Shown piece after piece: positions 1 to 57,374 of a stretch of DNA of 57,374 nucleotides. Positions within the stretch are counted from its first letter, which is position 1; every line of letters starts with the position of its first letter. A model generated the notes under the pieces. It was not told the DNA's origin. It was given only the letters and a program-made list of their open reading frames with translations, and searched no databases. Location: NCBI GenBank assembly GCA_025774805.1, contig JALGZR010000057.1:1-57374 (forward strand), read 5' to 3'. This DNA comes from a bacterium. Lineage in GTDB: Bacteria; ARS69. The position numbers and the translations under genes are program-made.

Positions 1-78
1 CGAGTCGAAGCGCGATTCGCGATCGCGAGCGGCGAATCGGCCAATACGTCCGCGATCGTCGAGGTGATCGACCCCTAG
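1..78 (+). CDS. C-terminal end of an unidentified protein (partial)
   Basis: Frame 1 is open from the left edge to a TAG at 76-78 and encodes 25 residues ending in AIVEVIDP. The composition looks like normal coding sequence, but too little is present to recognise a family. An inverted-repeat element begins directly after the stop. Confidence 0.5.
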   Translation, partial: RVEARFAIASGESANTSAIVEVIDP

Positions 79-255
79 TCCGCATGTCTCACCGGCCTCT
101 GCCCGGGCAACGGCCTGCCGGGCCTGAATTCGACGCTGCGGCACTTCCCCCCTGCGACGGGGCTACGGCCCCGCCTCGGGCGAAAGCACCCCATTCCCTC
201 GCCAGCCACGACGACTCGCTGCCTCGCGACGAGCCTGGCGAGATCTGCAGGCTTG
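79..255. repeat. Degenerate inverted-repeat element, copy A
   Basis: Starting right after the stop at 78, the left arm (about 81-101, CGCATGTCTCACCGGCCTC) pairs imperfectly with a right arm near 230-255 (GAGCCTGGCGAGATCTGCAG); about 14 of 20 positions match by eye. A second left-arm-like stretch lies near 213-224 (CCCTCGCCAGCC). The left arm resembles the arms of the cleaner copy at 37259-37328. In both cases the element begins immediately downstream of a stop codon, so it may be a dispersed REP-like or terminator-like sequence. Confidence 0.5.
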
Positions 256-301
256 CCGGGCTCTCCCCGGTTCTCGGCCGACGCGGTCTCCTGCTCTCCT
301 G

Positions 302-331
302 TTGACGCAATCGCGCCCGAACGAGCACACT
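302..331 (+). promoter_or_regulatory. Possible sigma70-type promoter for the gene at 369
   Basis: TTGACG at 302-307 is followed after 18 bases by CACACT at 326-331. The -35 matches 5 of 6 consensus bases; the -10 is weak but keeps A2 and T6. Transcription would begin near 338, about 30 bases before the ATG at 369. It is the only candidate I see upstream of the long catabolic operon. Confidence 0.35.
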
Positions 332-368
332 GTCGACAGCGTGCGGAGCGCGGCTGGCCGGATGTGGA

Positions 369-959
369 ATGACTTCGGTAGCGAGCGACCCCAGCCGGAT
401 CGGATGGAAGATGCGGACCCGACCTCGAGAGAGCCCGCCGGGGACCACCTCCCTCGACAAGAGATTCGCGGCACTCTGCCAGATCGTGCGGGCCCAGCAC
501 TTCGCCTGGCGGCAGGCGGTGGCGGAACGCTTCCCCGATGTGGATCCGGCCGAGGTCGTGGCGCTCATGTGGCGCATCACCGGCGAGACGACCGCCCGCG
601 CCTACGCGGGCCGGATCGATACCGCGAAACCGATCGCCCCCCAAGTCGCGGAGAGCATCGTGTGGAGCAGCCGCTGCATGGGAGAGGACGCCATGGTCGA
701 AGTACGCGAAGGGGGCGGGCCGGACGATGACCCGCCCGCGGACGAGGCCTTCGTGCGCCATCGCGGTTGCCCCTGGAAGGCCTGGCACGAGCGAGCGGGC
801 CTTCTCGCCGAAGACCTCCCCGGCTGCGACGAGTGGTTCGGCGAGACGCTCGAGGGCATCAACCGGGTTCTCGGCACGCGCCTCCGATTCGAGACCCTCG
901 AGTCGCTGCCGAAAGGTGACTCGTCCTGTTTGCGCCGCCTGTGGGCGGAGACCGGGTAA
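369..959 (+). CDS. Small protein resembling the ATC-hydrolase (L-2-amino-thiazoline-4-carboxylate hydrolase) family
   Basis: A 196-residue soluble protein without signal peptide. Its C-terminal half has the pattern CPWKAWHERAGLL, then a Trp/Glu-rich stretch ending in LPKGDSSCLRRLW. This resembles the closing GD-x-x-C segment of ATC-hydrolase-like proteins, which often accompany multi-component oxidoreductases. It stands 57 bases upstream of the indolepyruvate oxidoreductase gene on the same strand, so it probably belongs to the operon. The ATG at 369 has only a weak ribosome site; an ATG at 411 is an alternative start. The enzymatic role is not known from sequence; the family assignment is by eye. 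Confidence 0.6.
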   Translation: MTSVASDPSRIGWKMRTRPRESPPGTTSLDKRFAALCQIVRAQHFAWRQAVAERFPDVDPAEVVALMWRITGETTARAYAGRIDTAKPIAPQVAESIVWSSRCMGEDAMVEVREGGGPDDDPPADEAFVRHRGCPWKAWHERAGLLAEDLPGCDEWFGETLEGINRVLGTRLRFETLESLPKGDSSCLRRLWAETG

Positions 960-1016
960 CCCGGAATCCCGAACCGCCTCGGCTTCGTGACGCGCCGCGG
1001 GTCTTCGGAGTGATTC

Positions 1017-4000
1017 ATGAGTGTGGATTCCGACCCTCGAAGCGAGCACCCGCTCCTGATCGCGCGCGAGGGACACTCGGAGTGTCTCCTGGGAAACGAG
1101 GCGATCGTGCGCGGCGCTCTCGAGGCGGGTGTCGCCTTCGCCTGCGGCTACCCGGGAACGCCGTCTTCCGAGATCACGGACACCTTCGCCCGAATCGCCA
1201 AGACCCGGGGGATCGTGTTCGAGTACTCGGTGAACGAGAAAGTGGCGCTCGAGATGGCCTTCGCCACGTCGCTCGCCGGGGCGCGGTCTCTCTGCGCCAT
1301 GAAGCACCTCGGGCTCCTCGTGGCCGGGGATCCCCTCGCGACCATCCCCTATATCGGTGTCGAGGCCGGCATGGTCGTGGTCAGCGCCGGGGATCCGGGG
1401 TGCAGCACGAGTCCCAACGAACAGGATCAGCGCCTCCTGGGGCCGATGCTGCACGTCCCGGTACTCGACCCGAGCACGCCGCAGGAGGCGCACGACATGA
1501 CGCTTTTCGCCTTCGAGCTGTCCGAGAAGAGCCGACTGCCCGTGATCCTTCGCGCCACGACGCGCGTCTGTCATTCCCGGGCGGCCGTCCGGTACGGTCG
1601 CCTTCGCGAGGCCGAAGTGCGGGGATTCGTGCGGGATCCGAAGCGCTACGTTCCGATCCCGACGAACGCGCGTCGCATGCGGGTCGAGCTCCTGGATCGT
1701 CTCGAGCATGCCGGCGCTCTCGTGGCCGGGTCGGGGTTCTTCCGCTGCGAGGGTTCCGGACCGCTCGTCATTCTGGCCGCGGGCTCCCCGGCCGCCACCT
1801 GCGCCGATCTCCTGGACGAGGAGAGGACCCCACCCGGGGTGGCTCTCTGGAGCCTGGGGGTCCTCCACCCCCTGCCGGAGGCCGAGATTGTCGAGCGACT
1901 CCGGGAAGTGGAGAGGGTGCTGGTGGTCGAGGAGCTCGAGCCCTTCGTCGAGGACCGGCTGCGGCTTCTCTGCGCGCGGCACGGCCTGACGCCCGAGATC
2001 CTCGGCAAGCGCACCGGACATCTGCCCGCGACTTTCGAGTACGAGCCGGACGTGATCCGCGTCGCTCTGGGGGAGTTTCTCGGGGCGAGACCCGAGGGTG
2101 CGCGCCGGGGGGAACCGTTCCCGGTGCCCCACAGGCCGCCGACCTTCTGTCCGGGCTGCCCCCACCGGGCCGCGTTCATCGCGGCCCGATCCGTCTTCGA
2201 CGAGGACCAGCTCTACTTCAACGACATCGGCTGCTACACCCTCGGCTACGGCCCGCCGCTCGAGACCGCGGACGCTCTGCTCTGCATGGGTGCGGGCTTC
2301 ACCCTGGCCGCCGGCGTGAGCCGGGTGACCGGGAAGCGCACGGTGGGCTTCGTCGGCGATTCGACGTTCTTCCACAGCGGAATGCCGGCACTCCTCAACG
2401 CCGTCAAGGAGGACGTCGACATGGTCGCCGTCATCCTCGACAACAAGGTGACCGCCATGACGGGCCACCAGGAGTCCGCCGGCAACGTTCCCCGGCACGA
2501 GGTCTCGATCGAGGCGGTCGTGCGCGCGCTCGGGGTCGAGCGGGTGGAGACGGTGGACGCCTACGACCTGCCCCGTACCGTCGCCGCCTTTCGTCGGGCC
2601 CGGGAGGGCCGTGGCGTGAGCGTCGTGATTGTCGAGCGAGCATGTCCCGTCCACGAGGCACGGCAGGACGGGGACCGGGCGGAGATGCGGCTGTACGAGG
2701 TGGACCCGTCGCGCTGCCGGGTGTGCGGGCGCGAGCCGGCCGGCCTGCGGTGCGAGCAGCGGACCACGCAAGGCTTCGAGCGTCAGCTCGCCCGGGGCCG
2801 CGTGATGCGCACACCGGCCTGCCCTCCGGCCGAAGCTCCTTGCACCGTCCGCTGCCCGCTCGCGCTCTGCATCCCGGGATACGTAGGTCACATCGCGGCA
2901 GGCGACTACGTCGGGGCGCTCGAGCATGTCTTGAACCGTACCCCGCTGCCCGAGACGGTCTGCCGGGTGTGCCACCGCCCCTGTGAGAGGGTCTGCGTGC
3001 GCGCGGACACCGACGCGCCGGTCGCGATCAACGATCTGAAGCGCTTCGTGGTCGCGTGGGCCGCCCGGCAGGCGGGGGATTCTCACCGACCGGAGCTCGA
3101 GCCGGTCCATGGGAAGCGGGTGGCCGTGGTCGGGGCCGGTCCCTCCGGACTCACCGCCGCCCACGACCTTCGGCTCCGCGGCTATGCCGTCACGCTGTTC
3201 GATGCCGCCGAGCGACCCGGAGGACTGCTGGCCTACGGCATCCCCTCCCATCGCCTCCCGCGCGAAGCGCTCGAACGGGATGTGGCGCGCATCCTCGGAC
3301 TCGGGATCGCGTTCGAGGGCGGCACCCGACTCGGGCGCGACATCCATCTCGATGGGCTCCTCGAGGACGGGTACGACGCCGTCTACCTCGCAGTGGGCGC
3401 GGGCCGGGCACAGGGGCTGGAGCTCGAGCGGACGCAAGCGGCGGAGGGGCCGTCCGTGGTCGAGGGGCTCGAGTACCTGAGGCGTGTCGCGTGCGACGAG
3501 CCCGTCGAGTCGGCGGGGCGCGTGGTCGTCATCGGAGGCGGCAACGCCGCCGTCGACGCCTCGCGCACGGCGCGGCGGCTCGGCGCCCGGCGGGTCGCCC
3601 TCGCGTGTCTGGAGAGCCGGACGGAGATGCCGGCTCTCGTGGAGGAGGTCGCGGCGGCGGAGCGGGAGGGCGTCGAGCTGCACCCGGGTCTGCGGCCGCA
3701 CGGCCTCGTCGCGGGGGGCGTGGTCTGTATTCCCGCCGGCGAGGACGGAGACAAGACCGTGCTGGAGGCGGACCAGGTCATCGTGGCGATCGGCCAGGAG
3801 GCAGAGCTCGACTTCCTGGATAACGACTCCCCGGCCCTCGCGAAAACCGCCGACGGCCACCTGGTGGTGGATCCCCGGACCGGCCGCACCACGCACCCCC
3901 GCATCTTCGCCGGAGGGGACGTGGCGGGGGGCGAGCGCACCGTGACCGGGGCGATGGCGGCCGGCCAGCGCGCGGCGTGGGCCATCGACCGGGAGCTGCG

Positions 4001-4376
4001 GGGAGCCGAGGCGGCCGACCGTCGGCCCCCGCCGCCGATCCCCGGAAACGGTGAGCCGCCGGAAGCTCGCGCGGAGACCCGCAAGGCCTTTCGCGCGGAT
4101 CGGACGCGTCCGCCGGAGCTGCCGGTGGATCGTCGCATCCCCGGCTTCGAGGAAGTCGTCGGCCCGCTCGAGGAGGATCGCGCGCGGGCCGAGGCGGCAC
4201 GCTGTCTGATGTGCGGCCTGTGCGGGACCTGCCGGGCGTGCATCGAGCTCTTCGCCTGCCCCGCCCTGTACGAGAGCGGCGGCCGGGTCGTCATCGATCC
4301 CGTGCTCTGCACCGGGTGCGGCGTGTGCGCCGAGCTCTGTTCCAACGACGCCATCCGGGAGGTGCCCCGTGGCTGA
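1017..4376 (+). CDS. iorA: Indolepyruvate:ferredoxin oxidoreductase alpha subunit fused to a GltD/DPD-type NAD(P)H flavoprotein
   Basis: A 1119-residue cytoplasmic protein. Residues 1-560 are IorA: the pyrimidine domain with GYPGTPSSEI, the FCPGCPHRAAF cysteine motif near 374, and the TPP domain with GDSTFFHSG near 447 and LDNKVTAMTGHQ. Normal IorA then ends in a ferredoxin domain. Here residues 600-690 are a cysteine-rich dihydropyrimidine-dehydrogenase-type Fe-S domain, 700-990 a GltD-like FAD/NAD(P) oxidoreductase (VGAGPSGLTAA near 700, VVIGGGNAAVDA near 836, GGDVAGGERT near 965), and only the last 60 residues carry the ferredoxin cysteines (CLMCGLCGTCRAC, CTGCGVCAELC). Expected reaction: arylpyruvate + CoA to arylacetyl-CoA + CO2, with electrons passed internally to NAD(P). 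A GGAG site precedes the ATG at 1017. iorB follows with an 8-base overlap. Confidence 0.9.
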   Translation: MSVDSDPRSEHPLLIAREGHSECLLGNEAIVRGALEAGVAFACGYPGTPSSEITDTFARIAKTRGIVFEYSVNEKVALEMAFATSLAGARSLCAMKHLGLLVAGDPLATIPYIGVEAGMVVVSAGDPGCSTSPNEQDQRLLGPMLHVPVLDPSTPQEAHDMTLFAFELSEKSRLPVILRATTRVCHSRAAVRYGRLREAEVRGFVRDPKRYVPIPTNARRMRVELLDRLEHAGALVAGSGFFRCEGSGPLVILAAGSPAATCADLLDEERTPPGVALWSLGVLHPLPEAEIVERLREVERVLVVEELEPFVEDRLRLLCARHGLTPEILGKRTGHLPATFEYEPDVIRVALGEFLGARPEGARRGEPFPVPHRPPTFCPGCPHRAAFIAARSVFDEDQLYFNDIGCYTLGYGPPLETADALLCMGAGFTLAAGVSRVTGKRTVGFVGDSTFFHSGMPALLNAVKEDVDMVAVILDNKVTAMTGHQESAGNVPRHEVSIEAVVRALGVERVETVDAYDLPRTVAAFRRAREGRGVSVVIVERACPVHEARQDGDRAEMRLYEVDPSRCRVCGREPAGLRCEQRTTQGFERQLARGRVMRTPACPPAEAPCTVRCPLALCIPGYVGHIAAGDYVGALEHVLNRTPLPETVCRVCHRPCERVCVRADTDAPVAINDLKRFVVAWAARQAGDSHRPELEPVHGKRVAVVGAGPSGLTAAHDLRLRGYAVTLFDAAERPGGLLAYGIPSHRLPREALERDVARILGLGIAFEGGTRLGRDIHLDGLLEDGYDAVYLAVGAGRAQGLELERTQAAEGPSVVEGLEYLRRVACDEPVESAGRVVVIGGGNAAVDASRTARRLGARRVALACLESRTEMPALVEEVAAAEREGVELHPGLRPHGLVAGGVVCIPAGEDGDKTVLEADQVIVAIGQEAELDFLDNDSPALAKTADGHLVVDPRTGRTTHPRIFAGGDVAGGERTVTGAMAAGQRAAWAIDRELRGAEAADRRPPPPIPGNGEPPEARAETRKAFRADRTRPPELPVDRRIPGFEEVVGPLEEDRARAEAARCLMCGLCGTCRACIELFACPALYESGGRVVIDPVLCTGCGVCAELCSNDAIREVPRG

Positions 4377-5013
4377 GCGGCGCCTCGCGGTCCTGCTCGT
4401 GGGCGTGGGAGGCCAGGGGGTGTTGACGGCGTCCCGGATTCTCGGAGATGCCGCTCATGCGGCCGGGAAGAATGTCGTCGTGGGGCAGCTCCACGGCCTG
4501 TCCCAGCGCGGCGGGAGCGTGGAGTGCTCCGTCCTCTTCGGGCCGGGCCGGAGCTCCTTCGTCTCGGTGGCGGACGTCGTCGTCGGCTTCGAGCCGCTCG
4601 AGACGCTGCGCGCCCGGAACCGCATGCGGCCCGGGACGAAGGTGTTGGTCAATCGAGGGCGGATCCTGCTGCCCGAGCTCGGTCGCGCGGTGCAGCCCTA
4701 TCCACCTCTCGAGCAGGTCCTGACCGAGATCCGGGCGGTGTCGTCCACCGTGGTCGAGGTGGACGGGCGCGCCGCCATGGAGAGGGTGGTGGAGGCGAGG
4801 ACCCTCAACATCGTCGTTCTCGGGGCCCTGGCCGGACTCGGGTGGCTTCCTTTCGATGAGACCAGGCTGTGGCGGGGGGTGGAGCGTCTCTGTCGCCCCC
4901 GCTACCGGGACGTCAACCGGCGGGCCTTCGACCTCGGACGCGCCCTCATCTCCGGCCCGTCCCCCGAGGTGGAGAACACGGAACCGGAGAAGGGGGCTTT
5001 GAGAAGCGGATGA
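4369..5013 (+). CDS. iorB: Indolepyruvate:ferredoxin oxidoreductase beta subunit
   Basis: A 214-residue gamma/beta-type POR subunit. The N-terminus has LLVGVGGQGVLTASRILG, the hallmark of the family, followed by GLSQRGGSVECSV. It completes the 2-oxoacid oxidoreductase encoded upstream. The GTG start at 4369 overlaps the iorA stop by eight bases and has a GGGAGG ribosome site at 4357-4362; its stop overlaps the next ATG (ATGA at 5010). The overlaps indicate translational coupling and a stoichiometric complex. Substrate preference for aryl pyruvates follows from family similarity and context, not from a specific residue. Confidence 0.92.
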   Translation: MAERRLAVLLVGVGGQGVLTASRILGDAAHAAGKNVVVGQLHGLSQRGGSVECSVLFGPGRSSFVSVADVVVGFEPLETLRARNRMRPGTKVLVNRGRILLPELGRAVQPYPPLEQVLTEIRAVSSTVVEVDGRAAMERVVEARTLNIVVLGALAGLGWLPFDETRLWRGVERLCRPRYRDVNRRAFDLGRALISGPSPEVENTEPEKGALRSG

Positions 5014-7151
5014 CCGAGCGATTCAAGCTGGGCATCGACGTCGGCGGGACGTTCACGGACCTGTTCCTCTGGTCCTCGAGCGGAGAGGTGGCGACCTTCA
5101 AGGTGCTCTCCACCCCCCACGACCCCTCCGTGGGCGTGGTCGACGGCCTGCAGCGCATCGCCGCGGGCAAGAAGCTCGAGGTGGAGCATCTCGGTCCGCT
5201 CATCGATGCCATCGTCCACGGCACCACCGTCACCACGAACGCGGTGCTCACCCGAGGCGGGGCCTCCGTGGGGCTCCTCACGACCGAGGGCGTGCGGGAC
5301 GCCCTGGAGATGCGGCGCGGAATCAGGGAGGAGCAGTACGACAACCGTTACCGCAACGTCGTTCCGCTCGTGCCGCGCTATCTCCGTCGCCCGGTGCGCG
5401 GGCGACTCGACTACCGCGGCGTGGAAATCGAGCCGCTCGACGCGGAGGGAGTGTTCCGGGCCTGCGGAACGATGCGCGAAGAAGGCGTAGAGTCCGTCGC
5501 CATCTGCTTCATGAATGCCTTCGCCAATCCGGCCCATGAGCGGGCCGCCGCCGAGATCGTGCGCTCGGAGATGCCGGGCGCCTACCTGAGCGTATCGAGC
5601 GAAGTCGTTCCCACGATCCGCTTCTACAATCGCGTCTCTACCACGGTGCTCAACGCCTACGTCGGGCCCGTGCTGCGCGACTACTTGAAGAGCCTCGAAG
5701 CCCGTCTCGCGCGCGTGGGCTTCGAGGGAGCGCTGCTGATCATGCAGTCGAGTGGCGGCGTGGGGCTGCCGGAGTCGATGGTCGAACGGCCCGCGGCCAC
5801 GCTCCTCTCGGGGCCGGCGGCCGGTCCCCGGGCGGCCGTCAGCTTCTCCGAGGAGCACGACCGACCGTCCTGCCTCGTCGTCGACATGGGCGGCACGAGC
5901 TTCGACGCTTCGCTGGTGCGCGACGGCCGGGTGGCGCTCCGGGCGGAGGGGGACATCGACCGCCTCCGCATCGCCCTTCCGATGCTGGAGATCGTGACGA
6001 TCGGCGCGGGGGGAGGGAGCGTGGGCTGGATCGACGCCGGCGGCCTCCTGCGCATGGGCCCCGAATCCGCCGGGGCCGACCCGGGACCGGCCTGCTACGA
6101 CCTCGGAGGGGTGCGCCCCACGTGCACGGACGCGGACCTGCTGCTGGGGTACCTGGACCCGGACAACTTCGCCGGCGGGAAGATGAAGCTGCGGCCGGAG
6201 CTCGCCCGCCGGGCGATCGCGGAGCACGTCGGCCGGCCGCTCGGCCTCGGCGAGGAGCAGGCCGCGGCCGGCATGTACCGCGTGATCAACTCCAACATGG
6301 CGCACGGGGTGCGCGAGATCACCATCAAGCGCGGTCTCGATCCACGGGACTTCCCCATGGTGATGGCCGGCGGGGCGGGTGCGCTGCACGCGTGCATGAT
6401 CGCCGACGAGCTGGACATCCCGGCCGTGGTGGTCCCGGGTCCCGCCTCGGTTCTCTGCGCCGTCGGCATGCTGATGAGCGACCTGCAACACGACTACGTC
6501 CGCTCCTACGTGACCCGGATTTCCACTTTGGATCCCGAGGCCCTGAGGACGCTCGTGTCGGAGATGGTCTCGGCGGGGGAGGAGCAGCTCGCGCGGGAGG
6601 GAGTGCCGGAAGAACGACGCGAGCACCTCGCTGCTCTCGACCTGCGCTACCTCAAGCAGTATCACGAGGTCACCGTGTGGGTGACCCGCGAGGCGATCGA
6701 AGCGGGGGACCTGGAGGCTCTCACGGCTCCGTTCCACGCCGAGCACAATCGTCTCTACGGCTACGACCTGGCCGCGGAAGGGACGGGACTCGAGCTCATC
6801 AACGTCCGGGTCCGCTCGCTGGGTCGCACGGAGAAGCCCGCGCTCCCTCGCCTCGCGCGGGGCGACCCGGATCCCGGTCCCGCTTTCCGAGGGCGGCGGC
6901 GGGCCTTCGTCCCCGACCGGGATGAGTTCGACGAGGTACCGGTGTACGACGGCCACGCGCTGCGGGCCGGGAACGAGGTTTCGGGCCCCGCCCTGCTCGA
7001 GCGGACGGATACCACCATCTTCGTCAGCGCCGCTTATGCGGCGCGGATCGACGACCGGGGAAGCGCCCTTCTGCAACGGAACGGAGGCGCCGGCGGGAGC
7101 GCGACGAGGGCGGAGCGCACCGCGGTCGGAACCGCACGGAGCGACCGATGA
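5010..7151 (+). CDS. Hydantoinase A / acetone-carboxylase beta-type ATP-dependent subunit
   Basis: A 713-residue HyuA-family protein. GIDVGGTFTDLF at residues 8-19 and DMGGTSFDASLV near 291 are the two phosphate-binding loops of the actin-like ATPase fold. HGTTVTTNAVLTR and GPAAGPRAA are further family motifs. The ATG at 5010 overlaps the iorB stop; a longer frame to 4869 exists but lacks support. Family members use ATP to open cyclic amides (hydantoins, oxoprolines) or to activate ketones for carboxylation. Next to a Mo-hydroxylase and an Ior complex, the most consistent role is ATP-dependent opening of the lactam ring of 2-oxoindole-3-acetate, as proposed for IaaC/IaaE. The substrate is inference. 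Confidence 0.88.
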   Translation: MTERFKLGIDVGGTFTDLFLWSSSGEVATFKVLSTPHDPSVGVVDGLQRIAAGKKLEVEHLGPLIDAIVHGTTVTTNAVLTRGGASVGLLTTEGVRDALEMRRGIREEQYDNRYRNVVPLVPRYLRRPVRGRLDYRGVEIEPLDAEGVFRACGTMREEGVESVAICFMNAFANPAHERAAAEIVRSEMPGAYLSVSSEVVPTIRFYNRVSTTVLNAYVGPVLRDYLKSLEARLARVGFEGALLIMQSSGGVGLPESMVERPAATLLSGPAAGPRAAVSFSEEHDRPSCLVVDMGGTSFDASLVRDGRVALRAEGDIDRLRIALPMLEIVTIGAGGGSVGWIDAGGLLRMGPESAGADPGPACYDLGGVRPTCTDADLLLGYLDPDNFAGGKMKLRPELARRAIAEHVGRPLGLGEEQAAAGMYRVINSNMAHGVREITIKRGLDPRDFPMVMAGGAGALHACMIADELDIPAVVVPGPASVLCAVGMLMSDLQHDYVRSYVTRISTLDPEALRTLVSEMVSAGEEQLAREGVPEERREHLAALDLRYLKQYHEVTVWVTREAIEAGDLEALTAPFHAEHNRLYGYDLAAEGTGLELINVRVRSLGRTEKPALPRLARGDPDPGPAFRGRRRAFVPDRDEFDEVPVYDGHALRAGNEVSGPALLERTDTTIFVSAAYAARIDDRGSALLQRNGGAGGSATRAERTAVGTARSDR

Positions 7152-8875
7152 GCGACGGACCGGCGATCGACAAGGTGCTCGTGGCGATCATCGGCCACGC
7201 GCTCAAGGCGATCACGGACGAGATGAGCATCGCCATGCAGAAGACCACGCGCTCGCCGATCCTCTGCGAAGCCAAGGATTTCGTCACCGGACTGTACGAC
7301 GCCGAAGGTCGGATGCTGGAACAGACCGAGAACCTCCCCATCCTGAGCTTTTCGCTCGGACCCGTCTGCCGCCACATCGCCGAGCGATTCCGCGGCGAGG
7401 TGTATCCCGGCGACGTCTTCTTCCACAACGACGTGTTCTCGCTGGGCAATCAGAACAACGACGTGGCCGCCTTCAAGCCCATCTTCGTGGGGGACACCCT
7501 GGTCGCGTGGGCCGCCTGCAAGGGCCACCAGGCCGACATCGGCGGGGCCGTGCGCGGCGGCTACAACCCCAATGCCACCGAGGTCTGGCAGGAGGCGCTG
7601 CGGATTCCCGCCGTCAAGGTCTACGAGCGCGGCGAGCTGCGTCGCGACGTTTGGGATCTCATCTTCGCGAACGTCCGCCTGCCGATCGTTCAGGAGGACA
7701 TGCGCGCGGAGATCGGCGGCTGCACGGTGGGCGACCGGCGACTGTGCGCGCTCGTCGAGAAGTACGGGCTCGAGCGGTTCGAAGCCCACAAGGAGGCGCT
7801 CTTCGAGTCCACGCGACGAATGATGGAGGCGGAGATCCGGAGCATCCCCAACGGCACCTACCGGGGCGAGAGCACGGTCTACTTCGACGGCCGCACCCCC
7901 GGCTCCCGCTACCGGATCCGGGTGAAGATCACGGTGGAGGACGAGCGCATCGTCTTCGACTACTCCGACACCGATCCCCAGACGACCGGCTTCGTCAACG
8001 GCACGTACACGTCGAGCGCCTCGGCCACGACGCTCACGTTCCTGCAGATGGTGAACTCGGAGATTCCCCACAATCACGGGATGATCGAGCCCCTCGAGAT
8101 CATCATCCCGGAGGGGACGATCCTCAACGCCGCCTACCCCGCGGCGACGACCTTCGGCAACCACCTCTGCCCCCCGAACGCGGACGCGATCATCCGCGCG
8201 CTGGCTCCTGTGATCCCCGAGCGGGTGACGGCCGGCTGGAACAACCTGCTCTGTTCCCTCTCCTCCGGCCATGACCCGCGGCGTCAAGACACCTACGTGG
8301 ACATTCTCTTCATGGGTCTCAAGGGCGGATCCGGTGCGACGCACGACTGCGACGGCTACGACCACATCGGCATGATCGACGCCTCGGGCGGGCTGCTGGA
8401 TCAGGACTACGAGATGTTCGAGCAGCAGACTCCCCACCGTCTGGAGAAGCACGAATTCCTGACGGACTCGGCCGGCCCGGGTCGCTTCCGCGGGGGACTC
8501 GGCGTGGAGACGCGCTATCGGGTGGGGGGCGAGGGGACGCAGATCGTCGTGTTCGGCGACGGAGACGTGGAGCCCGCGTTCGGGCTGTTCGGCGGCGGGC
8601 CGGGCACGCTCAACAAGATCGAGCTCCATCGTCCGGACGGAACGGTCGGGAAGACGACGAGCAAGGATCTGATCACGGACGTGCCGGCCGGCACTCTCTA
8701 CGTGCAGGAGGCCGGCCCGCCGGTCGAGCGCCCCGCGGAGGTGGTGGCGCGGGAGGTGCGCGACGGGAAGATCTCGCCCGCGGCGGCGGCCGAGCGGTAC
8801 GGCGTGGTCGTGGACCCGGAGACGATGGAGCTTCGGACGGAGGAGACGAAGACGCTGCGCGCGAGCAAGGCGTGA
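7148..8875 (+). CDS. Hydantoinase B / acetone-carboxylase alpha-type subunit
   Basis: A 575-residue HyuB-family protein, partner of the gene before it, with an ATGA overlap at 7148. Recognisable segments are ALKAITDEMS, SPILCEAKDF, GDVFFHNDVF and the glycine-rich GRFRGGLGVETRY near the C-terminal quarter. Length is typical for HyuB. The A and B subunits together form the ATP-dependent amidohydrolase or carboxylase. The 65 residues after the glycine-rich core are Glu/Arg-rich and resemble tails of acetophenone-carboxylase-like members. No acetone-carboxylase gamma subunit is found, which favours a hydrolase over a carboxylase. Confidence 0.88.
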   Translation: MSDGPAIDKVLVAIIGHALKAITDEMSIAMQKTTRSPILCEAKDFVTGLYDAEGRMLEQTENLPILSFSLGPVCRHIAERFRGEVYPGDVFFHNDVFSLGNQNNDVAAFKPIFVGDTLVAWAACKGHQADIGGAVRGGYNPNATEVWQEALRIPAVKVYERGELRRDVWDLIFANVRLPIVQEDMRAEIGGCTVGDRRLCALVEKYGLERFEAHKEALFESTRRMMEAEIRSIPNGTYRGESTVYFDGRTPGSRYRIRVKITVEDERIVFDYSDTDPQTTGFVNGTYTSSASATTLTFLQMVNSEIPHNHGMIEPLEIIIPEGTILNAAYPAATTFGNHLCPPNADAIIRALAPVIPERVTAGWNNLLCSLSSGHDPRRQDTYVDILFMGLKGGSGATHDCDGYDHIGMIDASGGLLDQDYEMFEQQTPHRLEKHEFLTDSAGPGRFRGGLGVETRYRVGGEGTQIVVFGDGDVEPAFGLFGGGPGTLNKIELHRPDGTVGKTTSKDLITDVPAGTLYVQEAGPPVERPAEVVAREVRDGKISPAAAAERYGVVVDPETMELRTEETKTLRASKA

Positions 8876-8886
8876 GGAGCACCGGG

Positions 8887-10002
8887 ATGGACTTCTCGTT
8901 GAGTGACGAGCAGAGGGCCGTTCGCGACACGTTCCACCGCTTCGCCGAGCGCGAGGTCCGGCCGCGGGCCCAGGCGCTGGACGAGGAGGCCCGCTTTCCC
9001 CGGGATCTCTTTCGACGGGTGGGCGAGCTCGGCTTCTTCGGCATGCGTTATCCGGAGCCGGAGGGCTCGGGCGCGGACGTGATCTCCTATGTTCTCGCCG
9101 TGGAGGAGCTGGCCTGGGGAAGCCTCTCCGTGGCGGCCGCGTGCAGCATGCAATCCCTGATGGGAACCTGGTTCCTCCACCGCTTCGCCGACGGGGAGCT
9201 GCGCGAGCGTCTGTTCGCGCCGGCACTGCGGGGCGAGAGGATCGGGGCCATCTGCATGACCGAGCCGGACGCCGGGAGCGACCTCACCGCCATCACGACC
9301 CGGGCGGAGCAGCGAAACGGGACCTGGCGCCTGTCCGGCAGCAAGACCTGGGTGACCTCCGCCCCCGTGGCGGACTTCTTCACCGTTTTCGCTCGCACGG
9401 GAGAGAAGGAGCTGAGCTTCTTCCTGGTAGAGAGCGAGGCGCCCGGCCTGACCCTGGGCCGCGACATCGACAAGCTGGGCGTGCGCGCGTCGCCGACCTC
9501 GGAGGTCGCGCTCGACGACGCGCCGGCCACGTGCATCCTCGGGGCGCCGGGCCAGGGGCTCGAGTGCCTGCGCGAGATCCTGGCCGAGATCCGGTTGATG
9601 ACGGCGGCACTCGCGCTCGGGGTGGCGCGGGCCGCGTTCGAGGACGCCCGCGTCTACGCGACGGAGCGCCGGCAGTTCGGGCGCCCGATCGACCAGTTCC
9701 AGGCGGTGCAGGCGCATCTCGCGGAGATGGCGGTCGAGCTCGAGGCGGCCCGGAGGTTGATCCACTGGTCCGCCTGGCGAAGCGATCAGGGTCTGCCCAA
9801 CGCGAACGAGGCGGCGATGGCGAAGCTCTTCGCCTCGGAGGCGGGGCTCAGGATCTGCGAGCGGGCCGCGAGGATCTCGGCGAGCTACGGCTACGCGGTC
9901 GAGTACTCGTTCCAGCGGTATCTTCGGGATGTCCGCTTCACCCTGATCGGCGGAGGCACGTCGGAGATCCTGCGAATCAACATCGCCAAGGGGCTGTCCT
10001 GA
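8887..10002 (+). CDS. Acyl-CoA dehydrogenase, possible decarboxylating benzylmalonyl-CoA-type (IaaF-like)
   Basis: A 371-residue acyl-CoA dehydrogenase. MDFSLSDEQRAVRDTF at the N-terminus, CMTEPDAGSDL, RRQFGRPIDQFQ and GGGTSEILR near 355 are family signatures. The ATG at 8887 is preceded by GGAG at a good distance; a GTG at 8872 overlapping the previous stop is possible. The usual catalytic Glu of the EGT motif is Gly here. The alternative Glu position of isovaleryl-CoA dehydrogenase (aligned near residue 233) is Ile, with a Glu one residue earlier. A missing base would suit an enzyme whose carbanion forms by decarboxylation, as expected for (2-aminobenzyl)malonyl-CoA. Substrate is inferred from the operon. 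Confidence 0.88.
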   Translation: MDFSLSDEQRAVRDTFHRFAEREVRPRAQALDEEARFPRDLFRRVGELGFFGMRYPEPEGSGADVISYVLAVEELAWGSLSVAAACSMQSLMGTWFLHRFADGELRERLFAPALRGERIGAICMTEPDAGSDLTAITTRAEQRNGTWRLSGSKTWVTSAPVADFFTVFARTGEKELSFFLVESEAPGLTLGRDIDKLGVRASPTSEVALDDAPATCILGAPGQGLECLREILAEIRLMTAALALGVARAAFEDARVYATERRQFGRPIDQFQAVQAHLAEMAVELEAARRLIHWSAWRSDQGLPNANEAAMAKLFASEAGLRICERAARISASYGYAVEYSFQRYLRDVRFTLIGGGTSEILRINIAKGLS

Positions 10003-10003
10003 G

Positions 10004-10441
10004 ATGGAAGCGCGAGGGCCCATTCGCGTCCTGATGGCAAAGCCGGGACTCGACGGCCACGACGTCGGCGCCAAGCTCGTGTGCCGCGCGCTGATGGACG
10101 CCGGGATGGAAGTGATCTACACCGGTCTGCGGCAATCCCCCGAGGTCATCGCCCGGGACGCGGCGGACCGCGGGGTCGACGTGATCGGTCTGTCCATTCT
10201 CTCGGGCGCGCACATGCCGCTGTGCCGCAAGCTGGCGGAGCAACTGCGGGCGGTCGGGGCGGAGGACTTGACCTGGATCGTCGGGGGGAACATCCCCTCC
10301 CGGGACCACGAGGCGTTGCACGAGTTGGGAGTGAGCGGAGTCTTCCCCGTCGGCGCCTCCCTGGAAGAGATCGTGGAGTTCATTCGACGGAAGGTCCGGC
10401 CGGAGGATTCCGGCGAGACCCGAGAGCAGGTGCGCCCGTGA
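10004..10441 (+). CDS. Small cobalamin-binding subunit of an acyl-CoA mutase
   Basis: A 145-residue stand-alone B12-binding domain of the methylmalonyl-CoA mutase type. LDGHDVGAK (Asp17-x-His19-x-x-Gly) is the base-off/His-on cobalt-ligand motif; SILSG and WIVGGN are the S-x-L and GG motifs that hold the nucleotide tail. The stop forms a GTGA overlap with the gene for the large subunit. The split two-subunit layout is found in isobutyryl-, hydroxyisobutyryl- and (2-aminophenyl)succinyl-CoA mutases, and in archaeal methylmalonyl-CoA mutase. No MeaB-type chaperone or reactivase gene is in the window. Confidence 0.92.
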   Translation: MEARGPIRVLMAKPGLDGHDVGAKLVCRALMDAGMEVIYTGLRQSPEVIARDAADRGVDVIGLSILSGAHMPLCRKLAEQLRAVGAEDLTWIVGGNIPSRDHEALHELGVSGVFPVGASLEEIVEFIRRKVRPEDSGETREQVRP

Positions 10442-12048
10442 GCGGTCCGACCGACGACGTCACCCCCGTCTTCTGGGAGTCGGGACTCGAGATCGACGCC
10501 GTCTACACTCGCGACGACCTCCGGGCGAGCGGCGGTGACGAGGAGATCGGCCGGCCCGGCGAGTACCCGTACACCCGCGGCATCCATCCCCGGATGTACC
10601 GCAAGCGGCCGTGGACCATGCGTCAGTACTCGGGGTTCGGCACGGCGGCGGAGACGCACGAGCGGTTCCTCTACCTGATCGAGCGCGGCCAGACGGGCTT
10701 GAACGTGGCGTTCGACCTGCCCACGCAGTGCGGGCTCGACTCCGACCATCCCATGGCGGAGGGCGAGGTGGGCCGGGTGGGAATGGCCGTCGACTCGCTC
10801 GTCGACATGGAGGAGGCGTTCGCCGACATCGATCTCAACGAGATCACGGTCTCTCTCACGATCAACGGGGCGGCCGTCCCGATCATGGCCATGTACTTCG
10901 CGATGGCGCGCAAGCGCGGCTTCGCGCTGTCCGATCTGCGCGGCACCGCGCAGAACGACATTCTCAAGGAGTTCATCGGTCGCGGGACCTGGATCTTCCC
11001 GGTCGAACCGTCCATCCGGTTGATCGGCGACACGATGGAGTTCTGTGCTCGGAATGCGCCCCGTTACAACCCCGTGAGCGTCTGCGGCTACCACATCCGC
11101 CAGTCCGGGGCGAGCCCGGCCCAGGAGATGGCCTACGGGCTGTCCATCGCCCGGGCCTACCTCGATCACGCGCTGGAGCGGGGGCTCGACGTGGACGACG
11201 TCGCCCGCGGCATCACCTTCAACTTCGACATCCACGGCGACATGTGGGAGCAGGTCGCGAAGTTCCGGGCCGGCCGAAGGCTCTGGGCGAAGATCCTCGA
11301 GAAGGAGTACGGCGCGAAGCATCCACGATCGCAGCAGCTGCGGATGATCGCCGGGGGCGGGGGGGCCGGGCTGACGGTCCAGCAGCCCGAGAACAACATC
11401 GCCCGGGGCGCCTACTACGCCCTCGCGAGCGCGCTGTCGGGCACCCAGACGATGGCGCTGTGCTCCTACGACGAGGCGTACACCATCCCGAGCGAGCACG
11501 CCGCGCGGCTGTCGCTGCGCACGATGCAGATCCTGATGCACGAAGTCGGCCTGTGCGACACGGTGGACCCGCTCGCGGGATCCTACTTCGTCGAGACCAT
11601 GACGAACCGCATGGAGCGTCTGATCGTGGAGATCATGGAGCGCGTCGCGGACGAGGGGGGGATCGTGCGAGGCGTCGCGGAGGGCCGGGTGCAGGCCGAG
11701 GTGAATCGACAGGCCTATCAGCGGGAGCGGGCGCTGCAGAGCGGCGAGATCAAGAAGGTGGGCCTCAACTGCTTCGTGGAGAGGGGGGAGGAGGAGCGAC
11801 CCGTCGAGTTCCACCCCTACCGGGAGGCGGAGGGTGTCAAACAGCTCGAGCGACTCGCTCGCGTCCGCCGCGAGCGGGACGGCCGGGCGGTGTCGGCCGC
11901 GCTGGAGAAGGTCCGGGAAGACGCGCGGAGGGAGCGAAACGTCATGCCCGCCGTGATGGACGCCGTCGAGCTCCTCGCGACCGTCGGAGAGGTGTGCTCG
12001 GCTCTGAAGGAGGTCTTCGGGACCTACGTCGAGCCGATCCGGTTCTGA
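10438..12048 (+). CDS. Large (catalytic) subunit of B12-dependent acyl-CoA mutase, methylmalonyl-CoA mutase family
   Basis: A 536-residue TIM-barrel subunit without the C-terminal B12 domain, which the preceding gene supplies. GTG start at 10438 overlaps the upstream stop. YPYTRGIHPRMYRKRPWTMR is the family entry motif. Tyr64 in QYSGFGTA, Arg182 in GRGTWIFP and His219 in GYHIRQSGA fall, by eye alignment, on Tyr89, Arg207 and His244 of Propionibacterium methylmalonyl-CoA mutase, the residues that hold the substrate carboxylate and assist radical transfer. The substrate should therefore carry a free carboxylate. In this operon (2-aminophenyl)succinyl-CoA to (2-aminobenzyl)malonyl-CoA is the best fit (IaaGH-type); plain methylmalonyl-CoA mutase remains possible. 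Confidence 0.92.
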   Translation: MSGPTDDVTPVFWESGLEIDAVYTRDDLRASGGDEEIGRPGEYPYTRGIHPRMYRKRPWTMRQYSGFGTAAETHERFLYLIERGQTGLNVAFDLPTQCGLDSDHPMAEGEVGRVGMAVDSLVDMEEAFADIDLNEITVSLTINGAAVPIMAMYFAMARKRGFALSDLRGTAQNDILKEFIGRGTWIFPVEPSIRLIGDTMEFCARNAPRYNPVSVCGYHIRQSGASPAQEMAYGLSIARAYLDHALERGLDVDDVARGITFNFDIHGDMWEQVAKFRAGRRLWAKILEKEYGAKHPRSQQLRMIAGGGGAGLTVQQPENNIARGAYYALASALSGTQTMALCSYDEAYTIPSEHAARLSLRTMQILMHEVGLCDTVDPLAGSYFVETMTNRMERLIVEIMERVADEGGIVRGVAEGRVQAEVNRQAYQRERALQSGEIKKVGLNCFVERGEEERPVEFHPYREAEGVKQLERLARVRRERDGRAVSAALEKVREDARRERNVMPAVMDAVELLATVGEVCSALKEVFGTYVEPIRF

Positions 12049-12059
12049 GGAGGCGTTCG

Positions 12060-13271
12060 GTGAGTGCGAGCGAGCGACGCACGGTCGTGAGCGTCGAGCA
12101 GGCGCTCTCCATGTCGTACGCCACCCAGCGCTTCGTGCACCTCGGCTGGAGGGTGATCCGCGTGGAAGCCGCGCCGAGGGAGGGGCGCCGGACGGCGGGG
12201 GATCCGAACCGCTACATCGGACGCGCCGTCGCCGGCGAGGACCGCCACAGCTATTACGTGGCGCCCAACGTGGGCAAACAGGCGATCGCGGTGGACCTGA
12301 AGCGGGAGGGGGGACGCGAGCTGCTGCACCGTCTCGTCCGAGAGCTTCCCGTGGACGTGTTCTGCACGAACACGTTACCGGCGCGCCATCGTGACCTGGG
12401 CTTCGACTACGAGACGCTCGCCGCGGTCCGACCGGAGCTCATCTGGTGCTGCATCTCGGCCATGGGGCTCTCGCAGCCCGACGTGCCCGGCTACGATCCG
12501 ATGATGCAGGCGCTGTGCGGGTACATGGACATCACCGGCCATCCCGACGGTCCCCCTCTGCAGTGCGGTCCGCCGCTGACCGACCTCAAAGCGGGCGACG
12601 AGGCGTTCACGCAGGTCCTGCTCGCCCTGCTGGAGCGCGAGGAGTCCGGCCCGGGACGGCGGATCGACATCTCGATGGCCCGGGTCGCGGTCTCCTGGCT
12701 CCAGACCTTTCTCCCCATGCTGGACATGGGCAGCCCCGCGACGGAGCTCCGCCGGGCGGGAAACGAGCACCGCCAGTTCATCCCCGTCAATGCCTACCCG
12801 ACGCGGGATGGGTTCGTCTACGTGGCGGTGGGCAGTGACGCCCAGTGGTCACGTCTGGTCGGGCAGGCGCCGTTCGCCTCGCTCGATGAGGCGCGATGGG
12901 CCACGAACGAGGGGAGGCGGGAGTCCCGGGAGGAGCTGCACCGCGCCATCGCGCGCATCACCGAGAGGAAGAGCACCGGCGAGCTCGTGGAGGTTCTGTC
13001 CCGAGCGGGAGTGCCCCACGCGCGGATCACGCCCATCGAAGGGGTGATGGACCTGCCCTTCGTCGCGCCGGCGCTGCTCGAGACGGAGGCCCCGGACGGC
13101 CGCCGTATCCGTCTCCCGCCGCCGGCCGTCGACACGCCGTTCTTGAGAGAGCGAGGCGGCAAGCTTCCCTTCGCGCCCGCCTACGGAGAGGACACCGACG
13201 CCGTGCTCGCGGAGGTCGGCCTGAGCGGCGCGCAGATCCGGAGGCTTCACGAGGAAGGGGTGGTGGCGTGA
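12060..13271 (+). CDS. Class III CoA-transferase (CaiB/BaiF family)
   Basis: A 403-residue family III CoA-transferase. Asp175 in GPPLTDLKAGDEA matches the catalytic Asp that forms the aspartyl-CoA anhydride. GRRIDISMARVAVSWLQ and GYDPMMQALCG are typical. The GTG at 12060 follows a strong GAGGAGG site; the stop overlaps the next GTG. In the operon it would move CoA onto the diacid released by ring opening, the step assigned to IaaL in indoleacetate degraders. The likely donor is the arylacetyl-CoA made by the Ior complex, or succinyl-CoA. The N-terminus lacks the usual GVRVLDL opening and starts with a degenerate version (SVEQALSMSYATQRFVHLGW). Confidence 0.87.
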   Translation: MSASERRTVVSVEQALSMSYATQRFVHLGWRVIRVEAAPREGRRTAGDPNRYIGRAVAGEDRHSYYVAPNVGKQAIAVDLKREGGRELLHRLVRELPVDVFCTNTLPARHRDLGFDYETLAAVRPELIWCCISAMGLSQPDVPGYDPMMQALCGYMDITGHPDGPPLQCGPPLTDLKAGDEAFTQVLLALLEREESGPGRRIDISMARVAVSWLQTFLPMLDMGSPATELRRAGNEHRQFIPVNAYPTRDGFVYVAVGSDAQWSRLVGQAPFASLDEARWATNEGRRESREELHRAIARITERKSTGELVEVLSRAGVPHARITPIEGVMDLPFVAPALLETEAPDGRRIRLPPPAVDTPFLRERGGKLPFAPAYGEDTDAVLAEVGLSGAQIRRLHEEGVVA

Positions 13272-14122
13272 GGGCCTTCGACTACCACCGCCCGACCTCT
13301 CTCGAGGAGGCATGGCAGCTCAGGGCCGGGTGTCCCGAGGCGCGCTACATCGCCGGCGGGACCGACCTGATGGTGCTGATGCGAGCGGGGGCCGTGCGGC
13401 CGCCTTCCGTGATCTCGCTGCGCGGAATCGAGGAGCTTCGCGGGATCGAGGTGGGGGAGCCCACCCGAATCGGCGCGATGACCACGATCGGCGAGATCCT
13501 CGAGCACCGCGAGCTCGGCGAGCGCCACCCGGTGCTGCACGACGCCGCCCGCCCTTTCGGAAGCGTCCAGGTCCGTAACCTCGCCAGCGTGGGGGGCAAC
13601 CTCTGCAACGCCTCCCCGTGTGCGGGCCTGCCTCCGGCCCTGTACGTGCTGGACGCGCGGGTTCGCGTCGCGGGCCCCGAGGGAGACCGCGTGCTGCCGA
13701 TCGAGGAGCTCTTCGCGGCACCGGGCGAAACGTGCCTGATCCCCGGCGAGGTCCTCACCGAGGTCCTGCTCGATCCGCCGCCTCCGGGGGTGCGATCGCG
13801 CTATCTGAGGAGGGGTCGGGTGCGGATGGATCTCGCGTTCGTCAGCGTGGCGGTGCTGATCGGACTGAATGGCGGCCGGTGCGCGCGGGCGCGGGTGGCG
13901 GCCGGAGCGGTGGCGCCGAGGCCGCTGCGGTTGCGGGCCGTCGAGGAGTTGCTGGAGGGGCGGGCCCTCGAGCCGCCGCTTCTGGCCGAGGCGCGCGCCC
14001 GGGTCGAGCAGGAGATCTCTCCGATCACCGACGTGCGCGCGAGCGCCGGATACCGCCGGCACATCACCGGCGTTCTCTTCCAGCGGGCGGTCGAGTCGCT
14101 CCTGAACGGAGGCGGAGGATGA
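13268..14122 (+). CDS. Molybdenum hydroxylase FAD-binding (medium) subunit
   Basis: A 284-residue protein of the CO-dehydrogenase/xanthine-dehydrogenase medium-subunit family. IAGGTDLMVLM near residues 28-38 binds FAD, and NLASVGGNLCNASPC is the second flavin motif. GTG start at 13268 overlaps the previous stop, and the stop overlaps the next ATG. It passes electrons from the 2Fe-2S subunit to an acceptor. No 4Fe-4S insert of the HcrB type is seen, so the acceptor may be NAD or a quinone-linked carrier rather than ferredoxin; this is a weak inference. Confidence 0.9.
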   Translation: MRAFDYHRPTSLEEAWQLRAGCPEARYIAGGTDLMVLMRAGAVRPPSVISLRGIEELRGIEVGEPTRIGAMTTIGEILEHRELGERHPVLHDAARPFGSVQVRNLASVGGNLCNASPCAGLPPALYVLDARVRVAGPEGDRVLPIEELFAAPGETCLIPGEVLTEVLLDPPPPGVRSRYLRRGRVRMDLAFVSVAVLIGLNGGRCARARVAAGAVAPRPLRLRAVEELLEGRALEPPLLAEARARVEQEISPITDVRASAGYRRHITGVLFQRAVESLLNGGGG

Positions 14123-14679
14123 CCGTGGAGTGCACGCTGACCGTCAACGGCTCGAGGACCGTCGTTCGCGTGTCCCCGAGCGATCGGCTTCTCGACGTGC
14201 TGCGAGGTCCGCTCGCGCTGACCGGAACGAAGGAGGGGTGCGGGGCCGGGGAGTGCGGCGCCTGCACGGTGCTTCTCGACGGGAAGGCGATCAACGCGTG
14301 CCTCCTGCCGGCCCTGGAGGCCGAGGGGGCGGAGATCACGACGGTCGAGGGACTCGTCGGCCCGGGGGGAAGGCTCTCGGTCGTCCAGCGGGCGCTCGTC
14401 GAGCACGGCGGCATCCAGTGCGGATTCTGCAGCCCGGGAATGATCATGGCGACAACGGCGCTGCTGAGCTCCAATCCGTCGCCGACCGACGCCGAGATCC
14501 GTGACGCTCTCACCGGCAACCTCTGCCGGTGCACCGGCTACGTGCAGATCGTGGCCTCGGTGAAGGCCGCGGCCGAGGAGATGCGTGCCCGGGATTCCGT
14601 GGACGCCGGAAGGAGCGCCCGGGAGGAGGAACGGCCGGTGGTGAGGAGTGGAGTCGCCGGGAGGGCGGGCGGTGGCTGA
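14119..14679 (+). CDS. Molybdenum hydroxylase 2Fe-2S (small) subunit
   Basis: A 186-residue iron-sulphur subunit. The plant-type cluster motif GCGAGECGACTVLLDG and Cys in INACLLPA lie in the N-terminal half; QCGFCSPGMIMA and NLCRCTGYVQIV in the C-terminal half bind the second cluster close to the molybdenum cofactor. The family usually ends near residue 155; here about 25 extra Arg/Glu-rich residues follow and are probably disordered. Coupled by ATGA to the FAD subunit upstream, it overlaps the large subunit by eight bases. Confidence 0.93.
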   Translation: MTVECTLTVNGSRTVVRVSPSDRLLDVLRGPLALTGTKEGCGAGECGACTVLLDGKAINACLLPALEAEGAEITTVEGLVGPGGRLSVVQRALVEHGGIQCGFCSPGMIMATTALLSSNPSPTDAEIRDALTGNLCRCTGYVQIVASVKAAAEEMRARDSVDAGRSAREEERPVVRSGVAGRAGGG

Positions 14680-17074
14680 GCTTCGGTACATCGGCAAGGA
14701 GCGAGCCCGTCCGGATGCGGCCGACAAGGCAACGGGCCGCGCTCACTACATCCACGACCTCACTCGGCCCGGCATGCTCCACGGCAAGATCAAGTTCAGC
14801 GAGCACTCGCACGGCCGCATCCGGCACATCGACACCTCCCGGGCCGAGCGCCTTCCCGGCGTGCGGGCCGTGATCACCGGCCACGACACGCCGGAGATCC
14901 GCCACGGGTTCCTGCGCGACAATTTCGCCCTCAAGCGGGACAAGGTTCGCCAGTATCGCGACGAGGTCGCGGCCGTGGCGGCCGTCGATCCGGACATCGC
15001 CGCCGAGGCGGTGGAGCTGATCCGAGTCGAGTACGAACCTCTTCCGGCCGTGTTCGTCGTGGAGGAGGCGCTGCGGGAGGACGCCCCGCTCGTTCACGAG
15101 CGGGACGCCGCGGGACGGCCGCGAACCAGCAACCTCGTGAACGTGACCTGCCGCCACGAGTCGGGCGACCTCGCGGCCGGGGAGCAGGCGAGCCGGCACG
15201 TCGTCGAGGGAGAGTTCACGACTCAGCTCGTTCAGCAGAGCTGCCTGGGGACGGCCGGCTGCATCGCGGAGTTCGACGCGAACGGGAACCTCACGATGTG
15301 GGCGAAGACCCAGATTCCGTTCCTGGCCCAGCGCCATTTCGGCGAGGCGCTGAGGGCGATGGGGCTCGCCGGCCGCAACGTGCGGGTGATCGTCCCGAAC
15401 CTCGGCGGCGGTTTCGGGACCGGGCTGGATACGCATGCCTACGAGTACATCGCGATTCTCCTCGCCCACCGGACGAACCGCCCCGTGAAGATCGTGTACG
15501 AACGGGAGGAGGAGTTCGCGAACCTCTCGCCCCGACAGTCCGCGCGCGTGCGGATCGCCCAGGGCTGCGACGCGGACGGCCGCCTGACCTTCCGGCGCGC
15601 GGAGGTGGAGCAGGACAATGGCGCGTACACGTCCTGGGGCGCGACCTATCCGACGGTCATGCTGCTCCCCGCCACGTCTCTCTACCGCGTTCCGAACGTC
15701 CGCTTCGACGCCCGCCTCGTGTACACGAACAACACGTACTGCCAGGCCATGCGCGGCTACGGAAACCCGGAGATGACCTGGGCCATCGAGAGCAACCTGG
15801 ACGAGCTGGCCGAGGCCGCCGGCATGGACGCCCTCGAGCTCCGCACCATCAACTGCAACCGGCCCGGGGAGACGACCCCCATGGGGCTGAGGGTGGGCTC
15901 GTGCGGGCTCGCGGAGTGTCTCGAAAAAACGGCGACGCGCCTCGACTGGGAGAACAAGCGCGGCGCCCGGCGGGGCAAGCGCCGCGGCGTGGGGATGGCG
16001 TCGCTCATGCACGTCGGCGGCTCCGGCCGCATCTATCGTTCCGACGGCGGAGGGGTCATCCTCAAGCTGGACGACTTCGGCAACGTCAACGTCTCCTGCG
16101 GGGGAGTCGAGATGGGTCAGGGGCTGCACTCCGCCCTCAGCCTGGCCGTCGCCGAGGCTCTCGGTCTGCCGCCGGAGCGCATCATCATCAATCCGACCGA
16201 CACGGGCACCTGTCCCTGGGACGTCGGGACTCACGCGAGCCGGGGCGCGTTCGTGGCCTGCAACGCCGCGCTCATCGCCGCCGAGAAGGTGCGGAACGAG
16301 ATCTTCGCACTGGCCGAAGAGCTGTTTCCGGCGGAGGTCGAGAGAAACCTCGCGCGCCACCGCAAATCGCACCCCGGCTATCGTCCCCCCGAGTTCGACG
16401 TGGCGGAGGCCGCGAAGGCGGATCGGTTCGAACTGCGCGACGGCTTCCTCGGCATCCGGGGCGCACCGCGCGAGCCCTGGCTCCGGGTGGACCTCGGCCG
16501 TCTGTTGCGGTCGATCCACTTTCGCGGGCGGGCGGGCCGGATGATCACGGCGGAGGCCTACTACGAGCCGAACAGCGAGCTGCCCGACTGGAAGGAGGGG
16601 AAGGGAAATCTGTCCGCCGCCTACGCGTTCGGCACGCAGGGGGCGGAGGTGGAAGTCGACGAGGACACGGGGGAGGTCCGGATCCTGCGCCTGGTGGCGG
16701 TGCACGACGTGGGTAAGGTCCTCAATCCGCAGACCCTCGCGGGCCAGATCTACGGCGCGCTGGCGCAGGGCGTGGGCTACGCGCTCTACGAAGAGGTCCT
16801 GACGGAGGCCGGTCGGATTCTCAACCCCGGCTTCACGGACTACAAGATTCCGTCCGCGGGCGACCTGGGCTTCCCGATCGAGATCGAGTTCGTCGAGACG
16901 GAGGAGGCCGCGGGTCCGTTCGGGGCGAAGGGGGTCGGCGAGCCGGGCCTCGTTCCCACGGCGCCGGCCATCGCCAACGCCATTCACGATGCCGTCGGCG
17001 TACGCATCCGGGATCTGCCGATCACTCCCGAAAAAGTGCTCGCCGCCCTGAGAGGAAGACCGGATGGGCTCTGA
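14672..17074 (+). CDS. Molybdenum hydroxylase molybdopterin-binding (large) subunit
   Basis: An 800-residue large subunit of the xanthine dehydrogenase family. GGGFGTGLDTHAYEY, MRGYGNPEMTWAIES, GGVEMGQGLHSALS and the catalytic Glu757 in FGAKGVGEPGL are present. GTG start at 14672 lies eight bases inside the previous gene; a longer frame to 14648 exists. The MRGYGNPE loop and the CGLAECLE segment resemble enzymes hydroxylating aromatic acids or their CoA esters rather than xanthine. In this operon it is the best candidate to hydroxylate C2 of indoleacetate (or its CoA ester), giving the oxindole that the HyuAB pair would open. No XdhC-type maturation gene is in the window. Confidence 0.9.
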   Translation: MAELRYIGKERARPDAADKATGRAHYIHDLTRPGMLHGKIKFSEHSHGRIRHIDTSRAERLPGVRAVITGHDTPEIRHGFLRDNFALKRDKVRQYRDEVAAVAAVDPDIAAEAVELIRVEYEPLPAVFVVEEALREDAPLVHERDAAGRPRTSNLVNVTCRHESGDLAAGEQASRHVVEGEFTTQLVQQSCLGTAGCIAEFDANGNLTMWAKTQIPFLAQRHFGEALRAMGLAGRNVRVIVPNLGGGFGTGLDTHAYEYIAILLAHRTNRPVKIVYEREEEFANLSPRQSARVRIAQGCDADGRLTFRRAEVEQDNGAYTSWGATYPTVMLLPATSLYRVPNVRFDARLVYTNNTYCQAMRGYGNPEMTWAIESNLDELAEAAGMDALELRTINCNRPGETTPMGLRVGSCGLAECLEKTATRLDWENKRGARRGKRRGVGMASLMHVGGSGRIYRSDGGGVILKLDDFGNVNVSCGGVEMGQGLHSALSLAVAEALGLPPERIIINPTDTGTCPWDVGTHASRGAFVACNAALIAAEKVRNEIFALAEELFPAEVERNLARHRKSHPGYRPPEFDVAEAAKADRFELRDGFLGIRGAPREPWLRVDLGRLLRSIHFRGRAGRMITAEAYYEPNSELPDWKEGKGNLSAAYAFGTQGAEVEVDEDTGEVRILRLVAVHDVGKVLNPQTLAGQIYGALAQGVGYALYEEVLTEAGRILNPGFTDYKIPSAGDLGFPIEIEFVETEEAAGPFGAKGVGEPGLVPTAPAIANAIHDAVGVRIRDLPITPEKVLAALRGRPDGL

Positions 17075-18218
17075 TCGAAAAGCGGATACCTCCACCGAAG
17101 GTCACAGCCAGGTGCGACAGAAGCTCGCCGTGGAGATGATCTGTCCCTACGAACCCGGGAAACCCATCCGCGAGGTGCAGCGGGAGCTCGGTCTCGAGCA
17201 CATCGTCAAGCTCGCCTCCAACGAGAACCCGCTGGGGCCCTCGCCGCGCGTGATCGACACGCTCAACCGGGACCAACTCGAGCTTCACCACTATCCCGAT
17301 TACGACGGCTGGTATCTGCGGCGCGCGATCGCCGATCGGCTCGGGATCTCCATGGACTGGATCGTGGTGGGGGCGGGCTCCTCCGATCTGATGCGATTGA
17401 TCGCAGACGTCTACCTCGGCGCCGGCACGGCAGCCGTCGTCAGCGACATCTGCTTCCCGGTCTATGCGAACGCGGCGCGGATCGAAGGCGCGGACGTCGT
17501 CACGGTCCCGCTCGACCCCGAGCTTCGCTACGATCTCGATCGAACGCTCGACGCGATCTCCCCCAGCACGCGAATCGTCTTCCTCGCGTCGCCGAACAAC
17601 CCGACCGGCCTGGAGATTCCGAGCGGCGAGCTGTTCGCGTTCGTGGAGAAGGTGCCGCCGGACGTCCTCTGCGTGCTCGATCTCGCCTATCACGACTACG
17701 TGCCTCCGGAGCGTCGCCTGGACGCACTGGAGCTGCTGCGGAGACACTCGAACGTGGTTCTGCTCCACACGTTTTCGAAGGCCTACGGTCTCGCCGGTCT
17801 CCGCGTGGGTTACGCGATCGCGGCGGATGACGTGAGCTCGGCGCTGAGCCGGGTCCGCATCCCCTTCACCACCAGCACTCCGGCCCAGGTGGCGGGCCTC
17901 GCCGCGCTGAAGGACTTGGAGCATACCGAGAGATCCGTCGCGCTCAACGATTCCATGCGCCGGCGTCTCGAACACGATCTCGCGGCGCTCGATCTCCGCG
18001 TCCGTCCCTCGAGCGCGAACTTCGTGCTCGCGGACACCGGGGTGGACTCGGACGCCGTCTTCGCGCGCATGCTCCATCGAGGGGTGATCGTCCGGCCCCT
18101 GCACGATCCCCGTCTGAACACCTGCCTTCGCATCACGACCGGCACCGAGGAGGAGCTGGATCTCGCGATCGGCGCCCTCGAGGAAGTGCTGGCGGAGTGT
18201 AGGTCCGTCATGCCCTGA
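17064..18218 (+). CDS. HisC-like class I/II aminotransferase, probably aromatic amino acid
   Basis: A 384-residue PLP enzyme close to histidinol-phosphate aminotransferase. KLASNENPLGPSPRV at the N-terminus, SPNNPTGLEI, YHDYVP and the PLP lysine Lys239 in TFSKAYGLAGLRVGY are diagnostic. It overlaps the Mo-hydroxylase gene by 11 bases and no other histidine gene is near. HisC homologues in catabolic operons often act on aromatic amino acids. Here it would make indolepyruvate (or another arylpyruvate), the substrate of the Ior complex encoded in the same operon. The specificity is inference. Confidence 0.88.
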   Translation: MGSDRKADTSTEGHSQVRQKLAVEMICPYEPGKPIREVQRELGLEHIVKLASNENPLGPSPRVIDTLNRDQLELHHYPDYDGWYLRRAIADRLGISMDWIVVGAGSSDLMRLIADVYLGAGTAAVVSDICFPVYANAARIEGADVVTVPLDPELRYDLDRTLDAISPSTRIVFLASPNNPTGLEIPSGELFAFVEKVPPDVLCVLDLAYHDYVPPERRLDALELLRRHSNVVLLHTFSKAYGLAGLRVGYAIAADDVSSALSRVRIPFTTSTPAQVAGLAALKDLEHTERSVALNDSMRRRLEHDLAALDLRVRPSSANFVLADTGVDSDAVFARMLHRGVIVRPLHDPRLNTCLRITTGTEEELDLAIGALEEVLAECRSVMP

Positions 18219-18232
18219 GAAAGGGGTTCGCC

Positions 18233-20257
18233 ATGACCGTCGAAACACGCCCATCGCATCTCAATCCACTGCTGAACCGATCGGCCCGGCCGATGCCGCG
18301 ACGAATCGCCGTCGTGGGGGCCGGGACGATCGGCCCCGACATCGCCTACTACCTGATCAGCTCCATCCCGGATCTGAGGCTGTCCCTGGTCGATGTCGTC
18401 CCCGAGGCCCTCGACCGGGCGACGAAGCGTCTCGCGGGCTACGTGGAGAAGGGGCTCGCGAAGAAGAAGCTGACCGAGGAGCAGGCCCGCGGCGTCCGCG
18501 AGAACGTGGTCCCGACTCTGGACTACGGCGACATCGCGGACTGCGACTGGGTGCTGGAGGCGGCGACCGAGAACATCGAGCTCAAGCACCGGATCTTCGA
18601 GCAGGTCGAGGCGATCGTCTCTCCGAAGGCCCTGATCACGTCGAACACGAGCTCCCTGCCCGCCTCGCGCGTCTTTGCGGGACTCACCCACAAGGGACGC
18701 GCCACGGTCACGCACTTCTTCGCCCCGGCGTTCCGGAACCCGGTCGTCGAGATCGTGCACTGGGCGGATGGAGACCCGGAAACGGTGGAGTATCTCGACT
18801 GGCTGTTTGCCGCCACGGGAAAGGTGCCGCTCATCACCTCGGACGCGATCTGCTTCATGCTCGACCGCATCTTCGACAACTGGTGCAACGAGGCGGCGTA
18901 CCTGCTCGACGAGGCCACGGCGGCCGAGGTCGACAGCACGGCGAACGAGTTCGTTCACGCCGGCCCCTTCTTCGTGCTGAACCTCGCGCGCGGCAATCCC
19001 ATCATCGTGGAGACGAACACGCTCCAGATGGAGGAGGGAGCGCACTACCGGCCGGCCCCCATTCTCCGCTCGGTGGACACCTGGACCACCGTCGGGCCCG
19101 GGAAGCGGGCGCCGGTGGCGCCGGAGACGGCCGCGCGGATCCGCGATCGCCTGCTCGGGATCCTCCTCTCCCAGTCCCTCGATGTCCTCGACCGCTCCAT
19201 CGGCCTTCCGTCGGATCTGGACCTCGGCTGCCGTCTCGCTCTCGGCTTCAAGCGGGGACCGCTGGATCTGATGCGCCGGCTCGGAGATCAGGAGGTGAGA
19301 CGGATACTGGATCGGCTCGTGAGCGAGCGACCGGGCATGCCCCTCCCCGAGCGGCCCCTGGAGAGCTATCAAGGGTTCCTGCGTCACGTGCTCGTGGACG
19401 ACCTCGACGGGGTCAAGGTGATCACGCTGCGCCGGCCCGACGCGTTGAATGCGCTCAACGACGAGGTGACCGACGAGGTGCTGTTCGTCCTGAGGGAGCA
19501 CGAAGGGGATCCGAACGTGGTCGGCTTCGTGATCGTGGGATACGGGCCGCGGGCGTTCTGCGCGGGCGCGGACATCGGTCGCTTCCCGGAGGTCCTCGGC
19601 GACGCGGAGGCCGCGGCTCGCTATGCACGGGACTGCTCGCGCCTTCTCGTGCATCTCGACGCCATGACGAAACCGGTGGTGGCGGCGCTCAACGGGATGG
19701 CGCTGGGAGGCGGGCTGGAGCTCGCGATCCGCTGCCACGCGATCGTGGCGCAGCGCAGCGCCTGGCTCCAGTTCCCGGAGGTCACGCTGGGGATCGCGCC
19801 GGGAATCGGCGGCATGGCGGTGCCCTATCGTCGCTGGCCGCAGGCGGCCGAGACCTTCCACGACATGCTCCGGACGGCCCGGAAGCTCTCCGCGGCAGAC
19901 GCGCACGACCTGGGGGTGGTGGTCGGACTGGCCGGAAGCTACGAGGAGTTGATGGAGCTCGCCGTCGAGCGGGTGCGCGGCCTCGGGGAGGGGGCGGCGC
20001 CGACACCGGACGGCTCCGTCGACATCCCCCCGCTCGAGGAGATCGAGGCCGTCGCGGCGAACGGCATGCCGCTCAGCCGGGAGACGATCGGTATCATCAC
20101 GGAGGCGGTTCAGCGATGCGCCGGGGCACCCCACTTGGCGGAGGCTCTGGACATCGGCTACCGGGCGTTCGCGAAGACCGCGTGCGCGGAGGCGGCCCGG
20201 GAGGGGGTCGCCGCGTTCCTGGAGAAACGCAAACCGGATTTCACGAAGACCGGGTAA
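18233..20257 (+). CDS. Fused 3-hydroxyacyl-CoA dehydrogenase / enoyl-CoA hydratase
   Basis: A 674-residue bifunctional beta-oxidation protein. Residues 22-360 are the dehydrogenase: VVGAGTIGPDIAYY binds NAD, SNTSSLP and His161 in THFFAPAFRNP are catalytic, and two C-terminal 3HCDH domains follow. Residues about 385-674 are a crotonase: GYGPRAFCAGADIGRF forms the oxyanion hole, and LGGGLELAI and FPEVTLGIAPGIGG carry the two catalytic Glu. The order (dehydrogenase first) is the reverse of FadB/FadJ and resembles archaeal and some bacterial fusions. It would hydrate and oxidise an arylacryloyl-CoA such as 2-aminocinnamoyl-CoA. A GAAAGGGG site precedes the ATG at 18233; an internal ATG at 18293 is a possible alternative. 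Confidence 0.92.
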   Translation: MTVETRPSHLNPLLNRSARPMPRRIAVVGAGTIGPDIAYYLISSIPDLRLSLVDVVPEALDRATKRLAGYVEKGLAKKKLTEEQARGVRENVVPTLDYGDIADCDWVLEAATENIELKHRIFEQVEAIVSPKALITSNTSSLPASRVFAGLTHKGRATVTHFFAPAFRNPVVEIVHWADGDPETVEYLDWLFAATGKVPLITSDAICFMLDRIFDNWCNEAAYLLDEATAAEVDSTANEFVHAGPFFVLNLARGNPIIVETNTLQMEEGAHYRPAPILRSVDTWTTVGPGKRAPVAPETAARIRDRLLGILLSQSLDVLDRSIGLPSDLDLGCRLALGFKRGPLDLMRRLGDQEVRRILDRLVSERPGMPLPERPLESYQGFLRHVLVDDLDGVKVITLRRPDALNALNDEVTDEVLFVLREHEGDPNVVGFVIVGYGPRAFCAGADIGRFPEVLGDAEAAARYARDCSRLLVHLDAMTKPVVAALNGMALGGGLELAIRCHAIVAQRSAWLQFPEVTLGIAPGIGGMAVPYRRWPQAAETFHDMLRTARKLSAADAHDLGVVVGLAGSYEELMELAVERVRGLGEGAAPTPDGSVDIPPLEEIEAVAANGMPLSRETIGIITEAVQRCAGAPHLAEALDIGYRAFAKTACAEAAREGVAAFLEKRKPDFTKTG

Positions 20258-20297
20258 GAAGGATTTCACGATTCACAGTGCACGAAGAGGATGAGAG

Positions 20298-21491
20298 ATG
20301 GCGCTCGAGAAAAGTTACATCCCGTACGGGGCCTACTGGAGCACGCCCTTCTGCCGGTGGCAGGGGTCCCTGGGGCATCTCCACTCCGTGGAGCTGGCCG
20401 CGGGGACGACCCGGACCTTCCTGAGCGAAAAGGGGTTCTCGCCGGACACGTTCGACAGCCTGGTGCTCGGCACCACGATCATGCAACGGCATGGTCTCTA
20501 CGGTGCACCATGGCTCGCCGGGATGATCGGCGCTCCGACGATCACCGGTCCCACCGTCTCCCAGGCGTGCGCGACGTCGGTGCGGATGCTGGCGACGGCC
20601 GCGTTCGAGGTCGAGCTCGGGCAACGCGACTGCGTCCTCACCGTGGCGTGCGATCGGACGAGCAACGGTCCCCACGTCTACTACCCGAACCCGCTCGGCA
20701 CGGGCGGAATGGGAAAGCCCGAGGATCCGGTCTGGGACAACTTCAACTCGGATCCCAACACCGGCCAGTCCATGATCCAGACGGCCGAGAACGTGGCCAA
20801 GGAAGCCGGGATCACGAGGGAAGAGGAGGACGCGCTCACTCTGGTCCGCTACGGACAATACGAGGACGCTCTGGCCGACGACCGGGCCTTCCAGCGGCGC
20901 TACATGCTCCCGGTGGAGCTCAGGCGCGGAAAGAAGGTGACCGGAACAGTGGAAGCCGACGAGGGCGTGTTCCCCACGACGGCCGACGGACTGGCGAAGC
21001 TCCGGCCCGTGCTGGACGGGGGCACGGTCACGTTCGGTACGCAGACATACCCGGCCGACGGCAACTCCGGGCTCGTGGTCTGCGGAAAGGAGCAGGCGAC
21101 CCGCCTCGGCGGAGACGCGAACGCGGTCATTCAACTGTGCAGCTTCGGGGAGGCGCGCGTCGAGCCGGCCATGATGCCGAAGGCGGTGGTGCCGGCGGCC
21201 CGAGACGCGCTGACGCGGGCCGGGATCGAGATCGGGGACTGTGCCGTCATCAAGACGCACAACCCCTTTGCCGTGAACGACGTGCTCTTCTGCCGCGAGC
21301 TCGGTCTCGAGCCGGGGCGGATCAATCGGTACGGATCCCCCTTGATCTGGGGACATCCCCAGGCACCCACCGGGCTCCGGGCCGTCATCGAGATGATCGA
21401 GGAGCTTTTCCTCTCGGGCGGGGGCTACGGCCTCTTCTCGGGATGCGCCGCCGGCGACACGGCCATGGCGGTCGTCGTGAAGATGGGTTGA
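20298..21491 (+). CDS. Thiolase (acetyl-CoA C-acyltransferase)
   Basis: A 397-residue thiolase. The nucleophile Cys91 is in TVSQACATSVRM. The C-terminal motifs are KTHNPFAVNDVLF (in place of NEAFA), WGHPQAPTGLR and SGCAAGDTAMAVV, which holds the second cysteine. The motif variants differ from the common FadA/AtoB types, suggesting a substrate other than straight fatty acyl-CoA. As the last gene of the run it would cleave a 3-oxo-3-arylpropionyl-CoA to aroyl-CoA and acetyl-CoA. The 40-base gap from the previous stop holds an AGAGGAT ribosome site. Confidence 0.9.
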   Translation: MALEKSYIPYGAYWSTPFCRWQGSLGHLHSVELAAGTTRTFLSEKGFSPDTFDSLVLGTTIMQRHGLYGAPWLAGMIGAPTITGPTVSQACATSVRMLATAAFEVELGQRDCVLTVACDRTSNGPHVYYPNPLGTGGMGKPEDPVWDNFNSDPNTGQSMIQTAENVAKEAGITREEEDALTLVRYGQYEDALADDRAFQRRYMLPVELRRGKKVTGTVEADEGVFPTTADGLAKLRPVLDGGTVTFGTQTYPADGNSGLVVCGKEQATRLGGDANAVIQLCSFGEARVEPAMMPKAVVPAARDALTRAGIEIGDCAVIKTHNPFAVNDVLFCRELGLEPGRINRYGSPLIWGHPQAPTGLRAVIEMIEELFLSGGGYGLFSGCAAGDTAMAVVVKMG

Positions 21492-21632
21492 GGAGGCGGG
21501 GTCACGGGCCTACCCTCCATCCACGGCGGGATGAGAGGCGGGTCGCGTTTCACCCGTGAGCCGGGAGCCCGGCCGCGTCGCGTCTACGCGTCTTGTGTCA
21601 CTACGGGTGTCCCCTCGATATCGGAGGTTCCC

Positions 21633-22823
21633 ATGTCGACGGATTCGAAAGGGCCCAGCCGTCGCGAGTTCTTCCGGCTGAGCTCGGGCGCGCTCGGCCT
21701 TTCCCTTCTCGGCTGCGAGGACGACGATCACCGCGAAGCGAGCACGGGTGCCGGAGGCATGCGTTACCGGCCCCTGGGCAACACGGGATTGGTGGTCTCG
21801 GAGGTCGCCTTCGGGGCGCACGGAGTCGACAACCCGCCCCTGATGGGGGCGGCGCTGGACGCGGGAATCAACACGTTCTGCACCTCCGGCCAGTATCTGG
21901 ACGGTCTGGAGGAGGATGCTCTGGGTCGGGCCCTGCGCGATGCGGGAATCGCCCGCGACCGGCTCGTCCTCATCACGGGAAACCGGACGAGACCCGGCGT
22001 GACCAAGCGGCGCATCCTGGACGACATCGATGCCAGCCTGCGCCGTCTTCGTACCGACTACATCGACGTCTACTACTCCGCCGAGGTCCGGTCTCCGGGC
22101 GACCTTCGCGTAGAATCCCTGTACGACGCGTTCGACGAGGCCAGATCGGCCGGAAAGGTCCGCCATCTGGGCCTGTCCGGTCATCACGGCGGGATGCAGG
22201 ACTGCCTCCGCGCCGCCATCGACGACGGGCGGTTCGGCCTGTTCTTCATCAAGTACGACTTCGTCTCCTATCCCGACCAAGACGAGATCCTGAGGCGGGC
22301 GGCACGAAGCGGCGTCGGCTCGATCGTGTTCAAGACCAGCGCGGGCAACCGGCAGGGGGAGATCAAGGACCTGGAAGCCGGCGGTCTGTCGTTCCGCCAG
22401 GCCACCATCCGGTGGGCGTTGTCCAACCCGGACGTGGCGAGCGTCGCGATCACCTTCACCAACTTCGACGTCATCCGTGAGTGCACGGCCGCGGTCGGCG
22501 CCAAGCTGACGCGAGTCGAACGCGGCATGCTGCGCCGGTATCGCGACGTCATGGTCGACAAGTACTGCCGCTTCTGTGGCGTATGCGAAGAAAGCTGCCC
22601 GCGGGCGGTCCCGGTCGCCGACATCATGAGGTTCGCCATGTACTTCAAGTACTATCACCGGGAACGGAGCGCCATGCAGAGTTACGCCCCGCTGGCGGGA
22701 GACCGCTCGGCGAGCGCCTGCGAGAGATGCTCGGGCCCCTGCAACGCCGCGTGCCCGTTCGGGCGCGATGTTCGGGGGGAGCTGGTCGAAGCCCACCGAC
22801 TGCTCCGTCTCCCCACGGCCTAG
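21633..22823 (+). CDS. Tat-exported lipoprotein with aldo/keto-reductase fold and C-terminal ferredoxin motifs
   Basis: A 396-residue protein. SRREFFRLS near residues 10-18 is a twin-arginine motif and LSLLGCEDD gives a lipobox, so it is probably exported folded and lipid-anchored. The body is an aldo/keto-reductase barrel (RYRPLGNTGLVVSEV, YIDVYYS). The C-terminus has YCRFCGVCEESCP and CERCSGPCNAACP for Fe-S binding. By eye alignment three of the four catalytic residues are altered: Asp to Cys83, Lys to Gly116 or Asn117, His to Ala; Tyr88 remains. The start at 21633 has GGAGG at 10 bases. It follows the thiolase by 141 bases and is probably a separate unit with the next gene. Function unknown; perhaps a periplasmic electron-transfer protein. 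Confidence 0.85.
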   Translation: MSTDSKGPSRREFFRLSSGALGLSLLGCEDDDHREASTGAGGMRYRPLGNTGLVVSEVAFGAHGVDNPPLMGAALDAGINTFCTSGQYLDGLEEDALGRALRDAGIARDRLVLITGNRTRPGVTKRRILDDIDASLRRLRTDYIDVYYSAEVRSPGDLRVESLYDAFDEARSAGKVRHLGLSGHHGGMQDCLRAAIDDGRFGLFFIKYDFVSYPDQDEILRRAARSGVGSIVFKTSAGNRQGEIKDLEAGGLSFRQATIRWALSNPDVASVAITFTNFDVIRECTAAVGAKLTRVERGMLRRYRDVMVDKYCRFCGVCEESCPRAVPVADIMRFAMYFKYYHRERSAMQSYAPLAGDRSASACERCSGPCNAACPFGRDVRGELVEAHRLLRLPTA

Positions 22824-22830
22824 CCGAGTC

Positions 22831-23769
22831 GTGGTGACAAGATCTCGCCGGCGATCCGCGGCGCTCGCGCTCCTCCTTTCGTGCGGGGTGGCGGTGATGC
22901 CGCCGATCGTCTCCGCCACGGATCTCTTGCGCCTCGTGCCACCGGATTCGACGCTCGAGGGCTGGGCGCTCGAAGGGCCTCCCACGGAGTACGTCCCCGA
23001 GACTTTGTACGAGTATCTCGACGGTGCGGCGGAACGCTACGTGTCGTTCGGTGTCTCCCGTCTCCTCCACGTCCGGTACCGCATGGGAGAGGATTCGCCC
23101 GCCGGGGTCACGCTGGACATCTTCGACATGGGGAGCGATCTGGGTGCGTTCGGCATCTACCGCAGCGGTCTGCCCCCCGGAGCTTCGCTCCGCGCATGGG
23201 GGGCGGAGGGATGCCGATTCGGGACCGTGGGCGCGGCATGGGCGGGAAGCGTCTACGTCCACGCCGAGGCCGACGACGACCGACCGGGGCTGATCGCCGG
23301 GTTGGAGCGGATGGTGGTGGCGGTCTGTGACCGCGTTCCGGGCGATGCCGCCCTACCGCCGACGCTGACCCTCTTTCCGGAGAACGGTCTGGTACCCCGA
23401 AGCGAACGGTACGTGGCGGCGGACCTGCTCGGGCACGCTTTTCTCCCGGGGGGTTTCGTGGCGGACTACGCCGTCGACGGGGGGGAGGTGCGCCTGTTCT
23501 TCAGCGACCTGGGCCGGGAGGAGCACGCCAGGGACGCGCTGGGCCGCCTGCACGCGCATCAGGTGGAACGGGCCGAGACAGTCCGCGAGGAAGCATCGAT
23601 CGGGTCGGGTGGCTTCCGGTACCGGGACCGCTTTCTCGGGCGCGGGAGGATGGTTCGCTTCTCCGGCTACGTCGCGGGGGCATACGGCGACGTGTCCGAC
23701 GACGCGCTGGATCGCCTTCTCGATCAGTTCCTGACCCGCCTCGCCGAGGCACCGGGAGCGCGGAAATGA
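22831..23769 (+). CDS. Exported DUF6599-like protein
   Basis: A 312-residue protein with an N-terminal signal sequence (Arg-rich start, then ALALLLSCGVAVMPP, cleaved near SAT). The motif ETLYEYLDGAAERYVSFGV and the FPENGLVPRSERYVAADLLG block match a family of uncharacterised secreted proteins (DUF6599) that often neighbour Tat aldo/keto-reductase or ferredoxin genes. Start is probably GTG at 22831, eight bases after the stop of the previous gene; no strong ribosome site is visible. No catalytic residues can be proposed. Confidence 0.7.
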   Translation: MVTRSRRRSAALALLLSCGVAVMPPIVSATDLLRLVPPDSTLEGWALEGPPTEYVPETLYEYLDGAAERYVSFGVSRLLHVRYRMGEDSPAGVTLDIFDMGSDLGAFGIYRSGLPPGASLRAWGAEGCRFGTVGAAWAGSVYVHAEADDDRPGLIAGLERMVVAVCDRVPGDAALPPTLTLFPENGLVPRSERYVAADLLGHAFLPGGFVADYAVDGGEVRLFFSDLGREEHARDALGRLHAHQVERAETVREEASIGSGGFRYRDRFLGRGRMVRFSGYVAGAYGDVSDDALDRLLDQFLTRLAEAPGARK

Positions 23770-23788
23770 AGCGACGAGGGTCGCGTCC

Positions 23789-25237
23789 ATGAGGATTCGA
23801 ACCGCGAACGACGCGGGGCCCCGCCGGGGAGGAGCGTACGTCCTGTACTGGATGACCGCGACGCGGCGTCTCGTTTGGAACTTCGCGCTCGATCGCGCGC
23901 TCGAGATCGCGCGGGAGGGGTCGCAGCCGCTCGTCATCCTCGAGGCGCTGCGCTGTGACTATCCATGGGCGAGCGCCCGCTTCCACCGTTTCGTGATGGA
24001 CGGCATGGAGGAGCATCGCGCGGCGCTCTCGGGCTCGAACGTGACCTACTACCCGTACGTGGAGCCGTCGCTCGGGGCGGGCCGGGGACTTCTGGAGGCG
24101 ATGGCGGCGCGCGCGAGCGTCGTGGTGACGGACGATCACCCGGGGTTCTTCTATCCCCGGATGATCGCCGCCGCCGCGGCGCGACTCGACGTGACGCTGG
24201 AGGCCGTCGATAGTTGCGGGCTCGTTCCCGTCCGGCAGCCGGGCGTCGCGTTCGTCACGGCCCACTCGTTCCGCCGACGGCTCCAGCGCTCGCTCCCCGA
24301 GCTGCTGGCGGTGCGACCCCGCCCCCGGCCCCTCTCCCGGCCTCCGGACACGGGGAAGGCCCGCCTGCCGGCCGAGGTCCGGCGGCGCTGGGCCGCCGTG
24401 ACCGCCGCCGAACTGCGCGGTGACGCCCTCCTCGACCGGCTGCCGATCGACCGTTCCGTGCCCCCGGTGCCGGGAGTGACGGGCGGGACCGCCGCGGGCC
24501 GGCGCGTGCTGAAGCGCTTCGTCCGTTCCGGACTACCGCGCTACGCGGACGAGTCCAATCGCCCCGAGTCGGAGGCGACGAGCGGGCTCTCCCCCTGGCT
24601 CCACTTCGGCCATCTCTCCCCGCACGAGGTGTTCGCCGCGGTGACGCGCGCCGAAGGTTGGACGCCGGTCTCCCTGTCACCGCCCGCGGACGGCCGCCGC
24701 CGGGGGTGGTGGGGGATGTCGTCCGACGCGGAATCGTTTCTCGACCAGATCGTGACGTGGCGGGAGCTCGGCCACAACGCGGCGGCCCGGATGCCGGACT
24801 ACGACCGCTGGAAGTCGCTCCCGAAGTGGGCGCGCGAGACGCTCGGCGCCCACGCGGGAGATCCGCGCGAGCCCGTGTACTCACTCGAGCGTCTCGAGGA
24901 GGCCGAGACGCACGATCCTCTCTGGAACGCGGCGCAGCGACAGCTCGTGACCGGGGGGCGGATCCACAACTACCTGCGCATGCTCTGGGGAAAGAAGATC
25001 CTCGAGTGGAGTCCCACTCCCCGGGAGGCGCTCGCCGTCATGCTGCACCTGAACGACAAGTACGCCCTGGACGGTCGCGATCCGAACTCGGTCAGCGGCA
25101 TCTTCTGGATCCTCGGGCGATACGACCGTCCCTGGGGTCCGGAGCGTCCGATCTTCGGGAAGATCCGGTACATGAGCTCCGAGAACACGGCACGGAAGTT
25201 TCCGGTAAAGAGGTTCATCGAAAGATATGCCGGGTAG
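23789..25237 (+). CDS. Class II CPD photolyase-like protein
   Basis: A 482-residue protein. The N-terminal alpha/beta domain contains GAYVLYWMTATRRLVWNFAL, typical of class II photolyases. The FAD domain has SPWLHFGHLSPHEVF, AESFLDQIVTWRELGHN, DPLWNAAQRQLV and the class II block NDKYALDGRDPNSVSG followed by RPIFGKIRYMS. It repairs UV-induced pyrimidine dimers using blue light and FADH2; no separate antenna pigment domain can be inferred. The ATG at 23789 lies 19 bases after the previous stop. It ends six bases before the convergent RND gene. Confidence 0.93.
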   Translation: MRIRTANDAGPRRGGAYVLYWMTATRRLVWNFALDRALEIAREGSQPLVILEALRCDYPWASARFHRFVMDGMEEHRAALSGSNVTYYPYVEPSLGAGRGLLEAMAARASVVVTDDHPGFFYPRMIAAAAARLDVTLEAVDSCGLVPVRQPGVAFVTAHSFRRRLQRSLPELLAVRPRPRPLSRPPDTGKARLPAEVRRRWAAVTAAELRGDALLDRLPIDRSVPPVPGVTGGTAAGRRVLKRFVRSGLPRYADESNRPESEATSGLSPWLHFGHLSPHEVFAAVTRAEGWTPVSLSPPADGRRRGWWGMSSDAESFLDQIVTWRELGHNAAARMPDYDRWKSLPKWARETLGAHAGDPREPVYSLERLEEAETHDPLWNAAQRQLVTGGRIHNYLRMLWGKKILEWSPTPREALAVMLHLNDKYALDGRDPNSVSGIFWILGRYDRPWGPERPIFGKIRYMSSENTARKFPVKRFIERYAG

Positions 25238-25243
25238 CGACCG

Positions 25244-28200
25244 CTACGACCCGGCTTCGGCCACCGCGGCCCTTCGCGCCGCCGCCTCCTCGTCCAGTTC
25301 CCTCTCGCGATCCGTCAGGCGGGTGAAGCCCGCCATGAAGGCATAGACCGCCGGCACGAGAATCAAGGTCAGGAAGGTCGAGAAGAACATCCCGCCGACG
25401 ATGGCGATGCCCAGGGGCTGTCGGGCCTCGGCGCCCGCGCCCCAGCCGAGGGCGATGGGCAAAACGCCGAAGATGGTCGAGAACGACGTCATCAGGATGG
25501 GGCGCAGTCGGATGCGCGCCGCCTCGACCACGGCCTCACGCGCCTCCCGTCCGCGCTTGCGCAGCTGGTTGGCGAACTCGACGATCAGGATCGAATTCTT
25601 GGTCACGAGGCCGATGAGCACGACGAGACCGATCTGCGAGTAGATGTTCAGGCTCAGCCGGAAGATCCAGAGCGACAGGATCGCGCCGACCACGGCCAGC
25701 GGCACCGAGATCAGGATCGTCAGCGGATGGATGAAGCTCTCGAACTGCGCCGAGAGCACGAGAAAGATGAAGATCACCGCCAGAAGAAACATGAAGTAGA
25801 GCTTCGAGCTGGACTCGCGGAACTCGCGGGACTGGCCGGCGAGCTCCGTGCGGATTCCTGCGGGCAGCTTTTCGGCGGCGATGGCGTCCATCGCGTCGAG
25901 TGCGCTGCCCAGATCCACGCCGGGACCCAGGTTCGCGGTGATCGTGGCCGAGCGCTCGCGGTTGAAATGGTTCAGCTCCTTGGGCGCCACCGTCTCCCGC
26001 ACCTGAACCACGTTTGCGAGCTGGACGAGCTCGCCGTTGCCGGCGCGCAGGTGGATCATGTCGATGACGTCGGGTGTCGCGCGCTCGCGGGGCCGGACCT
26101 GCACGATCACGTCGTACTGCTTGGATCCGCGCTTGAACTCGGAGGCCACGCGTCCGCCGAGCAGCGTCTCCAGGGTCGAGCCGATGTCCGTGACCGAAAC
26201 GCCCAGGCGCGACGCCCGATCGCGATCGATCCGGATGTCCAGCTCCGGTTTGTTCATGCGGAGGTCCGAGTCGAGGTTGATCAAGTAGCCCAACTCGGAG
26301 GCCCCGGCCATCATGCTGCCCACCGCAACCTGGAGCTGCTCGTAGCTTTCGGCCTTGAGCACGTACTCGATGGGGCTCGAGGAGAAGCGGCCGCCGATGC
26401 TCGGCGGATTGATCAGAAAGGCGAGAACGCCCGGGATCGAGATGGTCTGGGGAAAGAGCTCCCGGACCACCTGCTGCTGGGACTTCTCGCGCTCGTCGCG
26501 CGGCGTCATGCGGAAGAAGACGAAGCCGTTGGTCACCCGGCCGGGGCCTCCGAAGCCTAGACCCGTCGCCGTGAAGAGCCCCGCGTGCTCGGGGCGATTC
26601 AGGAGGATCGTCTCGAGCTGACGCATGTAGCGATCCGTGTACTCCAGGGTCGAGCCCTCCGGCGCGAGGACGATGCCGAACGCGATGTTGCGGTCCTCCG
26701 TGGGGACCAGCTCGCGGGGGAGCTCGCGAAACACGAGGAAGCTCGCTCCGAAGATGACCGCGGCCACGGCGAAAAGGACGTAGCGAAAGCGCAGGACCCC
26801 GCGCAGGATGCCCGCGTAGATGCGATCCAATCCTCTGAAGAAGGCATCGAAGGAGCGCGCCGCCCAGTTGTCCTGGGTTCCGCGCTGCCTCCTCAGCATC
26901 TTCGAGCAGAGCATGGGGGTCAGCGTCAGCGCCACGAAGCTCGAGATGACGACGGCCACCGCCAGGGAAATCCCGAACTCGTTGAAGAGCCGGCCCACGG
27001 TGCCGGTGAGGAAGGCCAGGGGCAGGAAGACCGCCACCAGAGCGAGCGTCGTGGCCACGATGGCGAAGCCCACCTCGCGGGCCCCGTCCCAGGCCGCGAG
27101 CAGGCGCGGCTTGCCCATCTCGATGTGTCGGAAGATGTTCTCGAGCATCACGATGGCGTCGTCCACGACGAGACCGATGGCCATGACGAAGGCCAGCAGT
27201 GTCAGGATGTTGATCGTGAAGCCGAGGAAGTACATCGCCGCGAAGGCGCCGATGATGGAGATGGGAATGGCGAACGCGGGGATGAGCGTCGCGCGCGGAC
27301 TCTTGAGAAAGGCGACCACCACGAGCAGCACGAGCGCGCCGGCGAAGAACACGGTCTTGGCCACTTCGTTGATTGACTCGCGAATGAAGACCGAGGAGTC
27401 GTACGCGGTGGTCAGGCCCATGCCCTCGGACAGCTCGTCCCTCAGACGGGGCAGCGCCTCGGCGACGCGATCGGCCACCTCCACCGTGCTCGCCTTGCTC
27501 TGCTTGACGATGCCCAGGCCGATGGCCGGCAGACCGTTGTAGCGGGTGATGGTCCGCTCGTCTTCGGGGCCCACGGTCACCTCGGCGACGTCGGCGAGAC
27601 GCACCCGGTAGTCGCCCTGCTGGCTGACGATGATGGCGCCGAAGCTGTCGGCGGTGGCCAGCTCCCCTCGGGTCCGCACGGAGAACTCCCGCTCGTCACC
27701 CTCGACCCGGCCGCCGGGAATCTCGGCGTTCTCCCGGCCGATCGCCCGTTCGATGTCCTGCACGGTGAGCCCGTGCGCCGCGAGTCTCTGAGGATCGAGC
27801 CAGACGCGCATGGCGTAGCGCCGCTGGCCGCCGATGAAGACCGATCCGACCCCCGGCAGACGCTGGAGTCGCTCCTTGAGCACGATTTCGGCGTACTCGC
27901 TCATCTCCAGCGGCGTATGGCGGTCGCTCGACAGCGCGAGCCAGATGATCGGCTGCGCGTTGACGTCCACCTTGGCGACGATGGGATCGTCGGCTTCCCG
28001 CGGCAGCCGGCCGCGGATGCGCGAGACACGGTCGCGCACGTCGTTGGCCGCCCGGTCCACGTCCTCGCTCAGCTCGAACTCGACGGCGATGCGGGAACCC
28101 TGCTCCTGGCTGGAGGACTCGATGAGCTTGACCCCCTCCAGGGTGGACAGGGACTCCTCGATGACGTCGGTGATCTCGGTCTCCACCACGGCGGGACTCG

Positions 28201-28360
28201 CGCCGCGGTAGAAGGTGGTGATCGAGACGATGGGCGGATCGATGTCGGGGTACTCGCGGACGGGCAGGCGCGAGAACCCGATGACGCCGAAGACGATGAT
28301 CACCAGGCTCATCACCGTGGCGAAGACGGGCCGCTTGATGGAGATCTCGCTGAGCTTCAT
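25244..28360 (-). CDS. RND efflux pump inner-membrane transporter (HAE1/AcrB type)
   Basis: A 1038-residue transporter, normal RND length. MKLSEISIKRPVFATVMSLV is the N-terminal TM1. Two periplasmic loops follow, and GLVVDDAIVMLEN in TM4 holds the two proton-relay Asp residues. Start ATG at 28360 overlaps the stop of the membrane-fusion gene by four bases; the frame stays open far upstream, but only this start gives a standard protein. The three genes are read TolC, fusion protein, RND. It exports hydrophobic or amphiphilic compounds by proton antiport. No local regulator is seen. Confidence 0.95.
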   Translation of the reverse strand: MKLSEISIKRPVFATVMSLVIIVFGVIGFSRLPVREYPDIDPPIVSITTFYRGASPAVVETEITDVIEESLSTLEGVKLIESSSQEQGSRIAVEFELSEDVDRAANDVRDRVSRIRGRLPREADDPIVAKVDVNAQPIIWLALSSDRHTPLEMSEYAEIVLKERLQRLPGVGSVFIGGQRRYAMRVWLDPQRLAAHGLTVQDIERAIGRENAEIPGGRVEGDEREFSVRTRGELATADSFGAIIVSQQGDYRVRLADVAEVTVGPEDERTITRYNGLPAIGLGIVKQSKASTVEVADRVAEALPRLRDELSEGMGLTTAYDSSVFIRESINEVAKTVFFAGALVLLVVVAFLKSPRATLIPAFAIPISIIGAFAAMYFLGFTINILTLLAFVMAIGLVVDDAIVMLENIFRHIEMGKPRLLAAWDGAREVGFAIVATTLALVAVFLPLAFLTGTVGRLFNEFGISLAVAVVISSFVALTLTPMLCSKMLRRQRGTQDNWAARSFDAFFRGLDRIYAGILRGVLRFRYVLFAVAAVIFGASFLVFRELPRELVPTEDRNIAFGIVLAPEGSTLEYTDRYMRQLETILLNRPEHAGLFTATGLGFGGPGRVTNGFVFFRMTPRDEREKSQQQVVRELFPQTISIPGVLAFLINPPSIGGRFSSSPIEYVLKAESYEQLQVAVGSMMAGASELGYLINLDSDLRMNKPELDIRIDRDRASRLGVSVTDIGSTLETLLGGRVASEFKRGSKQYDVIVQVRPRERATPDVIDMIHLRAGNGELVQLANVVQVRETVAPKELNHFNRERSATITANLGPGVDLGSALDAMDAIAAEKLPAGIRTELAGQSREFRESSSKLYFMFLLAVIFIFLVLSAQFESFIHPLTILISVPLAVVGAILSLWIFRLSLNIYSQIGLVVLIGLVTKNSILIVEFANQLRKRGREAREAVVEAARIRLRPILMTSFSTIFGVLPIALGWGAGAEARQPLGIAIVGGMFFSTFLTLILVPAVYAFMAGFTRLTDRERELDEEAAARRAAVAEAGS

Positions 28361-29583
28361 GAGCCGGGTCCGCCTGCGCCGTCGTCTTCGGTGCCTTCGC
28401 CGTCGTCGCCCGCGACGGGTTCGCCTTCCGCGGTTTCGGAAGTCGGGTCGGGGCTTCCCGCTTCCTCGGGGCCTCCGGACGTCGGGCCGGGGCCGCTTGC
28501 GCCCCCGCCGTCGGCTCGGCTGTCCACCGGCATCACGCGCGCGCCGGGATAGAGCTTCTGGTGCCCGGCGCGCACCACGCGCTGACCGGCCTCGAGGCCG
28601 GACAGCACCTCGACCACGCCCGCCAGGCGAGTGCCCAGGGTGACGGGCGTGCGCGCCACGCTGCTGTCCGGCTCGACCCGGTAGACCAGCGACTGATCCC
28701 CCTCGGCGAAGACCGCTTCGGACGGAATGGTCAACGCCTCGTCCCGGCGACTCAGGACGGCGCGGACGTCGGCGGACATGCCCGGCCGGAAGCGCCCGTC
28801 GGGATTGGCCGCCCGGACGATCACCTGCGTGCTGCGCGTGTCGGGATCCAGAACCGGGTCGATGACATCGATGATGCCGCTCAGCTCGTGGCCGGGGAAG
28901 GCCATGGTGGAAACCGCCACCGTCGCGCCGCGCTCGAGCTTCGGTACGTAGCGCTCGGGCGCGGTGAAGACCACCTTGATCTCGTCCAGGCGCGCGAGAT
29001 GCGTAATGGGGGTGCCGGGCTGGAGGAAGGCGCCCGGGCTGACCTTGCGGGGTCCGACCCGGCCCGCGAAGGGGGCCGTGATCCGCGCCTTCGCCAGGCG
29101 CGCCGCCGCCAGGTCCACATCCGCCCGCGCGATCTTCAGGTCGGCGGCCGCGTCGTCGAGATCCTGCGGGGTGCCGGCGCCCTGATTCACGACGAGCTCC
29201 ACGCGCTTGAAGGCGGCCTCCCGCTGTTCGCGGATCGCCTCGGCCCGGGCCAGGGCCGCCCGAAGCTCGGCATCGTCGATCTGGGCGAGGAGGGCACCCC
29301 GGGCCACGTGGCCGCCCTCGCGGAAGGGAAGGCGGACGACGATGCCCGGGATCTCCGAAACGACGGTGATGGCCTCGGCCGCCTCGATGGTGCCAGTGGG
29401 CGGTCTCTCGAAGGCTCCGCCCCCCGCGGCCGGGTCGTCTCCGTCTCCGCAGGCGGCGCCGAGCACGGTGAGCCCGGTGATGAGAATGCCGGACAGGGCG
29501 GCGCATCGACGGCGACCTCCCGTCGTGGCGCGTGAGCGGTGCGGACGGGCCCCCGGATCGCACCCGGTTCGCTTCCCGTTCAT
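28357..29583 (-). CDS. RND efflux membrane-fusion (periplasmic adaptor) lipoprotein
   Basis: A 408-residue adaptor. A basic N-terminus, hydrophobic stretch and LGAAC lipobox indicate a lipoprotein. The barrel-sandwich half motifs (IPGIVVRLPFREGGHV and AKARITAPFAGRVG) flank a coiled-coil hairpin rich in Ala, Arg and Glu; beta-barrel and membrane-proximal domains follow. The last 55 residues are a Gly/Pro/Glu/Asp-rich, probably disordered tail not typical of the family. The ATG directly abuts the TAG of the TolC-like gene, with GAGGAGG inside the end of that gene. Confidence 0.93.
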   Translation of the reverse strand: MNGKRTGCDPGARPHRSRATTGGRRRCAALSGILITGLTVLGAACGDGDDPAAGGGAFERPPTGTIEAAEAITVVSEIPGIVVRLPFREGGHVARGALLAQIDDAELRAALARAEAIREQREAAFKRVELVVNQGAGTPQDLDDAAADLKIARADVDLAAARLAKARITAPFAGRVGPRKVSPGAFLQPGTPITHLARLDEIKVVFTAPERYVPKLERGATVAVSTMAFPGHELSGIIDVIDPVLDPDTRSTQVIVRAANPDGRFRPGMSADVRAVLSRRDEALTIPSEAVFAEGDQSLVYRVEPDSSVARTPVTLGTRLAGVVEVLSGLEAGQRVVRAGHQKLYPGARVMPVDSRADGGGASGPGPTSGGPEEAGSPDPTSETAEGEPVAGDDGEGTEDDGAGGPGS

Positions 29584-31236
29584 CTAGTCCCTCGCCTCCT
29601 CGCCGGGGGGCACGGAGACCTCCCCCGTCAGGTAAGTGAGCTCCGCCGCGGCCGCCGCGCTCCGCACGAGGGCCTTAGAAAGCTGCTGCTGGGCGGACGC
29701 CAGATCGGCGCCCAGGCGTACGATCTCGAACGCCGTCACGCGTCCGTTGTCGTACTGGATCAGTCCGATGCGCACTTGCTCGAACGAGGCCGCCACGCCT
29801 TCGCGCGCCAGCCCGAGCCTCTCTCGGCTGTTGGCCAGCTCGCGATGGGCCGCGCGGATGCGCTCTTCCAGACTGCGTCGCAGGGCCTCGACCTGGTGGC
29901 GGGCGCGCCGGACCTCGGCGTGCTGGCGCTCGCTTTCGCCGCGCCCTTCGCGCAGGGGGACGGGCAGCGACAGCTCCAGTCCCAGAGACCAGTTCGGATA
30001 GTCGCCGCCGATCGCCTGGTCGACGGCCTCGCCGTAGCCTCCGTCGGCATTCACGCGCAGGGTGTCCGTCCCGAAGACGACCTCCCGGGCCGTGCCCGCG
30101 AGACCGCTTCCTCCCAGCGAGCCGACGAGGTCCAGGTCGGGGTAGGCGTTGCGTCGAGCGCCCCGCGCTCGGGCCTCGAGAGCCGCGAGGGACTTCTCTG
30201 CGGCCTCCAGCTGCGCGTTGCGTTCCAGCCCGCGCCGGAGAAGGGCATCCACGGGCTCGAGGGGAAAGCTCGCCGGAGGATCGTCCGCGGCGTGAAAGCG
30301 GGGTCCGTGGACGGGTCGCGTCCCCATGAGGGAGGCAAGTTGATCGGAGATCCCGTCCAGTCGCTCTTCCTGGTCCAGGGCCACCAGTCGCTGACTCGCC
30401 AGGAAGACCCGGGCGTTGGCCACCTCGTTGGGCCCCACGAGTCCGGCCTCGGACTTGAGCCTCGCCTGCTCGAGCAGGGCTTCCGCCCGCTCGACGATGA
30501 GCCTCTGTACGGCCAGGTCGCGCTCCGCGGCGTGGAGCGCCCAGTAGCCCGCCTCGACCCGGGCGCGGGTCAGACGCCGGGCGTCCGTGTAGGCGGCCGC
30601 GGCCGCATCCCGACTGCGCTCGGCGGCGCTCTTCGGCGCCGAGGTTCCGGCGCCGAGCCCTTTGAGCAGGGGCTGGCGGATCTCCAGGCGCCCGCCCGCC
30701 CGATACTCGGGATCGATGGCGGTGAACTCGGAGTTCGTGTCGATCCGCTGAGCCTCGAGACTGGCCTCGATCTCGGTGCCGAAGGGCAGGAGGACGCGCG
30801 CGCCCGCCGAGCCGGAGGACGTCTCGGTCTCGATGACATCCGGGCGGGCGAAGGGAGAGGACGAGGGCGTTTCGGCGCTCGAGGCGTTGAGGTCGGCGAA
30901 GATCTCGGGGTCGAACGCCCCTCGCTCTCGAACCAAGGCGCCCCGAGCGGCATCCAGAGAGGCCTCGGCCTCCCGCAGCCCCGTCGCGTTTCGCAGGGCC
31001 AGCTCGATCGCGTTTTCCAGTCGCAGGGGCTCGCCCCGGAGATCGCGCAGAACCGCGACCAGCGCGCTGTCGGGATCCAGACCGCGATGGACACCGCCGT
31101 TCTCGGCGGCCGCGGTCCTCAGTCCCGCGAATTGCGGGAGTGCGATCAGACCGAGGAGCAGCGCGCCTGTCCGGATACCTCCCGGCCGGGTACGCGCCGC
31201 GGCCCTTCTCGGGTGGCGGTCGGTTCTTCCAATCAT
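29584..31236 (-). CDS. TolC-family outer-membrane efflux protein
   Basis: A 550-residue outer-membrane factor. A signal peptide (TGALLLGLIALPQFAGL) is followed by two repeats of long alpha-helical hairpins with the typical GLREAEASLDAARGAL and NELANA-like sequences (GPNEVANARVFLAS). I choose the ATG at 31236 because it starts just before the signal peptide; a frame extension to 31359 would add 41 unlikely residues. It is the first gene of the efflux operon and forms the outer-membrane channel for the pump. Confidence 0.9.
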   Translation of the reverse strand: MIGRTDRHPRRAAARTRPGGIRTGALLLGLIALPQFAGLRTAAAENGGVHRGLDPDSALVAVLRDLRGEPLRLENAIELALRNATGLREAEASLDAARGALVRERGAFDPEIFADLNASSAETPSSSPFARPDVIETETSSGSAGARVLLPFGTEIEASLEAQRIDTNSEFTAIDPEYRAGGRLEIRQPLLKGLGAGTSAPKSAAERSRDAAAAAYTDARRLTRARVEAGYWALHAAERDLAVQRLIVERAEALLEQARLKSEAGLVGPNEVANARVFLASQRLVALDQEERLDGISDQLASLMGTRPVHGPRFHAADDPPASFPLEPVDALLRRGLERNAQLEAAEKSLAALEARARGARRNAYPDLDLVGSLGGSGLAGTAREVVFGTDTLRVNADGGYGEAVDQAIGGDYPNWSLGLELSLPVPLREGRGESERQHAEVRRARHQVEALRRSLEERIRAAHRELANSRERLGLAREGVAASFEQVRIGLIQYDNGRVTAFEIVRLGADLASAQQQLSKALVRSAAAAAELTYLTGEVSVPPGEEARD

Positions 31237-31312
31237 GGCGACCAGAGTAGACGACCCTGCCGCCCAAGACAACGAGACGGATTCGAATTCACGATCCGAG
31301 CGGATTCCGATT

Positions 31313-31332
31313 CCGGCGGGCTCCCCCGCCGG
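31313..31332 (-). terminator. GC hairpin between the propeller gene and the efflux operon
   Basis: A perfect 8-base stem (CCGGCGGG / CCCGCCGG) with a four-base loop sits 30 bases after the stop of the propeller gene and 77 bases before the TolC start, both read on the minus strand. There is no T-run, so termination would have to be factor-assisted or only partial. Confidence 0.4.
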
Positions 31333-31362
31333 CGCGTCCGGCCACCCGACCCGGCTCACGGC

Positions 31363-34056
31363 CTAATGCACGTAGATCACCCGCGTCACGGTCACGTCCC
31401 GTCCCGCCTCGAGACGGGCGAAGTAGACCCCGGCCGTCAGGCCCCGGAGCGCCAGCGGCTCGGAGTGCGCTCCCGCCGAGCGGCTCTCGTCGATCAGGGT
31501 CGCGACCCGACGGCCGGCGACGTCGTGCAGGGTGAGGCGGATCGGCGAGTCCACGGGCAGTTCGAAGGTGATCCGCGTGCCGGGGCGCACCGGGTTCGGC
31601 GACACCGCGAGCCGCAGATCCGCCGGCACGTCCGCAAGCGCGACCTCGACGCCCACCACCGATCCATCCGCCAGCGGGCGCTCCCAGGCGCCGTTTCCGT
31701 GGGTCGCGACGCGGAGTTTGCGCCCCGCCGCGTACACCTTGAGATCGTTCACGAGCGCCGGGGGCATGCCGGCATCGAACGGCTCCCAGGTCGTCCCGGC
31801 GTCGGGCGAGACCCAGACGCCGAGGTCGTTTCCGAAGTAGATGATCGCGGGATAGTCCGGGTCGACGGCCACGGCCGTCGCCGGAACGTCCGGCAGGCTC
31901 GCCCCGATGTCGTTCCACGTGATGCCCGCGTTCGACGTGCGCCAGAGGTGCGACTCGCCGAATCCGGAGAGCACGACATAGGCGATCCGTGAGTCGGTCG
32001 GGTCGACCGCGAGATCCATGGGATAGCGGTCCGGCAGCCCGCCGGTGATGTCGGTCCAGGAGGTTCCGCCGTTCGTCGTGCGGTGCACGCGCGCTCGTCC
32101 CGAGGCGGGTACCGTCCCCGCGTAGACCGTGTCGGTGCTGGTCGCGGAGATCGCCATCGAGAGGGCCGGGTTCGATCCGTCGAGAGGCACGTTTCCGTTC
32201 GTGGCCGTCCAGCCGCCGCCGGTGGAGGTCGACTTGTACACGCGCGTCCGTCCCGCGTAGACGATCTCCGGATCGGACGGCGCCATCACGTACGGCGCGA
32301 TGAACGCCGTGGCCTCGCCTCCCGGCCGCGGCGGGGTGTAGCCCTGCCAGTTGTTTCCGTTGTTGAACGAGATCTGGATCCCGAGGTACTGGTAGCCGCC
32401 CCAGAGGATGTCGGGATCGATCGAGTGGATCGCCGTCCAGGCGCCGTCCCCGCCGATCACGCGCCGCCACGCCGGCGATCCCTCCCAGATCGCCGTGAAG
32501 TTGTCCTGCATTCCCCCCATGGCGAACGCGGAGTCCGAGACGGAGGTCGAGAAGCCGTTGTAGAACTGGGTCGTCGTGTAGCCGCCGTTCAGCCCGACGA
32601 ACGTGTCCCCCCCGTCGGTCGTCTTGAAGACGCCCCCGTCCGACGCGAAGAAGAAGATATCGGCGTCCGTCGGGTGCGGCTCGGCCGCGTGATGGTCGGC
32701 GTGCGCGTACTGCGGTCCGCCGTACGGCCCCTCCGGAGGGGGCGTGCCGAAGTACACCTGCTGCCACTCGGACCGCTCCGAGAGGGACGCGCCGCCGTTC
32801 GTGGAGCGCCAGATCTCGATCCCCCCGGCGTAGAGAAAGTCCACGTCGAACGGGCTCACGCGCACGTAGTGCGAGTACCAGCCCTGGTACTGGGGGTAAT
32901 CGGTCGAGTTGACGAGAGACCACGTCCCGCCCGCGTCGGTCGAGCGGTAGAGTCCGCGTCCCGCGAACGTGTCGGCGATGCTCGCGTAGGCGACGTCCGG
33001 AGAGGTGGGCGCGATGTCGAGCTGGGTCTTCCCGGTCCAGCTCCCCGGGAGGCCGACGGTCGCCTGCGCCCAGCTCGTGCCGCCGTCGAGGCTCCGGTAG
33101 ATGCCGTGCCCCACGCTGCCGAAGTTGCCGCACGCCGCGAGGATCGTGTCGGGGCTCACGGGATGGATCCGCAGATCCGTGGCGAGGATCCGATCGAGCA
33201 CGAGCTCCCAAGTGCTGCCGGCATTCGTGCTGCGGTAGATGCCCTCCGTGGTTGCGGCGAACAGGCGGTTCGAATCGACCGGGTGGATGCGGACGGCCCA
33301 AACGCCTCGGGTTTGCGCCGAGCGCCAGTCGATGCTCATCGTCCACGTGAGCCCTCCGTCCGTCGACTTCAGGAGGCCGATGCCGTAGCTGCCCCGCGTC
33401 GTGCGCACGAACTCACCGCCGTCCGAGCCCTGGTACGCGTAACCCAGATCCACGGGTAACAGCACTCGAAAACGCCGTATCCCTGCAACTGGCAAGCGAT
33501 TGCGCGACATCCAGTCGCACTTGATGGGTGAACTGGTGATCGTGCCCCCTGGAGGCATGTACATCACGTCGGGGTCTCCCGGATCGGTCGCGATCGTGCT
33601 GACGGCGGTCACGGGAAACCCGGTTTCGATCCGATCCCACGCGTCGGGACCGACCCCGCCCGTCACGGTCTTCCACAGGCCGCCGCTCGCGCTGCCCGCG
33701 AAGATCACGTCGGGATTGCCCGGGAGGAGGGCGAGGGCGAGTGTGCGCCCGCCGATGTTCGTCGGCCCGAGGCTCGTCCACGGGGCGACGCCGGCATCGA
33801 TCCCGGAGGAGCGAATGCGCGCCGCCGCCTGCCGGGTCTCCTCCCACGCGGCGGCCATCCCGACCTCCGGGATCACCCGGTTCGGGTAAGCGCGAGCGGC
33901 CGCCCAGAAGTCGAGCGCCTGCATGGCGCCGCTGGGGGGGAGCTCGGCATCGGCCGACGGCGCTTCGGATCGGTTCCGATAGTCGAACGGAAGGAGAAGG
34001 AGAGCGGCGAGGACGGGCAGGGCGAGAAGCCCGGTCAAGCGGATGCGGCGTGGCAT
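31363..34056 (-). CDS. Secreted Asp-box (BNR/sortilin-like) beta-propeller with Por-type C-terminal sorting tail
   Basis: An 897-residue exported protein. The start at 34056 gives a signal peptide (RLTGLLALPVLAALLLLPF). The body has repeated Asp-boxes such as STDGGLTWT, STNAGSTWE, SLDGGTSWA, STDAGGTWS and TTDGGDTF, giving multi-bladed propeller domains like those of glycan-binding or xyloglucanase-related proteins. The last 80 residues (SPNPVRPGTRITFELP ... GVYFARLEAG) are the Por/FlgD-like tail used in type IX-like secretion or surface attachment. No catalytic residues are assigned. The frame continues to 34425 but that lies in the divergent promoter region. Confidence 0.9.
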   Translation of the reverse strand: MPRRIRLTGLLALPVLAALLLLPFDYRNRSEAPSADAELPPSGAMQALDFWAAARAYPNRVIPEVGMAAAWEETRQAAARIRSSGIDAGVAPWTSLGPTNIGGRTLALALLPGNPDVIFAGSASGGLWKTVTGGVGPDAWDRIETGFPVTAVSTIATDPGDPDVMYMPPGGTITSSPIKCDWMSRNRLPVAGIRRFRVLLPVDLGYAYQGSDGGEFVRTTRGSYGIGLLKSTDGGLTWTMSIDWRSAQTRGVWAVRIHPVDSNRLFAATTEGIYRSTNAGSTWELVLDRILATDLRIHPVSPDTILAACGNFGSVGHGIYRSLDGGTSWAQATVGLPGSWTGKTQLDIAPTSPDVAYASIADTFAGRGLYRSTDAGGTWSLVNSTDYPQYQGWYSHYVRVSPFDVDFLYAGGIEIWRSTNGGASLSERSEWQQVYFGTPPPEGPYGGPQYAHADHHAAEPHPTDADIFFFASDGGVFKTTDGGDTFVGLNGGYTTTQFYNGFSTSVSDSAFAMGGMQDNFTAIWEGSPAWRRVIGGDGAWTAIHSIDPDILWGGYQYLGIQISFNNGNNWQGYTPPRPGGEATAFIAPYVMAPSDPEIVYAGRTRVYKSTSTGGGWTATNGNVPLDGSNPALSMAISATSTDTVYAGTVPASGRARVHRTTNGGTSWTDITGGLPDRYPMDLAVDPTDSRIAYVVLSGFGESHLWRTSNAGITWNDIGASLPDVPATAVAVDPDYPAIIYFGNDLGVWVSPDAGTTWEPFDAGMPPALVNDLKVYAAGRKLRVATHGNGAWERPLADGSVVGVEVALADVPADLRLAVSPNPVRPGTRITFELPVDSPIRLTLHDVAGRRVATLIDESRSAGAHSEPLALRGLTAGVYFARLEAGRDVTVTRVIYVH

Positions 34057-34136
34057 GGTGGTCTCCGTCGGGAGGGTGGAGAACCCGCGGGGATGGGGGG
34101 GACGTGCGGCGCCGTCGGACCCGGGTCGCTTCCTCC

Positions 34137-34142
34137 AGTATA
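34137..34142 (-). promoter_or_regulatory. Possible -10 element for the propeller gene
   Basis: TATACT on the minus strand lies about 81 bases before the ATG at 34056. No good -35 stands 17 bases upstream, so this is a weak call based on a 5-of-6 match in a GC-rich divergent intergenic region. Confidence 0.25.
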
Positions 34143-34247
34143 GGCCGCGGATGCAAGCTTCGCTGGCCGAAATGCCCACTCCCTCGAACGCCGACCGGCG
34201 CTCGGACGCCCGGCCACCCGACCCTCCACGTCGAATCGGAACGCGGT

Positions 34248-34277
34248 TTGAACCGGGCTCGAGCCAGGTGATATCGT
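34248..34277 (+). promoter_or_regulatory. Probable sigma70-type promoter for the LVIVD protein
   Basis: TTGAAC at 34248-34253, an 18-base spacer and TATCGT at 34272-34277. The predicted start near 34284 leaves a short leader that contains GGAGGAG before the ATG at 34307. Confidence 0.5.
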
Positions 34278-34306
34278 GAAACGGCACCCAAACCTCGGAG
34301 GAGACG

Positions 34307-36649
34307 ATGCGGCTGCGAAGCCACCTGGCCCTTCTTGTCTCTGTCGCCTCCTGGCTGACCGGCGGCCCGGCCACGGCCGATCCCTGCGTGGACTGGACCG
34401 ACCGCCTCCGCTCGCTCGTGGACATCCGACCGATGAATCACGTCTACGGCATCGCGGTGCAGAACGACCATCTCTTCCTCGCGTACGACGGCCTCTTGGC
34501 CACGTATGACACCGCCGACCCGCTGGCCCCGGTGCTGATCGAAACGCTGGCGTTCACTCCCGGACGTCCCTCGAACCTGGTCGTCGAGAATGATCTCGCG
34601 TTCGTGGCGCGGACCGGCCTGGGAGGCACCGAGGGTCTGTCGATCCTCGAAGTCTCCGATCCGACGACTCCCGTGCTGCTCGGCGAGCTGACGACTCCGG
34701 CCGCGGCCCGGGACGTCGCACCCGCGGGTGAATCGCACGTACTGATCGCGATCGACGAGGGAGGCGTTCTGGTGGTGGACATTTCCGAACCCACGACTCC
34801 CGCAATCGTGCACACGATTCCGCCGTGGGGCGTCGCGCAAGGGATCGCCGTCCTCGGTGACCATGCCCTCGTCGCCGAAGGCAAACTGCGCATCCACGAC
34901 GTGTCCGATCCGTCGAGCCCGGTATTCGTCGCCGCGGTTCCCTATCCCGGTGTCTACTGGCGCTACGTCGACGTGGCGCACGACGGGGACCCGAGTCGCG
35001 TGGTGGCCGGCCGGCACTATCATCCCGCCGGGACCAGCGGCTGGTACGACGAGATGAGGATCTCCGTGATAGACGTCACGAGCCCCGACGCACCCGTGGA
35101 GATGGGGTCCGTGCCCTGTCCCGGCGTCCCGAACCACGTCCTCGTGTCGGGTGGGCTCGCCTACGTGGCCTACACGACGAACGAATCGAGTCCATCCGCC
35201 CAGGACGTCGGTTTCCAGATCGTCGACATCAGTGATCCGTCCGTCCCGGTGACCCTCGGAGTGCTCGGGGTCGACCCCGCGTGGTCGGCCGGGGTGGCGC
35301 TTCGGGGGGATCGGGCCTTCGTCGCGGAGGGCGGTGGCCACTATTCCGGCGCGCTCCAGGTGGTCGATATTTCGAATCCGAGCGACGCGGGCATCCAGCG
35401 GGTGGACTCGGTCGCGCCGTCGGACCTCTTTGCGGTACGCGGCGGCTCCATGTACGTCGGTCGCGAGGGCCCGCTCGAGATCCGCGATGCGGACGATCCG
35501 CTGCTGCCCCTCATCGCGACCCTGCCGTTGGGCTTTCAGACCGCGTTGCACGTGGCGACGGATCGGCTCCTGCTCGTCGGCACTCTCGAATCCACTATGG
35601 AAGGCGTCTTGCACGTCATCGACCTCTCCGATCCGGCGAATCCAACGGTCACCGCGGAGCTTCCCCTCGCCTCCGCTCCGGAGGAGATCGCGAGTGTGGG
35701 TCCGGTGGCCTACGTCGCGCAGTACTCGGAGTGCTGCTGCGATGGGGAGGAGGACTGCATCCAGATCGCCGAGTTCTCGGTCATCGATCTGACCGACCCG
35801 GGGGCGCCCGCCGTTCTGGCGACGATTCCGGGGATCCTGCAGCCGAGCTGCGTCGCCGTGGCGGCGGGCCATGTCTACGTGGGCAACTCAGCGGGCATTC
35901 ACGTGTTCGACGTGTCCGATCCGTTGTACCCGGTGAACGTCGGTTCGACTGACCCCGGGTGGGTGATGAGTATGGCGTCGCGGGGAGATGTGCTGTTCGC
36001 CACGGTCGGCAAATGGGATATGGGGTTCGCATCGGCCCTGGTCATGCTCTCCGTGGTCGACCCCGTTGATCCCATGGTCGTTGGGCGCTTGAACCTGCCC
36101 GGAGAGCGCGCGCTCGACGTCGAGCTGGACGACACCTTCGCATACGTCGCGAACGACCGCTCCGGCGTTCAGCTCGTGGACGTGACCGATCCGGAGAGTC
36201 CCGAGCTCCTGGGCGAAGCATACGCCGGTCTCTCGGTTCGCCGGGTCGAGGTCGGGACGACGACCGTCTTTGCCGTGGAGTCTCGCGCCCGCCTCGAGGA
36301 GACCTCCGGTTTTCTCCTGGTTCCACGTCACGGCGCCGCAGCGACGCCCGGCGCGCCGCCGGTGAGCGCCTCTCCCGCCGCCGGGGTCACCCTCCACCCG
36401 AACCCGTTCACGGGATCGACCACGGTCGCCTTCACGCTGGGCCGAAGAGGTCCCGCCACGCTGTCCGTGTTCGACGTGCGAGGACGCCGTGTGGCGGATC
36501 TCGTGAGCGGCATGCAGTCACCCCGCACCCATCGCGTGACCTGGGACGGTCGTGACGACGGCGGGAACGCCGTCGCAGCCGGCGTGTACTGGGTTCGGCT
36601 CGAGTCACCCGATGGCGTGTTCGTGCAGAAGACCCTGCGGTTGCGGTGA
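34307..36649 (+). CDS. Secreted LVIVD-repeat beta-propeller with FlgD-like C-terminal domain
   Basis: A 780-residue protein. A signal peptide covers residues 1-25 (LALLVSVASWLTGG). More than ten repeats of the LVIVD type follow, seen as LEVSDPTTPVLLGEL, VDISEPTTPAIVHTI, HDVSDPSSPVFVAAV and VDVTDPESPELLGEA, each one strand set of a propeller. A CCCDGEEDC insert lies near residue 475. The C-terminus (LHPNPFTGSTTVAFTL, WDGRDDGGNAVAAGVYWVRL) is the FlgD-Ig fold common at the end of surface proteins in this lineage. Divergent from the Asp-box protein, it may share its secretion route. Ligand unknown. Confidence 0.9.
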   Translation: MRLRSHLALLVSVASWLTGGPATADPCVDWTDRLRSLVDIRPMNHVYGIAVQNDHLFLAYDGLLATYDTADPLAPVLIETLAFTPGRPSNLVVENDLAFVARTGLGGTEGLSILEVSDPTTPVLLGELTTPAAARDVAPAGESHVLIAIDEGGVLVVDISEPTTPAIVHTIPPWGVAQGIAVLGDHALVAEGKLRIHDVSDPSSPVFVAAVPYPGVYWRYVDVAHDGDPSRVVAGRHYHPAGTSGWYDEMRISVIDVTSPDAPVEMGSVPCPGVPNHVLVSGGLAYVAYTTNESSPSAQDVGFQIVDISDPSVPVTLGVLGVDPAWSAGVALRGDRAFVAEGGGHYSGALQVVDISNPSDAGIQRVDSVAPSDLFAVRGGSMYVGREGPLEIRDADDPLLPLIATLPLGFQTALHVATDRLLLVGTLESTMEGVLHVIDLSDPANPTVTAELPLASAPEEIASVGPVAYVAQYSECCCDGEEDCIQIAEFSVIDLTDPGAPAVLATIPGILQPSCVAVAAGHVYVGNSAGIHVFDVSDPLYPVNVGSTDPGWVMSMASRGDVLFATVGKWDMGFASALVMLSVVDPVDPMVVGRLNLPGERALDVELDDTFAYVANDRSGVQLVDVTDPESPELLGEAYAGLSVRRVEVGTTTVFAVESRARLEETSGFLLVPRHGAAATPGAPPVSASPAAGVTLHPNPFTGSTTVAFTLGRRGPATLSVFDVRGRRVADLVSGMQSPRTHRVTWDGRDDGGNAVAAGVYWVRLESPDGVFVQKTLRLR

Positions 36650-36780
36650 TCTCGGGGGGCTCTCCCCGGCGCCGACCTCCCGGCCGCCGTGAACCAGGAC
36701 CTGGGCCGTCTGCCATTCCAGCGCATCCGGAGACCGATGTTTCCCCTGGATCCCGAGATGGTCTGGGAACCGCCCGACGG

Positions 36781-36921
36781 GTGCCTCGTTTGAGCGCGCT
36801 GGACTGGTCGATCGTCGGCGCCTACCTGGTTCTCGCCCTGGGGCTCGGCGCGTACGACATGCGCCGGGCCACGTCGGGTCTCGACGAGTACTTCGTGTCG
36901 GGACGCAACGCGTCGTGGTGA
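36781..36921 (+). pseudogene. 5' fragment of a sodium:solute symporter
   Basis: GTG at 36781 opens 46 residues: LSALDWSIVGAYLVLALGLG forms TM1, and SGLDEYFVSGRNASW is the conserved segment before TM2 of the SSS family (usually SGR-x-x-x-WW). The frame then hits TGA, where a second Trp would be expected, and the following DNA encodes an unrelated gene on the other strand. About 90% of the transporter is missing, so this is a truncated remnant or a rearrangement or assembly junction. Confidence 0.75.
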
Positions 36922-36935
36922 GCGAACCCTACCCG

Positions 36936-37133
36936 TCAGCCCACGGCGCACGTCATGTCGGTACCGCAGCACATCGGCGACTTGATCTTGCCGTGTCCAT
37001 CCGGGCACTGGGAGACGTGGACGGTCGTGCCGTCGTCCTTCGTCAGGGTGGTGTGCTCCAGCTCCTTGCCGCACTTGCCACACGTGATGGTTCCGACGCT
37101 CATTCCACACTGCGGGCACTCGTAGACAGCCAT
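36936..37133 (-). CDS. Small zinc-ribbon protein
   Basis: A 65-residue protein with cysteine pairs YECPQCGMSV, ITCGKCGKEL and a C-terminal SQCPDGHGKIKSPMCCGTDM, enough for one or two zinc ribbons. A strong GAGGAG site stands six bases before the ATG. Such stand-alone ribbons are common and of unknown role. It begins 14 bases after the truncated symporter, on the opposite strand. Confidence 0.8.
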   Translation of the reverse strand: MAVYECPQCGMSVGTITCGKCGKELEHTTLTKDDGTTVHVSQCPDGHGKIKSPMCCGTDMTCAVG

Positions 37134-37258
37134 CGTGCTCTCCTCGTATCGGACTCGATTCGTCGACGGCGCGGGCCCGGCAAGTCCGGCCGCGCCGAGT
37201 GAGATCGGATTTCCGGGGGAGATTACCAGGACTCGCAATCGGGCGATACCCCACCTGA

Positions 37259-37328
37259 CCCGCATATCTCACCAGGCTCTGCTGCGGCAGCGGCGAAGCC
37301 GGGCGACGAGGCTGGTGAGAAATGCGGG
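37259..37328. repeat. Inverted-repeat element, copy B
   Basis: CCCGCATATCTCACCAG at the left pairs with CTGGTGAGAAATGCGGG at the right; 16 of 17 arm bases are complementary, and the arms extend a few bases further inward, in a 70-base element. The right arm touches the stop codon of the permease gene at 37329. Read from that gene it starts CCCGCATTTCTCACCAGCCTC, matching copy A after the stop at 78. It could act as a bidirectional transcription stop or be a REP-type mobile palindrome. Confidence 0.75.
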
Positions 37329-38165
37329 CTAGCGACCCGATCCGGCCAGGGTCGCTCCGCGGAAGAACGTCTTCTGGAAGGCCAGGAACGCGACGAGAAT
37401 CGGGGCCACCATCATGACCCCGAAGGCGAGAATGTCTCCCCACTGCCGCGGCGGGAGGGTGTGGAAGGCGGCAATCGCCACGGGGAGCGGACGGACGGAG
37501 GGACCGCTCGTGACCAGGAGGGGCCAGAGGTACGACCCCCAGTGCATGAGGAACGCGAGCACGGCGGCGCTCCCGAAGGCGGGCCGGGCGAGGGGCACGG
37601 CAACGCTCAGGAAGACCCGGATCGTGCCCGCGCCGTCGATGCGCGCGGACTCCTCGAGCTCCCGGGGAATCTCCAGGAAGAACGTGTAGAAGAAGTAGAT
37701 CAGGAGGGGGTTCGCCACGAAGGGAAGGATCTGGACGTGGTAGGTGTCGCGCCAACCGAGGAGCGTGACCTCGAAGAACAGCGGAACCGCGATCGCCTCG
37801 AACGGGACGACGAGCAGAGCCAGGACGAATCCGAGCGCGATCCCCCGTCCTCTCCACCGCAGCCGTGCGAGCGCGTAGCCCGCCGCGGAGTTGACGGCGA
37901 GTCCGAGGCCCACGATGCCCCCGGTGACGAGCAGCGAGTTGCCGAGGAAACGGGCGAAGGCCACGCGCTCGAAGACGTCCGCGTAGTTCGCGAGGGACGC
38001 CCCCCGCGCCCAGAGGGCCGCCCAGGTTCCCGCCTCGACGAGGACGCGCTCGTCCGGCTTGAGGCTTCCGACGAGGAGCACCGCGATCGGGACCACGTAG
38101 AACGCACCGAGCGCGAGGAGGACAGCCGCCCGCAGCCAGGACGTGATCGAGATCCGCCGCGTCAT
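37329..38165 (-). CDS. Sugar ABC transporter permease (MalG/CUT1 type)
   Basis: A 278-residue inner-membrane protein with six predicted TM segments. The EAA loop, ELEESARIDGAGTIRVFLSV, contacts the ATPase. It overlaps the partner permease gene by four bases (ATGA). It is the last gene of a three-gene unit and is followed directly by the palindromic element. Specificity cannot be read from sequence; the neighbouring GH4 protein suggests a glycoside. Confidence 0.92.
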   Translation of the reverse strand: MTRRISITSWLRAAVLLALGAFYVVPIAVLLVGSLKPDERVLVEAGTWAALWARGASLANYADVFERVAFARFLGNSLLVTGGIVGLGLAVNSAAGYALARLRWRGRGIALGFVLALLVVPFEAIAVPLFFEVTLLGWRDTYHVQILPFVANPLLIYFFYTFFLEIPRELEESARIDGAGTIRVFLSVAVPLARPAFGSAAVLAFLMHWGSYLWPLLVTSGPSVRPLPVAIAAFHTLPPRQWGDILAFGVMMVAPILVAFLAFQKTFFRGATLAGSGR

Positions 38166-39073
38166 CCCGCCCCTCCGGTCTCGGGGCGGAAGAGGCGGCG
38201 CTGGAGCAGCGTGAGCGCGAGAACGATCGAGAAGAGAACGACGGACATCGCGGAGCCCTGCGCCATTTGCTGGCGGTCGAACGCCCCGCGCACGGCCTCG
38301 AACATCACCGTGGTCGTGGCGCCGCGCGGGCCGCCCTGGGTCATGATCCGGATCTGATCGAAGAGCCGGAACGCGAGAATGGAGGTGATCACGAGCACGA
38401 AGACGAGCGCGTTGCGCAGCCCCGGAAGGGTGACGTGCCGGAATCGGCTCCAGGTTCCGGCCCCGTCCAGAGAGGCCGCCTCGTAGAGATGGGCAGGGAT
38501 CCCCTGGAGCGCGGCGAGGAAGATGACCATCTGGAAGCCGGTTCCCTGCCAGATCGAGGTCAGGACGATCGCGGGCAGGGCGAGGGACTCGTCATGAAGG
38601 AAGTCGCGCGGCTGCCACCGCCCGAGCGACAGCGTCTCCAGCAGCGCATTGACCGGGCCTTCGGATCCGGGTGCGAGAAACAGAGTCCACATCACCGCCA
38701 CCAGCGCCATCGGAAAGACCACGGGGACGAAGAAGAGAACGCGGAGCAGGAGATTCACCGGGGTCGGGCGCCGGAGAAGCACGGCGAGGAGAAGGGCCAG
38801 GGCCGTCTGGAGAGGAACGACCATCAGGGAGAACATCGTGTTGTTGAGAAGGGCGCGTCCGAACGTCGGATCGGCGAGAAGACGCCGGTACTGCTCGACG
38901 CCGACGTAGGAGACGGGCAGGGGCGAGCCGAGGCGCAGGTCGGTGAGCGAGATCCCGAGCGCGATCCCGAACGGAACTGCGATGAACAGAAGGAGCCCGA
39001 GGAGTGCGGGAGTCACGAGCGTGAGCGCCGCCCGAGGGTCGCGATAGCCGGGAGAGGCGAGGGCTCCGTTCAC
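38162..39073 (-). CDS. Sugar ABC transporter permease (MalF/CUT1 type)
   Basis: A 303-residue permease with six TM segments and the EAA loop LYEAASLDGAGTWSRFRHVT. The GTG start at 39073 forms a GTGA overlap with the stop of the binding-protein gene; the longer open frame to 39751 is antisense to nothing needed and has no membrane-protein character. It forms a heterodimer with the downstream permease. Confidence 0.92.
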   Translation of the reverse strand: MNGALASPGYRDPRAALTLVTPALLGLLLFIAVPFGIALGISLTDLRLGSPLPVSYVGVEQYRRLLADPTFGRALLNNTMFSLMVVPLQTALALLLAVLLRRPTPVNLLLRVLFFVPVVFPMALVAVMWTLFLAPGSEGPVNALLETLSLGRWQPRDFLHDESLALPAIVLTSIWQGTGFQMVIFLAALQGIPAHLYEAASLDGAGTWSRFRHVTLPGLRNALVFVLVITSILAFRLFDQIRIMTQGGPRGATTTVMFEAVRGAFDRQQMAQGSAMSVVLFSIVLALTLLQRRLFRPETGGAG

Positions 39074-40368
39074 GGGGCGTCCGTCGGATAGCCTCGGTTG
39101 TCCGCGATGTCGCGGTCGATCCGTTCGGCGGCACGGCGGAGAGAGGCCGTCACGCCGGCGCCGTCCCGGATCTCCGTGACGGCCTCCGCGAAGGCCGACG
39201 AGATCACCGGATAGGCCGGGGTCTTCGGCCGGGGCACGGCGATCGACTCGAGCTGCCGGACGAGGAGCTCGAGCGGTCCGCCCGGTCCGTAGAGGGACGA
39301 CTGCGCGATCGCGGCCCGCCGGGCCGGAACGGCGCCGTTCGCGTCCACCATGCGCAGGACCTCTTCGGGACGCAGCAGGAACTCGAGGAAGGCGGCGGCC
39401 GGCCCCCGGTTCTCGGCTCCGCTCGTCACCGCCCACGCCCACGACCCCTGGCCGGTGCGTGACCCTTCGCCGAAGTCGGGAAGCGGGAGTAGCACGAGGT
39501 CGTCGCCCATGGCTTCGGCGTACCGCCGGTACTCCCAGTGACCCGCCCAGGAGAGCGCGACGCGACCCCGCACGAACGCGGCGTCGTCCAGGTTCGGATC
39601 GACCCACCCCCGAGCCCACCAGCGCTGCATTCGGGTCATCGCCCGGGACGACGCCGGCCCGTCGAGCGTTCCCCGGCTCCGCATCGTCTCGCGATCGATG
39701 AGGTCTCCTCCGGCGGACTGCAGTACGGGCGAAAACGCGTACGTACGCCACTCGTGGGCGTCGTAGTTCTGTTTGAGGTCGAGGACGGCCCCGTCGTCGT
39801 CCCTCTCCGCGAGCGTGGCGAGCGCGGCGTCCATCTCCTCCGCCGTCCAGGCCTCGCTGATCCTGCCCGGTACCCGCACGCCCGCAGCTTCGAGAAGCCG
39901 ACGGGAGCCGAACAGGCAGAGACCGGAGTCGAAGGTCCCGACGGCATAGAGGCGGCCCCGATACGTGCCCTGAGCGAGGATGGACGGGAGAAGATCCGCG
40001 CGCGTGTCCCGCTCCAGAAGGTCGTCCAGCGGAACGAGCTGCCCCTGCCAGGCGTAGCGAACCAGATACGGACCGTCGAGCTCGAGGAGATCGGGAAGCT
40101 CACCGGCGAGAGCCGCCGCCTGCACCTGCGCGTCGTAGGAGCCCTCCGGCAGCAGCGTGAGCGCCACGCGAACGGAGTCCTGTCCGGCGTGGAACCGCTC
40201 GACCTGCTCCCGAATCGTCTCCCGTTCCGCGGGCTGGCCGGTGTGGAACCACACCGAGACCGTGCGCGCTCCGTCCGTCGCAGGCGGCGTCCCGCAGGCG
40301 GGCAGGGCGAGAGTCGCAATCGCGACGCGTAAGACTCCCCCCCGAACGAACCGTGAGAACCGGATCAT
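39070..40368 (-). CDS. Sugar ABC transporter substrate-binding lipoprotein
   Basis: A 432-residue extracellular solute-binding protein, family 1. The lipobox is LALPACGT; TVSVWFHTGQPAERETIREQ begins the mature domain. Family-like segments include YAVGTFDSGLCLFGSRRLLE and the late GQGSWAWAVTSGAENR. GGAGGAGG stands eight bases before the ATG at 40368. First gene of the importer operon. No ATPase gene accompanies it, so a shared MsmX-like ATPase elsewhere is likely. Confidence 0.9.
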   Translation of the reverse strand: MIRFSRFVRGGVLRVAIATLALPACGTPPATDGARTVSVWFHTGQPAERETIREQVERFHAGQDSVRVALTLLPEGSYDAQVQAAALAGELPDLLELDGPYLVRYAWQGQLVPLDDLLERDTRADLLPSILAQGTYRGRLYAVGTFDSGLCLFGSRRLLEAAGVRVPGRISEAWTAEEMDAALATLAERDDDGAVLDLKQNYDAHEWRTYAFSPVLQSAGGDLIDRETMRSRGTLDGPASSRAMTRMQRWWARGWVDPNLDDAAFVRGRVALSWAGHWEYRRYAEAMGDDLVLLPLPDFGEGSRTGQGSWAWAVTSGAENRGPAAAFLEFLLRPEEVLRMVDANGAVPARRAAIAQSSLYGPGGPLELLVRQLESIAVPRPKTPAYPVISSAFAEAVTEIRDGAGVTASLRRAAERIDRDIADNRGYPTDAP

Positions 40369-40590
40369 CGGGATGCCTCCTCCGGGAAGCGAGAGAACCG
40401 GAATTCCGCGGAGATGGCAAGGCCTCGAGGGCGAGGGAACTGCCTCGTCAGTCGTCCGGCTACCGCTGGGCTCCCTCCGGCGCCGCATTCGCCGCGCCCG
40501 CGCCCGAAGACATGCCCTGAGAGGTTGGTATGAAGGGCGCGTGGGACTTCTACCGGCTCGGCGACAAGATCAGTGGACGAGTGCGCATCG

Positions 40591-42117
40591 CTACTCGGCT
40601 TCGGGCGGGATCACGTCCTCGGTCGATTCGTACAGACCCAACTCCACCCCGGGCAGCTCCCAGTGGCTCCTCCGGGTGAGCAGCTCGTCGAACACCGCGT
40701 AAATCGTCTCTTTGGGGGCCACCTCCCACCATCGGGACAGGACGAGCCAGGTGCGGCCCCCCGGCTCCATGGCACTCTGGACGTGCGCGCGCAGGTCGTC
40801 ATCGGTGCGCAGGAAACGCTTGTGAAGGTGGAAGGCGGGAGAGTCCCCTTCGCCCCGATCCACGTAGTAGTAGCGGAATGGCCGATTGTTGTCGATCACG
40901 ACAATGGTGTCACCAGGCCGTTCGTTCTCCAGAATCACCCGGGCCGCGGCTCTCATATCCTCCTTGGCGTACCGCGGATCGAAGTAATAGTTGCCGAGGG
41001 AAACGACATTGAGCACCAGGGCCACCAGGGCCGAGGCGCGGCCGAGGAATCCTCTCCACTTCCAGCCAGCGGCCAAGAGCATGAGAAAGGGGGGATAAGC
41101 CACCATAACGTACCGGACATTGAACGCCTTGACGTCGCGAACGGTAAGGGCGATCGCGAGAGCCAGGGGAATCACGAGCAGGCACGCGAGGAATATCGTC
41201 CTCCGCCGTCTCGCCACTTCCCACGCTCCGATGACGGCGGCGGTTCCGACGGAGAATGCGCCGGCGACCAGGACCGGCCAGTGCTCCAGGAGGGAGGAGA
41301 CGGAGCGATCCAAGTGAAGCTGGAGGAGTGACGGACCGAGCGAGTACCCAAACGCGAAGACCCAGAACGTGTAGGGAACGTGTGCCGCTGAGAATCCGGA
41401 GGCCTGGCGCAGAGGAACCCCGAACGAGCGGGGGCGATCTACGAAGAGCCGTTGACCGTCGACCCGGTGGTACCAGTCGACGAACCAGGGCGAGAATACG
41501 ACACCGAGGACGATCAACATCGCCGCCCATCGGAACGCCAGACGACGATTCCGACGCGTGAGCACCAAAACCGTGAGAGAGACGACCAGGAAGACGGTGC
41601 TGTAATTCGTGAGCAAGGAGAGCGCCAAGAGAGCCGTGAGGCCCAACCATGCCTGGCGTCCCCCGCGACCCTCCCAGATGCGAGTGAACGCGACCAGAAC
41701 CGCGGTGACGAAGAAGAGCAACCAGGCGTAGTTCCTCACCTCCTGCCCATACCAGATCTGAAACGGCGAGATCGCGATCGCCAATGTGGCGATTCGGGCT
41801 GAGACGTAGCCCAGATGAGAACGAGTCAGATAGTAGAAGAGCGGAACGGTGAGAACGCTGGGCAAGGCGTAGAGGAGCCGCATCCATGCCTCGCTCCGGC
41901 CGAGCTGCATCCATCCGTGCAGGAGGGCGGAGGTGAAGGGCCCGTGGATGTCGTGCATCAGGCCCCTGGCAAACGTGATCCCAGTGGCCCAGGCGGCCGA
42001 GTCGACACTTATAAGCTCATCAATATGCAGGCTCAGATGGCCGATCCGGAAGAGCCTCAAGACCAGGGCCAGCAGCGTGCAGGAGAGAACCCACCGGTCG
42101 GAAGAAGGTGGTTTCAT
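40591..42117 (-). CDS. GT-C family membrane glycosyltransferase (PMT/ArnT-like)
   Basis: A 508-residue protein with about ten TM segments. The first periplasmic loop has LHIDELISVDSAAW, holding the Asp-Glu pair typical of GT-C enzymes that use polyprenyl-phosphate sugars. FQIWYGQEVRNYAWLLFF matches the ArnT/PMT_2 region, and a soluble C-terminal domain of about 110 residues follows the last helix. The ATG at 42117 has a GAGGAG site. The acceptor (lipid A-like lipid, protein or glycan) is unknown. It is followed downstream by the ABC importer but separated from it by 222 bases. Confidence 0.85.
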   Translation of the reverse strand: MKPPSSDRWVLSCTLLALVLRLFRIGHLSLHIDELISVDSAAWATGITFARGLMHDIHGPFTSALLHGWMQLGRSEAWMRLLYALPSVLTVPLFYYLTRSHLGYVSARIATLAIAISPFQIWYGQEVRNYAWLLFFVTAVLVAFTRIWEGRGGRQAWLGLTALLALSLLTNYSTVFLVVSLTVLVLTRRNRRLAFRWAAMLIVLGVVFSPWFVDWYHRVDGQRLFVDRPRSFGVPLRQASGFSAAHVPYTFWVFAFGYSLGPSLLQLHLDRSVSSLLEHWPVLVAGAFSVGTAAVIGAWEVARRRRTIFLACLLVIPLALAIALTVRDVKAFNVRYVMVAYPPFLMLLAAGWKWRGFLGRASALVALVLNVVSLGNYYFDPRYAKEDMRAAARVILENERPGDTIVVIDNNRPFRYYYVDRGEGDSPAFHLHKRFLRTDDDLRAHVQSAMEPGGRTWLVLSRWWEVAPKETIYAVFDELLTRRSHWELPGVELGLYESTEDVIPPEAE

Positions 42118-42299
42118 GGGCTCCTCGTGACGAATCGCGGCATCGACCTTAACACGCATCGGGGAGCCACGCCGATCTGGGATCGACTCCGGGGAAATCA
42201 TCGGTCTCGCCGGCTCAGCAGAGCGATCGGTTCGGATTCCCGTCGAATCCCTCTCCGGGGCGGCGTACTCTCGGCTCCGGCGGCATCTGAGGTCGAGGG

Positions 42300-43517
42300 A
42301 TGAACCGAACCGGAATCGTCATCGTCGGCGGGGGGGTCTACGCCGCGAAGCTGGCCGAAGGACTTGCCCGGAGGCTGTCTCGGGCCTCGGTGGACCTGAA
42401 TCTGGTGGCCCGACGTTTCGAGCGTCTGCAGGTCATTGCCCGCCACGCCGCCCGCCGGGTCGAGGCCGTTCGGCCGACGTGGCGTTTGCGGGCGTATCGC
42501 GTCCCGAGCGATGCCCTGCCCGGAGCGGCGCTGGTCGTCCTGCTCTTTCGCGTCGGTGGTTTAGGGGCCCGGGCCCACGATGAGTCCTTCCCCGCGTTCG
42601 GCGGTCTGGTGGGAGACGAGGGAATCGGCGTCGGCGGAATGGCGAACGCCTGGCGTACCGTTCCAGTTCTTGAGGAGATGGCGCAGGAGCTTCGCCGCCA
42701 CGCCCCCGGCGCCCGCGTCGTCAACATGGTGGCCCCCCTCGGAATCACGACCCGGCTCCTCTTGGACGAGGGCCTCGACGCGGTGGGGATCTGCGAGCTT
42801 CCCCTGGTGACGCGCGAGCGATTGATCGGTTCCGGCTCTGGGAAGGGCGGTCTGGCGTACGCGGGCCTCAACCACCTGGGTTGGTTCTGGGCGGTTGGGG
42901 AAGCGGGAGAGCGGGCCCTCGCCACGGGTGTCGAAAAGGGCCGGGTCGACCGCGAGGTGCTGGAAGAGTTCGGGGCCGCGCCCTTGCATTACTACTATGA
43001 CGTTTTCGACCCGGCGGCGGGACGCCGCCTGGGGAGGGTGCGGCGTCCCGGCCGCGCCGAGGAACTCGCCGTATTGGATGCGGAGATCTTCGATCGGCTG
43101 AGACGGAATCCGGGCGCGGAGGTCTCTGCCTTTGAACAACGGCCGACACCGTGGTTCGACCGGGCGCTGATCCCCGTGATCTTCGCTTTGACGACCGATT
43201 CCGGCTTCGCGAGCTTCGCCAACGTCCGCAACGGGTGCCTCGTTCCCGATGTGCCGGCGACAGGGGTCGTCGAAGTGGAGGCGGAGGTGAGCATCGGCGG
43301 TGTACGGGCGCTCGCGCCCGGACCGGTTCCCGGTCCGGTCTCGCGGTTCCTCCGAGCGGTAGGCGAATCGGAGGCCATGACCTATCGGGCCGCCCGCGAG
43401 CGGGATCCCTCGCGCCTGATCGACGCCATTCGGGCGTTGCCACTTCCCATTTCGGAGCGTCACGTGCCCGGTCTCGTGAAGGAGATCTCGACGGACTTGG
43501 AAGGACCCACCGCATAA
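42300..43517 (+). CDS. Glycoside hydrolase family 4-like protein
   Basis: A 405-residue NAD- and Mn-dependent GH4-type enzyme. TGIVIVGGGVY is the Rossmann start; FRVGGLGARAHDE, EGIGVGGMANAW, the metal Cys in GICELPL and metal His in AGLNHLGWFW follow the family order. GH4 enzymes split phosphorylated or acidic glycosides by an oxidation-elimination route. The protein is slightly short and the N-terminal motif is diverged, so the substrate is unclear. Divergent from the GT-C gene, with 182 bases between them; it may act on sugars from the nearby ABC importer. Confidence 0.85.
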   Translation: MNRTGIVIVGGGVYAAKLAEGLARRLSRASVDLNLVARRFERLQVIARHAARRVEAVRPTWRLRAYRVPSDALPGAALVVLLFRVGGLGARAHDESFPAFGGLVGDEGIGVGGMANAWRTVPVLEEMAQELRRHAPGARVVNMVAPLGITTRLLLDEGLDAVGICELPLVTRERLIGSGSGKGGLAYAGLNHLGWFWAVGEAGERALATGVEKGRVDREVLEEFGAAPLHYYYDVFDPAAGRRLGRVRRPGRAEELAVLDAEIFDRLRRNPGAEVSAFEQRPTPWFDRALIPVIFALTTDSGFASFANVRNGCLVPDVPATGVVEVEAEVSIGGVRALAPGPVPGPVSRFLRAVGESEAMTYRAARERDPSRLIDAIRALPLPISERHVPGLVKEISTDLEGPTA

Positions 43518-43621
43518 GATGGAGGGCCTCGCGATCCGTTCCCCCGGCGCAGTAGGCCGGCGTCGTTCCGTCGCCTCCGGAGGCCGCTCTTCGGAGAGCG
43601 CCCAGTGGCCTTTTTCCCAAA

Positions 43622-43654
43622 GGGGCTCCCGTGCTACGCTGACGGCCGAGCCCC
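43622..43654. other. Hairpin in the gap after the GH4 gene
   Basis: GGGGCTC at 43622-43628 pairs with GAGCCCC at 43648-43654, followed by GAAAA. It lies 104 bases after the GH4 stop and may be a weak terminator; the loop of 19 bases makes this uncertain. Confidence 0.3.
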
Positions 43655-43696
43655 GAAAACCACCCTCGCTCGGAGATCCGGACCGAGAGACTCGGG

Positions 43697-43714
43697 CCGG
43701 GCCGAGCGGCCCGG
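43697..43714 (+). other. Leader hairpin upstream of the FecR/VWA gene
   Basis: A perfect 7-base stem CCGGGCC/GGCCCGG with a GAGC loop, 41 bases before the ATG at 43756. It could affect translation or termination of the downstream unit; no known riboswitch or attenuator pattern is visible. Confidence 0.3.
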
Positions 43715-43755
43715 ACGAAGAAGCGAGATGATCGCTTCCGGGTGAGGTCGATTCC

Positions 43756-45870
43756 ATGCGAAGCGCACGGCGGACGGAGTATGCCACGCCGCTGAACATT
43801 GACTCCGTGACCGATCGAATTGCAGGCCTCTCGCGGAGTTACCTCCTATCTGCAACCGTGACCTGGCTCGGCATTCTCGCTGCGGGAGCCCTCGGTTGCG
43901 CCCGAGACATGGATTCGGACGTCGCAGAGATCGTTCTCCACCGCGGAGTCGTCGAGATCGATACCGAGGAGGGCGAGACGTGGGCACCCGGGAGCGCAGC
44001 CGATCGAGGTGACGACTGGACCGGTTCACCCTTGCCGAGGGACGCGACCGTGAAGACGCGCTCGGACGGTCGGCTGAAGGTGGCGCTCGGGGGGACGTAC
44101 GTGTGGATCGACGGCGAATCCGAGCTGCAGATCTTGGGGCCCTCCGACGTGCGGCTCCGGCGGGGAAGAGTCGGCGTGTCCAAACGTGGAACGGAGAAAC
44201 CTTTTCGGCTTCTGACCCCTTTCGGGATCGTGGAGCAGGATGCGGAAGTCGTGGGCGCGCTTACCGCATGGGCGACCCCGGAACGACTCCTGGTCGCATG
44301 CCTGGACGGCGAGATGACTTTGAGCGATCTCCGACGCGAGCGGGTCCGGATCGAGGCGGGACGCTTGGGCGTCGTGACTGCTGGATGCCTCCTCGCTCCC
44401 GAGCGCGCGGCGGATCGGGAGACGTTTGCCGCCTGGATGAGGCACTTCGACGCCGTCGGACCGGCAGAGAAAGCGATGGATGCCGGGGTCTGGCGGCCGA
44501 GGGTCTCCCGGAAGTCTGCCCTCTCCACCGGAACCCAGCTAGAGGAGTTGTCGCTGGAAGTCCTGCTGCGCGGTCCGTTGGTCGCGGTGCGATCGCGGGC
44601 CAAGCTCCGCATCCCTCCCGGCGAGACGATTCCGAGCAGACCCCAGCCGCGGGACCTGGTCTTCCCGGCTCCGGACGCTGCGTCGGTGATCGTCGATTCC
44701 CCGGCCGGGCCGAGTACAGAATTGACCGTGCAGATCGCGTCGGTAAGTGTGATGGAGCCCACCGGCGAGCGCTTCTGCTTTGCTCTCCTCCCGGGGGCAT
44801 GGACGACCGCGCCGATGAGGATCGTCTCGGTGACAGTGGAAGGCCGCGCGGTCGGCGGCATCCAGGAACTGGAAAGTAACCTTCGCGACCTCCGGGTGGA
44901 ACACGACCGCCTTGGAGTCTCGGCGATGTGGCGGGGCGGAGATGTTTCCCTGAGCAGACCCCTGGTGTTCGCCGTGACGTTTCGGGAGCCGGCGGGGGCG
45001 GATCTCGTTCTCCTCGCGGCAGGGGAGGGCGGAAAGACCGCGGGGGGCACCGACGAGGCGGTGGTCGGAGCCTGGGACGTGAGTCAACCGGACGCTGACC
45101 GGAGACCCTTCGCGACCGTAATCCTGGGGGTGGATGCCACCGGCGGCTACGGTCCGAACGGGCTCGATACCGTGTGCACGTTGGCCGAAGCGCTCATCGA
45201 CCAGCTCCTTCCTCACCGGTTCGGAGGATTGCTGCTGTACGACGGCGCCGAGCTCACGGTGCTCCAATACCCGAGTCCTCGCGAGATCGAGGGAATTGCG
45301 CGCGACATTCGGGCGGCGCTCTGGTCCGTGGTCCCTGCGCCCACCGCGGGCGACGGAACGGCCTTTCTTCGACGCGCGCTGGATGCGGAGCGCTTGGCCG
45401 AGCCGGGCGAGTACTTGGTGCTCATCACCGACGGGAATCCACGGCTCGCGGAGGAGGTCGGTGCCCTGGCACCGGGTCTTGATCTCGCGGGGGCTCTCGT
45501 GGTCGAGATGGGCCTGGGCGCACCGGCGAGCGGGTGCCGGCCGGACAAGCCACACCCGGGAGTGGACGTTCTCCGCTTGGGGCCGGAGGTGGACCCGGTC
45601 GCGGCGGCCCAAGCCCTCCTCGGCAATCTCCCTTGGCGGACAGGCGGGTCGAGGCGTTTGACCATCGGCGAGGGGGGAGAGGTCGTGCGTGCCCTGCCGT
45701 CCCGCTCCACCTTCGGAAACCGGCCCGTCGCCGCCTTGGCGAGGTTCGAGAAAGGGGTGAACGCAGCGATCGTCGGGCTGGCGACCGGCGGGAATCGCGC
45801 GACCCCCGCGACGCAGTGGGAGGTCGCGCTCGACCGGTCGGAGGCCTTCGGCCCGGTGGGGGTCCGATGA
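43756..45870 (+). CDS. FecR-domain lipoprotein with C-terminal VWA-like domain
   Basis: A 704-residue exported protein. A 27-residue leader precedes a hydrophobic stretch ending in the lipobox AAGALGC. Residues 50-210 are FecR-like (VETDTE-type start, [34 protein letters not shown]). A middle beta-rich segment (about 250-420) may be VIT-like. Residues 455-590 resemble a von Willebrand A fold: [12 protein letters not shown] stands where DxSxS is usual, with [11 protein letters not shown] and [11 protein letters not shown] as the other metal-site strands. It overlaps the sugar transferase gene by ATGA, so the two are made together. A role in sensing or assembling a surface glycan is inference. 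Confidence 0.7.
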
Positions 45871-46688
45871 CACACGATCGAGTGGGTCGAGACGGCCGCG
45901 ATGTCGAAAAGGCGCAGGAAGCTCCGGTTTTGGAGACGCCGCCGGCGGGCGGCACGCGCCCCTTGGAGGATCTGCCTTCCCCGGACGATCCGGCCTTCCC
46001 GTATCTGCCACCTTCGGACGAGGTCCGTGAGAGGTACCGATTCCTCATTGAGCGAAAGGACCCTCTGGAGGTGCGGCTGATCAAGACCGTCTTCGACAAG
46101 GTGTTCTCGGGCTGCATACTGCTGGCGCTTTCGCCGCTGTTCGTCGTCGTCTTCATGGCCTACCTCGTGGACGGACTGATCCATTCTGAGCACCGCGGCT
46201 CGGTGTTCGCCGCCTACGTCGCCATCTCCCGCGGACAGGAGTTCGCCAAGTACAAGTTCCGGATTGCGCGGGAGGACCGCATCGACCAGGAGGGAAAGCG
46301 GAAAGGAGACTGGCACGCGTTTCCGTCCGAACGGGATCCCGAGAACCTCACTTGTGTGGGCCGAGTGCTCAAGAAGTACTATCTCGACGAACTTCCCCAG
46401 CTCTTCAACATCATGCGGGGGGACATGAGCGTCGTCGGGCCGAGACCGCTGGCCCGGCATCACTACGAAAGGGATGTGGAGCAGGGAAACGTCGCCCGGA
46501 AACTGATCCGAGGAGGGCTGTTCAGCGACGTCCACACGCGGAAGGGTACCCGGACCTTCCGATTGCCCGACCTGGAGTACAAGTACCTGGTCCAGTATAT
46601 GGAACGGAGTAGCACTTCCCTGTTGATGTTGGACCTGAGGATCATCGCGAGAGGCCTGCGTATGATGCTGCAGGGTAAAGGCTACTAG
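45867..46688 (+). CDS. Monotopic phosphoglycosyl transferase (bacterial sugar transferase, WcaJ/PglC class)
   Basis: A 273-residue protein with a single membrane segment ([20 protein letters not shown]) followed by the catalytic domain: [10 protein letters not shown], then [20 protein letters not shown] and [11 protein letters not shown]. The Asp-Glu pair in LDELPQ is the catalytic dyad that moves a sugar-1-phosphate from a nucleotide sugar to undecaprenyl phosphate. It lacks the four-helix N-terminal region of large WcaJ proteins but has a 50-residue acidic N-terminal tail. Coupled to the FecR/VWA gene, 46 bases before the cupin gene. It probably starts assembly of a polysaccharide or glycolipid. 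Confidence 0.9.
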
Positions 46689-46734
46689 CGCCCGCGGGGC
46701 TCCCAGACCGAGCCTCGGGAACGGAGGGCGGATC

Positions 46735-47148
46735 TTGAGTTCATCGAAGAGAGAGGCGGGTCGGGCCGAACGTATGGCGAGACCCGTTCGCAACATTGCC
46801 CACTCCCGATCGATCCCTTCCATTGAGATCGTGGAAGATCACGGAGGCGAGGGGCCAATCCGGTTCCGTCGTCTCTTCTCTTCGGAAGACTGGCCGGGGC
46901 CGATCGACTTCGTCGACTACACGGTCGTACCTTCGGGGTCCTCGATCGGAGTCCACGGGCACGAGGGGAACGACGAGATCTATCTAGTTGTGACGGGTGA
47001 AGCTACCGTGACGCTCGACAGCAGGGAGCATCCCGTGACGTCAGGGGACGTCATCGTGACGCCGTCCGGAAGCTCCCACGGTCTCCGGAACGACGGATCG
47101 AAACCTCTCATCATGTTCGTCGTGCAAGTCGGGCACGGAACGCCATGA
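46735..47148 (+). CDS. Cupin-domain protein heading the cyclitol-like operon
   Basis: A 137-residue single-domain cupin. HGHEGNDEIYLVVTG fits HxH-x4-E-x6-G exactly and GDVIVTPSGSSHGLRN fits G-x5-PxG-x2-H-x3-N, so a metal site of three His and one Glu is complete. TTG start at 46735 follows a GGAGGG site; an ATG at 46774 would be an alternative. The stop overlaps the next ATG. Likely an isomerase, epimerase or ligand sensor for the sugar or cyclitol; exact role unknown. Confidence 0.85.
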   Translation: MSSSKREAGRAERMARPVRNIAHSRSIPSIEIVEDHGGEGPIRFRRLFSSEDWPGPIDFVDYTVVPSGSSIGVHGHEGNDEIYLVVTGEATVTLDSREHPVTSGDVIVTPSGSSHGLRNDGSKPLIMFVVQVGHGTP

Positions 47149-49229
47149 ACTCCGGGCGGGAACCGGGGCGGGTTTCCGAGGCGTCGCCATACGGTGCCGC
47201 AGACGTCCTCGTCGCACATGTCGGTGGCGGGTTCCTTCGTCTTTCGTCCGTACGGAAGGACGCCCGCAGAGTTCGGCTCGAGCGGCAGGCCCGGATCGGG
47301 GGAACCGGCGGGGAAGATCCCTGTGTCCTGTGCGCGCGCATCACGAAGGACCTCTTGGAGGAATCAGCGCTCTCCACCGTCGTATTCGTTTGGGCGGACG
47401 GCGAGCCCGCGGATCCACCTTTGAACCGGTGGATCGAGGCGGTGTCGACCTCCCGCAGCGGCCTCCGGGTCCGAAGCCTCGATGAGCTTCTCGCGGTGGC
47501 CCATGCCTTCGTGCATAGGACGAACCGGACCCTGATCGTCCGATTCGGCGAGACGATTCAGAAGGCCGGATTTGCGTCGAATGATGGCATGATCCAGGCA
47601 CTCTCGATGGAAGATCCTGAGGAACCGGGAGGCCATCGGCGTCTGGGCGATTACTCGGAGGCGGGTCTGGGGAGATTTGTCCGGGAGTCCTTGGCGGGAT
47701 TCGACGGGATTCGGCGCTCCCGACTGGTCGACGTCGCAGGGGGACGCGGTGAGGCTGTGTCGTACGAAATGGTCTGCGACGCGATCGAGCTCTATGGCGA
47801 TACTATGGCCCAAAGGGTCCTGGAGGAGTTCCTCGAACCGCTGGCGATTCACCTCCGACGTCAGTGCCGACGCGGCGCGATCGCTCAGGTCGTTATCACG
47901 GGAGACCTTGTTGCCGAGCATCTCGCCTGCATCAAGAACGTGCTCGCGAAGAAGAACGCGCCGTTCGGCGACTGGGAGTACACGGCCGTTCAGCTCGAGC
48001 GGGGGGTCGCCATTGGTGCGGGGTTCTTTGCGGGTCGGGATCGAGGGCATCCGGGGGTGTCCCTGGACAAGGTGGGAGCCGATTCGGTTCTCCGCCTCGC
48101 GGCGGATCGGCCCATCGAGTATTGGGTCCGTCAGACTCACGTGCCCTGTTTCTCCGACGATTGCGATGTCTTGCCTGAAGTCGTGGGGAGCAGGCCGATT
48201 CTTGCCGTGGTGGACGGCAATGTCGAGCGGATCTACGGGAAGAGAATCCGCGCTTACTTGAGAGAACGGGTGAACGTTGTCGGTTACCTCGAACTGTCGG
48301 TGAGCGAGCGTGTGAAGGACCTTGGCACAGTCGAGCATATCTGCGCGAAGGCGAAGGACCTGGAATTCCGGAGAGACGGCGTATTCGTGGGAATCGGGGG
48401 AGGCGTCCTACTCGACATCGTCGGTTTCGCGGCCTCGGTGTTCCGGCGGGGGGTCGCTTTCGTGAGGATTCCCACGACGCTGGTCGGTCTCGTGGACGTG
48501 GGAATGGGAATCAAACAGGGGATTAATTTCTGCAAGACCAAGAACCTGATTGGATCGTTTTACCCTCCTATGGCGACGATCAACGACCGGAGGTTCGTCG
48601 CGACGCTCGGGGAGAGAGAGATTCGTTGCGGTTTCGCGGAAACCTTGAAGATGGCGCTGATCCGGAATCAGAAGCTGTTCTCTCTTCTCGAGAGGAACGC
48701 CATGGAACTCGTGGACTCGAGGTTCGAGCGTCCGCCGGACGTGGCGGAAGAGGTGATGATGGTAGCGTCGAGGGACATGATGGAAGAGTTGCAGCCGAAC
48801 CTCTTCGAGGATGACCTTGAACGATTGGTAGACTTCGGGCACACGTTCTCCCCGACGATCGAGCTGCACACCGAGTACGCGATCGCGCATGGCGAAGCCG
48901 TTGCAATGGACATCTACCTCTCGTGTCTGCTGGCGGTCGACCGGCGGGCGTTGTCGGTGAAGGACCTGAATCGGGTGCAGCGACTCTACCAGAAGGCCGG
49001 CCTGAAAACGTGGGCGACCTGCTGCCCGACGGAGGAGCAGCTTTACGACGGCCTGAGGGATGTGAAGTCCCACCGAGGGGGAAGGCTGAACCTCGTGGTT
49101 CCTGCTGAGATCGGGAAAGGCGTGTTCCTCCTGGACGTCAAGTACCGGGAAATCGCGATGGCCGCCGGGATCGCCCGGGAGGAGTCTGAAAGAGCGGAAG
49201 CGGAGCGTGGTCCGGAGAACGTCTCGTGA
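47145..49229 (+). CDS. Degenerate ROK domain fused to 2-epi-5-epi-valiolone-synthase-like sugar-phosphate cyclase
   Basis: A 694-residue two-domain protein. Residues 330-680 are a dehydroquinate-synthase-fold cyclase. VRIPTTLVGLVDVGMGIKQG, NLIGSFYPP, ELQPNLFEDDLERLVDFGHT and AIAHGEAVAMD match EEVS-type rather than DHQS-type signatures. The zinc ligands Glu499, His566 and His582 are present. Residues 1-305 align by eye with the ROK kinase encoded next door: VLVAHVGGGFLRL stands for ALDIGGT, RSLDELLAVA for VNDITAAA, QVVITGDLVAEHL for FIFIGGLAL, and GVAIGAGFFA for CLVGAGMVA. The phosphate loops and zinc motif are lost, so it is probably a non-catalytic partner domain. EEVS converts sedoheptulose 7-phosphate into a C7 cyclitol. 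I know no characterised fusion like this. Confidence 0.85.
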   Translation: MNSGREPGRVSEASPYGAADVLVAHVGGGFLRLSSVRKDARRVRLERQARIGGTGGEDPCVLCARITKDLLEESALSTVVFVWADGEPADPPLNRWIEAVSTSRSGLRVRSLDELLAVAHAFVHRTNRTLIVRFGETIQKAGFASNDGMIQALSMEDPEEPGGHRRLGDYSEAGLGRFVRESLAGFDGIRRSRLVDVAGGRGEAVSYEMVCDAIELYGDTMAQRVLEEFLEPLAIHLRRQCRRGAIAQVVITGDLVAEHLACIKNVLAKKNAPFGDWEYTAVQLERGVAIGAGFFAGRDRGHPGVSLDKVGADSVLRLAADRPIEYWVRQTHVPCFSDDCDVLPEVVGSRPILAVVDGNVERIYGKRIRAYLRERVNVVGYLELSVSERVKDLGTVEHICAKAKDLEFRRDGVFVGIGGGVLLDIVGFAASVFRRGVAFVRIPTTLVGLVDVGMGIKQGINFCKTKNLIGSFYPPMATINDRRFVATLGEREIRCGFAETLKMALIRNQKLFSLLERNAMELVDSRFERPPDVAEEVMMVASRDMMEELQPNLFEDDLERLVDFGHTFSPTIELHTEYAIAHGEAVAMDIYLSCLLAVDRRALSVKDLNRVQRLYQKAGLKTWATCCPTEEQLYDGLRDVKSHRGGRLNLVVPAEIGKGVFLLDVKYREIAMAAGIAREESERAEAERGPENVS

Positions 49230-50266
49230 CGAAGAGAGTTGTGGCGCTGGACATCGGAGGGACCTTCGTCCGGTCGGCGATCGTCGACGGGGACGGGGCA
49301 TGCGGCCCGATCCATCGGATGAAGGCGCCGAACTTCCTGGGGAGCCCCCGGGCGGACAGGTCGAGGTTGCAGGGCGAGCTCGTGGCGTTGGTGGCCCGGT
49401 CCGTGACGGACGTGGCTATCGAGGCCGGTCTGGAGGCGCCTCTGGTTGTCGGGATCTCCTTTCCCGGACCGGTCGACCGAAGCGGCCGCGTCGTGAGCGC
49501 GCCCACGCTGTGGGGAGCGGGCGCGGCCGCGTTCCCCCTGGGGCGCCGCCTGAAGGAGAAGCTGAACTCTGCCCATGTCGTCGTGGTGAACGACATCACT
49601 GCCGCAGCCTGGTACTACTCTGACCTAGTGACGGCGAAGAGATTCTGTGTGGTCACGGTGAGCTCCGGGATCGGAAACAAGGTTTTCGATCGCGATCATC
49701 CTCGCGGGGTCCTGATCTCAGAAGACGGGTACGGCGGCGAGATTGGCCACGTGACGGTGGATGATTCCCCGGATGCGCCCATCTGCGATTGCGGCGGACG
49801 GGGGCACCTGGGTGGGATCGCTTCGGGGCGAGGGCTGGAGAGGCTGGCGAGGAAGCGGGCCGCCCGAGAATGCGGTCAGCATCCGGAGTCGCCCGTCTTG
49901 GCTGTCGCGGCCCGCAATCCCGACGCGATCACAAATGAGGAGTATCTGGTCCCGGCGATCCGGGCCGGAGACGACTTCGCGTCGAGCGTACTCGAGGAGG
50001 CTACGCGTCCGCTCGTGCATTGCCTCGCGACGATGGCACTCGGGATCGGGATCGAGCAGTTCATATTCATCGGAGGACTGGCCCTGTCGATCGGTGAGCC
50101 TTACCTGGAAACCGTGAGGAGAATCTGGTCGGAGCGGGCGAGCTACCACATGTGGGACGAGCGGCCGGACACGTTCTTCGTTTTGGGACGAAGCGGCGAC
50201 GAACCCTGTCTCGTAGGGGCGGGAATGGTCGCTCTTCGGCACTACGCCGGAGGTTCGGGATTGTGA
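49226..50266 (+). CDS. ROK-family kinase, candidate cyclitol/sugar kinase
   Basis: A 346-residue ROK kinase. ALDIGGTFVRSAIVDG binds ATP, VNDITAAAW holds the catalytic Asp, SSGIGNKVF, GGEIGHVTVD and the zinc motif CDCGGRGHLGGIASGRG follow. The third cysteine of the usual CxCGxxGC motif is His here. ROK kinases phosphorylate C7 cyclitols in validamycin- and acarbose-type clusters, so the position right after an EEVS-like cyclase suggests a cyclitol kinase. The GTG start overlaps the previous stop and its own stop overlaps the next GTG. Confidence 0.9.
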   Translation: MTKRVVALDIGGTFVRSAIVDGDGACGPIHRMKAPNFLGSPRADRSRLQGELVALVARSVTDVAIEAGLEAPLVVGISFPGPVDRSGRVVSAPTLWGAGAAAFPLGRRLKEKLNSAHVVVVNDITAAAWYYSDLVTAKRFCVVTVSSGIGNKVFDRDHPRGVLISEDGYGGEIGHVTVDDSPDAPICDCGGRGHLGGIASGRGLERLARKRAARECGQHPESPVLAVAARNPDAITNEEYLVPAIRAGDDFASSVLEEATRPLVHCLATMALGIGIEQFIFIGGLALSIGEPYLETVRRIWSERASYHMWDERPDTFFVLGRSGDEPCLVGAGMVALRHYAGGSGL

Positions 50267-51141
50267 GGCGGAAGCCCGGTCCACCTTCCTCGGGCAAGTA
50301 CTTCGCTCGTTGCATCCTCGAGGAGACCATATGCGATCGGATTCCTCAGGAAGAGTCTCCCCTGCTGCAAAAGGTGGGAAGTCTGTCGTCGTACTGGTCG
50401 GCGAGGATGGCTGCCTGTGGGCGCCCGAAGATCAACGTGGTCGATGAAGTGCTGGATCGAAGACTCGTCGAGCGCGGGCAGACCATCTATCTCGACAATG
50501 GCTCGACGTTCGTCTACCTGGCGATGCGGATCCTCGAGCGTGCCTCCTCGCTCGCCCCCCTGCGCGTGGTCACGGGGAACTCCGTGATCCAGCTCCTTTG
50601 GATGATACACCCGAGCGCCCGACTGATCAGTTTGGAGTGCATAGGGGGGGACTACGTGCCCGATCACTCCTGCACCGGAGGGCCGGGGGAAGCGTGGCTC
50701 TCCTCGACGCGGTTCGTCCCGGACATCGACGTCGCGTTTCTTGGAGTGTCTCGCCTGGACCCCGGAACGGGACTCTACGCGAGAATCTCGGACGTCCTGG
50801 AGGTCAAGAGGTTGGCGATCGAGCGGGCCCGGAGAGTGGCGGTGCTCCTCGACGAGACGAAGGTGGCGTCGGGATCGCAACGCGACGAGCTGGTGGGACA
50901 CCTGGAGATTCGTGCGGCGGATCTCTGCGTCTCTCCCGTGGACAGACGAGAGGTTGTGCGGCCTGTCACGATGTTTGTTGGAATGTGCACAGAAGTAACG
51001 AAAGGCGAGACCGAGCGCCGTGATGCTCTGGCGAGGCTCTTGCCGGAAGGCATGGGGCTGGAAGTTTCGGTGCGCAACAATCGCGTCCTGGTCCTCGCCC
51101 GGGAGACTGCGGAGAGCCGAGAGAGGGGCGGCGGGCCGTGA
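50263..51141 (+). CDS. DeoR sensor-domain protein lacking a helix-turn-helix
   Basis: A 292-residue protein. Residues 75-270 follow the DeoRC pattern: GQTIYLDNGSTFVYLAMRIL, LRVVTGNSVIQL, DIDVAFLGVSRLDPGTGLYA, and KRLAIERARRVAVLLDETKV. In DeoR regulators this ribose-5-phosphate-isomerase-like domain binds a sugar phosphate. The 70 N-terminal residues do not look like the usual DeoR winged helix. It may be a true isomerase or a ligand sensor acting through a partner. GTG start at 50263, in frame and overlapping the ROK stop, was chosen over upstream in-frame codons inside the ROK gene. Position in the operon suggests a sugar-phosphate substrate. Confidence 0.75.
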   Translation: MRRKPGPPSSGKYFARCILEETICDRIPQEESPLLQKVGSLSSYWSARMAACGRPKINVVDEVLDRRLVERGQTIYLDNGSTFVYLAMRILERASSLAPLRVVTGNSVIQLLWMIHPSARLISLECIGGDYVPDHSCTGGPGEAWLSSTRFVPDIDVAFLGVSRLDPGTGLYARISDVLEVKRLAIERARRVAVLLDETKVASGSQRDELVGHLEIRAADLCVSPVDRREVVRPVTMFVGMCTEVTKGETERRDALARLLPEGMGLEVSVRNNRVLVLARETAESRERGGGP

Positions 51142-51896
51142 CGAAGGGAGACCTCCCAGAGAGAAGACGTGGAGTTGAAGCCGGGGCCCCGTATCTCGCG
51201 TATCTGGCAAACTACGACGAGTACCGAACGAAGGGATGGAAAAGGATCCAGAATCAGGGGTTCGCTCCGGATGCGATCCTCGCGGACGACGTCTCCGGCA
51301 GGAGGGAGGACACGCGATACGGTGTCACCATCGTCGCAAGGCCTCCCGCGTCAGTACGCGACGTGATCCGGAGGATCCAGGTGAGGCTGCAGCGCATTGA
51401 CGCCAGCCAGTACTTTTATCCCCTCGGGGACTCGCACCTGACCGTCCTCGAGGTTTTCCAGGGCCGGTCCCGGATGCCGGACGCGGATCAGGTTCGTCGG
51501 ATCAATGCCGCGGTGCGCGCTGCAAGTGCGGATACGCTCGCCCCGAGGCTGATTGACGGACGCATCGGCTTCAATGAGAGCACCGTGACGCTGACGTGCT
51601 TCCCGGATGATGATCGGCTGGACATGCTGAGAGACCGGATTGCGGCCGAATTGTCGGATGCAGGCATCTTCAGGGAGCCGAGGTACCTGAGAAAGACGGC
51701 CCACGTCACCTTCGTGCGGTACATCTCCGAGGTCCGGGAGATAAGCGACTGGGTCGAGTCGCTTCGGCAGGCGCAGGCGGTCGTGTATCCGGTCGTCTGG
51801 GAGATGAACAGGGTGTCCGTGACCTCGGGGGCGACGTGGTACGGTAGGAGGGAGCGCGTCGAGGAGCACGGTCCGTTCGCGCTGAAGAAGGCCTGA
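51138..51896 (+). CDS. 2H phosphoesterase-like (LigT/2'-5' RNA ligase fold) protein
   Basis: A 252-residue protein with two H-x-T-x motifs, GDSHLTVLEV and KTAHVTFVRY, spaced about 95 residues apart as in the 2H phosphodiesterase superfamily. The first 45 residues (APYLAYLANYDEYRTKGWKR) are an extension. 2H enzymes open 2',3'-cyclic phosphates or form and break 2'-5' bonds. As the last gene of a cyclitol-like operon it might act on a cyclic phosphodiester of the product; this is speculative. The GTG start overlaps the previous stop. It ends 12 bases before the convergent deacetylase gene. Confidence 0.8.
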   Translation: MTKGDLPERRRGVEAGAPYLAYLANYDEYRTKGWKRIQNQGFAPDAILADDVSGRREDTRYGVTIVARPPASVRDVIRRIQVRLQRIDASQYFYPLGDSHLTVLEVFQGRSRMPDADQVRRINAAVRAASADTLAPRLIDGRIGFNESTVTLTCFPDDDRLDMLRDRIAAELSDAGIFREPRYLRKTAHVTFVRYISEVREISDWVESLRQAQAVVYPVVWEMNRVSVTSGATWYGRRERVEEHGPFALKKA

Positions 51897-51908
51897 CTCG
51901 CCGTCGTC

Positions 51909-53207
51909 CTATTTCCTCGCCAGACGCCAGGCGTAGTCCCTCAGGGTCACGCAGTCGATGTCACCCGTTATGCACAGTGCGGCCCGCTTTCCCTCGGGCC
52001 AGGGGAGCAGCCTCAGCAGAGGGTGGTCCGTCGCCGTGATCCGTCGGATCCAGTCGTCGATCCCGCCATCCCCGAGCTGCCCGGCCGTCAAGTGGGCGGC
52101 GTACTTTGCTGGTTCGTGGCTTCTCCGGCACACGTAACCTCGCTCCTCGAGGGCGAGAACGTGCTCTTCGGCAGCCTTCGGCGGTACGGCCACGAAGGGC
52201 ATGACCAACCCTGGAATGAGATGCGTTTCCCCGCGCAGGCGGAGCCAGGACTCGCCCGAGGAACGCGGGTCCGAACGCGGCAAGTTGTGGATCCCGACAA
52301 CGGCCTGGGGAGGCGCCTGAACTGTTATCTTGATCTCTCCGTGCTCGATTTCGGCGGTCGCCTGAAACTCGCGTCTCGCCCGCCACCAACGGGCAAGGTT
52401 GGCCATCGTCGCGATCCAGATTCCTCCTTCGGCTCGGGCACGGCGGAGCAAGCGATCCAGAGCCTCGCCGCATCGGGAAACGAGCTCCGGGTGGACCTGC
52501 AGAACGAGCAACTCCCCTTTCCGGATAATGTCCTCGAGCATACGTGACCAGATGACCGCGATCTCCTCGGCCGGCAGAGCCAGGAACTCCGCCAAGAGAA
52601 AGTCGTCGGGGAGAGCGACCGGGATCTCGACGACACCACGGCGAGTAAAGGGGAGGGAGACCTCGGGCGGTTTGGGCCGGACCCGGTAGAGGCGCCGAAT
52701 GGGCCCCTGGTCGAAATCCTTCCAAAGATAAACCTGGTTGCTGACGTAGGTGAATCCGGCCCGGTGCGCGGCAAGGGGCGTGTCCTCATTCCACCAGAGA
52801 TAAGGACACCGAAACCCTTCGGGCGAGAAGCCCGCGTCCCGAAAGATCCGCCTCGCCTCGATCATCCCGTCAGTCTGGCCCTCGAGATCGAGTGTTGAGT
52901 GATCGACGTGTGTCAGGCCGTGAACGGCCAGCTCGATCCCTGAGTCCGCAAGTCGCCGCATGATCCGCGGATGGCGGCGGAGCGTCACCGCGGTGACCGG
53001 GAGCGTGGCTGGCACACTGTGGCTGTGAAGAATGCTCTCGTACCTTCGAAGGAGCCGGTCGTATCTCGTCGTCGTGAGGCCGAATGCTCGGAACAGCTTC
53101 CAAGCGCGCATGAGGAGGAACCCCCGGCGGGACGATCGGAACCGTTCGTGTAAGCGGGGCTTCCTCCGTCCGGCTCTCCCGACGGCGGGCGGCTCAGGAG
53201 TGCGCAT
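51909..53207 (-). CDS. Polysaccharide deacetylase-family protein with rearranged motif order
   Basis: A 432-residue protein. Residues about 40-330 form a NodB-like barrel: ELAVHGLTHVDHSTLDLEG holds the metal His pair and EGFRCPYLWWNEDT the RxP-type motif. The usual N-terminal TFDDG motif is absent. Instead GKRAALCITGDIDCVTLRDY, which resembles it, stands at the very C-terminus (near 400-420). The metal Asp may thus come from the far end. The ATG at 53207 has GGGGAG upstream and overlaps the glycosyltransferase gene by 14 bases. It probably trims N- or O-acetyl groups from a glycan made by the neighbouring genes. Confidence 0.8.
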   Translation of the reverse strand: MRTPEPPAVGRAGRRKPRLHERFRSSRRGFLLMRAWKLFRAFGLTTTRYDRLLRRYESILHSHSVPATLPVTAVTLRRHPRIMRRLADSGIELAVHGLTHVDHSTLDLEGQTDGMIEARRIFRDAGFSPEGFRCPYLWWNEDTPLAAHRAGFTYVSNQVYLWKDFDQGPIRRLYRVRPKPPEVSLPFTRRGVVEIPVALPDDFLLAEFLALPAEEIAVIWSRMLEDIIRKGELLVLQVHPELVSRCGEALDRLLRRARAEGGIWIATMANLARWWRARREFQATAEIEHGEIKITVQAPPQAVVGIHNLPRSDPRSSGESWLRLRGETHLIPGLVMPFVAVPPKAAEEHVLALEERGYVCRRSHEPAKYAAHLTAGQLGDGGIDDWIRRITATDHPLLRLLPWPEGKRAALCITGDIDCVTLRDYAWRLARK

Positions 53208-54321
53208 CCAGCTCCCCGTGTCCTCGATGCATGGCGAGCAGATGGCGATAGGCCTGCTCGGTCCGATCCACCACTCGGTCCCAGTTGAATTCTTGGAGGA
53301 TTCTGGGCTTGCCCTGTTCCCCCCGGATTCGGGCCTCTTCGGGATGCTCCGCGACGTAGCGGATCTTGGCGGCAAGATCCTCTACGTCTCCGGTGCGAAA
53401 CGGGTAGCCGATTCCCTCGGCGACTTCGGCATTCTCGGGAATGTCGCTGTAGATCACCGGGCGACCCTGGCCCAGGGCCTCGAGCAAGACGATTGACAGT
53501 CCCTCAATCTCGGAAGGGAATACGAAGGCGCAGCAGTTCTGCATGAACTGCCAGAACTCAGCCCCCGTCTGATACTCGAGGAACAGGATTCGATCGGAAC
53601 CGTACTCGTATATCTTCTCGACATACCTGTGCGTGTATGTGGAGCTACCGATCACAACGAGCCTCTTCGCGATACGGGAGCGGAGGTAAGCCTCGATGGC
53701 GACATGGCATCCCTTGGAGGGATCGAGGCGGCCCGCGAAGAGGACGTAGCCATTGGGGATCAACCCGTGGGCGTCCAGTGCGGCGTGTTCCCGGATGGGA
53801 GGGTAAACGTTGACGCCGTTCGGGATGTAGATGACTCGTCGGCCGTAGCGCCCCTCGTAATACCGCTTCAACGTTTGGGAAACGGCGATCCGGGCGTCCG
53901 GAACCCGCATAAAAACGGTTTCGGCTCTTCGGGCGGCCCACTTAGCGCAAGGGCCCCATTTGGCTCGACGATACGACTGACCGTGGGAAGTCGAGATGAC
54001 CGGGGCATGCCACTTGACGAGAGGGGCGAACAGCGTCGGTTCCACGCTCTGGAAGTGGACGAGGTCGAAGCTCCGGAACCACGCGGCGATCACCGAAAGG
54101 AGCGTGTGGGTCGCCATCTCCAGGGTCTTGGTGCGCAGGGCGGGCAACCGAACGAGCCGGACTCCCTGGTACTCGTTGACGCGCGGGGTGCAATGCGTCC
54201 GACAGAAGACGGTCACGTCATGGCCGCGCTTCGCCAACCGAGTGGCCAACTCTCGGACGTGGGTCTCGACACCGCCGTATGAGACCGGGATTCCTTTGGA
54301 GCCCACCATCCCGACACGCAT
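53194..54321 (-). CDS. Family 4 glycosyltransferase
   Basis: A 375-residue GT-B enzyme. The N-terminal MVGSKGIPVSYGGVETHVRE resembles rhamnosyl/N-acetyl-sugar transferases of surface-polysaccharide loci. RVIYIPNGVN and LFAGRLDPSKGCHVAIEAYL open the C-terminal domain, and FPSEIEGLSIVLLEALGQGR is the E-x7-E nucleotide-sugar motif. Overlaps the deacetylase gene, forming a two-gene unit that converges on the cyclitol-like operon. Confidence 0.92.
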   Translation of the reverse strand: MRVGMVGSKGIPVSYGGVETHVRELATRLAKRGHDVTVFCRTHCTPRVNEYQGVRLVRLPALRTKTLEMATHTLLSVIAAWFRSFDLVHFQSVEPTLFAPLVKWHAPVISTSHGQSYRRAKWGPCAKWAARRAETVFMRVPDARIAVSQTLKRYYEGRYGRRVIYIPNGVNVYPPIREHAALDAHGLIPNGYVLFAGRLDPSKGCHVAIEAYLRSRIAKRLVVIGSSTYTHRYVEKIYEYGSDRILFLEYQTGAEFWQFMQNCCAFVFPSEIEGLSIVLLEALGQGRPVIYSDIPENAEVAEGIGYPFRTGDVEDLAAKIRYVAEHPEEARIRGEQGKPRILQEFNWDRVVDRTEQAYRHLLAMHRGHGELDAHS

Positions 54322-54483
54322 GGGAACGCGCTCCGATGGAGGCCGATCCAGAGCAATCCGGGACGATTCAAGCCTGCAACCGGATCGGACTCAGCACCAT
54401 ATCGTAACACGAAAGACCGGGTTCTATCCGAACGGGGAGATCTGGAGCGGCGATATGCGCTAGCGGGGAGTCGGCCCGAATCC

Positions 54484-54495
54484 CGCCGATCGGCG
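54484..54495. other. Perfect 12-base palindrome
   Basis: CGCCGATCGGCG lies in the 238-base gap between the glycosyltransferase start and the end of the DUF523/DUF1722 gene, inside a wider GGGAG...CTCCC pairing. It could be an operator or part of a terminator for the latter gene. No function can be assigned. Confidence 0.3.
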
Positions 54496-54559
54496 CTGCT
54501 CCCGGGGTCACCGAGGAGGATAGACTCGCTGTGCTCATGCGGTCCCAGAACCGACCGAC

Positions 54560-55549
54560 TCAGACGTGATTCCGGATCATCAGCTCCTTCGGGTGCGGCT
54601 CCAGATAGCGCTGACCTTGGAGGTACTCGACGCCCCGCAGCTCGACGTAGTGGCGGATGAGCGTGATCGGCACGACGAGCGGCACGTAGCCCGAACGGTA
54701 GTCCTCAATGGCACGCCGGATCTTCTCGCGCGTGTCCCCGTCGAGAACGTCGCGGAGGTAGCCGCTCATGTGCTCGAGCACGTTGACGTGCTTCCTCTTC
54801 GTGGCGGGCACCGCGAGGGTTCGCATGTACCGCTCCCGGTAGCTCTCCGCGAGCTCCTCCCGTCCGGAGTCCTTCTGCGAGGCGACCAGACGTCCGAGCT
54901 CCGTGTAGCCCTCCTGGTCGTGGGAAAGCAGAAGGTACTTCTCCCCGGTGTGGAACCTCACGAGGTCTCCCCGGGACCACTTCTCTCGGAAGAGCCTCTG
55001 CAGGCGATGGTAACCGAACACCCGGTCGAAGAAGTTCTCGCGGATCGCGGGATCGTGCAGGCGCCCTTCCTCCTCGGCGGGCAGGAGGGGGAGCTCCTCG
55101 AGCAGCACGGAGGCAAAGATCCCCTGGCCGGTCTTGGTGGGCACCCCGTTCTCGTCGTAGACCCGCACGCGCTCCATCCCGCAGGAGGGAGACGCGCGCT
55201 TCAAAAGATAACCGGAGAGGTCGAGCCGCCTCAGCTCGGACGACTTCGTGCGGGAGTACGCGATCATGGCATCGGTGTGGTCGGCGCCGCTCCGGTTGGC
55301 CACGAGGCGGACGGAGCCCTCGGATCCCGCGAGACGAAGGGTCTCGCGCGGCACCCCGAGCCCGATGTCGACCTCGGGGCAGACGGGAACGAACCGGAAG
55401 AACTGACCGAGGGTCCCCAGGATGAATCGGTCCCGCTTGTGAGATCCGTCGTATCGGACCTCTTCCCCGAGCAGGCAGGCGGAAATGCCGATTCGGATCT
55501 CGTCGTCGGACTCTGGGTGTACACCGACGAACGCGAGGTCCCGGGTCAT
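54560..55549 (-). CDS. DUF523 (TudS-like) / DUF1722 two-domain protein
   Basis: A 329-residue protein. The N-terminal DUF523 domain has three conserved cysteines, GISACLLGEEVRYDG, VPVCPEVDIGLGVPRE and ASPSCGMERV, the pattern that holds a 4Fe-4S cluster in thiouracil desulfidase (TudS). The C-terminal DUF1722 domain has YHRLQRLFREKW, FHTGEKYLLLSHD and KHVNVLEHMSGYL. Domain order matches the YbgA type of Gammaproteobacteria. Start ATG at 55549 has CGGAG eight bases upstream; the frame continues to 55612 without support. A strong promoter lies about 184-212 bases upstream. The biological role of the fusion is not established. Confidence 0.88.
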   Translation of the reverse strand: MTRDLAFVGVHPESDDEIRIGISACLLGEEVRYDGSHKRDRFILGTLGQFFRFVPVCPEVDIGLGVPRETLRLAGSEGSVRLVANRSGADHTDAMIAYSRTKSSELRRLDLSGYLLKRASPSCGMERVRVYDENGVPTKTGQGIFASVLLEELPLLPAEEEGRLHDPAIRENFFDRVFGYHRLQRLFREKWSRGDLVRFHTGEKYLLLSHDQEGYTELGRLVASQKDSGREELAESYRERYMRTLAVPATKRKHVNVLEHMSGYLRDVLDGDTREKIRRAIEDYRSGYVPLVVPITLIRHYVELRGVEYLQGQRYLEPHPKELMIRNHV

Positions 55550-55891
55550 GCCGGATCTCCGGAGGACGACTCCGCGGGCAGAACGGACGGACCGGCTCCG
55601 CGGGGTGCGCACGAGGGACGAGGGAATTGCCGGGGCGGAGTCGCCGCCAGCCTTGGCCTCAAACGCGGCAACGGGCGGAGAACCCGAGAGCTCCCCACCC
55701 GCGCCGGTGCTCGGAGGTATGCGAGCACTTCCAATCTAGACGGCCTCTAGCCCAATGTCAAGCCTTCCCAGAATCCGCTAGATCCGGTGGAGATGAGGGA
55801 AGATTCGGCACTTTTTTGCCTTCTTCGGGATTGCTCGGCGATTGCTCGCCACCCGGGAAGCCGGAGGGCAAGAAAAACCGTCCGGCGTGCG
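55550..55891. other. 342-base intergenic region
   Basis: It holds the promoter at 55733-55761 and a long leader of about 175 bases before the DUF523/DUF1722 gene. Near 55829-55848 there is a short direct repeat (GATTGCTCG twice, two bases apart). I see no coding signal, RNA gene or clear terminator in the rest. Confidence 0.5.
55733..55761 (-). promoter_or_regulatory. Strong sigma70-type promoter
   Basis: On the minus strand TTGACA (55761-55756), a 17-base spacer and TAGATT (55738-55733). The -35 is perfect and the -10 matches 4 of 6 including the key A2 and T6. It is the best consensus promoter I saw in the window and points to the DUF523/DUF1722 gene. A predicted start near 55726 leaves a leader of about 175 bases. 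Confidence 0.75.
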
Positions 55892-56326
55892 TCAGGGGGT
55901 GTGCACCTCCTCGGTCCCCTCCCCTCCGCCGGCCGTGCTGTCGGCCGATTCCGGCATCAAGGAGCGCGGCGGAATCCGGCGACCCTGGTGGCAGGTGAAG
56001 CAGGTGATGACCTCCTCCTCCCCCGGAAACCAGAGATCGTTGATCTCGCGGGTCATCCCCATCATCTCGCGCGCGACCACCTTCAACGGCACGTAGTCGG
56101 AAGCGAAATCGCGGAGGATGTGACAGTCGCGGCACCGGACCCCGAGGGCTTCGTTGAACGATTTCATGTACCGCCGCGCGGCGGGCAGACCCATCCCCGG
56201 ATCCAAGATCTCGACGTTCTCGAGCTGAAAGCCGGTTCCGAGCTCCCGTTCCGCCCCGGACAAGGGAAGGGCCGCGATCGCGGCCCCCACCAGCACACCG
56301 AGGATTATCGATCTCAGGTTCTCGAT
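55892..56326 (-). CDS. Diheme c-type cytochrome (reaction-centre cytochrome-like), possible ATC start
   Basis: About 144 residues. Two haem motifs, GVRCRDCHILR and ITCFTCHQGR, sit in the arrangement MKSFNEALGVRC ... KVVAREMMGMTREIND seen in the reaction-centre cytochrome-like family of exported small cytochromes. The in-frame stop is at 56345-56347. Between it and the first NTG-type start with any support (GTG at 56296) the frame reads a normal signal sequence, KIENLRSIILGVLVGAA. A GAGGAG site stands 5 bases before ATC at 56326, which would begin this signal. The GTG start would remove the charged N-region. Probably a periplasmic electron carrier. Confidence 0.8.
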   Translation of the reverse strand: MENLRSIILGVLVGAAIAALPLSGAERELGTGFQLENVEILDPGMGLPAARRYMKSFNEALGVRCRDCHILRDFASDYVPLKVVAREMMGMTREINDLWFPGEEEVITCFTCHQGRRIPPRSLMPESADSTAGGGEGTEEVHTP

Positions 56327-56344
56327 CTTCGCTCCTCGCTCACT

Positions 56345-57374
56345 CTATCGGTACATGGCCTTGATCTGGCCCCAGCTCGCGGGCTCGATCGAGATGATAC
56401 TACTGCAGGGCAGGTCGCAGGTCGTCTCGTTCGCGCCCCGGTTGAGCAAGCCGGGCACGCCCTGGAAGCAGTTCGAGTTCGCGTCGAGGCTGCACACCTT
56501 GAGGCTGTATACGACGGGGATCGCCTCGCAGTACTCGGGTACGTAGTCGTCTTCGTCCGATCGGAGGTTTCCGGGGCTCGAGCTGAAGGAATCCCGGCAG
56601 TTGTTCCCCTCGACGACATCCTCCGCGGTGTTGGTGGAGTCGATGTGCGCGGACGTGCAGTGAATGGTCGGTCGCCCGGTCCCCGTGGAGGAGCTCCCCT
56701 TTCGGCAGCGGATCGCGGCCCCCTCGAGGGTATTCGTGATGATGGTTCCGGCGATCTGGGCGATGTCGATGATCCCCACCGCCGCCACGGTCATTCCCCC
56801 CCCGGGGCGACCGGATCCGGCCGTGCCGCGGCACCGATCGATGGTGTTGTTCAGGATATCCGAGCGGGGGCTCAGGCCGGCGTTTGACGTGTTCGAGTGG
56901 AGCGCGACCCCGCCTCCCTCGTCAGCGACACACGTCGAGACGATGTTGCGAGTGAAAGTGGCCTCGGTCCGGAAGAGGTACGCTCCGCCGCCCATGGAGT
57001 CGGACTGACAGTCGGTGAAGCGTACGAGATCGACGGTCCCGAAGGAGCCGACGTCATTCCCGCCGCTGGCGGCGGCCAATCCACCCCCGGATCCGACGGC
57101 ATCGCAGTTCGTGAAGGCGGCTCGACTGCTCGAGGCGATCGGTCCACTGCCGAGAACCGAGAACACCGAGGAATTCAAGTATACCCCACCTCCGGATTGG
57201 CCGGAGTGGCAGCCCTCGAAGCGACAGTCCAGAAGCGTGATGTCGGAGAACGTGAAGACCGCCATGCCCCCGCCGTCGTTGGCCGAGGTGCAGTCGACGA
57301 ATCGGTCATCCTCGAAGGTGGCGACCGAACGGTCCCGAACGTACACACCTCCTCCGAAGGCCCCGAAGCAGTCG
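56345..57374 (-). CDS. Right-handed beta-helix surface protein (partial, runs off the window)
   Basis: The frame is open from the right edge to TAG at 56345-56347; 342 residues are visible and the start lies outside. Repeats of the type FVDCTSANDGGGMAVF, FEGCHSGQSGGGVYL, FTNCDAVGSGGGLAA and FTDCQSDSMGGGAYL are turns of a parallel beta-helix like those of polymorphic outer-membrane or pectate-lyase-like proteins. The C-terminus has clustered cysteines (NNCRDSF, EYCEAI, KVCSLD, TTCDLPC) and no Por-type tail. It lies 18 bases upstream of the cytochrome's probable start on the same strand, so the two may be co-transcribed. Confidence 0.75.
   Translation of the reverse strand, partial: DCFGAFGGGVYVRDRSVATFEDDRFVDCTSANDGGGMAVFTFSDITLLDCRFEGCHSGQSGGGVYLNSSVFSVLGSGPIASSSRAAFTNCDAVGSGGGLAAASGGNDVGSFGTVDLVRFTDCQSDSMGGGAYLFRTEATFTRNIVSTCVADEGGGVALHSNTSNAGLSPRSDILNNTIDRCRGTAGSGRPGGGMTVAAVGIIDIAQIAGTIITNTLEGAAIRCRKGSSSTGTGRPTIHCTSAHIDSTNTAEDVVEGNNCRDSFSSSPGNLRSDEDDYVPEYCEAIPVVYSLKVCSLDANSNCFQGVPGLLNRGANETTCDLPCSSIISIEPASWGQIKAMYR

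Follow-up and report, generated by a model that had tools for sequence, protein, structure and literature searches.

A predicted operon for tryptophan degradation to 2-aminobenzoyl-CoA combines the Iaa core with an oxidoreductase entry

The window analysed here, a 57,374-bp stretch of DNA, carries an operon whose enzymes very probably take tryptophan all the way to 2-aminobenzoyl-CoA and acetyl-CoA, with the substrate and all reactions predicted from sequence comparison. It appears to represent the known Iaa core, which serves the oxygen-independent degradation of the plant hormone indoleacetate, with a changed entry, in which an aminotransferase and a fused indolepyruvate oxidoreductase (IOR) replace the indoleacetate-CoA ligase IaaB. 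Such a gene set would convert tryptophan into an aromatic CoA ester with no need for oxygenases, a ligase step or free indoleacetate. In the papers examined, we found no description of such a pathway for the window's phylum, the Acidobacteria, Planctomycetota, Polyangiaceae and Bacteroidetes, the last being a probable carrier.

Gene arrangement and predicted reactions

Fourteen genes, all on the + strand, occupy positions 1017-21491, and Pfam and NCBIfam models put each of them in the enzyme class named for it in the preliminary description. The genes mostly overlap by 4-32 bp and the widest gap is 40 bp, in agreement with the close spacing claimed there. A fifteenth gene of the cluster, g0 (369-959, + strand), lies 57 bp upstream of the IOR alpha gene. 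Locus L026 (genome G121) and two acidobacterial MAGs (L032 and L033) share the collinear run that begins with IOR alpha and ends with the Mo subunit, and hence the gene order is not due to chance. The claim that every step is supplied in sequence holds only in part: all steps are covered, but the order of the genes is not that of the pathway.

In the proposed pathway, the HisC-like aminotransferase g12 (17064-18218; PF00155, TIGR01141), a predicted tryptophan transaminase, would generate indolepyruvate, which the fused IOR would convert to indoleacetyl-CoA and CO2. The IOR consists of a TPP-containing alpha subunit with a GltD-like FAD/NAD(P) module and a 4Fe-4S domain (g1, 1017-4376; TIGR03336, Pyr_redox_2, Fer4_20, Fer4) and a beta subunit (g2, 4369-5013; PF01558 POR, with all IOR beta equivalog models below their cut-offs). 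Its electrons probably pass through the GltD-like module to NAD(P)+, the likely acceptor. A Mo-hydroxylase with FAD (g9, 13268-14122; PF00941, PF03450), 2Fe-2S (g10, 14119-14679; PF01799, PF00111) and molybdopterin subunits (g11, 14648-17074; PF20256, PF02738, PF01315) would then place an oxo group onto C2. The lactam would be opened at the expense of ATP by HyuAB, the predicted alpha (g3, 5010-7151; PF01968) and beta (g4, 7148-8875; PF02538) subunits of a 2-oxoindoleacetyl-CoA lactamase.

Since the IOR product would bear its CoA on the side chain, a CoA transfer is required, and the IaaL-type class III CoA-transferase g8 (12060-13271; PF02515) would shift CoA to the ring-adjacent carboxyl. 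For this gene the GTG at 12060, which stands behind an AGGAGG, is the more likely start than 11994. The B12-dependent mutase, with its B12-binding small subunit (g6, 10004-10441; PF02310, and TIGR00640 above cut-off) and its large subunit of the phenylsuccinyl-CoA/benzylmalonyl-CoA type (g7, 10438-12048), would rearrange (2-aminophenyl)succinyl-CoA to (2-aminobenzyl)malonyl-CoA. The IaaF-type acyl-CoA dehydrogenase g5 (8872-10002) would oxidize and decarboxylate this product to 2-aminocinnamoyl-CoA. The final steps are assigned to the fused hydratase/dehydrogenase g13 (18233-20257; PF02737, PF00725, PF00378), presumably followed by g14 (20298-21491; PF00108, PF02803), a predicted 2-aminobenzoylacetyl-CoA thiolase. 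BoxB and BoxC score above their cut-offs in the window's genome and could take benzoyl-CoA-type products further, these enzymes being defined for benzoyl-CoA and not for 2-aminobenzoyl-CoA.

Relationship of the core enzymes to Aromatoleum

We compared the operon with three Aromatoleum genomes, A. evansii KB740 included, and with the 80 loci that best match the window. The iaa clusters of A. evansii KB740 and A. aromaticum EbN1 contain orthologues of the window's lactamase, mutase, decarboxylating dehydrogenase, CoA-transferase, hydratase/dehydrogenase and thiolase, and share with it a three-subunit Mo-hydroxylase and the order HyuA-HyuB-ACAD-B12-mutase. The window's operon differs from them by the presence of the aminotransferase, the IOR and g0, by the absence of IaaB and IaaM, and by the position of the CoA-transferase gene, which precedes the Mo-hydroxylase genes; moreover, the three Mo-hydroxylase subunits are just 37-47% identical. 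The preliminary description had referred to the pathway as established in denitrifying Aromatoleum/Azoarcus. The orthology agrees with this, but iaa clusters have also been published from Ferroglobus, Desulfatiglans and others (PMC8360864), the loci of these two genera not being among our 80 best matches.

The large mutase subunit g7 is 64% identical to the Aromatoleum protein and falls inside a clade of 68 rows (support 99), apart from methylmalonyl-CoA mutase (MCM) and 2-hydroxyisobutyryl-CoA mutase (HCM), with which g6-g7 share the fold family and B12 dependence. About 35 positions carry a residue that is invariant in 68/68 rows of this clade and that MCM-type relatives seldom or never have; the barrel motifs are also altered across the clade, for example from HCQTSG to IAGGGG and from SLHTNS to TMALCS. 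Residues Y64 and R182 of g7 correspond to Y89 and R207 of MCM; both are kept, so that the split mutase does retain the carboxylate-binding Arg, as had been claimed, while the residue at the GYDSD position is Leu. In HCM, Ile90, Asp117 and Gln208 occupy the sites of Tyr89, Ala116 and Arg207 of MCM. The corresponding residues of g7 are Tyr, Ala and Arg, which is not the HCM pattern. Both the tree and the residues thus rule out g7 as an MCM or HCM. None of 60 relatives carries a mutase of more than 54% identity, and the short flanks of the closer matches do not resemble an iaa locus.

The dehydrogenase g5 is placed by identity and motif, with no tree: it is 59-60% identical to the Aromatoleum protein, and its residues 360-362 (9949-9957, + strand) read GGG where ordinary acyl-CoA dehydrogenases have YEG, a replacement published as the IaaF signature (PMC8360864). 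GGG occurs in 79/79 relatives of g5 among the best matches listed (at least 50% identity, aligned stretch covering the motif) and in four of the five remaining relatives, which were read directly; the fifth, L079, ends at a contig edge. A plasmid search for the dehydrogenase returned just ordinary ones (about 42%).

Both lactamase subunits branch with the Iaa enzymes (HyuA: 57-58% identity to Aromatoleum, support 90 against CapA and N-methylhydantoinase; HyuB: 67-69%, support 97 against caprolactamase/N-methylhydantoinase), and the tree speaks against an ordinary hydantoinase or caprolactamase. The CoA-transferase also groups with Aromatoleum iaa (52-54% identity, compared with 31-37% to the other sequences tested), but its branch support is weak (56). 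The fused protein g13, with the dehydrogenase N-terminal and the enoyl-CoA hydratase C-terminal (64-67%), and the thiolase (55-58%) each have a support of 100 against paralogues. For the Mo subunit g11 (44-45% to Aromatoleum), the closest solved relative is 4-hydroxybenzoyl-CoA reductase (HBCR); its group in the tree stands apart from HBCR and CoxL and includes one lower-identity Krumholzibacteriia sequence. The preliminary description had named branching with MCM, hydantoinase or nicotinate/purine degradation enzymes as evidence against its proposal; the PDB and paralogue outgroups used instead fall apart from the core enzymes, and the grouping of HyuAB, mutase, CoA-transferase, dehydrogenase, g13 and thiolase with Aromatoleum iaa suggests that these genes indeed form the Iaa pathway.

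Entry enzymes and alternative readings

The fused IOR resembles indolepyruvate:ferredoxin oxidoreductase IorAB in its TPP, POR_N and POR domains and in having TIGR03336 as best model (634.9 bits for g1 against a cut-off of 650.9, the top score among 68 models), and differs from it by the C-terminal GltD-like module on the alpha subunit. This module recalls phenylglyoxylate:NAD+ oxidoreductase, where a GltD-like subunit is separate, and is also found on IOR alpha in L026, L032, L033, L036, L037 and several Bacteroidetes loci. In favour of the tryptophan route, related enzymes of the IOR type produce indoleacetyl-CoA (PMC13290082). No IaaB is present in the operon, and the closest match in the window's genome reaches only 34%. 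The binding protein encoded beside the Aromatoleum CoA-transferase, used as a query for IaaM, the substrate-binding protein of indoleacetate uptake, has no match in the window. Among the 80 best-matching loci and one further genome, none of the 19 operons with this IOR type contains IaaB and none of the 39 with IaaB contains this IOR type; certain proteobacterial operons combine IaaB with a different IOR type. The difference in entry maps to one switch on the mutase tree.

The aminotransferase g12 exceeds the cut-off of the HisC model TIGR01141 (309.6 against 276.55 bits). HisB (PF00475) was not found in the window's genome, and it was found in 13 of 14 control genomes; a role of g12 in histidine biosynthesis is therefore unlikely. 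Relatives with 58-59% identity occupy the same position in L032 and L033. The aminotransferase of the L026 operon belongs to a different family and is non-orthologous to g12, indicating that different genes established the connection to an amino-acid supply. The earlier proposal that an upper part from the amino acid is joined to the Iaa pathway is thus upheld by an aminotransferase and an IOR in one operon, tryptophan being the probable amino acid.

The names given by generic annotation would suggest propionate or branched-chain acid metabolism for the mutase, CoA-transferase and dehydrogenase, and would leave the Hyu and Mo genes as a neighbouring, unrelated cluster for hydantoin, purine or nicotinate. 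We regard this as extremely improbable, as the trees, the residues and the collinearity with iaa operons disagree with it and a separate mutase gene is present at C10. HyuAB and Mo-hydroxylases are found in many pathways for N-heterocycles, and together with the HisC-like g12 this could point to the same chemistry on another N-containing ring, for instance histidine's imidazole or the ring of a substituted tryptophan. Such a substrate seems very unlikely, because the identity to Aromatoleum iaa proteins is 55-69% for HyuB, mutase, dehydrogenase, hydratase/dehydrogenase and thiolase, and because clade-specific residues link the mutase and the dehydrogenase to these proteins.

An Iaa core with a broad or different entry would accept several aromatic amino acids, its lower part working mostly on indoleacetate or indoleacetyl-CoA from elsewhere. 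IORs are often broad toward aryl pyruvates, and sequence alone gives no readout of their indolepyruvate specificity (PMC13290082). The score of g12 above the HisC cut-off likewise makes its substrate uncertain, and the proteobacterial operons with IaaB and another IOR type fit this reading too. We nevertheless consider it unlikely, since IaaB and IaaM are absent from the window, the Mo-hydroxylase and lactamase would be superfluous for Phe or Tyr, and the IOR and the core stay linked across several phyla. Tryptophan degradation through indoleacetyl-CoA accordingly remains our preferred reading of the operon.

Distribution, origin and the conserved gene g0

IOR-linked versions of the iaa operon occur in several further phyla: in Acidobacteria (L032, L033, L099), Planctomycetota (L037, L079), Polyangiaceae (L036) and in L026. 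They have the window's order IORab-HyuAB-ACAD-B12-mutase up to the limit of each contig, and in L032, L033 and L026 an aminotransferase follows the Mo subunit as in the window. L099 differs from the window in its unfused IOR and has kept the classical gene order. As the acidobacterial loci also possess the operon from IOR to aminotransferase, it is not unique to the window's genome. The draft assembly of this genome has a completeness of 96% and a contamination of 5%, and the tetranucleotide correlation of 0.90-0.95 between the operon and other contigs gives no sign that the contig is a contaminant. The surmise that the organism is probably not a proteobacterium was sound; its phylum is not one of the large known ones and is rarely sampled, with only 5 genomes in the collection examined.

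We tentatively suggest, at somewhat less than even odds, that the iaa pathway originated in tryptophan degradation, the IOR-fed form of several phyla being older and the IaaB-fed auxin form of denitrifying Proteobacteria representing a single later switch. One conserved core has two entry enzymes, a ligase or an oxidoreductase, and iaa genes in metagenomes therefore need a different reading: many of them may signal turnover of protein and amino acids instead of auxin.

The gene g0 encodes 196 aa and has homologues at the iaa loci L026 (62%), L041 (48%) and L086 (42%); they are seen solely at iaa loci, bar a 111-bp contig-end piece in a genome of the same family. It matches PF14196 (ATC_hydrolase) weakly. 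Its structure model (pLDDT 74) matches TRAPPC3/Bet3 and the aromatic sensor domains of MopR/PoxR with Z 8-10, and hence a V4R/Bet3-like fold is predicted.

Orthology of the operon to the iaa cluster

The 14 genes at 1017-21491 all lie on the plus strand, with neighbours mostly overlapping by 4-32 bp and a widest internal gap of 40 bp. Pfam and NCBIfam named every enzyme class listed in the preliminary description: indolepyruvate oxidoreductase (IOR) alpha and beta, HyuA, HyuB, acyl-CoA dehydrogenase, B12 small subunit, mutase large subunit, class III CoA-transferase, the FAD, 2Fe-2S and Mo subunits of the hydroxylase, class I/II aminotransferase, thiolase, and 3-hydroxyacyl-CoA dehydrogenase and enoyl-CoA hydratase as one fusion protein. 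All pathway steps are covered as that description held, but the order of the genes differs from the pathway order.

Relatives were collected by a dehydrogenase search, which found a near-collinear operon in genome G121 (locus L026), and then by scanning an alignment of five GGG dehydrogenases against named genomes, the best 80 matches giving 80 loci. These best 80 include Aromatoleum toluclasticum, A. toluvorans and A. evansii KB740, and the window proteins are identical to those of the three genomes at 57-58% (HyuA), 67-69% (HyuB), 59-60% (dehydrogenase), 61% (B12 subunit), 64% (mutase), 52-54% (CoA-transferase), 44-45% (Mo subunit), 64-67% (hydratase/dehydrogenase) and 55-58% (thiolase).

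IaaF, the decarboxylating dehydrogenase of the Aromatoleum indoleacetate (iaa) cluster, is marked by GGG replacing the catalytic YEG and is proposed to remove CO2, not a proton (PMC8360864). The window dehydrogenase has GGG at residues 360-362, and so do 79 of 79 relatives that are at least 50% identical with alignments reaching the motif, and 4 of 5 others by direct reading. The mutase groups with Aromatoleum in a 68-row clade (SH-aLRT 99), separate from human methylmalonyl-CoA mutase (MCM), 2-hydroxyisobutyryl-CoA mutase and 14 further relatives. The carboxylate-binding residues noticed earlier are retained as a Tyr and an Arg (Y64 and R182, corresponding to MCM Y89 and R207), and the protein shares with the Aromatoleum mutases barrel substitutions not found in MCM (e.g. 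HCQTSG to IAGGGG or IAAGGG). HyuB and HyuA fall in clades with Aromatoleum (support 97 and 90), with caprolactamase and N-methylhydantoinase outside; a sequence cluster of this kind has been described as predicted 2-oxoindoleacetyl-CoA lactamases (PMC5214803). The hydratase/dehydrogenase and the thiolase also group with Aromatoleum (support 100 each), as does the CoA-transferase, with a support of only 56. The orthology, the GGG motif and the mutase and HyuAB trees hence support the proposed Iaa reading. The core is an already known pathway, with earlier records in sulfate reducers and archaea (PMC8360864). New, as far as the literature searched shows, are the host from a rarely sampled phylum, the predicted tryptophan entry that is fully joined to the core and uses a fused IOR, the occurrence of either IOR or IaaB across phyla, and the additional conserved gene g0.

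The operon at L028/L029 (G088:C6) combines a GGG dehydrogenase (52%) with an iaa-like mutase; its HyuAB (38/30%) and CoA-transferase are distant, and a further long ORF is amidohydrolase-like in appearance. It is perhaps a sister pathway for a different substrate. The low-GC operons L030 and L031 possess a GGG dehydrogenase, a CoA-transferase and four ABC-transporter-like genes, with additional Mo-enzyme and B12 genes in L031, and are probably uptake-fed relatives of the pathway. A KSB1 locus (L041:3521-8411) combines close relatives of the window dehydrogenase and mutase with distant-type HyuAB (39/28%), and two iaa gene sets lie head-to-head inside 21 kb in a gammaproteobacterial MAG (L069).

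IOR or IaaB as the predicted entry enzyme

Classical iaa operons have the CoA ligase IaaB placed between thiolase and HyuA. No IaaB was found in the window, and the best ligase match anywhere in the host genome is 34% identical; the operon instead contains IOR and aminotransferase genes, in line with the suggestion that an upper part from the amino acid is joined to the Iaa core. Among the best 80 matches and G121, window-type IOR without IaaB was observed in 19 operons and IaaB without window-type IOR in 39. In the acidobacterial L099, the IOR pair occupies the exact position of IaaB in Aromatoleum. The two states are separated by one change on the mutase tree, indicating one event and not many independent ones. 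IOR operons are found on non-proteobacterial branches and at one Polyangiaceae locus, while IaaB operons are proteobacterial; an older IOR-fed form is one possible reading of this sample, which is confined to the 80 best matches. The uptake protein IaaM was seen only at IaaB-type loci, among loci that differ in flank extent. The window type is not alone in its link to 2-oxoacids: at six proteobacterial loci (L076, L087, L089, L100, L102 and L107), a different IOR-like gene lies about 1.5 kb downstream of the CoA-transferase (PRK13029-type in L087, the locus scanned), and five of the six also possess IaaB, the sixth (L089) ending where IaaB would lie.

IOR alpha (1017-4376) carries a fused GltD-like FAD/NAD(P) module, which suggests NAD(P)+ as the electron acceptor. 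The fusion recurs in L026, L032, L033, L036, L037 and several Bacteroidetes loci, and is absent from L099. Relatives of the aminotransferase are 58-59% identical in the acidobacterial L032 and L033, and L026 has an aminotransferase of a different family; the aminotransferase link thus recurs with unrelated genes. The window aminotransferase scores as HisC, and a histidine role is unlikely since HisB was not found in the host genome.

Proposed reactions and possible fate of the product

The closest solved structure to the Mo subunit is 4-hydroxybenzoyl-CoA reductase, which acts on a CoA ester. With reactions assigned from orthology, IOR would form indoleacetyl-CoA carrying CoA on the side-chain carboxyl, so that after lactam opening the CoA would not be on the carboxyl that the mutase needs. 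This would be corrected by intramolecular CoA transfer, as reported for the CoA-transferase IaaL (PMC8360864), and carbon-skeleton mutation, oxidative decarboxylation and beta-oxidation would then follow. The indolepyruvate specificity of such oxidoreductases is not readable from sequence (PMC13290082).

Candidates for taking 2-aminobenzoyl-CoA further in the host genome are BoxB and BoxC, both scoring above their cut-offs, and a benzoyl-CoA-reductase-like cluster scoring below its own; COX1-type terminal oxidase genes are also present. These BoxB and BoxC genes, of the benzoyl-CoA epoxidase pathway, are on another contig (L117, G000:C221), where an aldehyde dehydrogenase gene and a 3-hydroxyacyl-CoA dehydrogenase gene adjoin them.

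Gene g0 and the host genome

A 15th cluster gene, g0 (369-959), lies 57 bp upstream of the operon. Homologues occur at other iaa loci: in L026, where the gene follows the Mo subunit, in L041, where it separates HyuB from the dehydrogenase, and in L086. Elsewhere among 193 genomes there is only a 111-bp fragment, located where a contig of a same-family genome ends. This fragment (L124, G004:C5:5631-5741; 78%) continues into another frame and is probably a chimeric contig end; that lineage may also have the operon. Invariant Cys, Trp and His residues were observed in g0. In its predicted fold the protein is similar to Bet3/TRAPPC3, to V4R and to the aromatic-sensing domains of MopR/PoxR (Z 8-10), and it may thus have an aromatic compound or zinc as its ligand.

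The window makes up contig 252 of a draft genome of 5.1 Mb (96% complete, 5% contamination), and the comparison set has just five genomes from this phylum. In the other four, no mutase more than 47% identical and no close dehydrogenase were found. The operon agrees in composition with the remaining contigs of its genome (tetranucleotide correlation 0.90-0.95). Large proteins at 29500-36650 and 56345-57373 have C-terminal tails resembling sorting domains of the FlgD/T9SS kind. Together with a repeat protein in the window that resembles one on host contig C221, they hint at an FCB-group host. Downstream of the operon, a photolyase-like gene is present at 23789-25237 (TIGR00591, 365 bits, under the cut-off).

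Follow-up and report, generated by a model that had tools for sequence, protein, structure and literature searches.

The window, by which we mean the whole 57,374-nucleotide stretch of bacterial contig JALGZR010000057.1 that was analysed, carries a block of five genes at 46735-51896, all present as open reading frames, that encode a cupin, a cyclase fusion, a ROK kinase, a DeoRC protein and a 2H protein. These and the genes upstream of them comprise the following features.

42300..43517, + strand: GH4-type NAD-dependent enzyme of the 6-phospho-glucosidase family (Pfam Glyco_hydro_4, 7e-23)
43756..45870, + strand: 704-aa protein with no Pfam or NCBIfam match; membership of the unit uncertain
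45867..46688, + strand: polyprenyl-phosphate sugar (glycosyl-1-phosphate) transferase, Bac_transf (Pfam Bac_transf, 5e-29; ATG 45867)
46735..47148, + strand: metal-type cupin, proposed cyclitol(-phosphate) epimerase (Cupin_2, 7e-18)
47145..48149, + strand: N-terminal domain of the fusion, a degenerate ROK (pseudo-kinase) (hhalign to the ROK profile; residues ~18-303)
48150..49229, + strand: sugar phosphate cyclase domain of the fusion (DHQ_synthase 5e-33, DHQS_C 4e-22; best PDB match 4p53, ValA)
49226..50266, + strand: ROK kinase, proposed C7-cyclitol 7-kinase (Pfam ROK, 1e-25; motifs intact; GTG start)
50263..51141, + strand: stand-alone DeoR C-terminal (phosphosugar-binding) domain (Pfam DeoRC, 2e-14; no HTH family)
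51138..51896, + strand: 2H phosphoesterase with HLT and HVT motifs (weak Pfam 2H match; GTG start)

As an earlier note on this DNA had observed, all four junctions within the block are 4-base overlaps, given the starts chosen here (TTG 46735 for the cupin, GTG 50263 for the DeoRC gene, and so on). The cupin frame has an alternative in-frame ATG at 46774; the DeoRC frame is listed from 50152, and starting it at its in-frame GTG at 50263 leaves 4 bases shared with the ROK gene. The fusion frame (47145-49229) encodes 694 aa. Upstream, the Bac_transf frame is listed from 45534 and has an ATG at 45867; with this start the sugar transferase shares 4 bases with the end of the gene before it (stop at 45870), and 46 bases separate its own end from the cupin TTG. 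The unit is longer than five genes, taking in this transferase as well as a GH4 gene that belongs to the set, with about 3.2 kb between its end and the cupin; the five genes of the earlier note stand, and the boundaries it drew around them do not. A scan for promoters and terminators gave no signal above shuffles, and Pfam and NCBIfam searches of the ten proteins of 42300-54321 turned up no aminotransferase, no nucleotidyltransferase and no VOC epimerase.

Judged by sequence and fold comparison, the cyclase is on the sedoheptulose-7-phosphate-cyclase (EEVS/DDGS) side of its superfamily. Its best PDB sequence match is ValA (221 bits, vs 184 for DDGS, at most 133 for AroB and 93 for DOIS), and ValA is also its best fold match (4p53; Z = 50.1, rmsd = 1.5; DOIS Z = 36); DOIS identity is ruled out by these bit scores and Z values. 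In the phylogenetic tree, which includes neither DOIS nor characterised EVS, EboD and aminoDHQS, the cyclase is split from AroB (100/100) and belongs to a clade of its own (99/95; 11 rows) outside the clade that holds ValA and 5tpr (EEVS+DDGS; 100/98). Like ValA, it possesses D and P at the two sites taken to match N268 and H275 of A. nidulans DHQS; the inspected metal and catalytic positions are kept, and the clade is marked by Q in place of T as the neighbour of the conserved active-site lysine. Since this clade is separate from characterised EEVS, the description 'EEVS-like' in the earlier note is overstated for EEVS proper, though it is appropriate as to the EEVS/DDGS side. To our knowledge the clade has no characterised member, and it presents a well-supported, apparently uncharacterised group of sugar phosphate cyclases whose substrate can be tested.

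An alignment query of the genome contigs retrieved 80 cyclase loci, and a single-protein query none. Within 4 kb of the 79 named loci, cupin genes are found at 39, ROK genes at 35 and GH4 genes at 10, while each of the three is absent within 4 kb of all AroB control loci (0/20), which rules out a chance linkage of cupin and ROK with the cyclases. Near the cyclases of the window clade set the proportions are 10/10 for ROK, 7/10 for GH4 and 6/10 for cupin, and several bacterial phyla have the helper genes next to cyclases of this kind. The cupin residues H74, H76, E81 and H115 are conserved among 30 cupins. Members of the GH4 family use NAD-assisted oxidation and elimination on 6-phospho-sugars, and the closest PDB entry of the window GH4 is a 6-phospho-beta-glucosidase (5c3m). 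The protein groups with cyclitol-cluster GH4s in a clade of 14 (SH-aLRT = 96) that share a GxCELP-type motif, including those of the leaf-nodule Burkholderia loci (L080, L092, L109 and L110), presumably the streptol/kirkamide loci. Our literature search returned no paper joining cupin with EEVS and, among the matches listed, none joining GH4 with valiolone or kirkamide. None of the 79 other cyclases has a homolog of the sugar transferase within 8 kb. For the surface decoration suggested in the earlier note, the basis is the co-transcribed polyprenyl sugar transferase and the adjacent glycan genes, and the idea is not supported beyond these.

A ROK kinase adjoins the cyclase, as the earlier note proposed, and its catalytic residues are intact. 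ROK sugar kinases are recognised by DxGGT, a catalytic ND and the Zn motif CxCGxxGC, and the window kinase keeps DxGGT, N122-D123, GE-x-GH175 and C187/C189/H194, the last Cys of the Zn motif being His in all 24 aligned sequences. The N-terminal half of the fusion is also related to ROK according to hhalign (probability 82.5, E = 1e-5, score 44.7, with 30 shuffles reaching at most 19.9), and Pfam ROK gives no match there. The alignment sets the ROK ND opposite DE, and neither DxGGT nor the Zn motif is kept, indicating that the domain is a degenerate, probably catalytically dead ROK; the 'ROK-cyclase fusion' of the earlier note thus holds for kinship, as seen by profile comparison only, and probably not for a functional kinase. 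Long N-terminal cyclase extensions are also found in L032, L131 and L133, and a shorter one in L132. A five-sequence N-domain profile aligned weakly but colinearly with the window domain (25.3 vs at most 19.8 in 40 column shuffles) and not with ROK, and a ROK origin of the L032 and L033 N-domains gained no support, with scores near or below shuffles. The structural model of the domain is of low confidence (block means 27-73), and fold searches with the fusion model were filled by the cyclase half alone. It is unusual for a cyclase to carry a fused kinase pseudo-domain.

Also unusual in a biosynthetic operon is a DeoR domain that lacks the DNA-binding part. The DeoRC protein, correctly recognised in the earlier note as a DeoR sensor domain, has no HTH family in Pfam, either here or in its L033 ortholog, which adjoins the cyclase there. 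The 2H phosphoesterase assignment agrees with the HLT and HVT motifs, both conserved in the L033 ortholog, and with a weak Pfam match (2_5_RNA_ligase2, 3e-4, below the gathering score); the top Foldseek rows are 2H enzymes, which is consistent with the assignment and not proof of it, because the query model has a mean pLDDT of 50. Neither protein has a significant match in a PDB sequence search, and no paper joining DeoRC or 2H with cyclitols was found in the literature search. Homologs of both are present in three of the 13 genomes searched, namely that of the window and two MAGs sharing one contig, beside the cyclase both times. That contig (L033/L034) is the only other one where they accompany cupin, cyclase and ROK, in a reordered and 29% identical form. 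The search proposed in the earlier note thus did find the five-gene set elsewhere and, as the cyclase is neither DHQS nor DOIS, neither of the outcomes said there to refute the operon was observed. There is a minor but real chance that DeoRC and 2H are co-transferred neighbours outside the pathway, such as a pair for sensing or for nucleotide repair, in accordance with their presence beside a cyclase on a single other contig and with a related 2H gene in genome G205 that has no match to the cyclase or to the other window proteins tested nearby. However, their overlap on the operon strand is kept in two highly diverged and reordered copies.

We suggest, with a probability of roughly 0.6, that the block is a variant C7-cyclitol (carbasugar) phosphate operon. 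The cyclase domain would convert sedoheptulose 7-phosphate to a valiolone-type ketocyclitol, a substrate class proposed from its clade and active-site residues, and the steps that follow are those we infer. By analogy with AcbM and ValC, the ROK kinase would re-phosphorylate the exocyclic hydroxyl to a 7-phosphate, which would be a carba-analogue of hexose 6-phosphate. The metal cupin may take over from the epimerases that other pathways use and epimerise the ketocyclitol (or its phosphate), as genomic linkage and metal ligands suggest, and the GH4-type protein may oxidise, epimerise or dehydrate the 7-phosphate. In the weakest steps, the DeoRC domain might bind or isomerise a phosphosugar and the 2H enzyme might open a phosphodiester or cyclic phosphate. 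A structural or ligand-sensing role within the cyclase is probable for the fused pseudo-ROK domain, and the polyprenyl sugar transferase could, speculatively, attach the product to a lipid carrier. The full scheme, in which the cyclase feeds a cupin-ROK-GH4 pathway, the DeoRC-fold enzyme and 2H finish the phosphocyclitol, and a polyprenyl-mounted cell-surface carbasugar results, seems unlikely. Counted against the main reading were the mere two instances of the DeoRC-2H part, the clade position outside EEVS+DDGS with no characterised member known to us, the T to Q change, the lack of an aminotransferase, nucleotidyltransferase or VOC epimerase among the ten proteins scanned, and a transferase without linked homologs.

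It is conceivable, though rather unlikely, that the cyclase is an ordinary EEVS in a reduced kirkamide/streptol-like or acarbose-like pathway, with the aminotransferase and nucleotidyltransferase elsewhere in the genome. Its D and P residues are EEVS-like, the leaf-nodule Burkholderia loci likewise have cupin, ROK and GH4 (L092 also DegT and Gfo/Idh), and among the relatives DegT is found in L035, L132 and L133 and a nucleotidyltransferase in L035, L036 and L131. The supported separation from ValA speaks against such an enzyme, as do the addition of DeoRC-2H and the lack of DegT among the scanned neighbours. The earlier statement that the usual partners are replaced hence applies to the window neighbours scanned, but not to relatives of the core that have retained DegT aminotransferase or nucleotidyltransferase genes. 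Distinctly unlikely is the use of another sugar phosphate to make a non-C7 carbocycle, with the EEVS likeness due to shared ancestry only; the deep placement outside EEVS+DDGS and the Q beside the lysine would suit it, whereas the close fold match to ValA and the ValA-type residues at the two inspected sites that distinguish ValA from AroB would not. A second dehydroquinate synthase of shikimate-type or regulatory role is highly improbable: 3-dehydroquinate synthase models are the best NCBIfam rows (all below the curated cut-off), but AroB identity is ruled out by D and P in place of the AroB-specific N and H, by the 100/100 separation and by the bit scores, and the genome encodes a separate AroB.

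Read as a variant C7-cyclitol operon, the block can be compared with several known systems. The ebo operon likewise has a sugar phosphate cyclase (EboD) without a known product, but its partners differ, being UbiA-type, TIM-barrel and phosphodiesterase-type proteins (excerpt of PMC5133447). Validamycin (ValA, ValC) and acarbose (AcbC, AcbM) pathways combine a cyclase from the same side of the superfamily with a ROK-family kinase, as here, and ValC and AcbM are ROK-like kinases at the matching step (excerpt of PMC9200736). Their cyclase, however, is in a different clade, and the window differs in its linked cupin, GH4, DeoRC and 2H and in the absence of aminotransferase and nucleotidyltransferase among the ten scanned proteins. 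Uncharacterised loci of Eremiobacterota and Acidobacteriota (L032, L035, L036, L039 and L131-L135) have a cyclase of the window clade, with ROK in all and GH4 and cupin in most; unlike the window, they show no DeoRC or 2H match, and several have DegT, nucleotidyltransferase and SDR genes. The L033/L034 contig, which a Syntrophaceae MAG and an Ignavibacteriales MAG have in identical form, carries the full set of five, with the long cyclase, but in the order 2H-DeoRC-cupin-cyclase-ROK, with no GH4 match and with an RmlD-type SDR upstream.

The leaf-nodule Burkholderia loci possess cyclase, ROK and a same-clade GH4 in L080, L092, L109 and L110, and a cupin match in L080, L092 and L109. Their cyclase (L092, L109) falls inside the EEVS+DDGS clade, unlike that of the window, and they have no DeoRC or 2H match and no long fused N-domain; L092 has DegT, Gfo/Idh and HAD genes, of which DegT and Gfo/Idh are not among the window proteins scanned. 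Since the cyclase-ROK-GH4-cupin core also occurs in these loci, the operon, termed undescribed in the earlier note, is not wholly new. The window unites these four genes as in a leaf-nodule type locus. The block draws attention to the cupin and the GH4-type enzyme as common, as yet unassigned steps in C7-cyclitol pathways, also in leaf-nodule symbionts.

The five genes lie where the earlier note had placed them (46735-51896), and the ORF listing also bears out its claim of four-base overlaps at all four junctions, given starts at 47145, 49226, 50263 and 51138. Pfam confirmed the cupin, the N- and C-terminal DHQ synthase domains, ROK and DeoRC, and gives weak support for the 2H phosphoesterase. 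The window forms the entire contig (G000:C252) in a genome of 5.1 Mb and 284 contigs, and one gene precedes the operon closely:

45867 (start): polyprenyl sugar transferase, in front of the cupin, overlapping the previous stop (45870)

Its end is separated by 46 bases from the TTG of the cupin. A polysaccharide deacetylase and a GT4 glycosyltransferase (Pfam) are found downstream in convergent orientation. The 704-aa protein directly upstream of the sugar transferase (43756-45870) appears FecR/VWA-like by eye, and no Pfam or NCBIfam match was found for it.

Among solved relatives, the cyclase is closest in sequence to ValA, the EEVS of validamycin (221 bits), followed by DDGS (184), AroB enzymes (at most 133) and DOIS (93). 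For the cyclase half (residues 311 to 690), AlphaFold2 gives a confident model (block means 77-97), whose top match is ValA (Z = 50.1, rmsd 1.5 over 354), ahead of DDGS (49.2), DHQS (at most 43.8) and DOIS (36); ValA and DDGS are regarded as tied, because their Z values differ by less than 1. In a 43-row bootstrapped tree, which carries a long-branch warning for L001 and the DDGS row, the window cyclase and ten rows from Eremiobacterota, Acidobacteriota and L033 form a clade (99/95) outside a 16-row clade (100/98) of ValA, DDGS and leaf-nodule Burkholderia enzymes. The earlier label of EEVS-like cyclase agrees with the ValA match and the sedoheptulose 7-phosphate (SH7P) side but goes too far, and we keep the enzyme out of the EEVS class because its clade lies outside that of ValA. 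The residue beside the conserved lysine is Q in the window and in four of the five clade members inspected, H in L039 and T in ValA. Dehydroquinate synthase and DOIS had been named as alternative placements. An AroB identity is rejected by the D and P, shared with ValA, at the AroB N and H sites (268 and 275 in DHQS numbering) and by a quick-method 108-row tree, where the cyclase groups with 82 further SH7P-cyclase-like rows and the 25 AroB rows, that of its own genome among them, fall separately. DOIS is a far weaker match than ValA by both bits and Z. The cyclase is thus on the SH7P side and not with AroB, a placement that does not name its product.

The search confirmed 469 candidates and listed at least 80 cyclase loci; L034 is left out of the counts because it is 100% identical to L033 over all 12,179 bases. 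Among 79 listed loci, genes within 4 kb of the cyclase include cupin (39), ROK (35), GH4 (10), DeoRC (1) and 2H (1), although these are not independent events because the loci are similarity-ranked and many come from related Streptomyces. None of the five was matched within 4 kb at 20 AroB control loci, one being the AroB of the window's genome. Whole-genome searches at E <= 1e-55 matched the cyclase in 7 of the 149 genomes searched from the L032 phylum; among 297 from the L039 phylum, the single match was the genome of L039 itself. At E <= 1e-42 it was matched in 9 of 386 relatives including the window's genome, the other eight being three on the SH7P side (G195, G348 and G248) and five with AroB; four same-family genomes gave no match at this threshold. 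At locus L136, genes that by eye look UbiA-like, methyltransferase-like and TIM-barrel-like adjoin the cyclase, an arrangement similar to the ebo operon.

The fused N-terminal half is a pseudo-kinase. Its residues 18-303 are colinear with a ROK profile (probability 82.5, E = 1e-5, score 44.7) of 24 proteins, namely the window kinase and 23 from cyclase loci (bit score over 100, length 280-420; L034 left out), against top scores of 19.9 among 30 shuffles and 20.2 among six other window sequences. The description as a ROK-cyclase fusion is thus right as to the profile match, but DE stands opposite the catalytic ND, and neither DxGGT nor the zinc motif is preserved. The separate ROK gene retains these residues, with His as the final zinc ligand in 24/24. 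The cyclases of L032, L033, L131 and L133 also carry N-terminal extensions about as long, and that of L132 a shorter one; profile comparison did not demonstrate a ROK origin for these five.

Other arrangements were seen elsewhere. An intact-looking ROK kinase is fused to a cyclase in L031 (8238-10451; G248, 9.2 Mb genome), adjoined by a phosphomannomutase-like gene and a zinc-type dehydrogenase as read from sequence. L030 (9084-10811), in a low-GC genome, encodes an SH7P-type cyclase that carries a fused HAD-phosphatase-like domain, with a VOC-like protein nearby, likewise read from sequence. In Ca. Paraburkholderia kirkii (L092, 10993-11844) the ROK frame is split into two ORFs, whereas in related symbionts the ROK ORF is longer.

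DeoRC and 2H were each found in 3 of 13 genomes, the window's and two MAGs sharing the L033/L034 contig, and in both instances they lie at the cyclase locus. The five-gene set does recur elsewhere, as the earlier note had proposed to check, on this contig in another order (2H-DeoRC-cupin-cyclase-ROK), with 29% identity to the window for DeoRC and 29% for 2H. This identical contig is binned in both a Syntrophaceae and an Ignavibacteriales MAG. Pfam finds no HTH in either DeoRC protein, and the four same-family genomes gave no DeoRC or 2H match. Besides the window's genome, the 2H profile matched one genome in 372, with no cyclase match near its 2H gene. The 6-phosphogluconolactonase fold is related to that of DeoRC, and on a Streptomyces clavuligerus plasmid (L112, 6076-9005) a gene annotated as 6-phosphogluconolactonase overlaps a ROK gene, which is followed by an SH7P cyclase gene.

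Upstream of the operon, the GH4 gene (42300-43517) groups with cluster GH4s of 13 loci (SH-aLRT 96, the window row being a long branch and a short L133 fragment left out), apart from eleven GH4s of other genomes. The window and cluster enzymes share C-E, with C-K in L080, while the eleven have C-N, C-D, C-S or C-H. GH4 enzymes perform NAD-dependent oxidation and elimination on 6-phospho-sugars. Because a cyclitol 7-phosphate is a carba-analogue of such substrates, GH4 could carry out a redox/elimination step.

The analysis establishes the gene content, the placement of the clade, the states of the residues, the pseudo-kinase character of the fused domain and a linkage that exceeds the AroB control. 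We infer that the operon works like a C7-cyclitol pathway. The cyclase would cyclise SH7P, the cupin would epimerise, and the ROK kinase would phosphorylate position 7 by analogy with AcbM and ValC of the acarbose and validamycin pathways, for which a passage in PMC9200736 gives precedent. DeoRC and 2H might conceivably act in the same pathway, and the product might be loaded onto a lipid carrier.

The earlier note held that the usual partners were replaced. Neither an aminotransferase nor a nucleotidyltransferase was found among the ten window neighbours scanned (Pfam, NCBIfam), but Eremiobacterota and Acidobacteriota relatives keep DegT aminotransferases (L035, L132 and L133) and nucleotidyltransferases (L035, L036 and L131) together with SDRs, which suggests activated amino-cyclitols in those relatives. 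In leaf-nodule Burkholderia the cyclase falls with ValA and DDGS, whereas the window cyclase falls outside. The core recurs as a module, is shared in part with known symbiont loci and hence is not wholly new; what remains new is the clade of the cyclase, its fusion to a pseudo-kinase and the addition of DeoRC and 2H.
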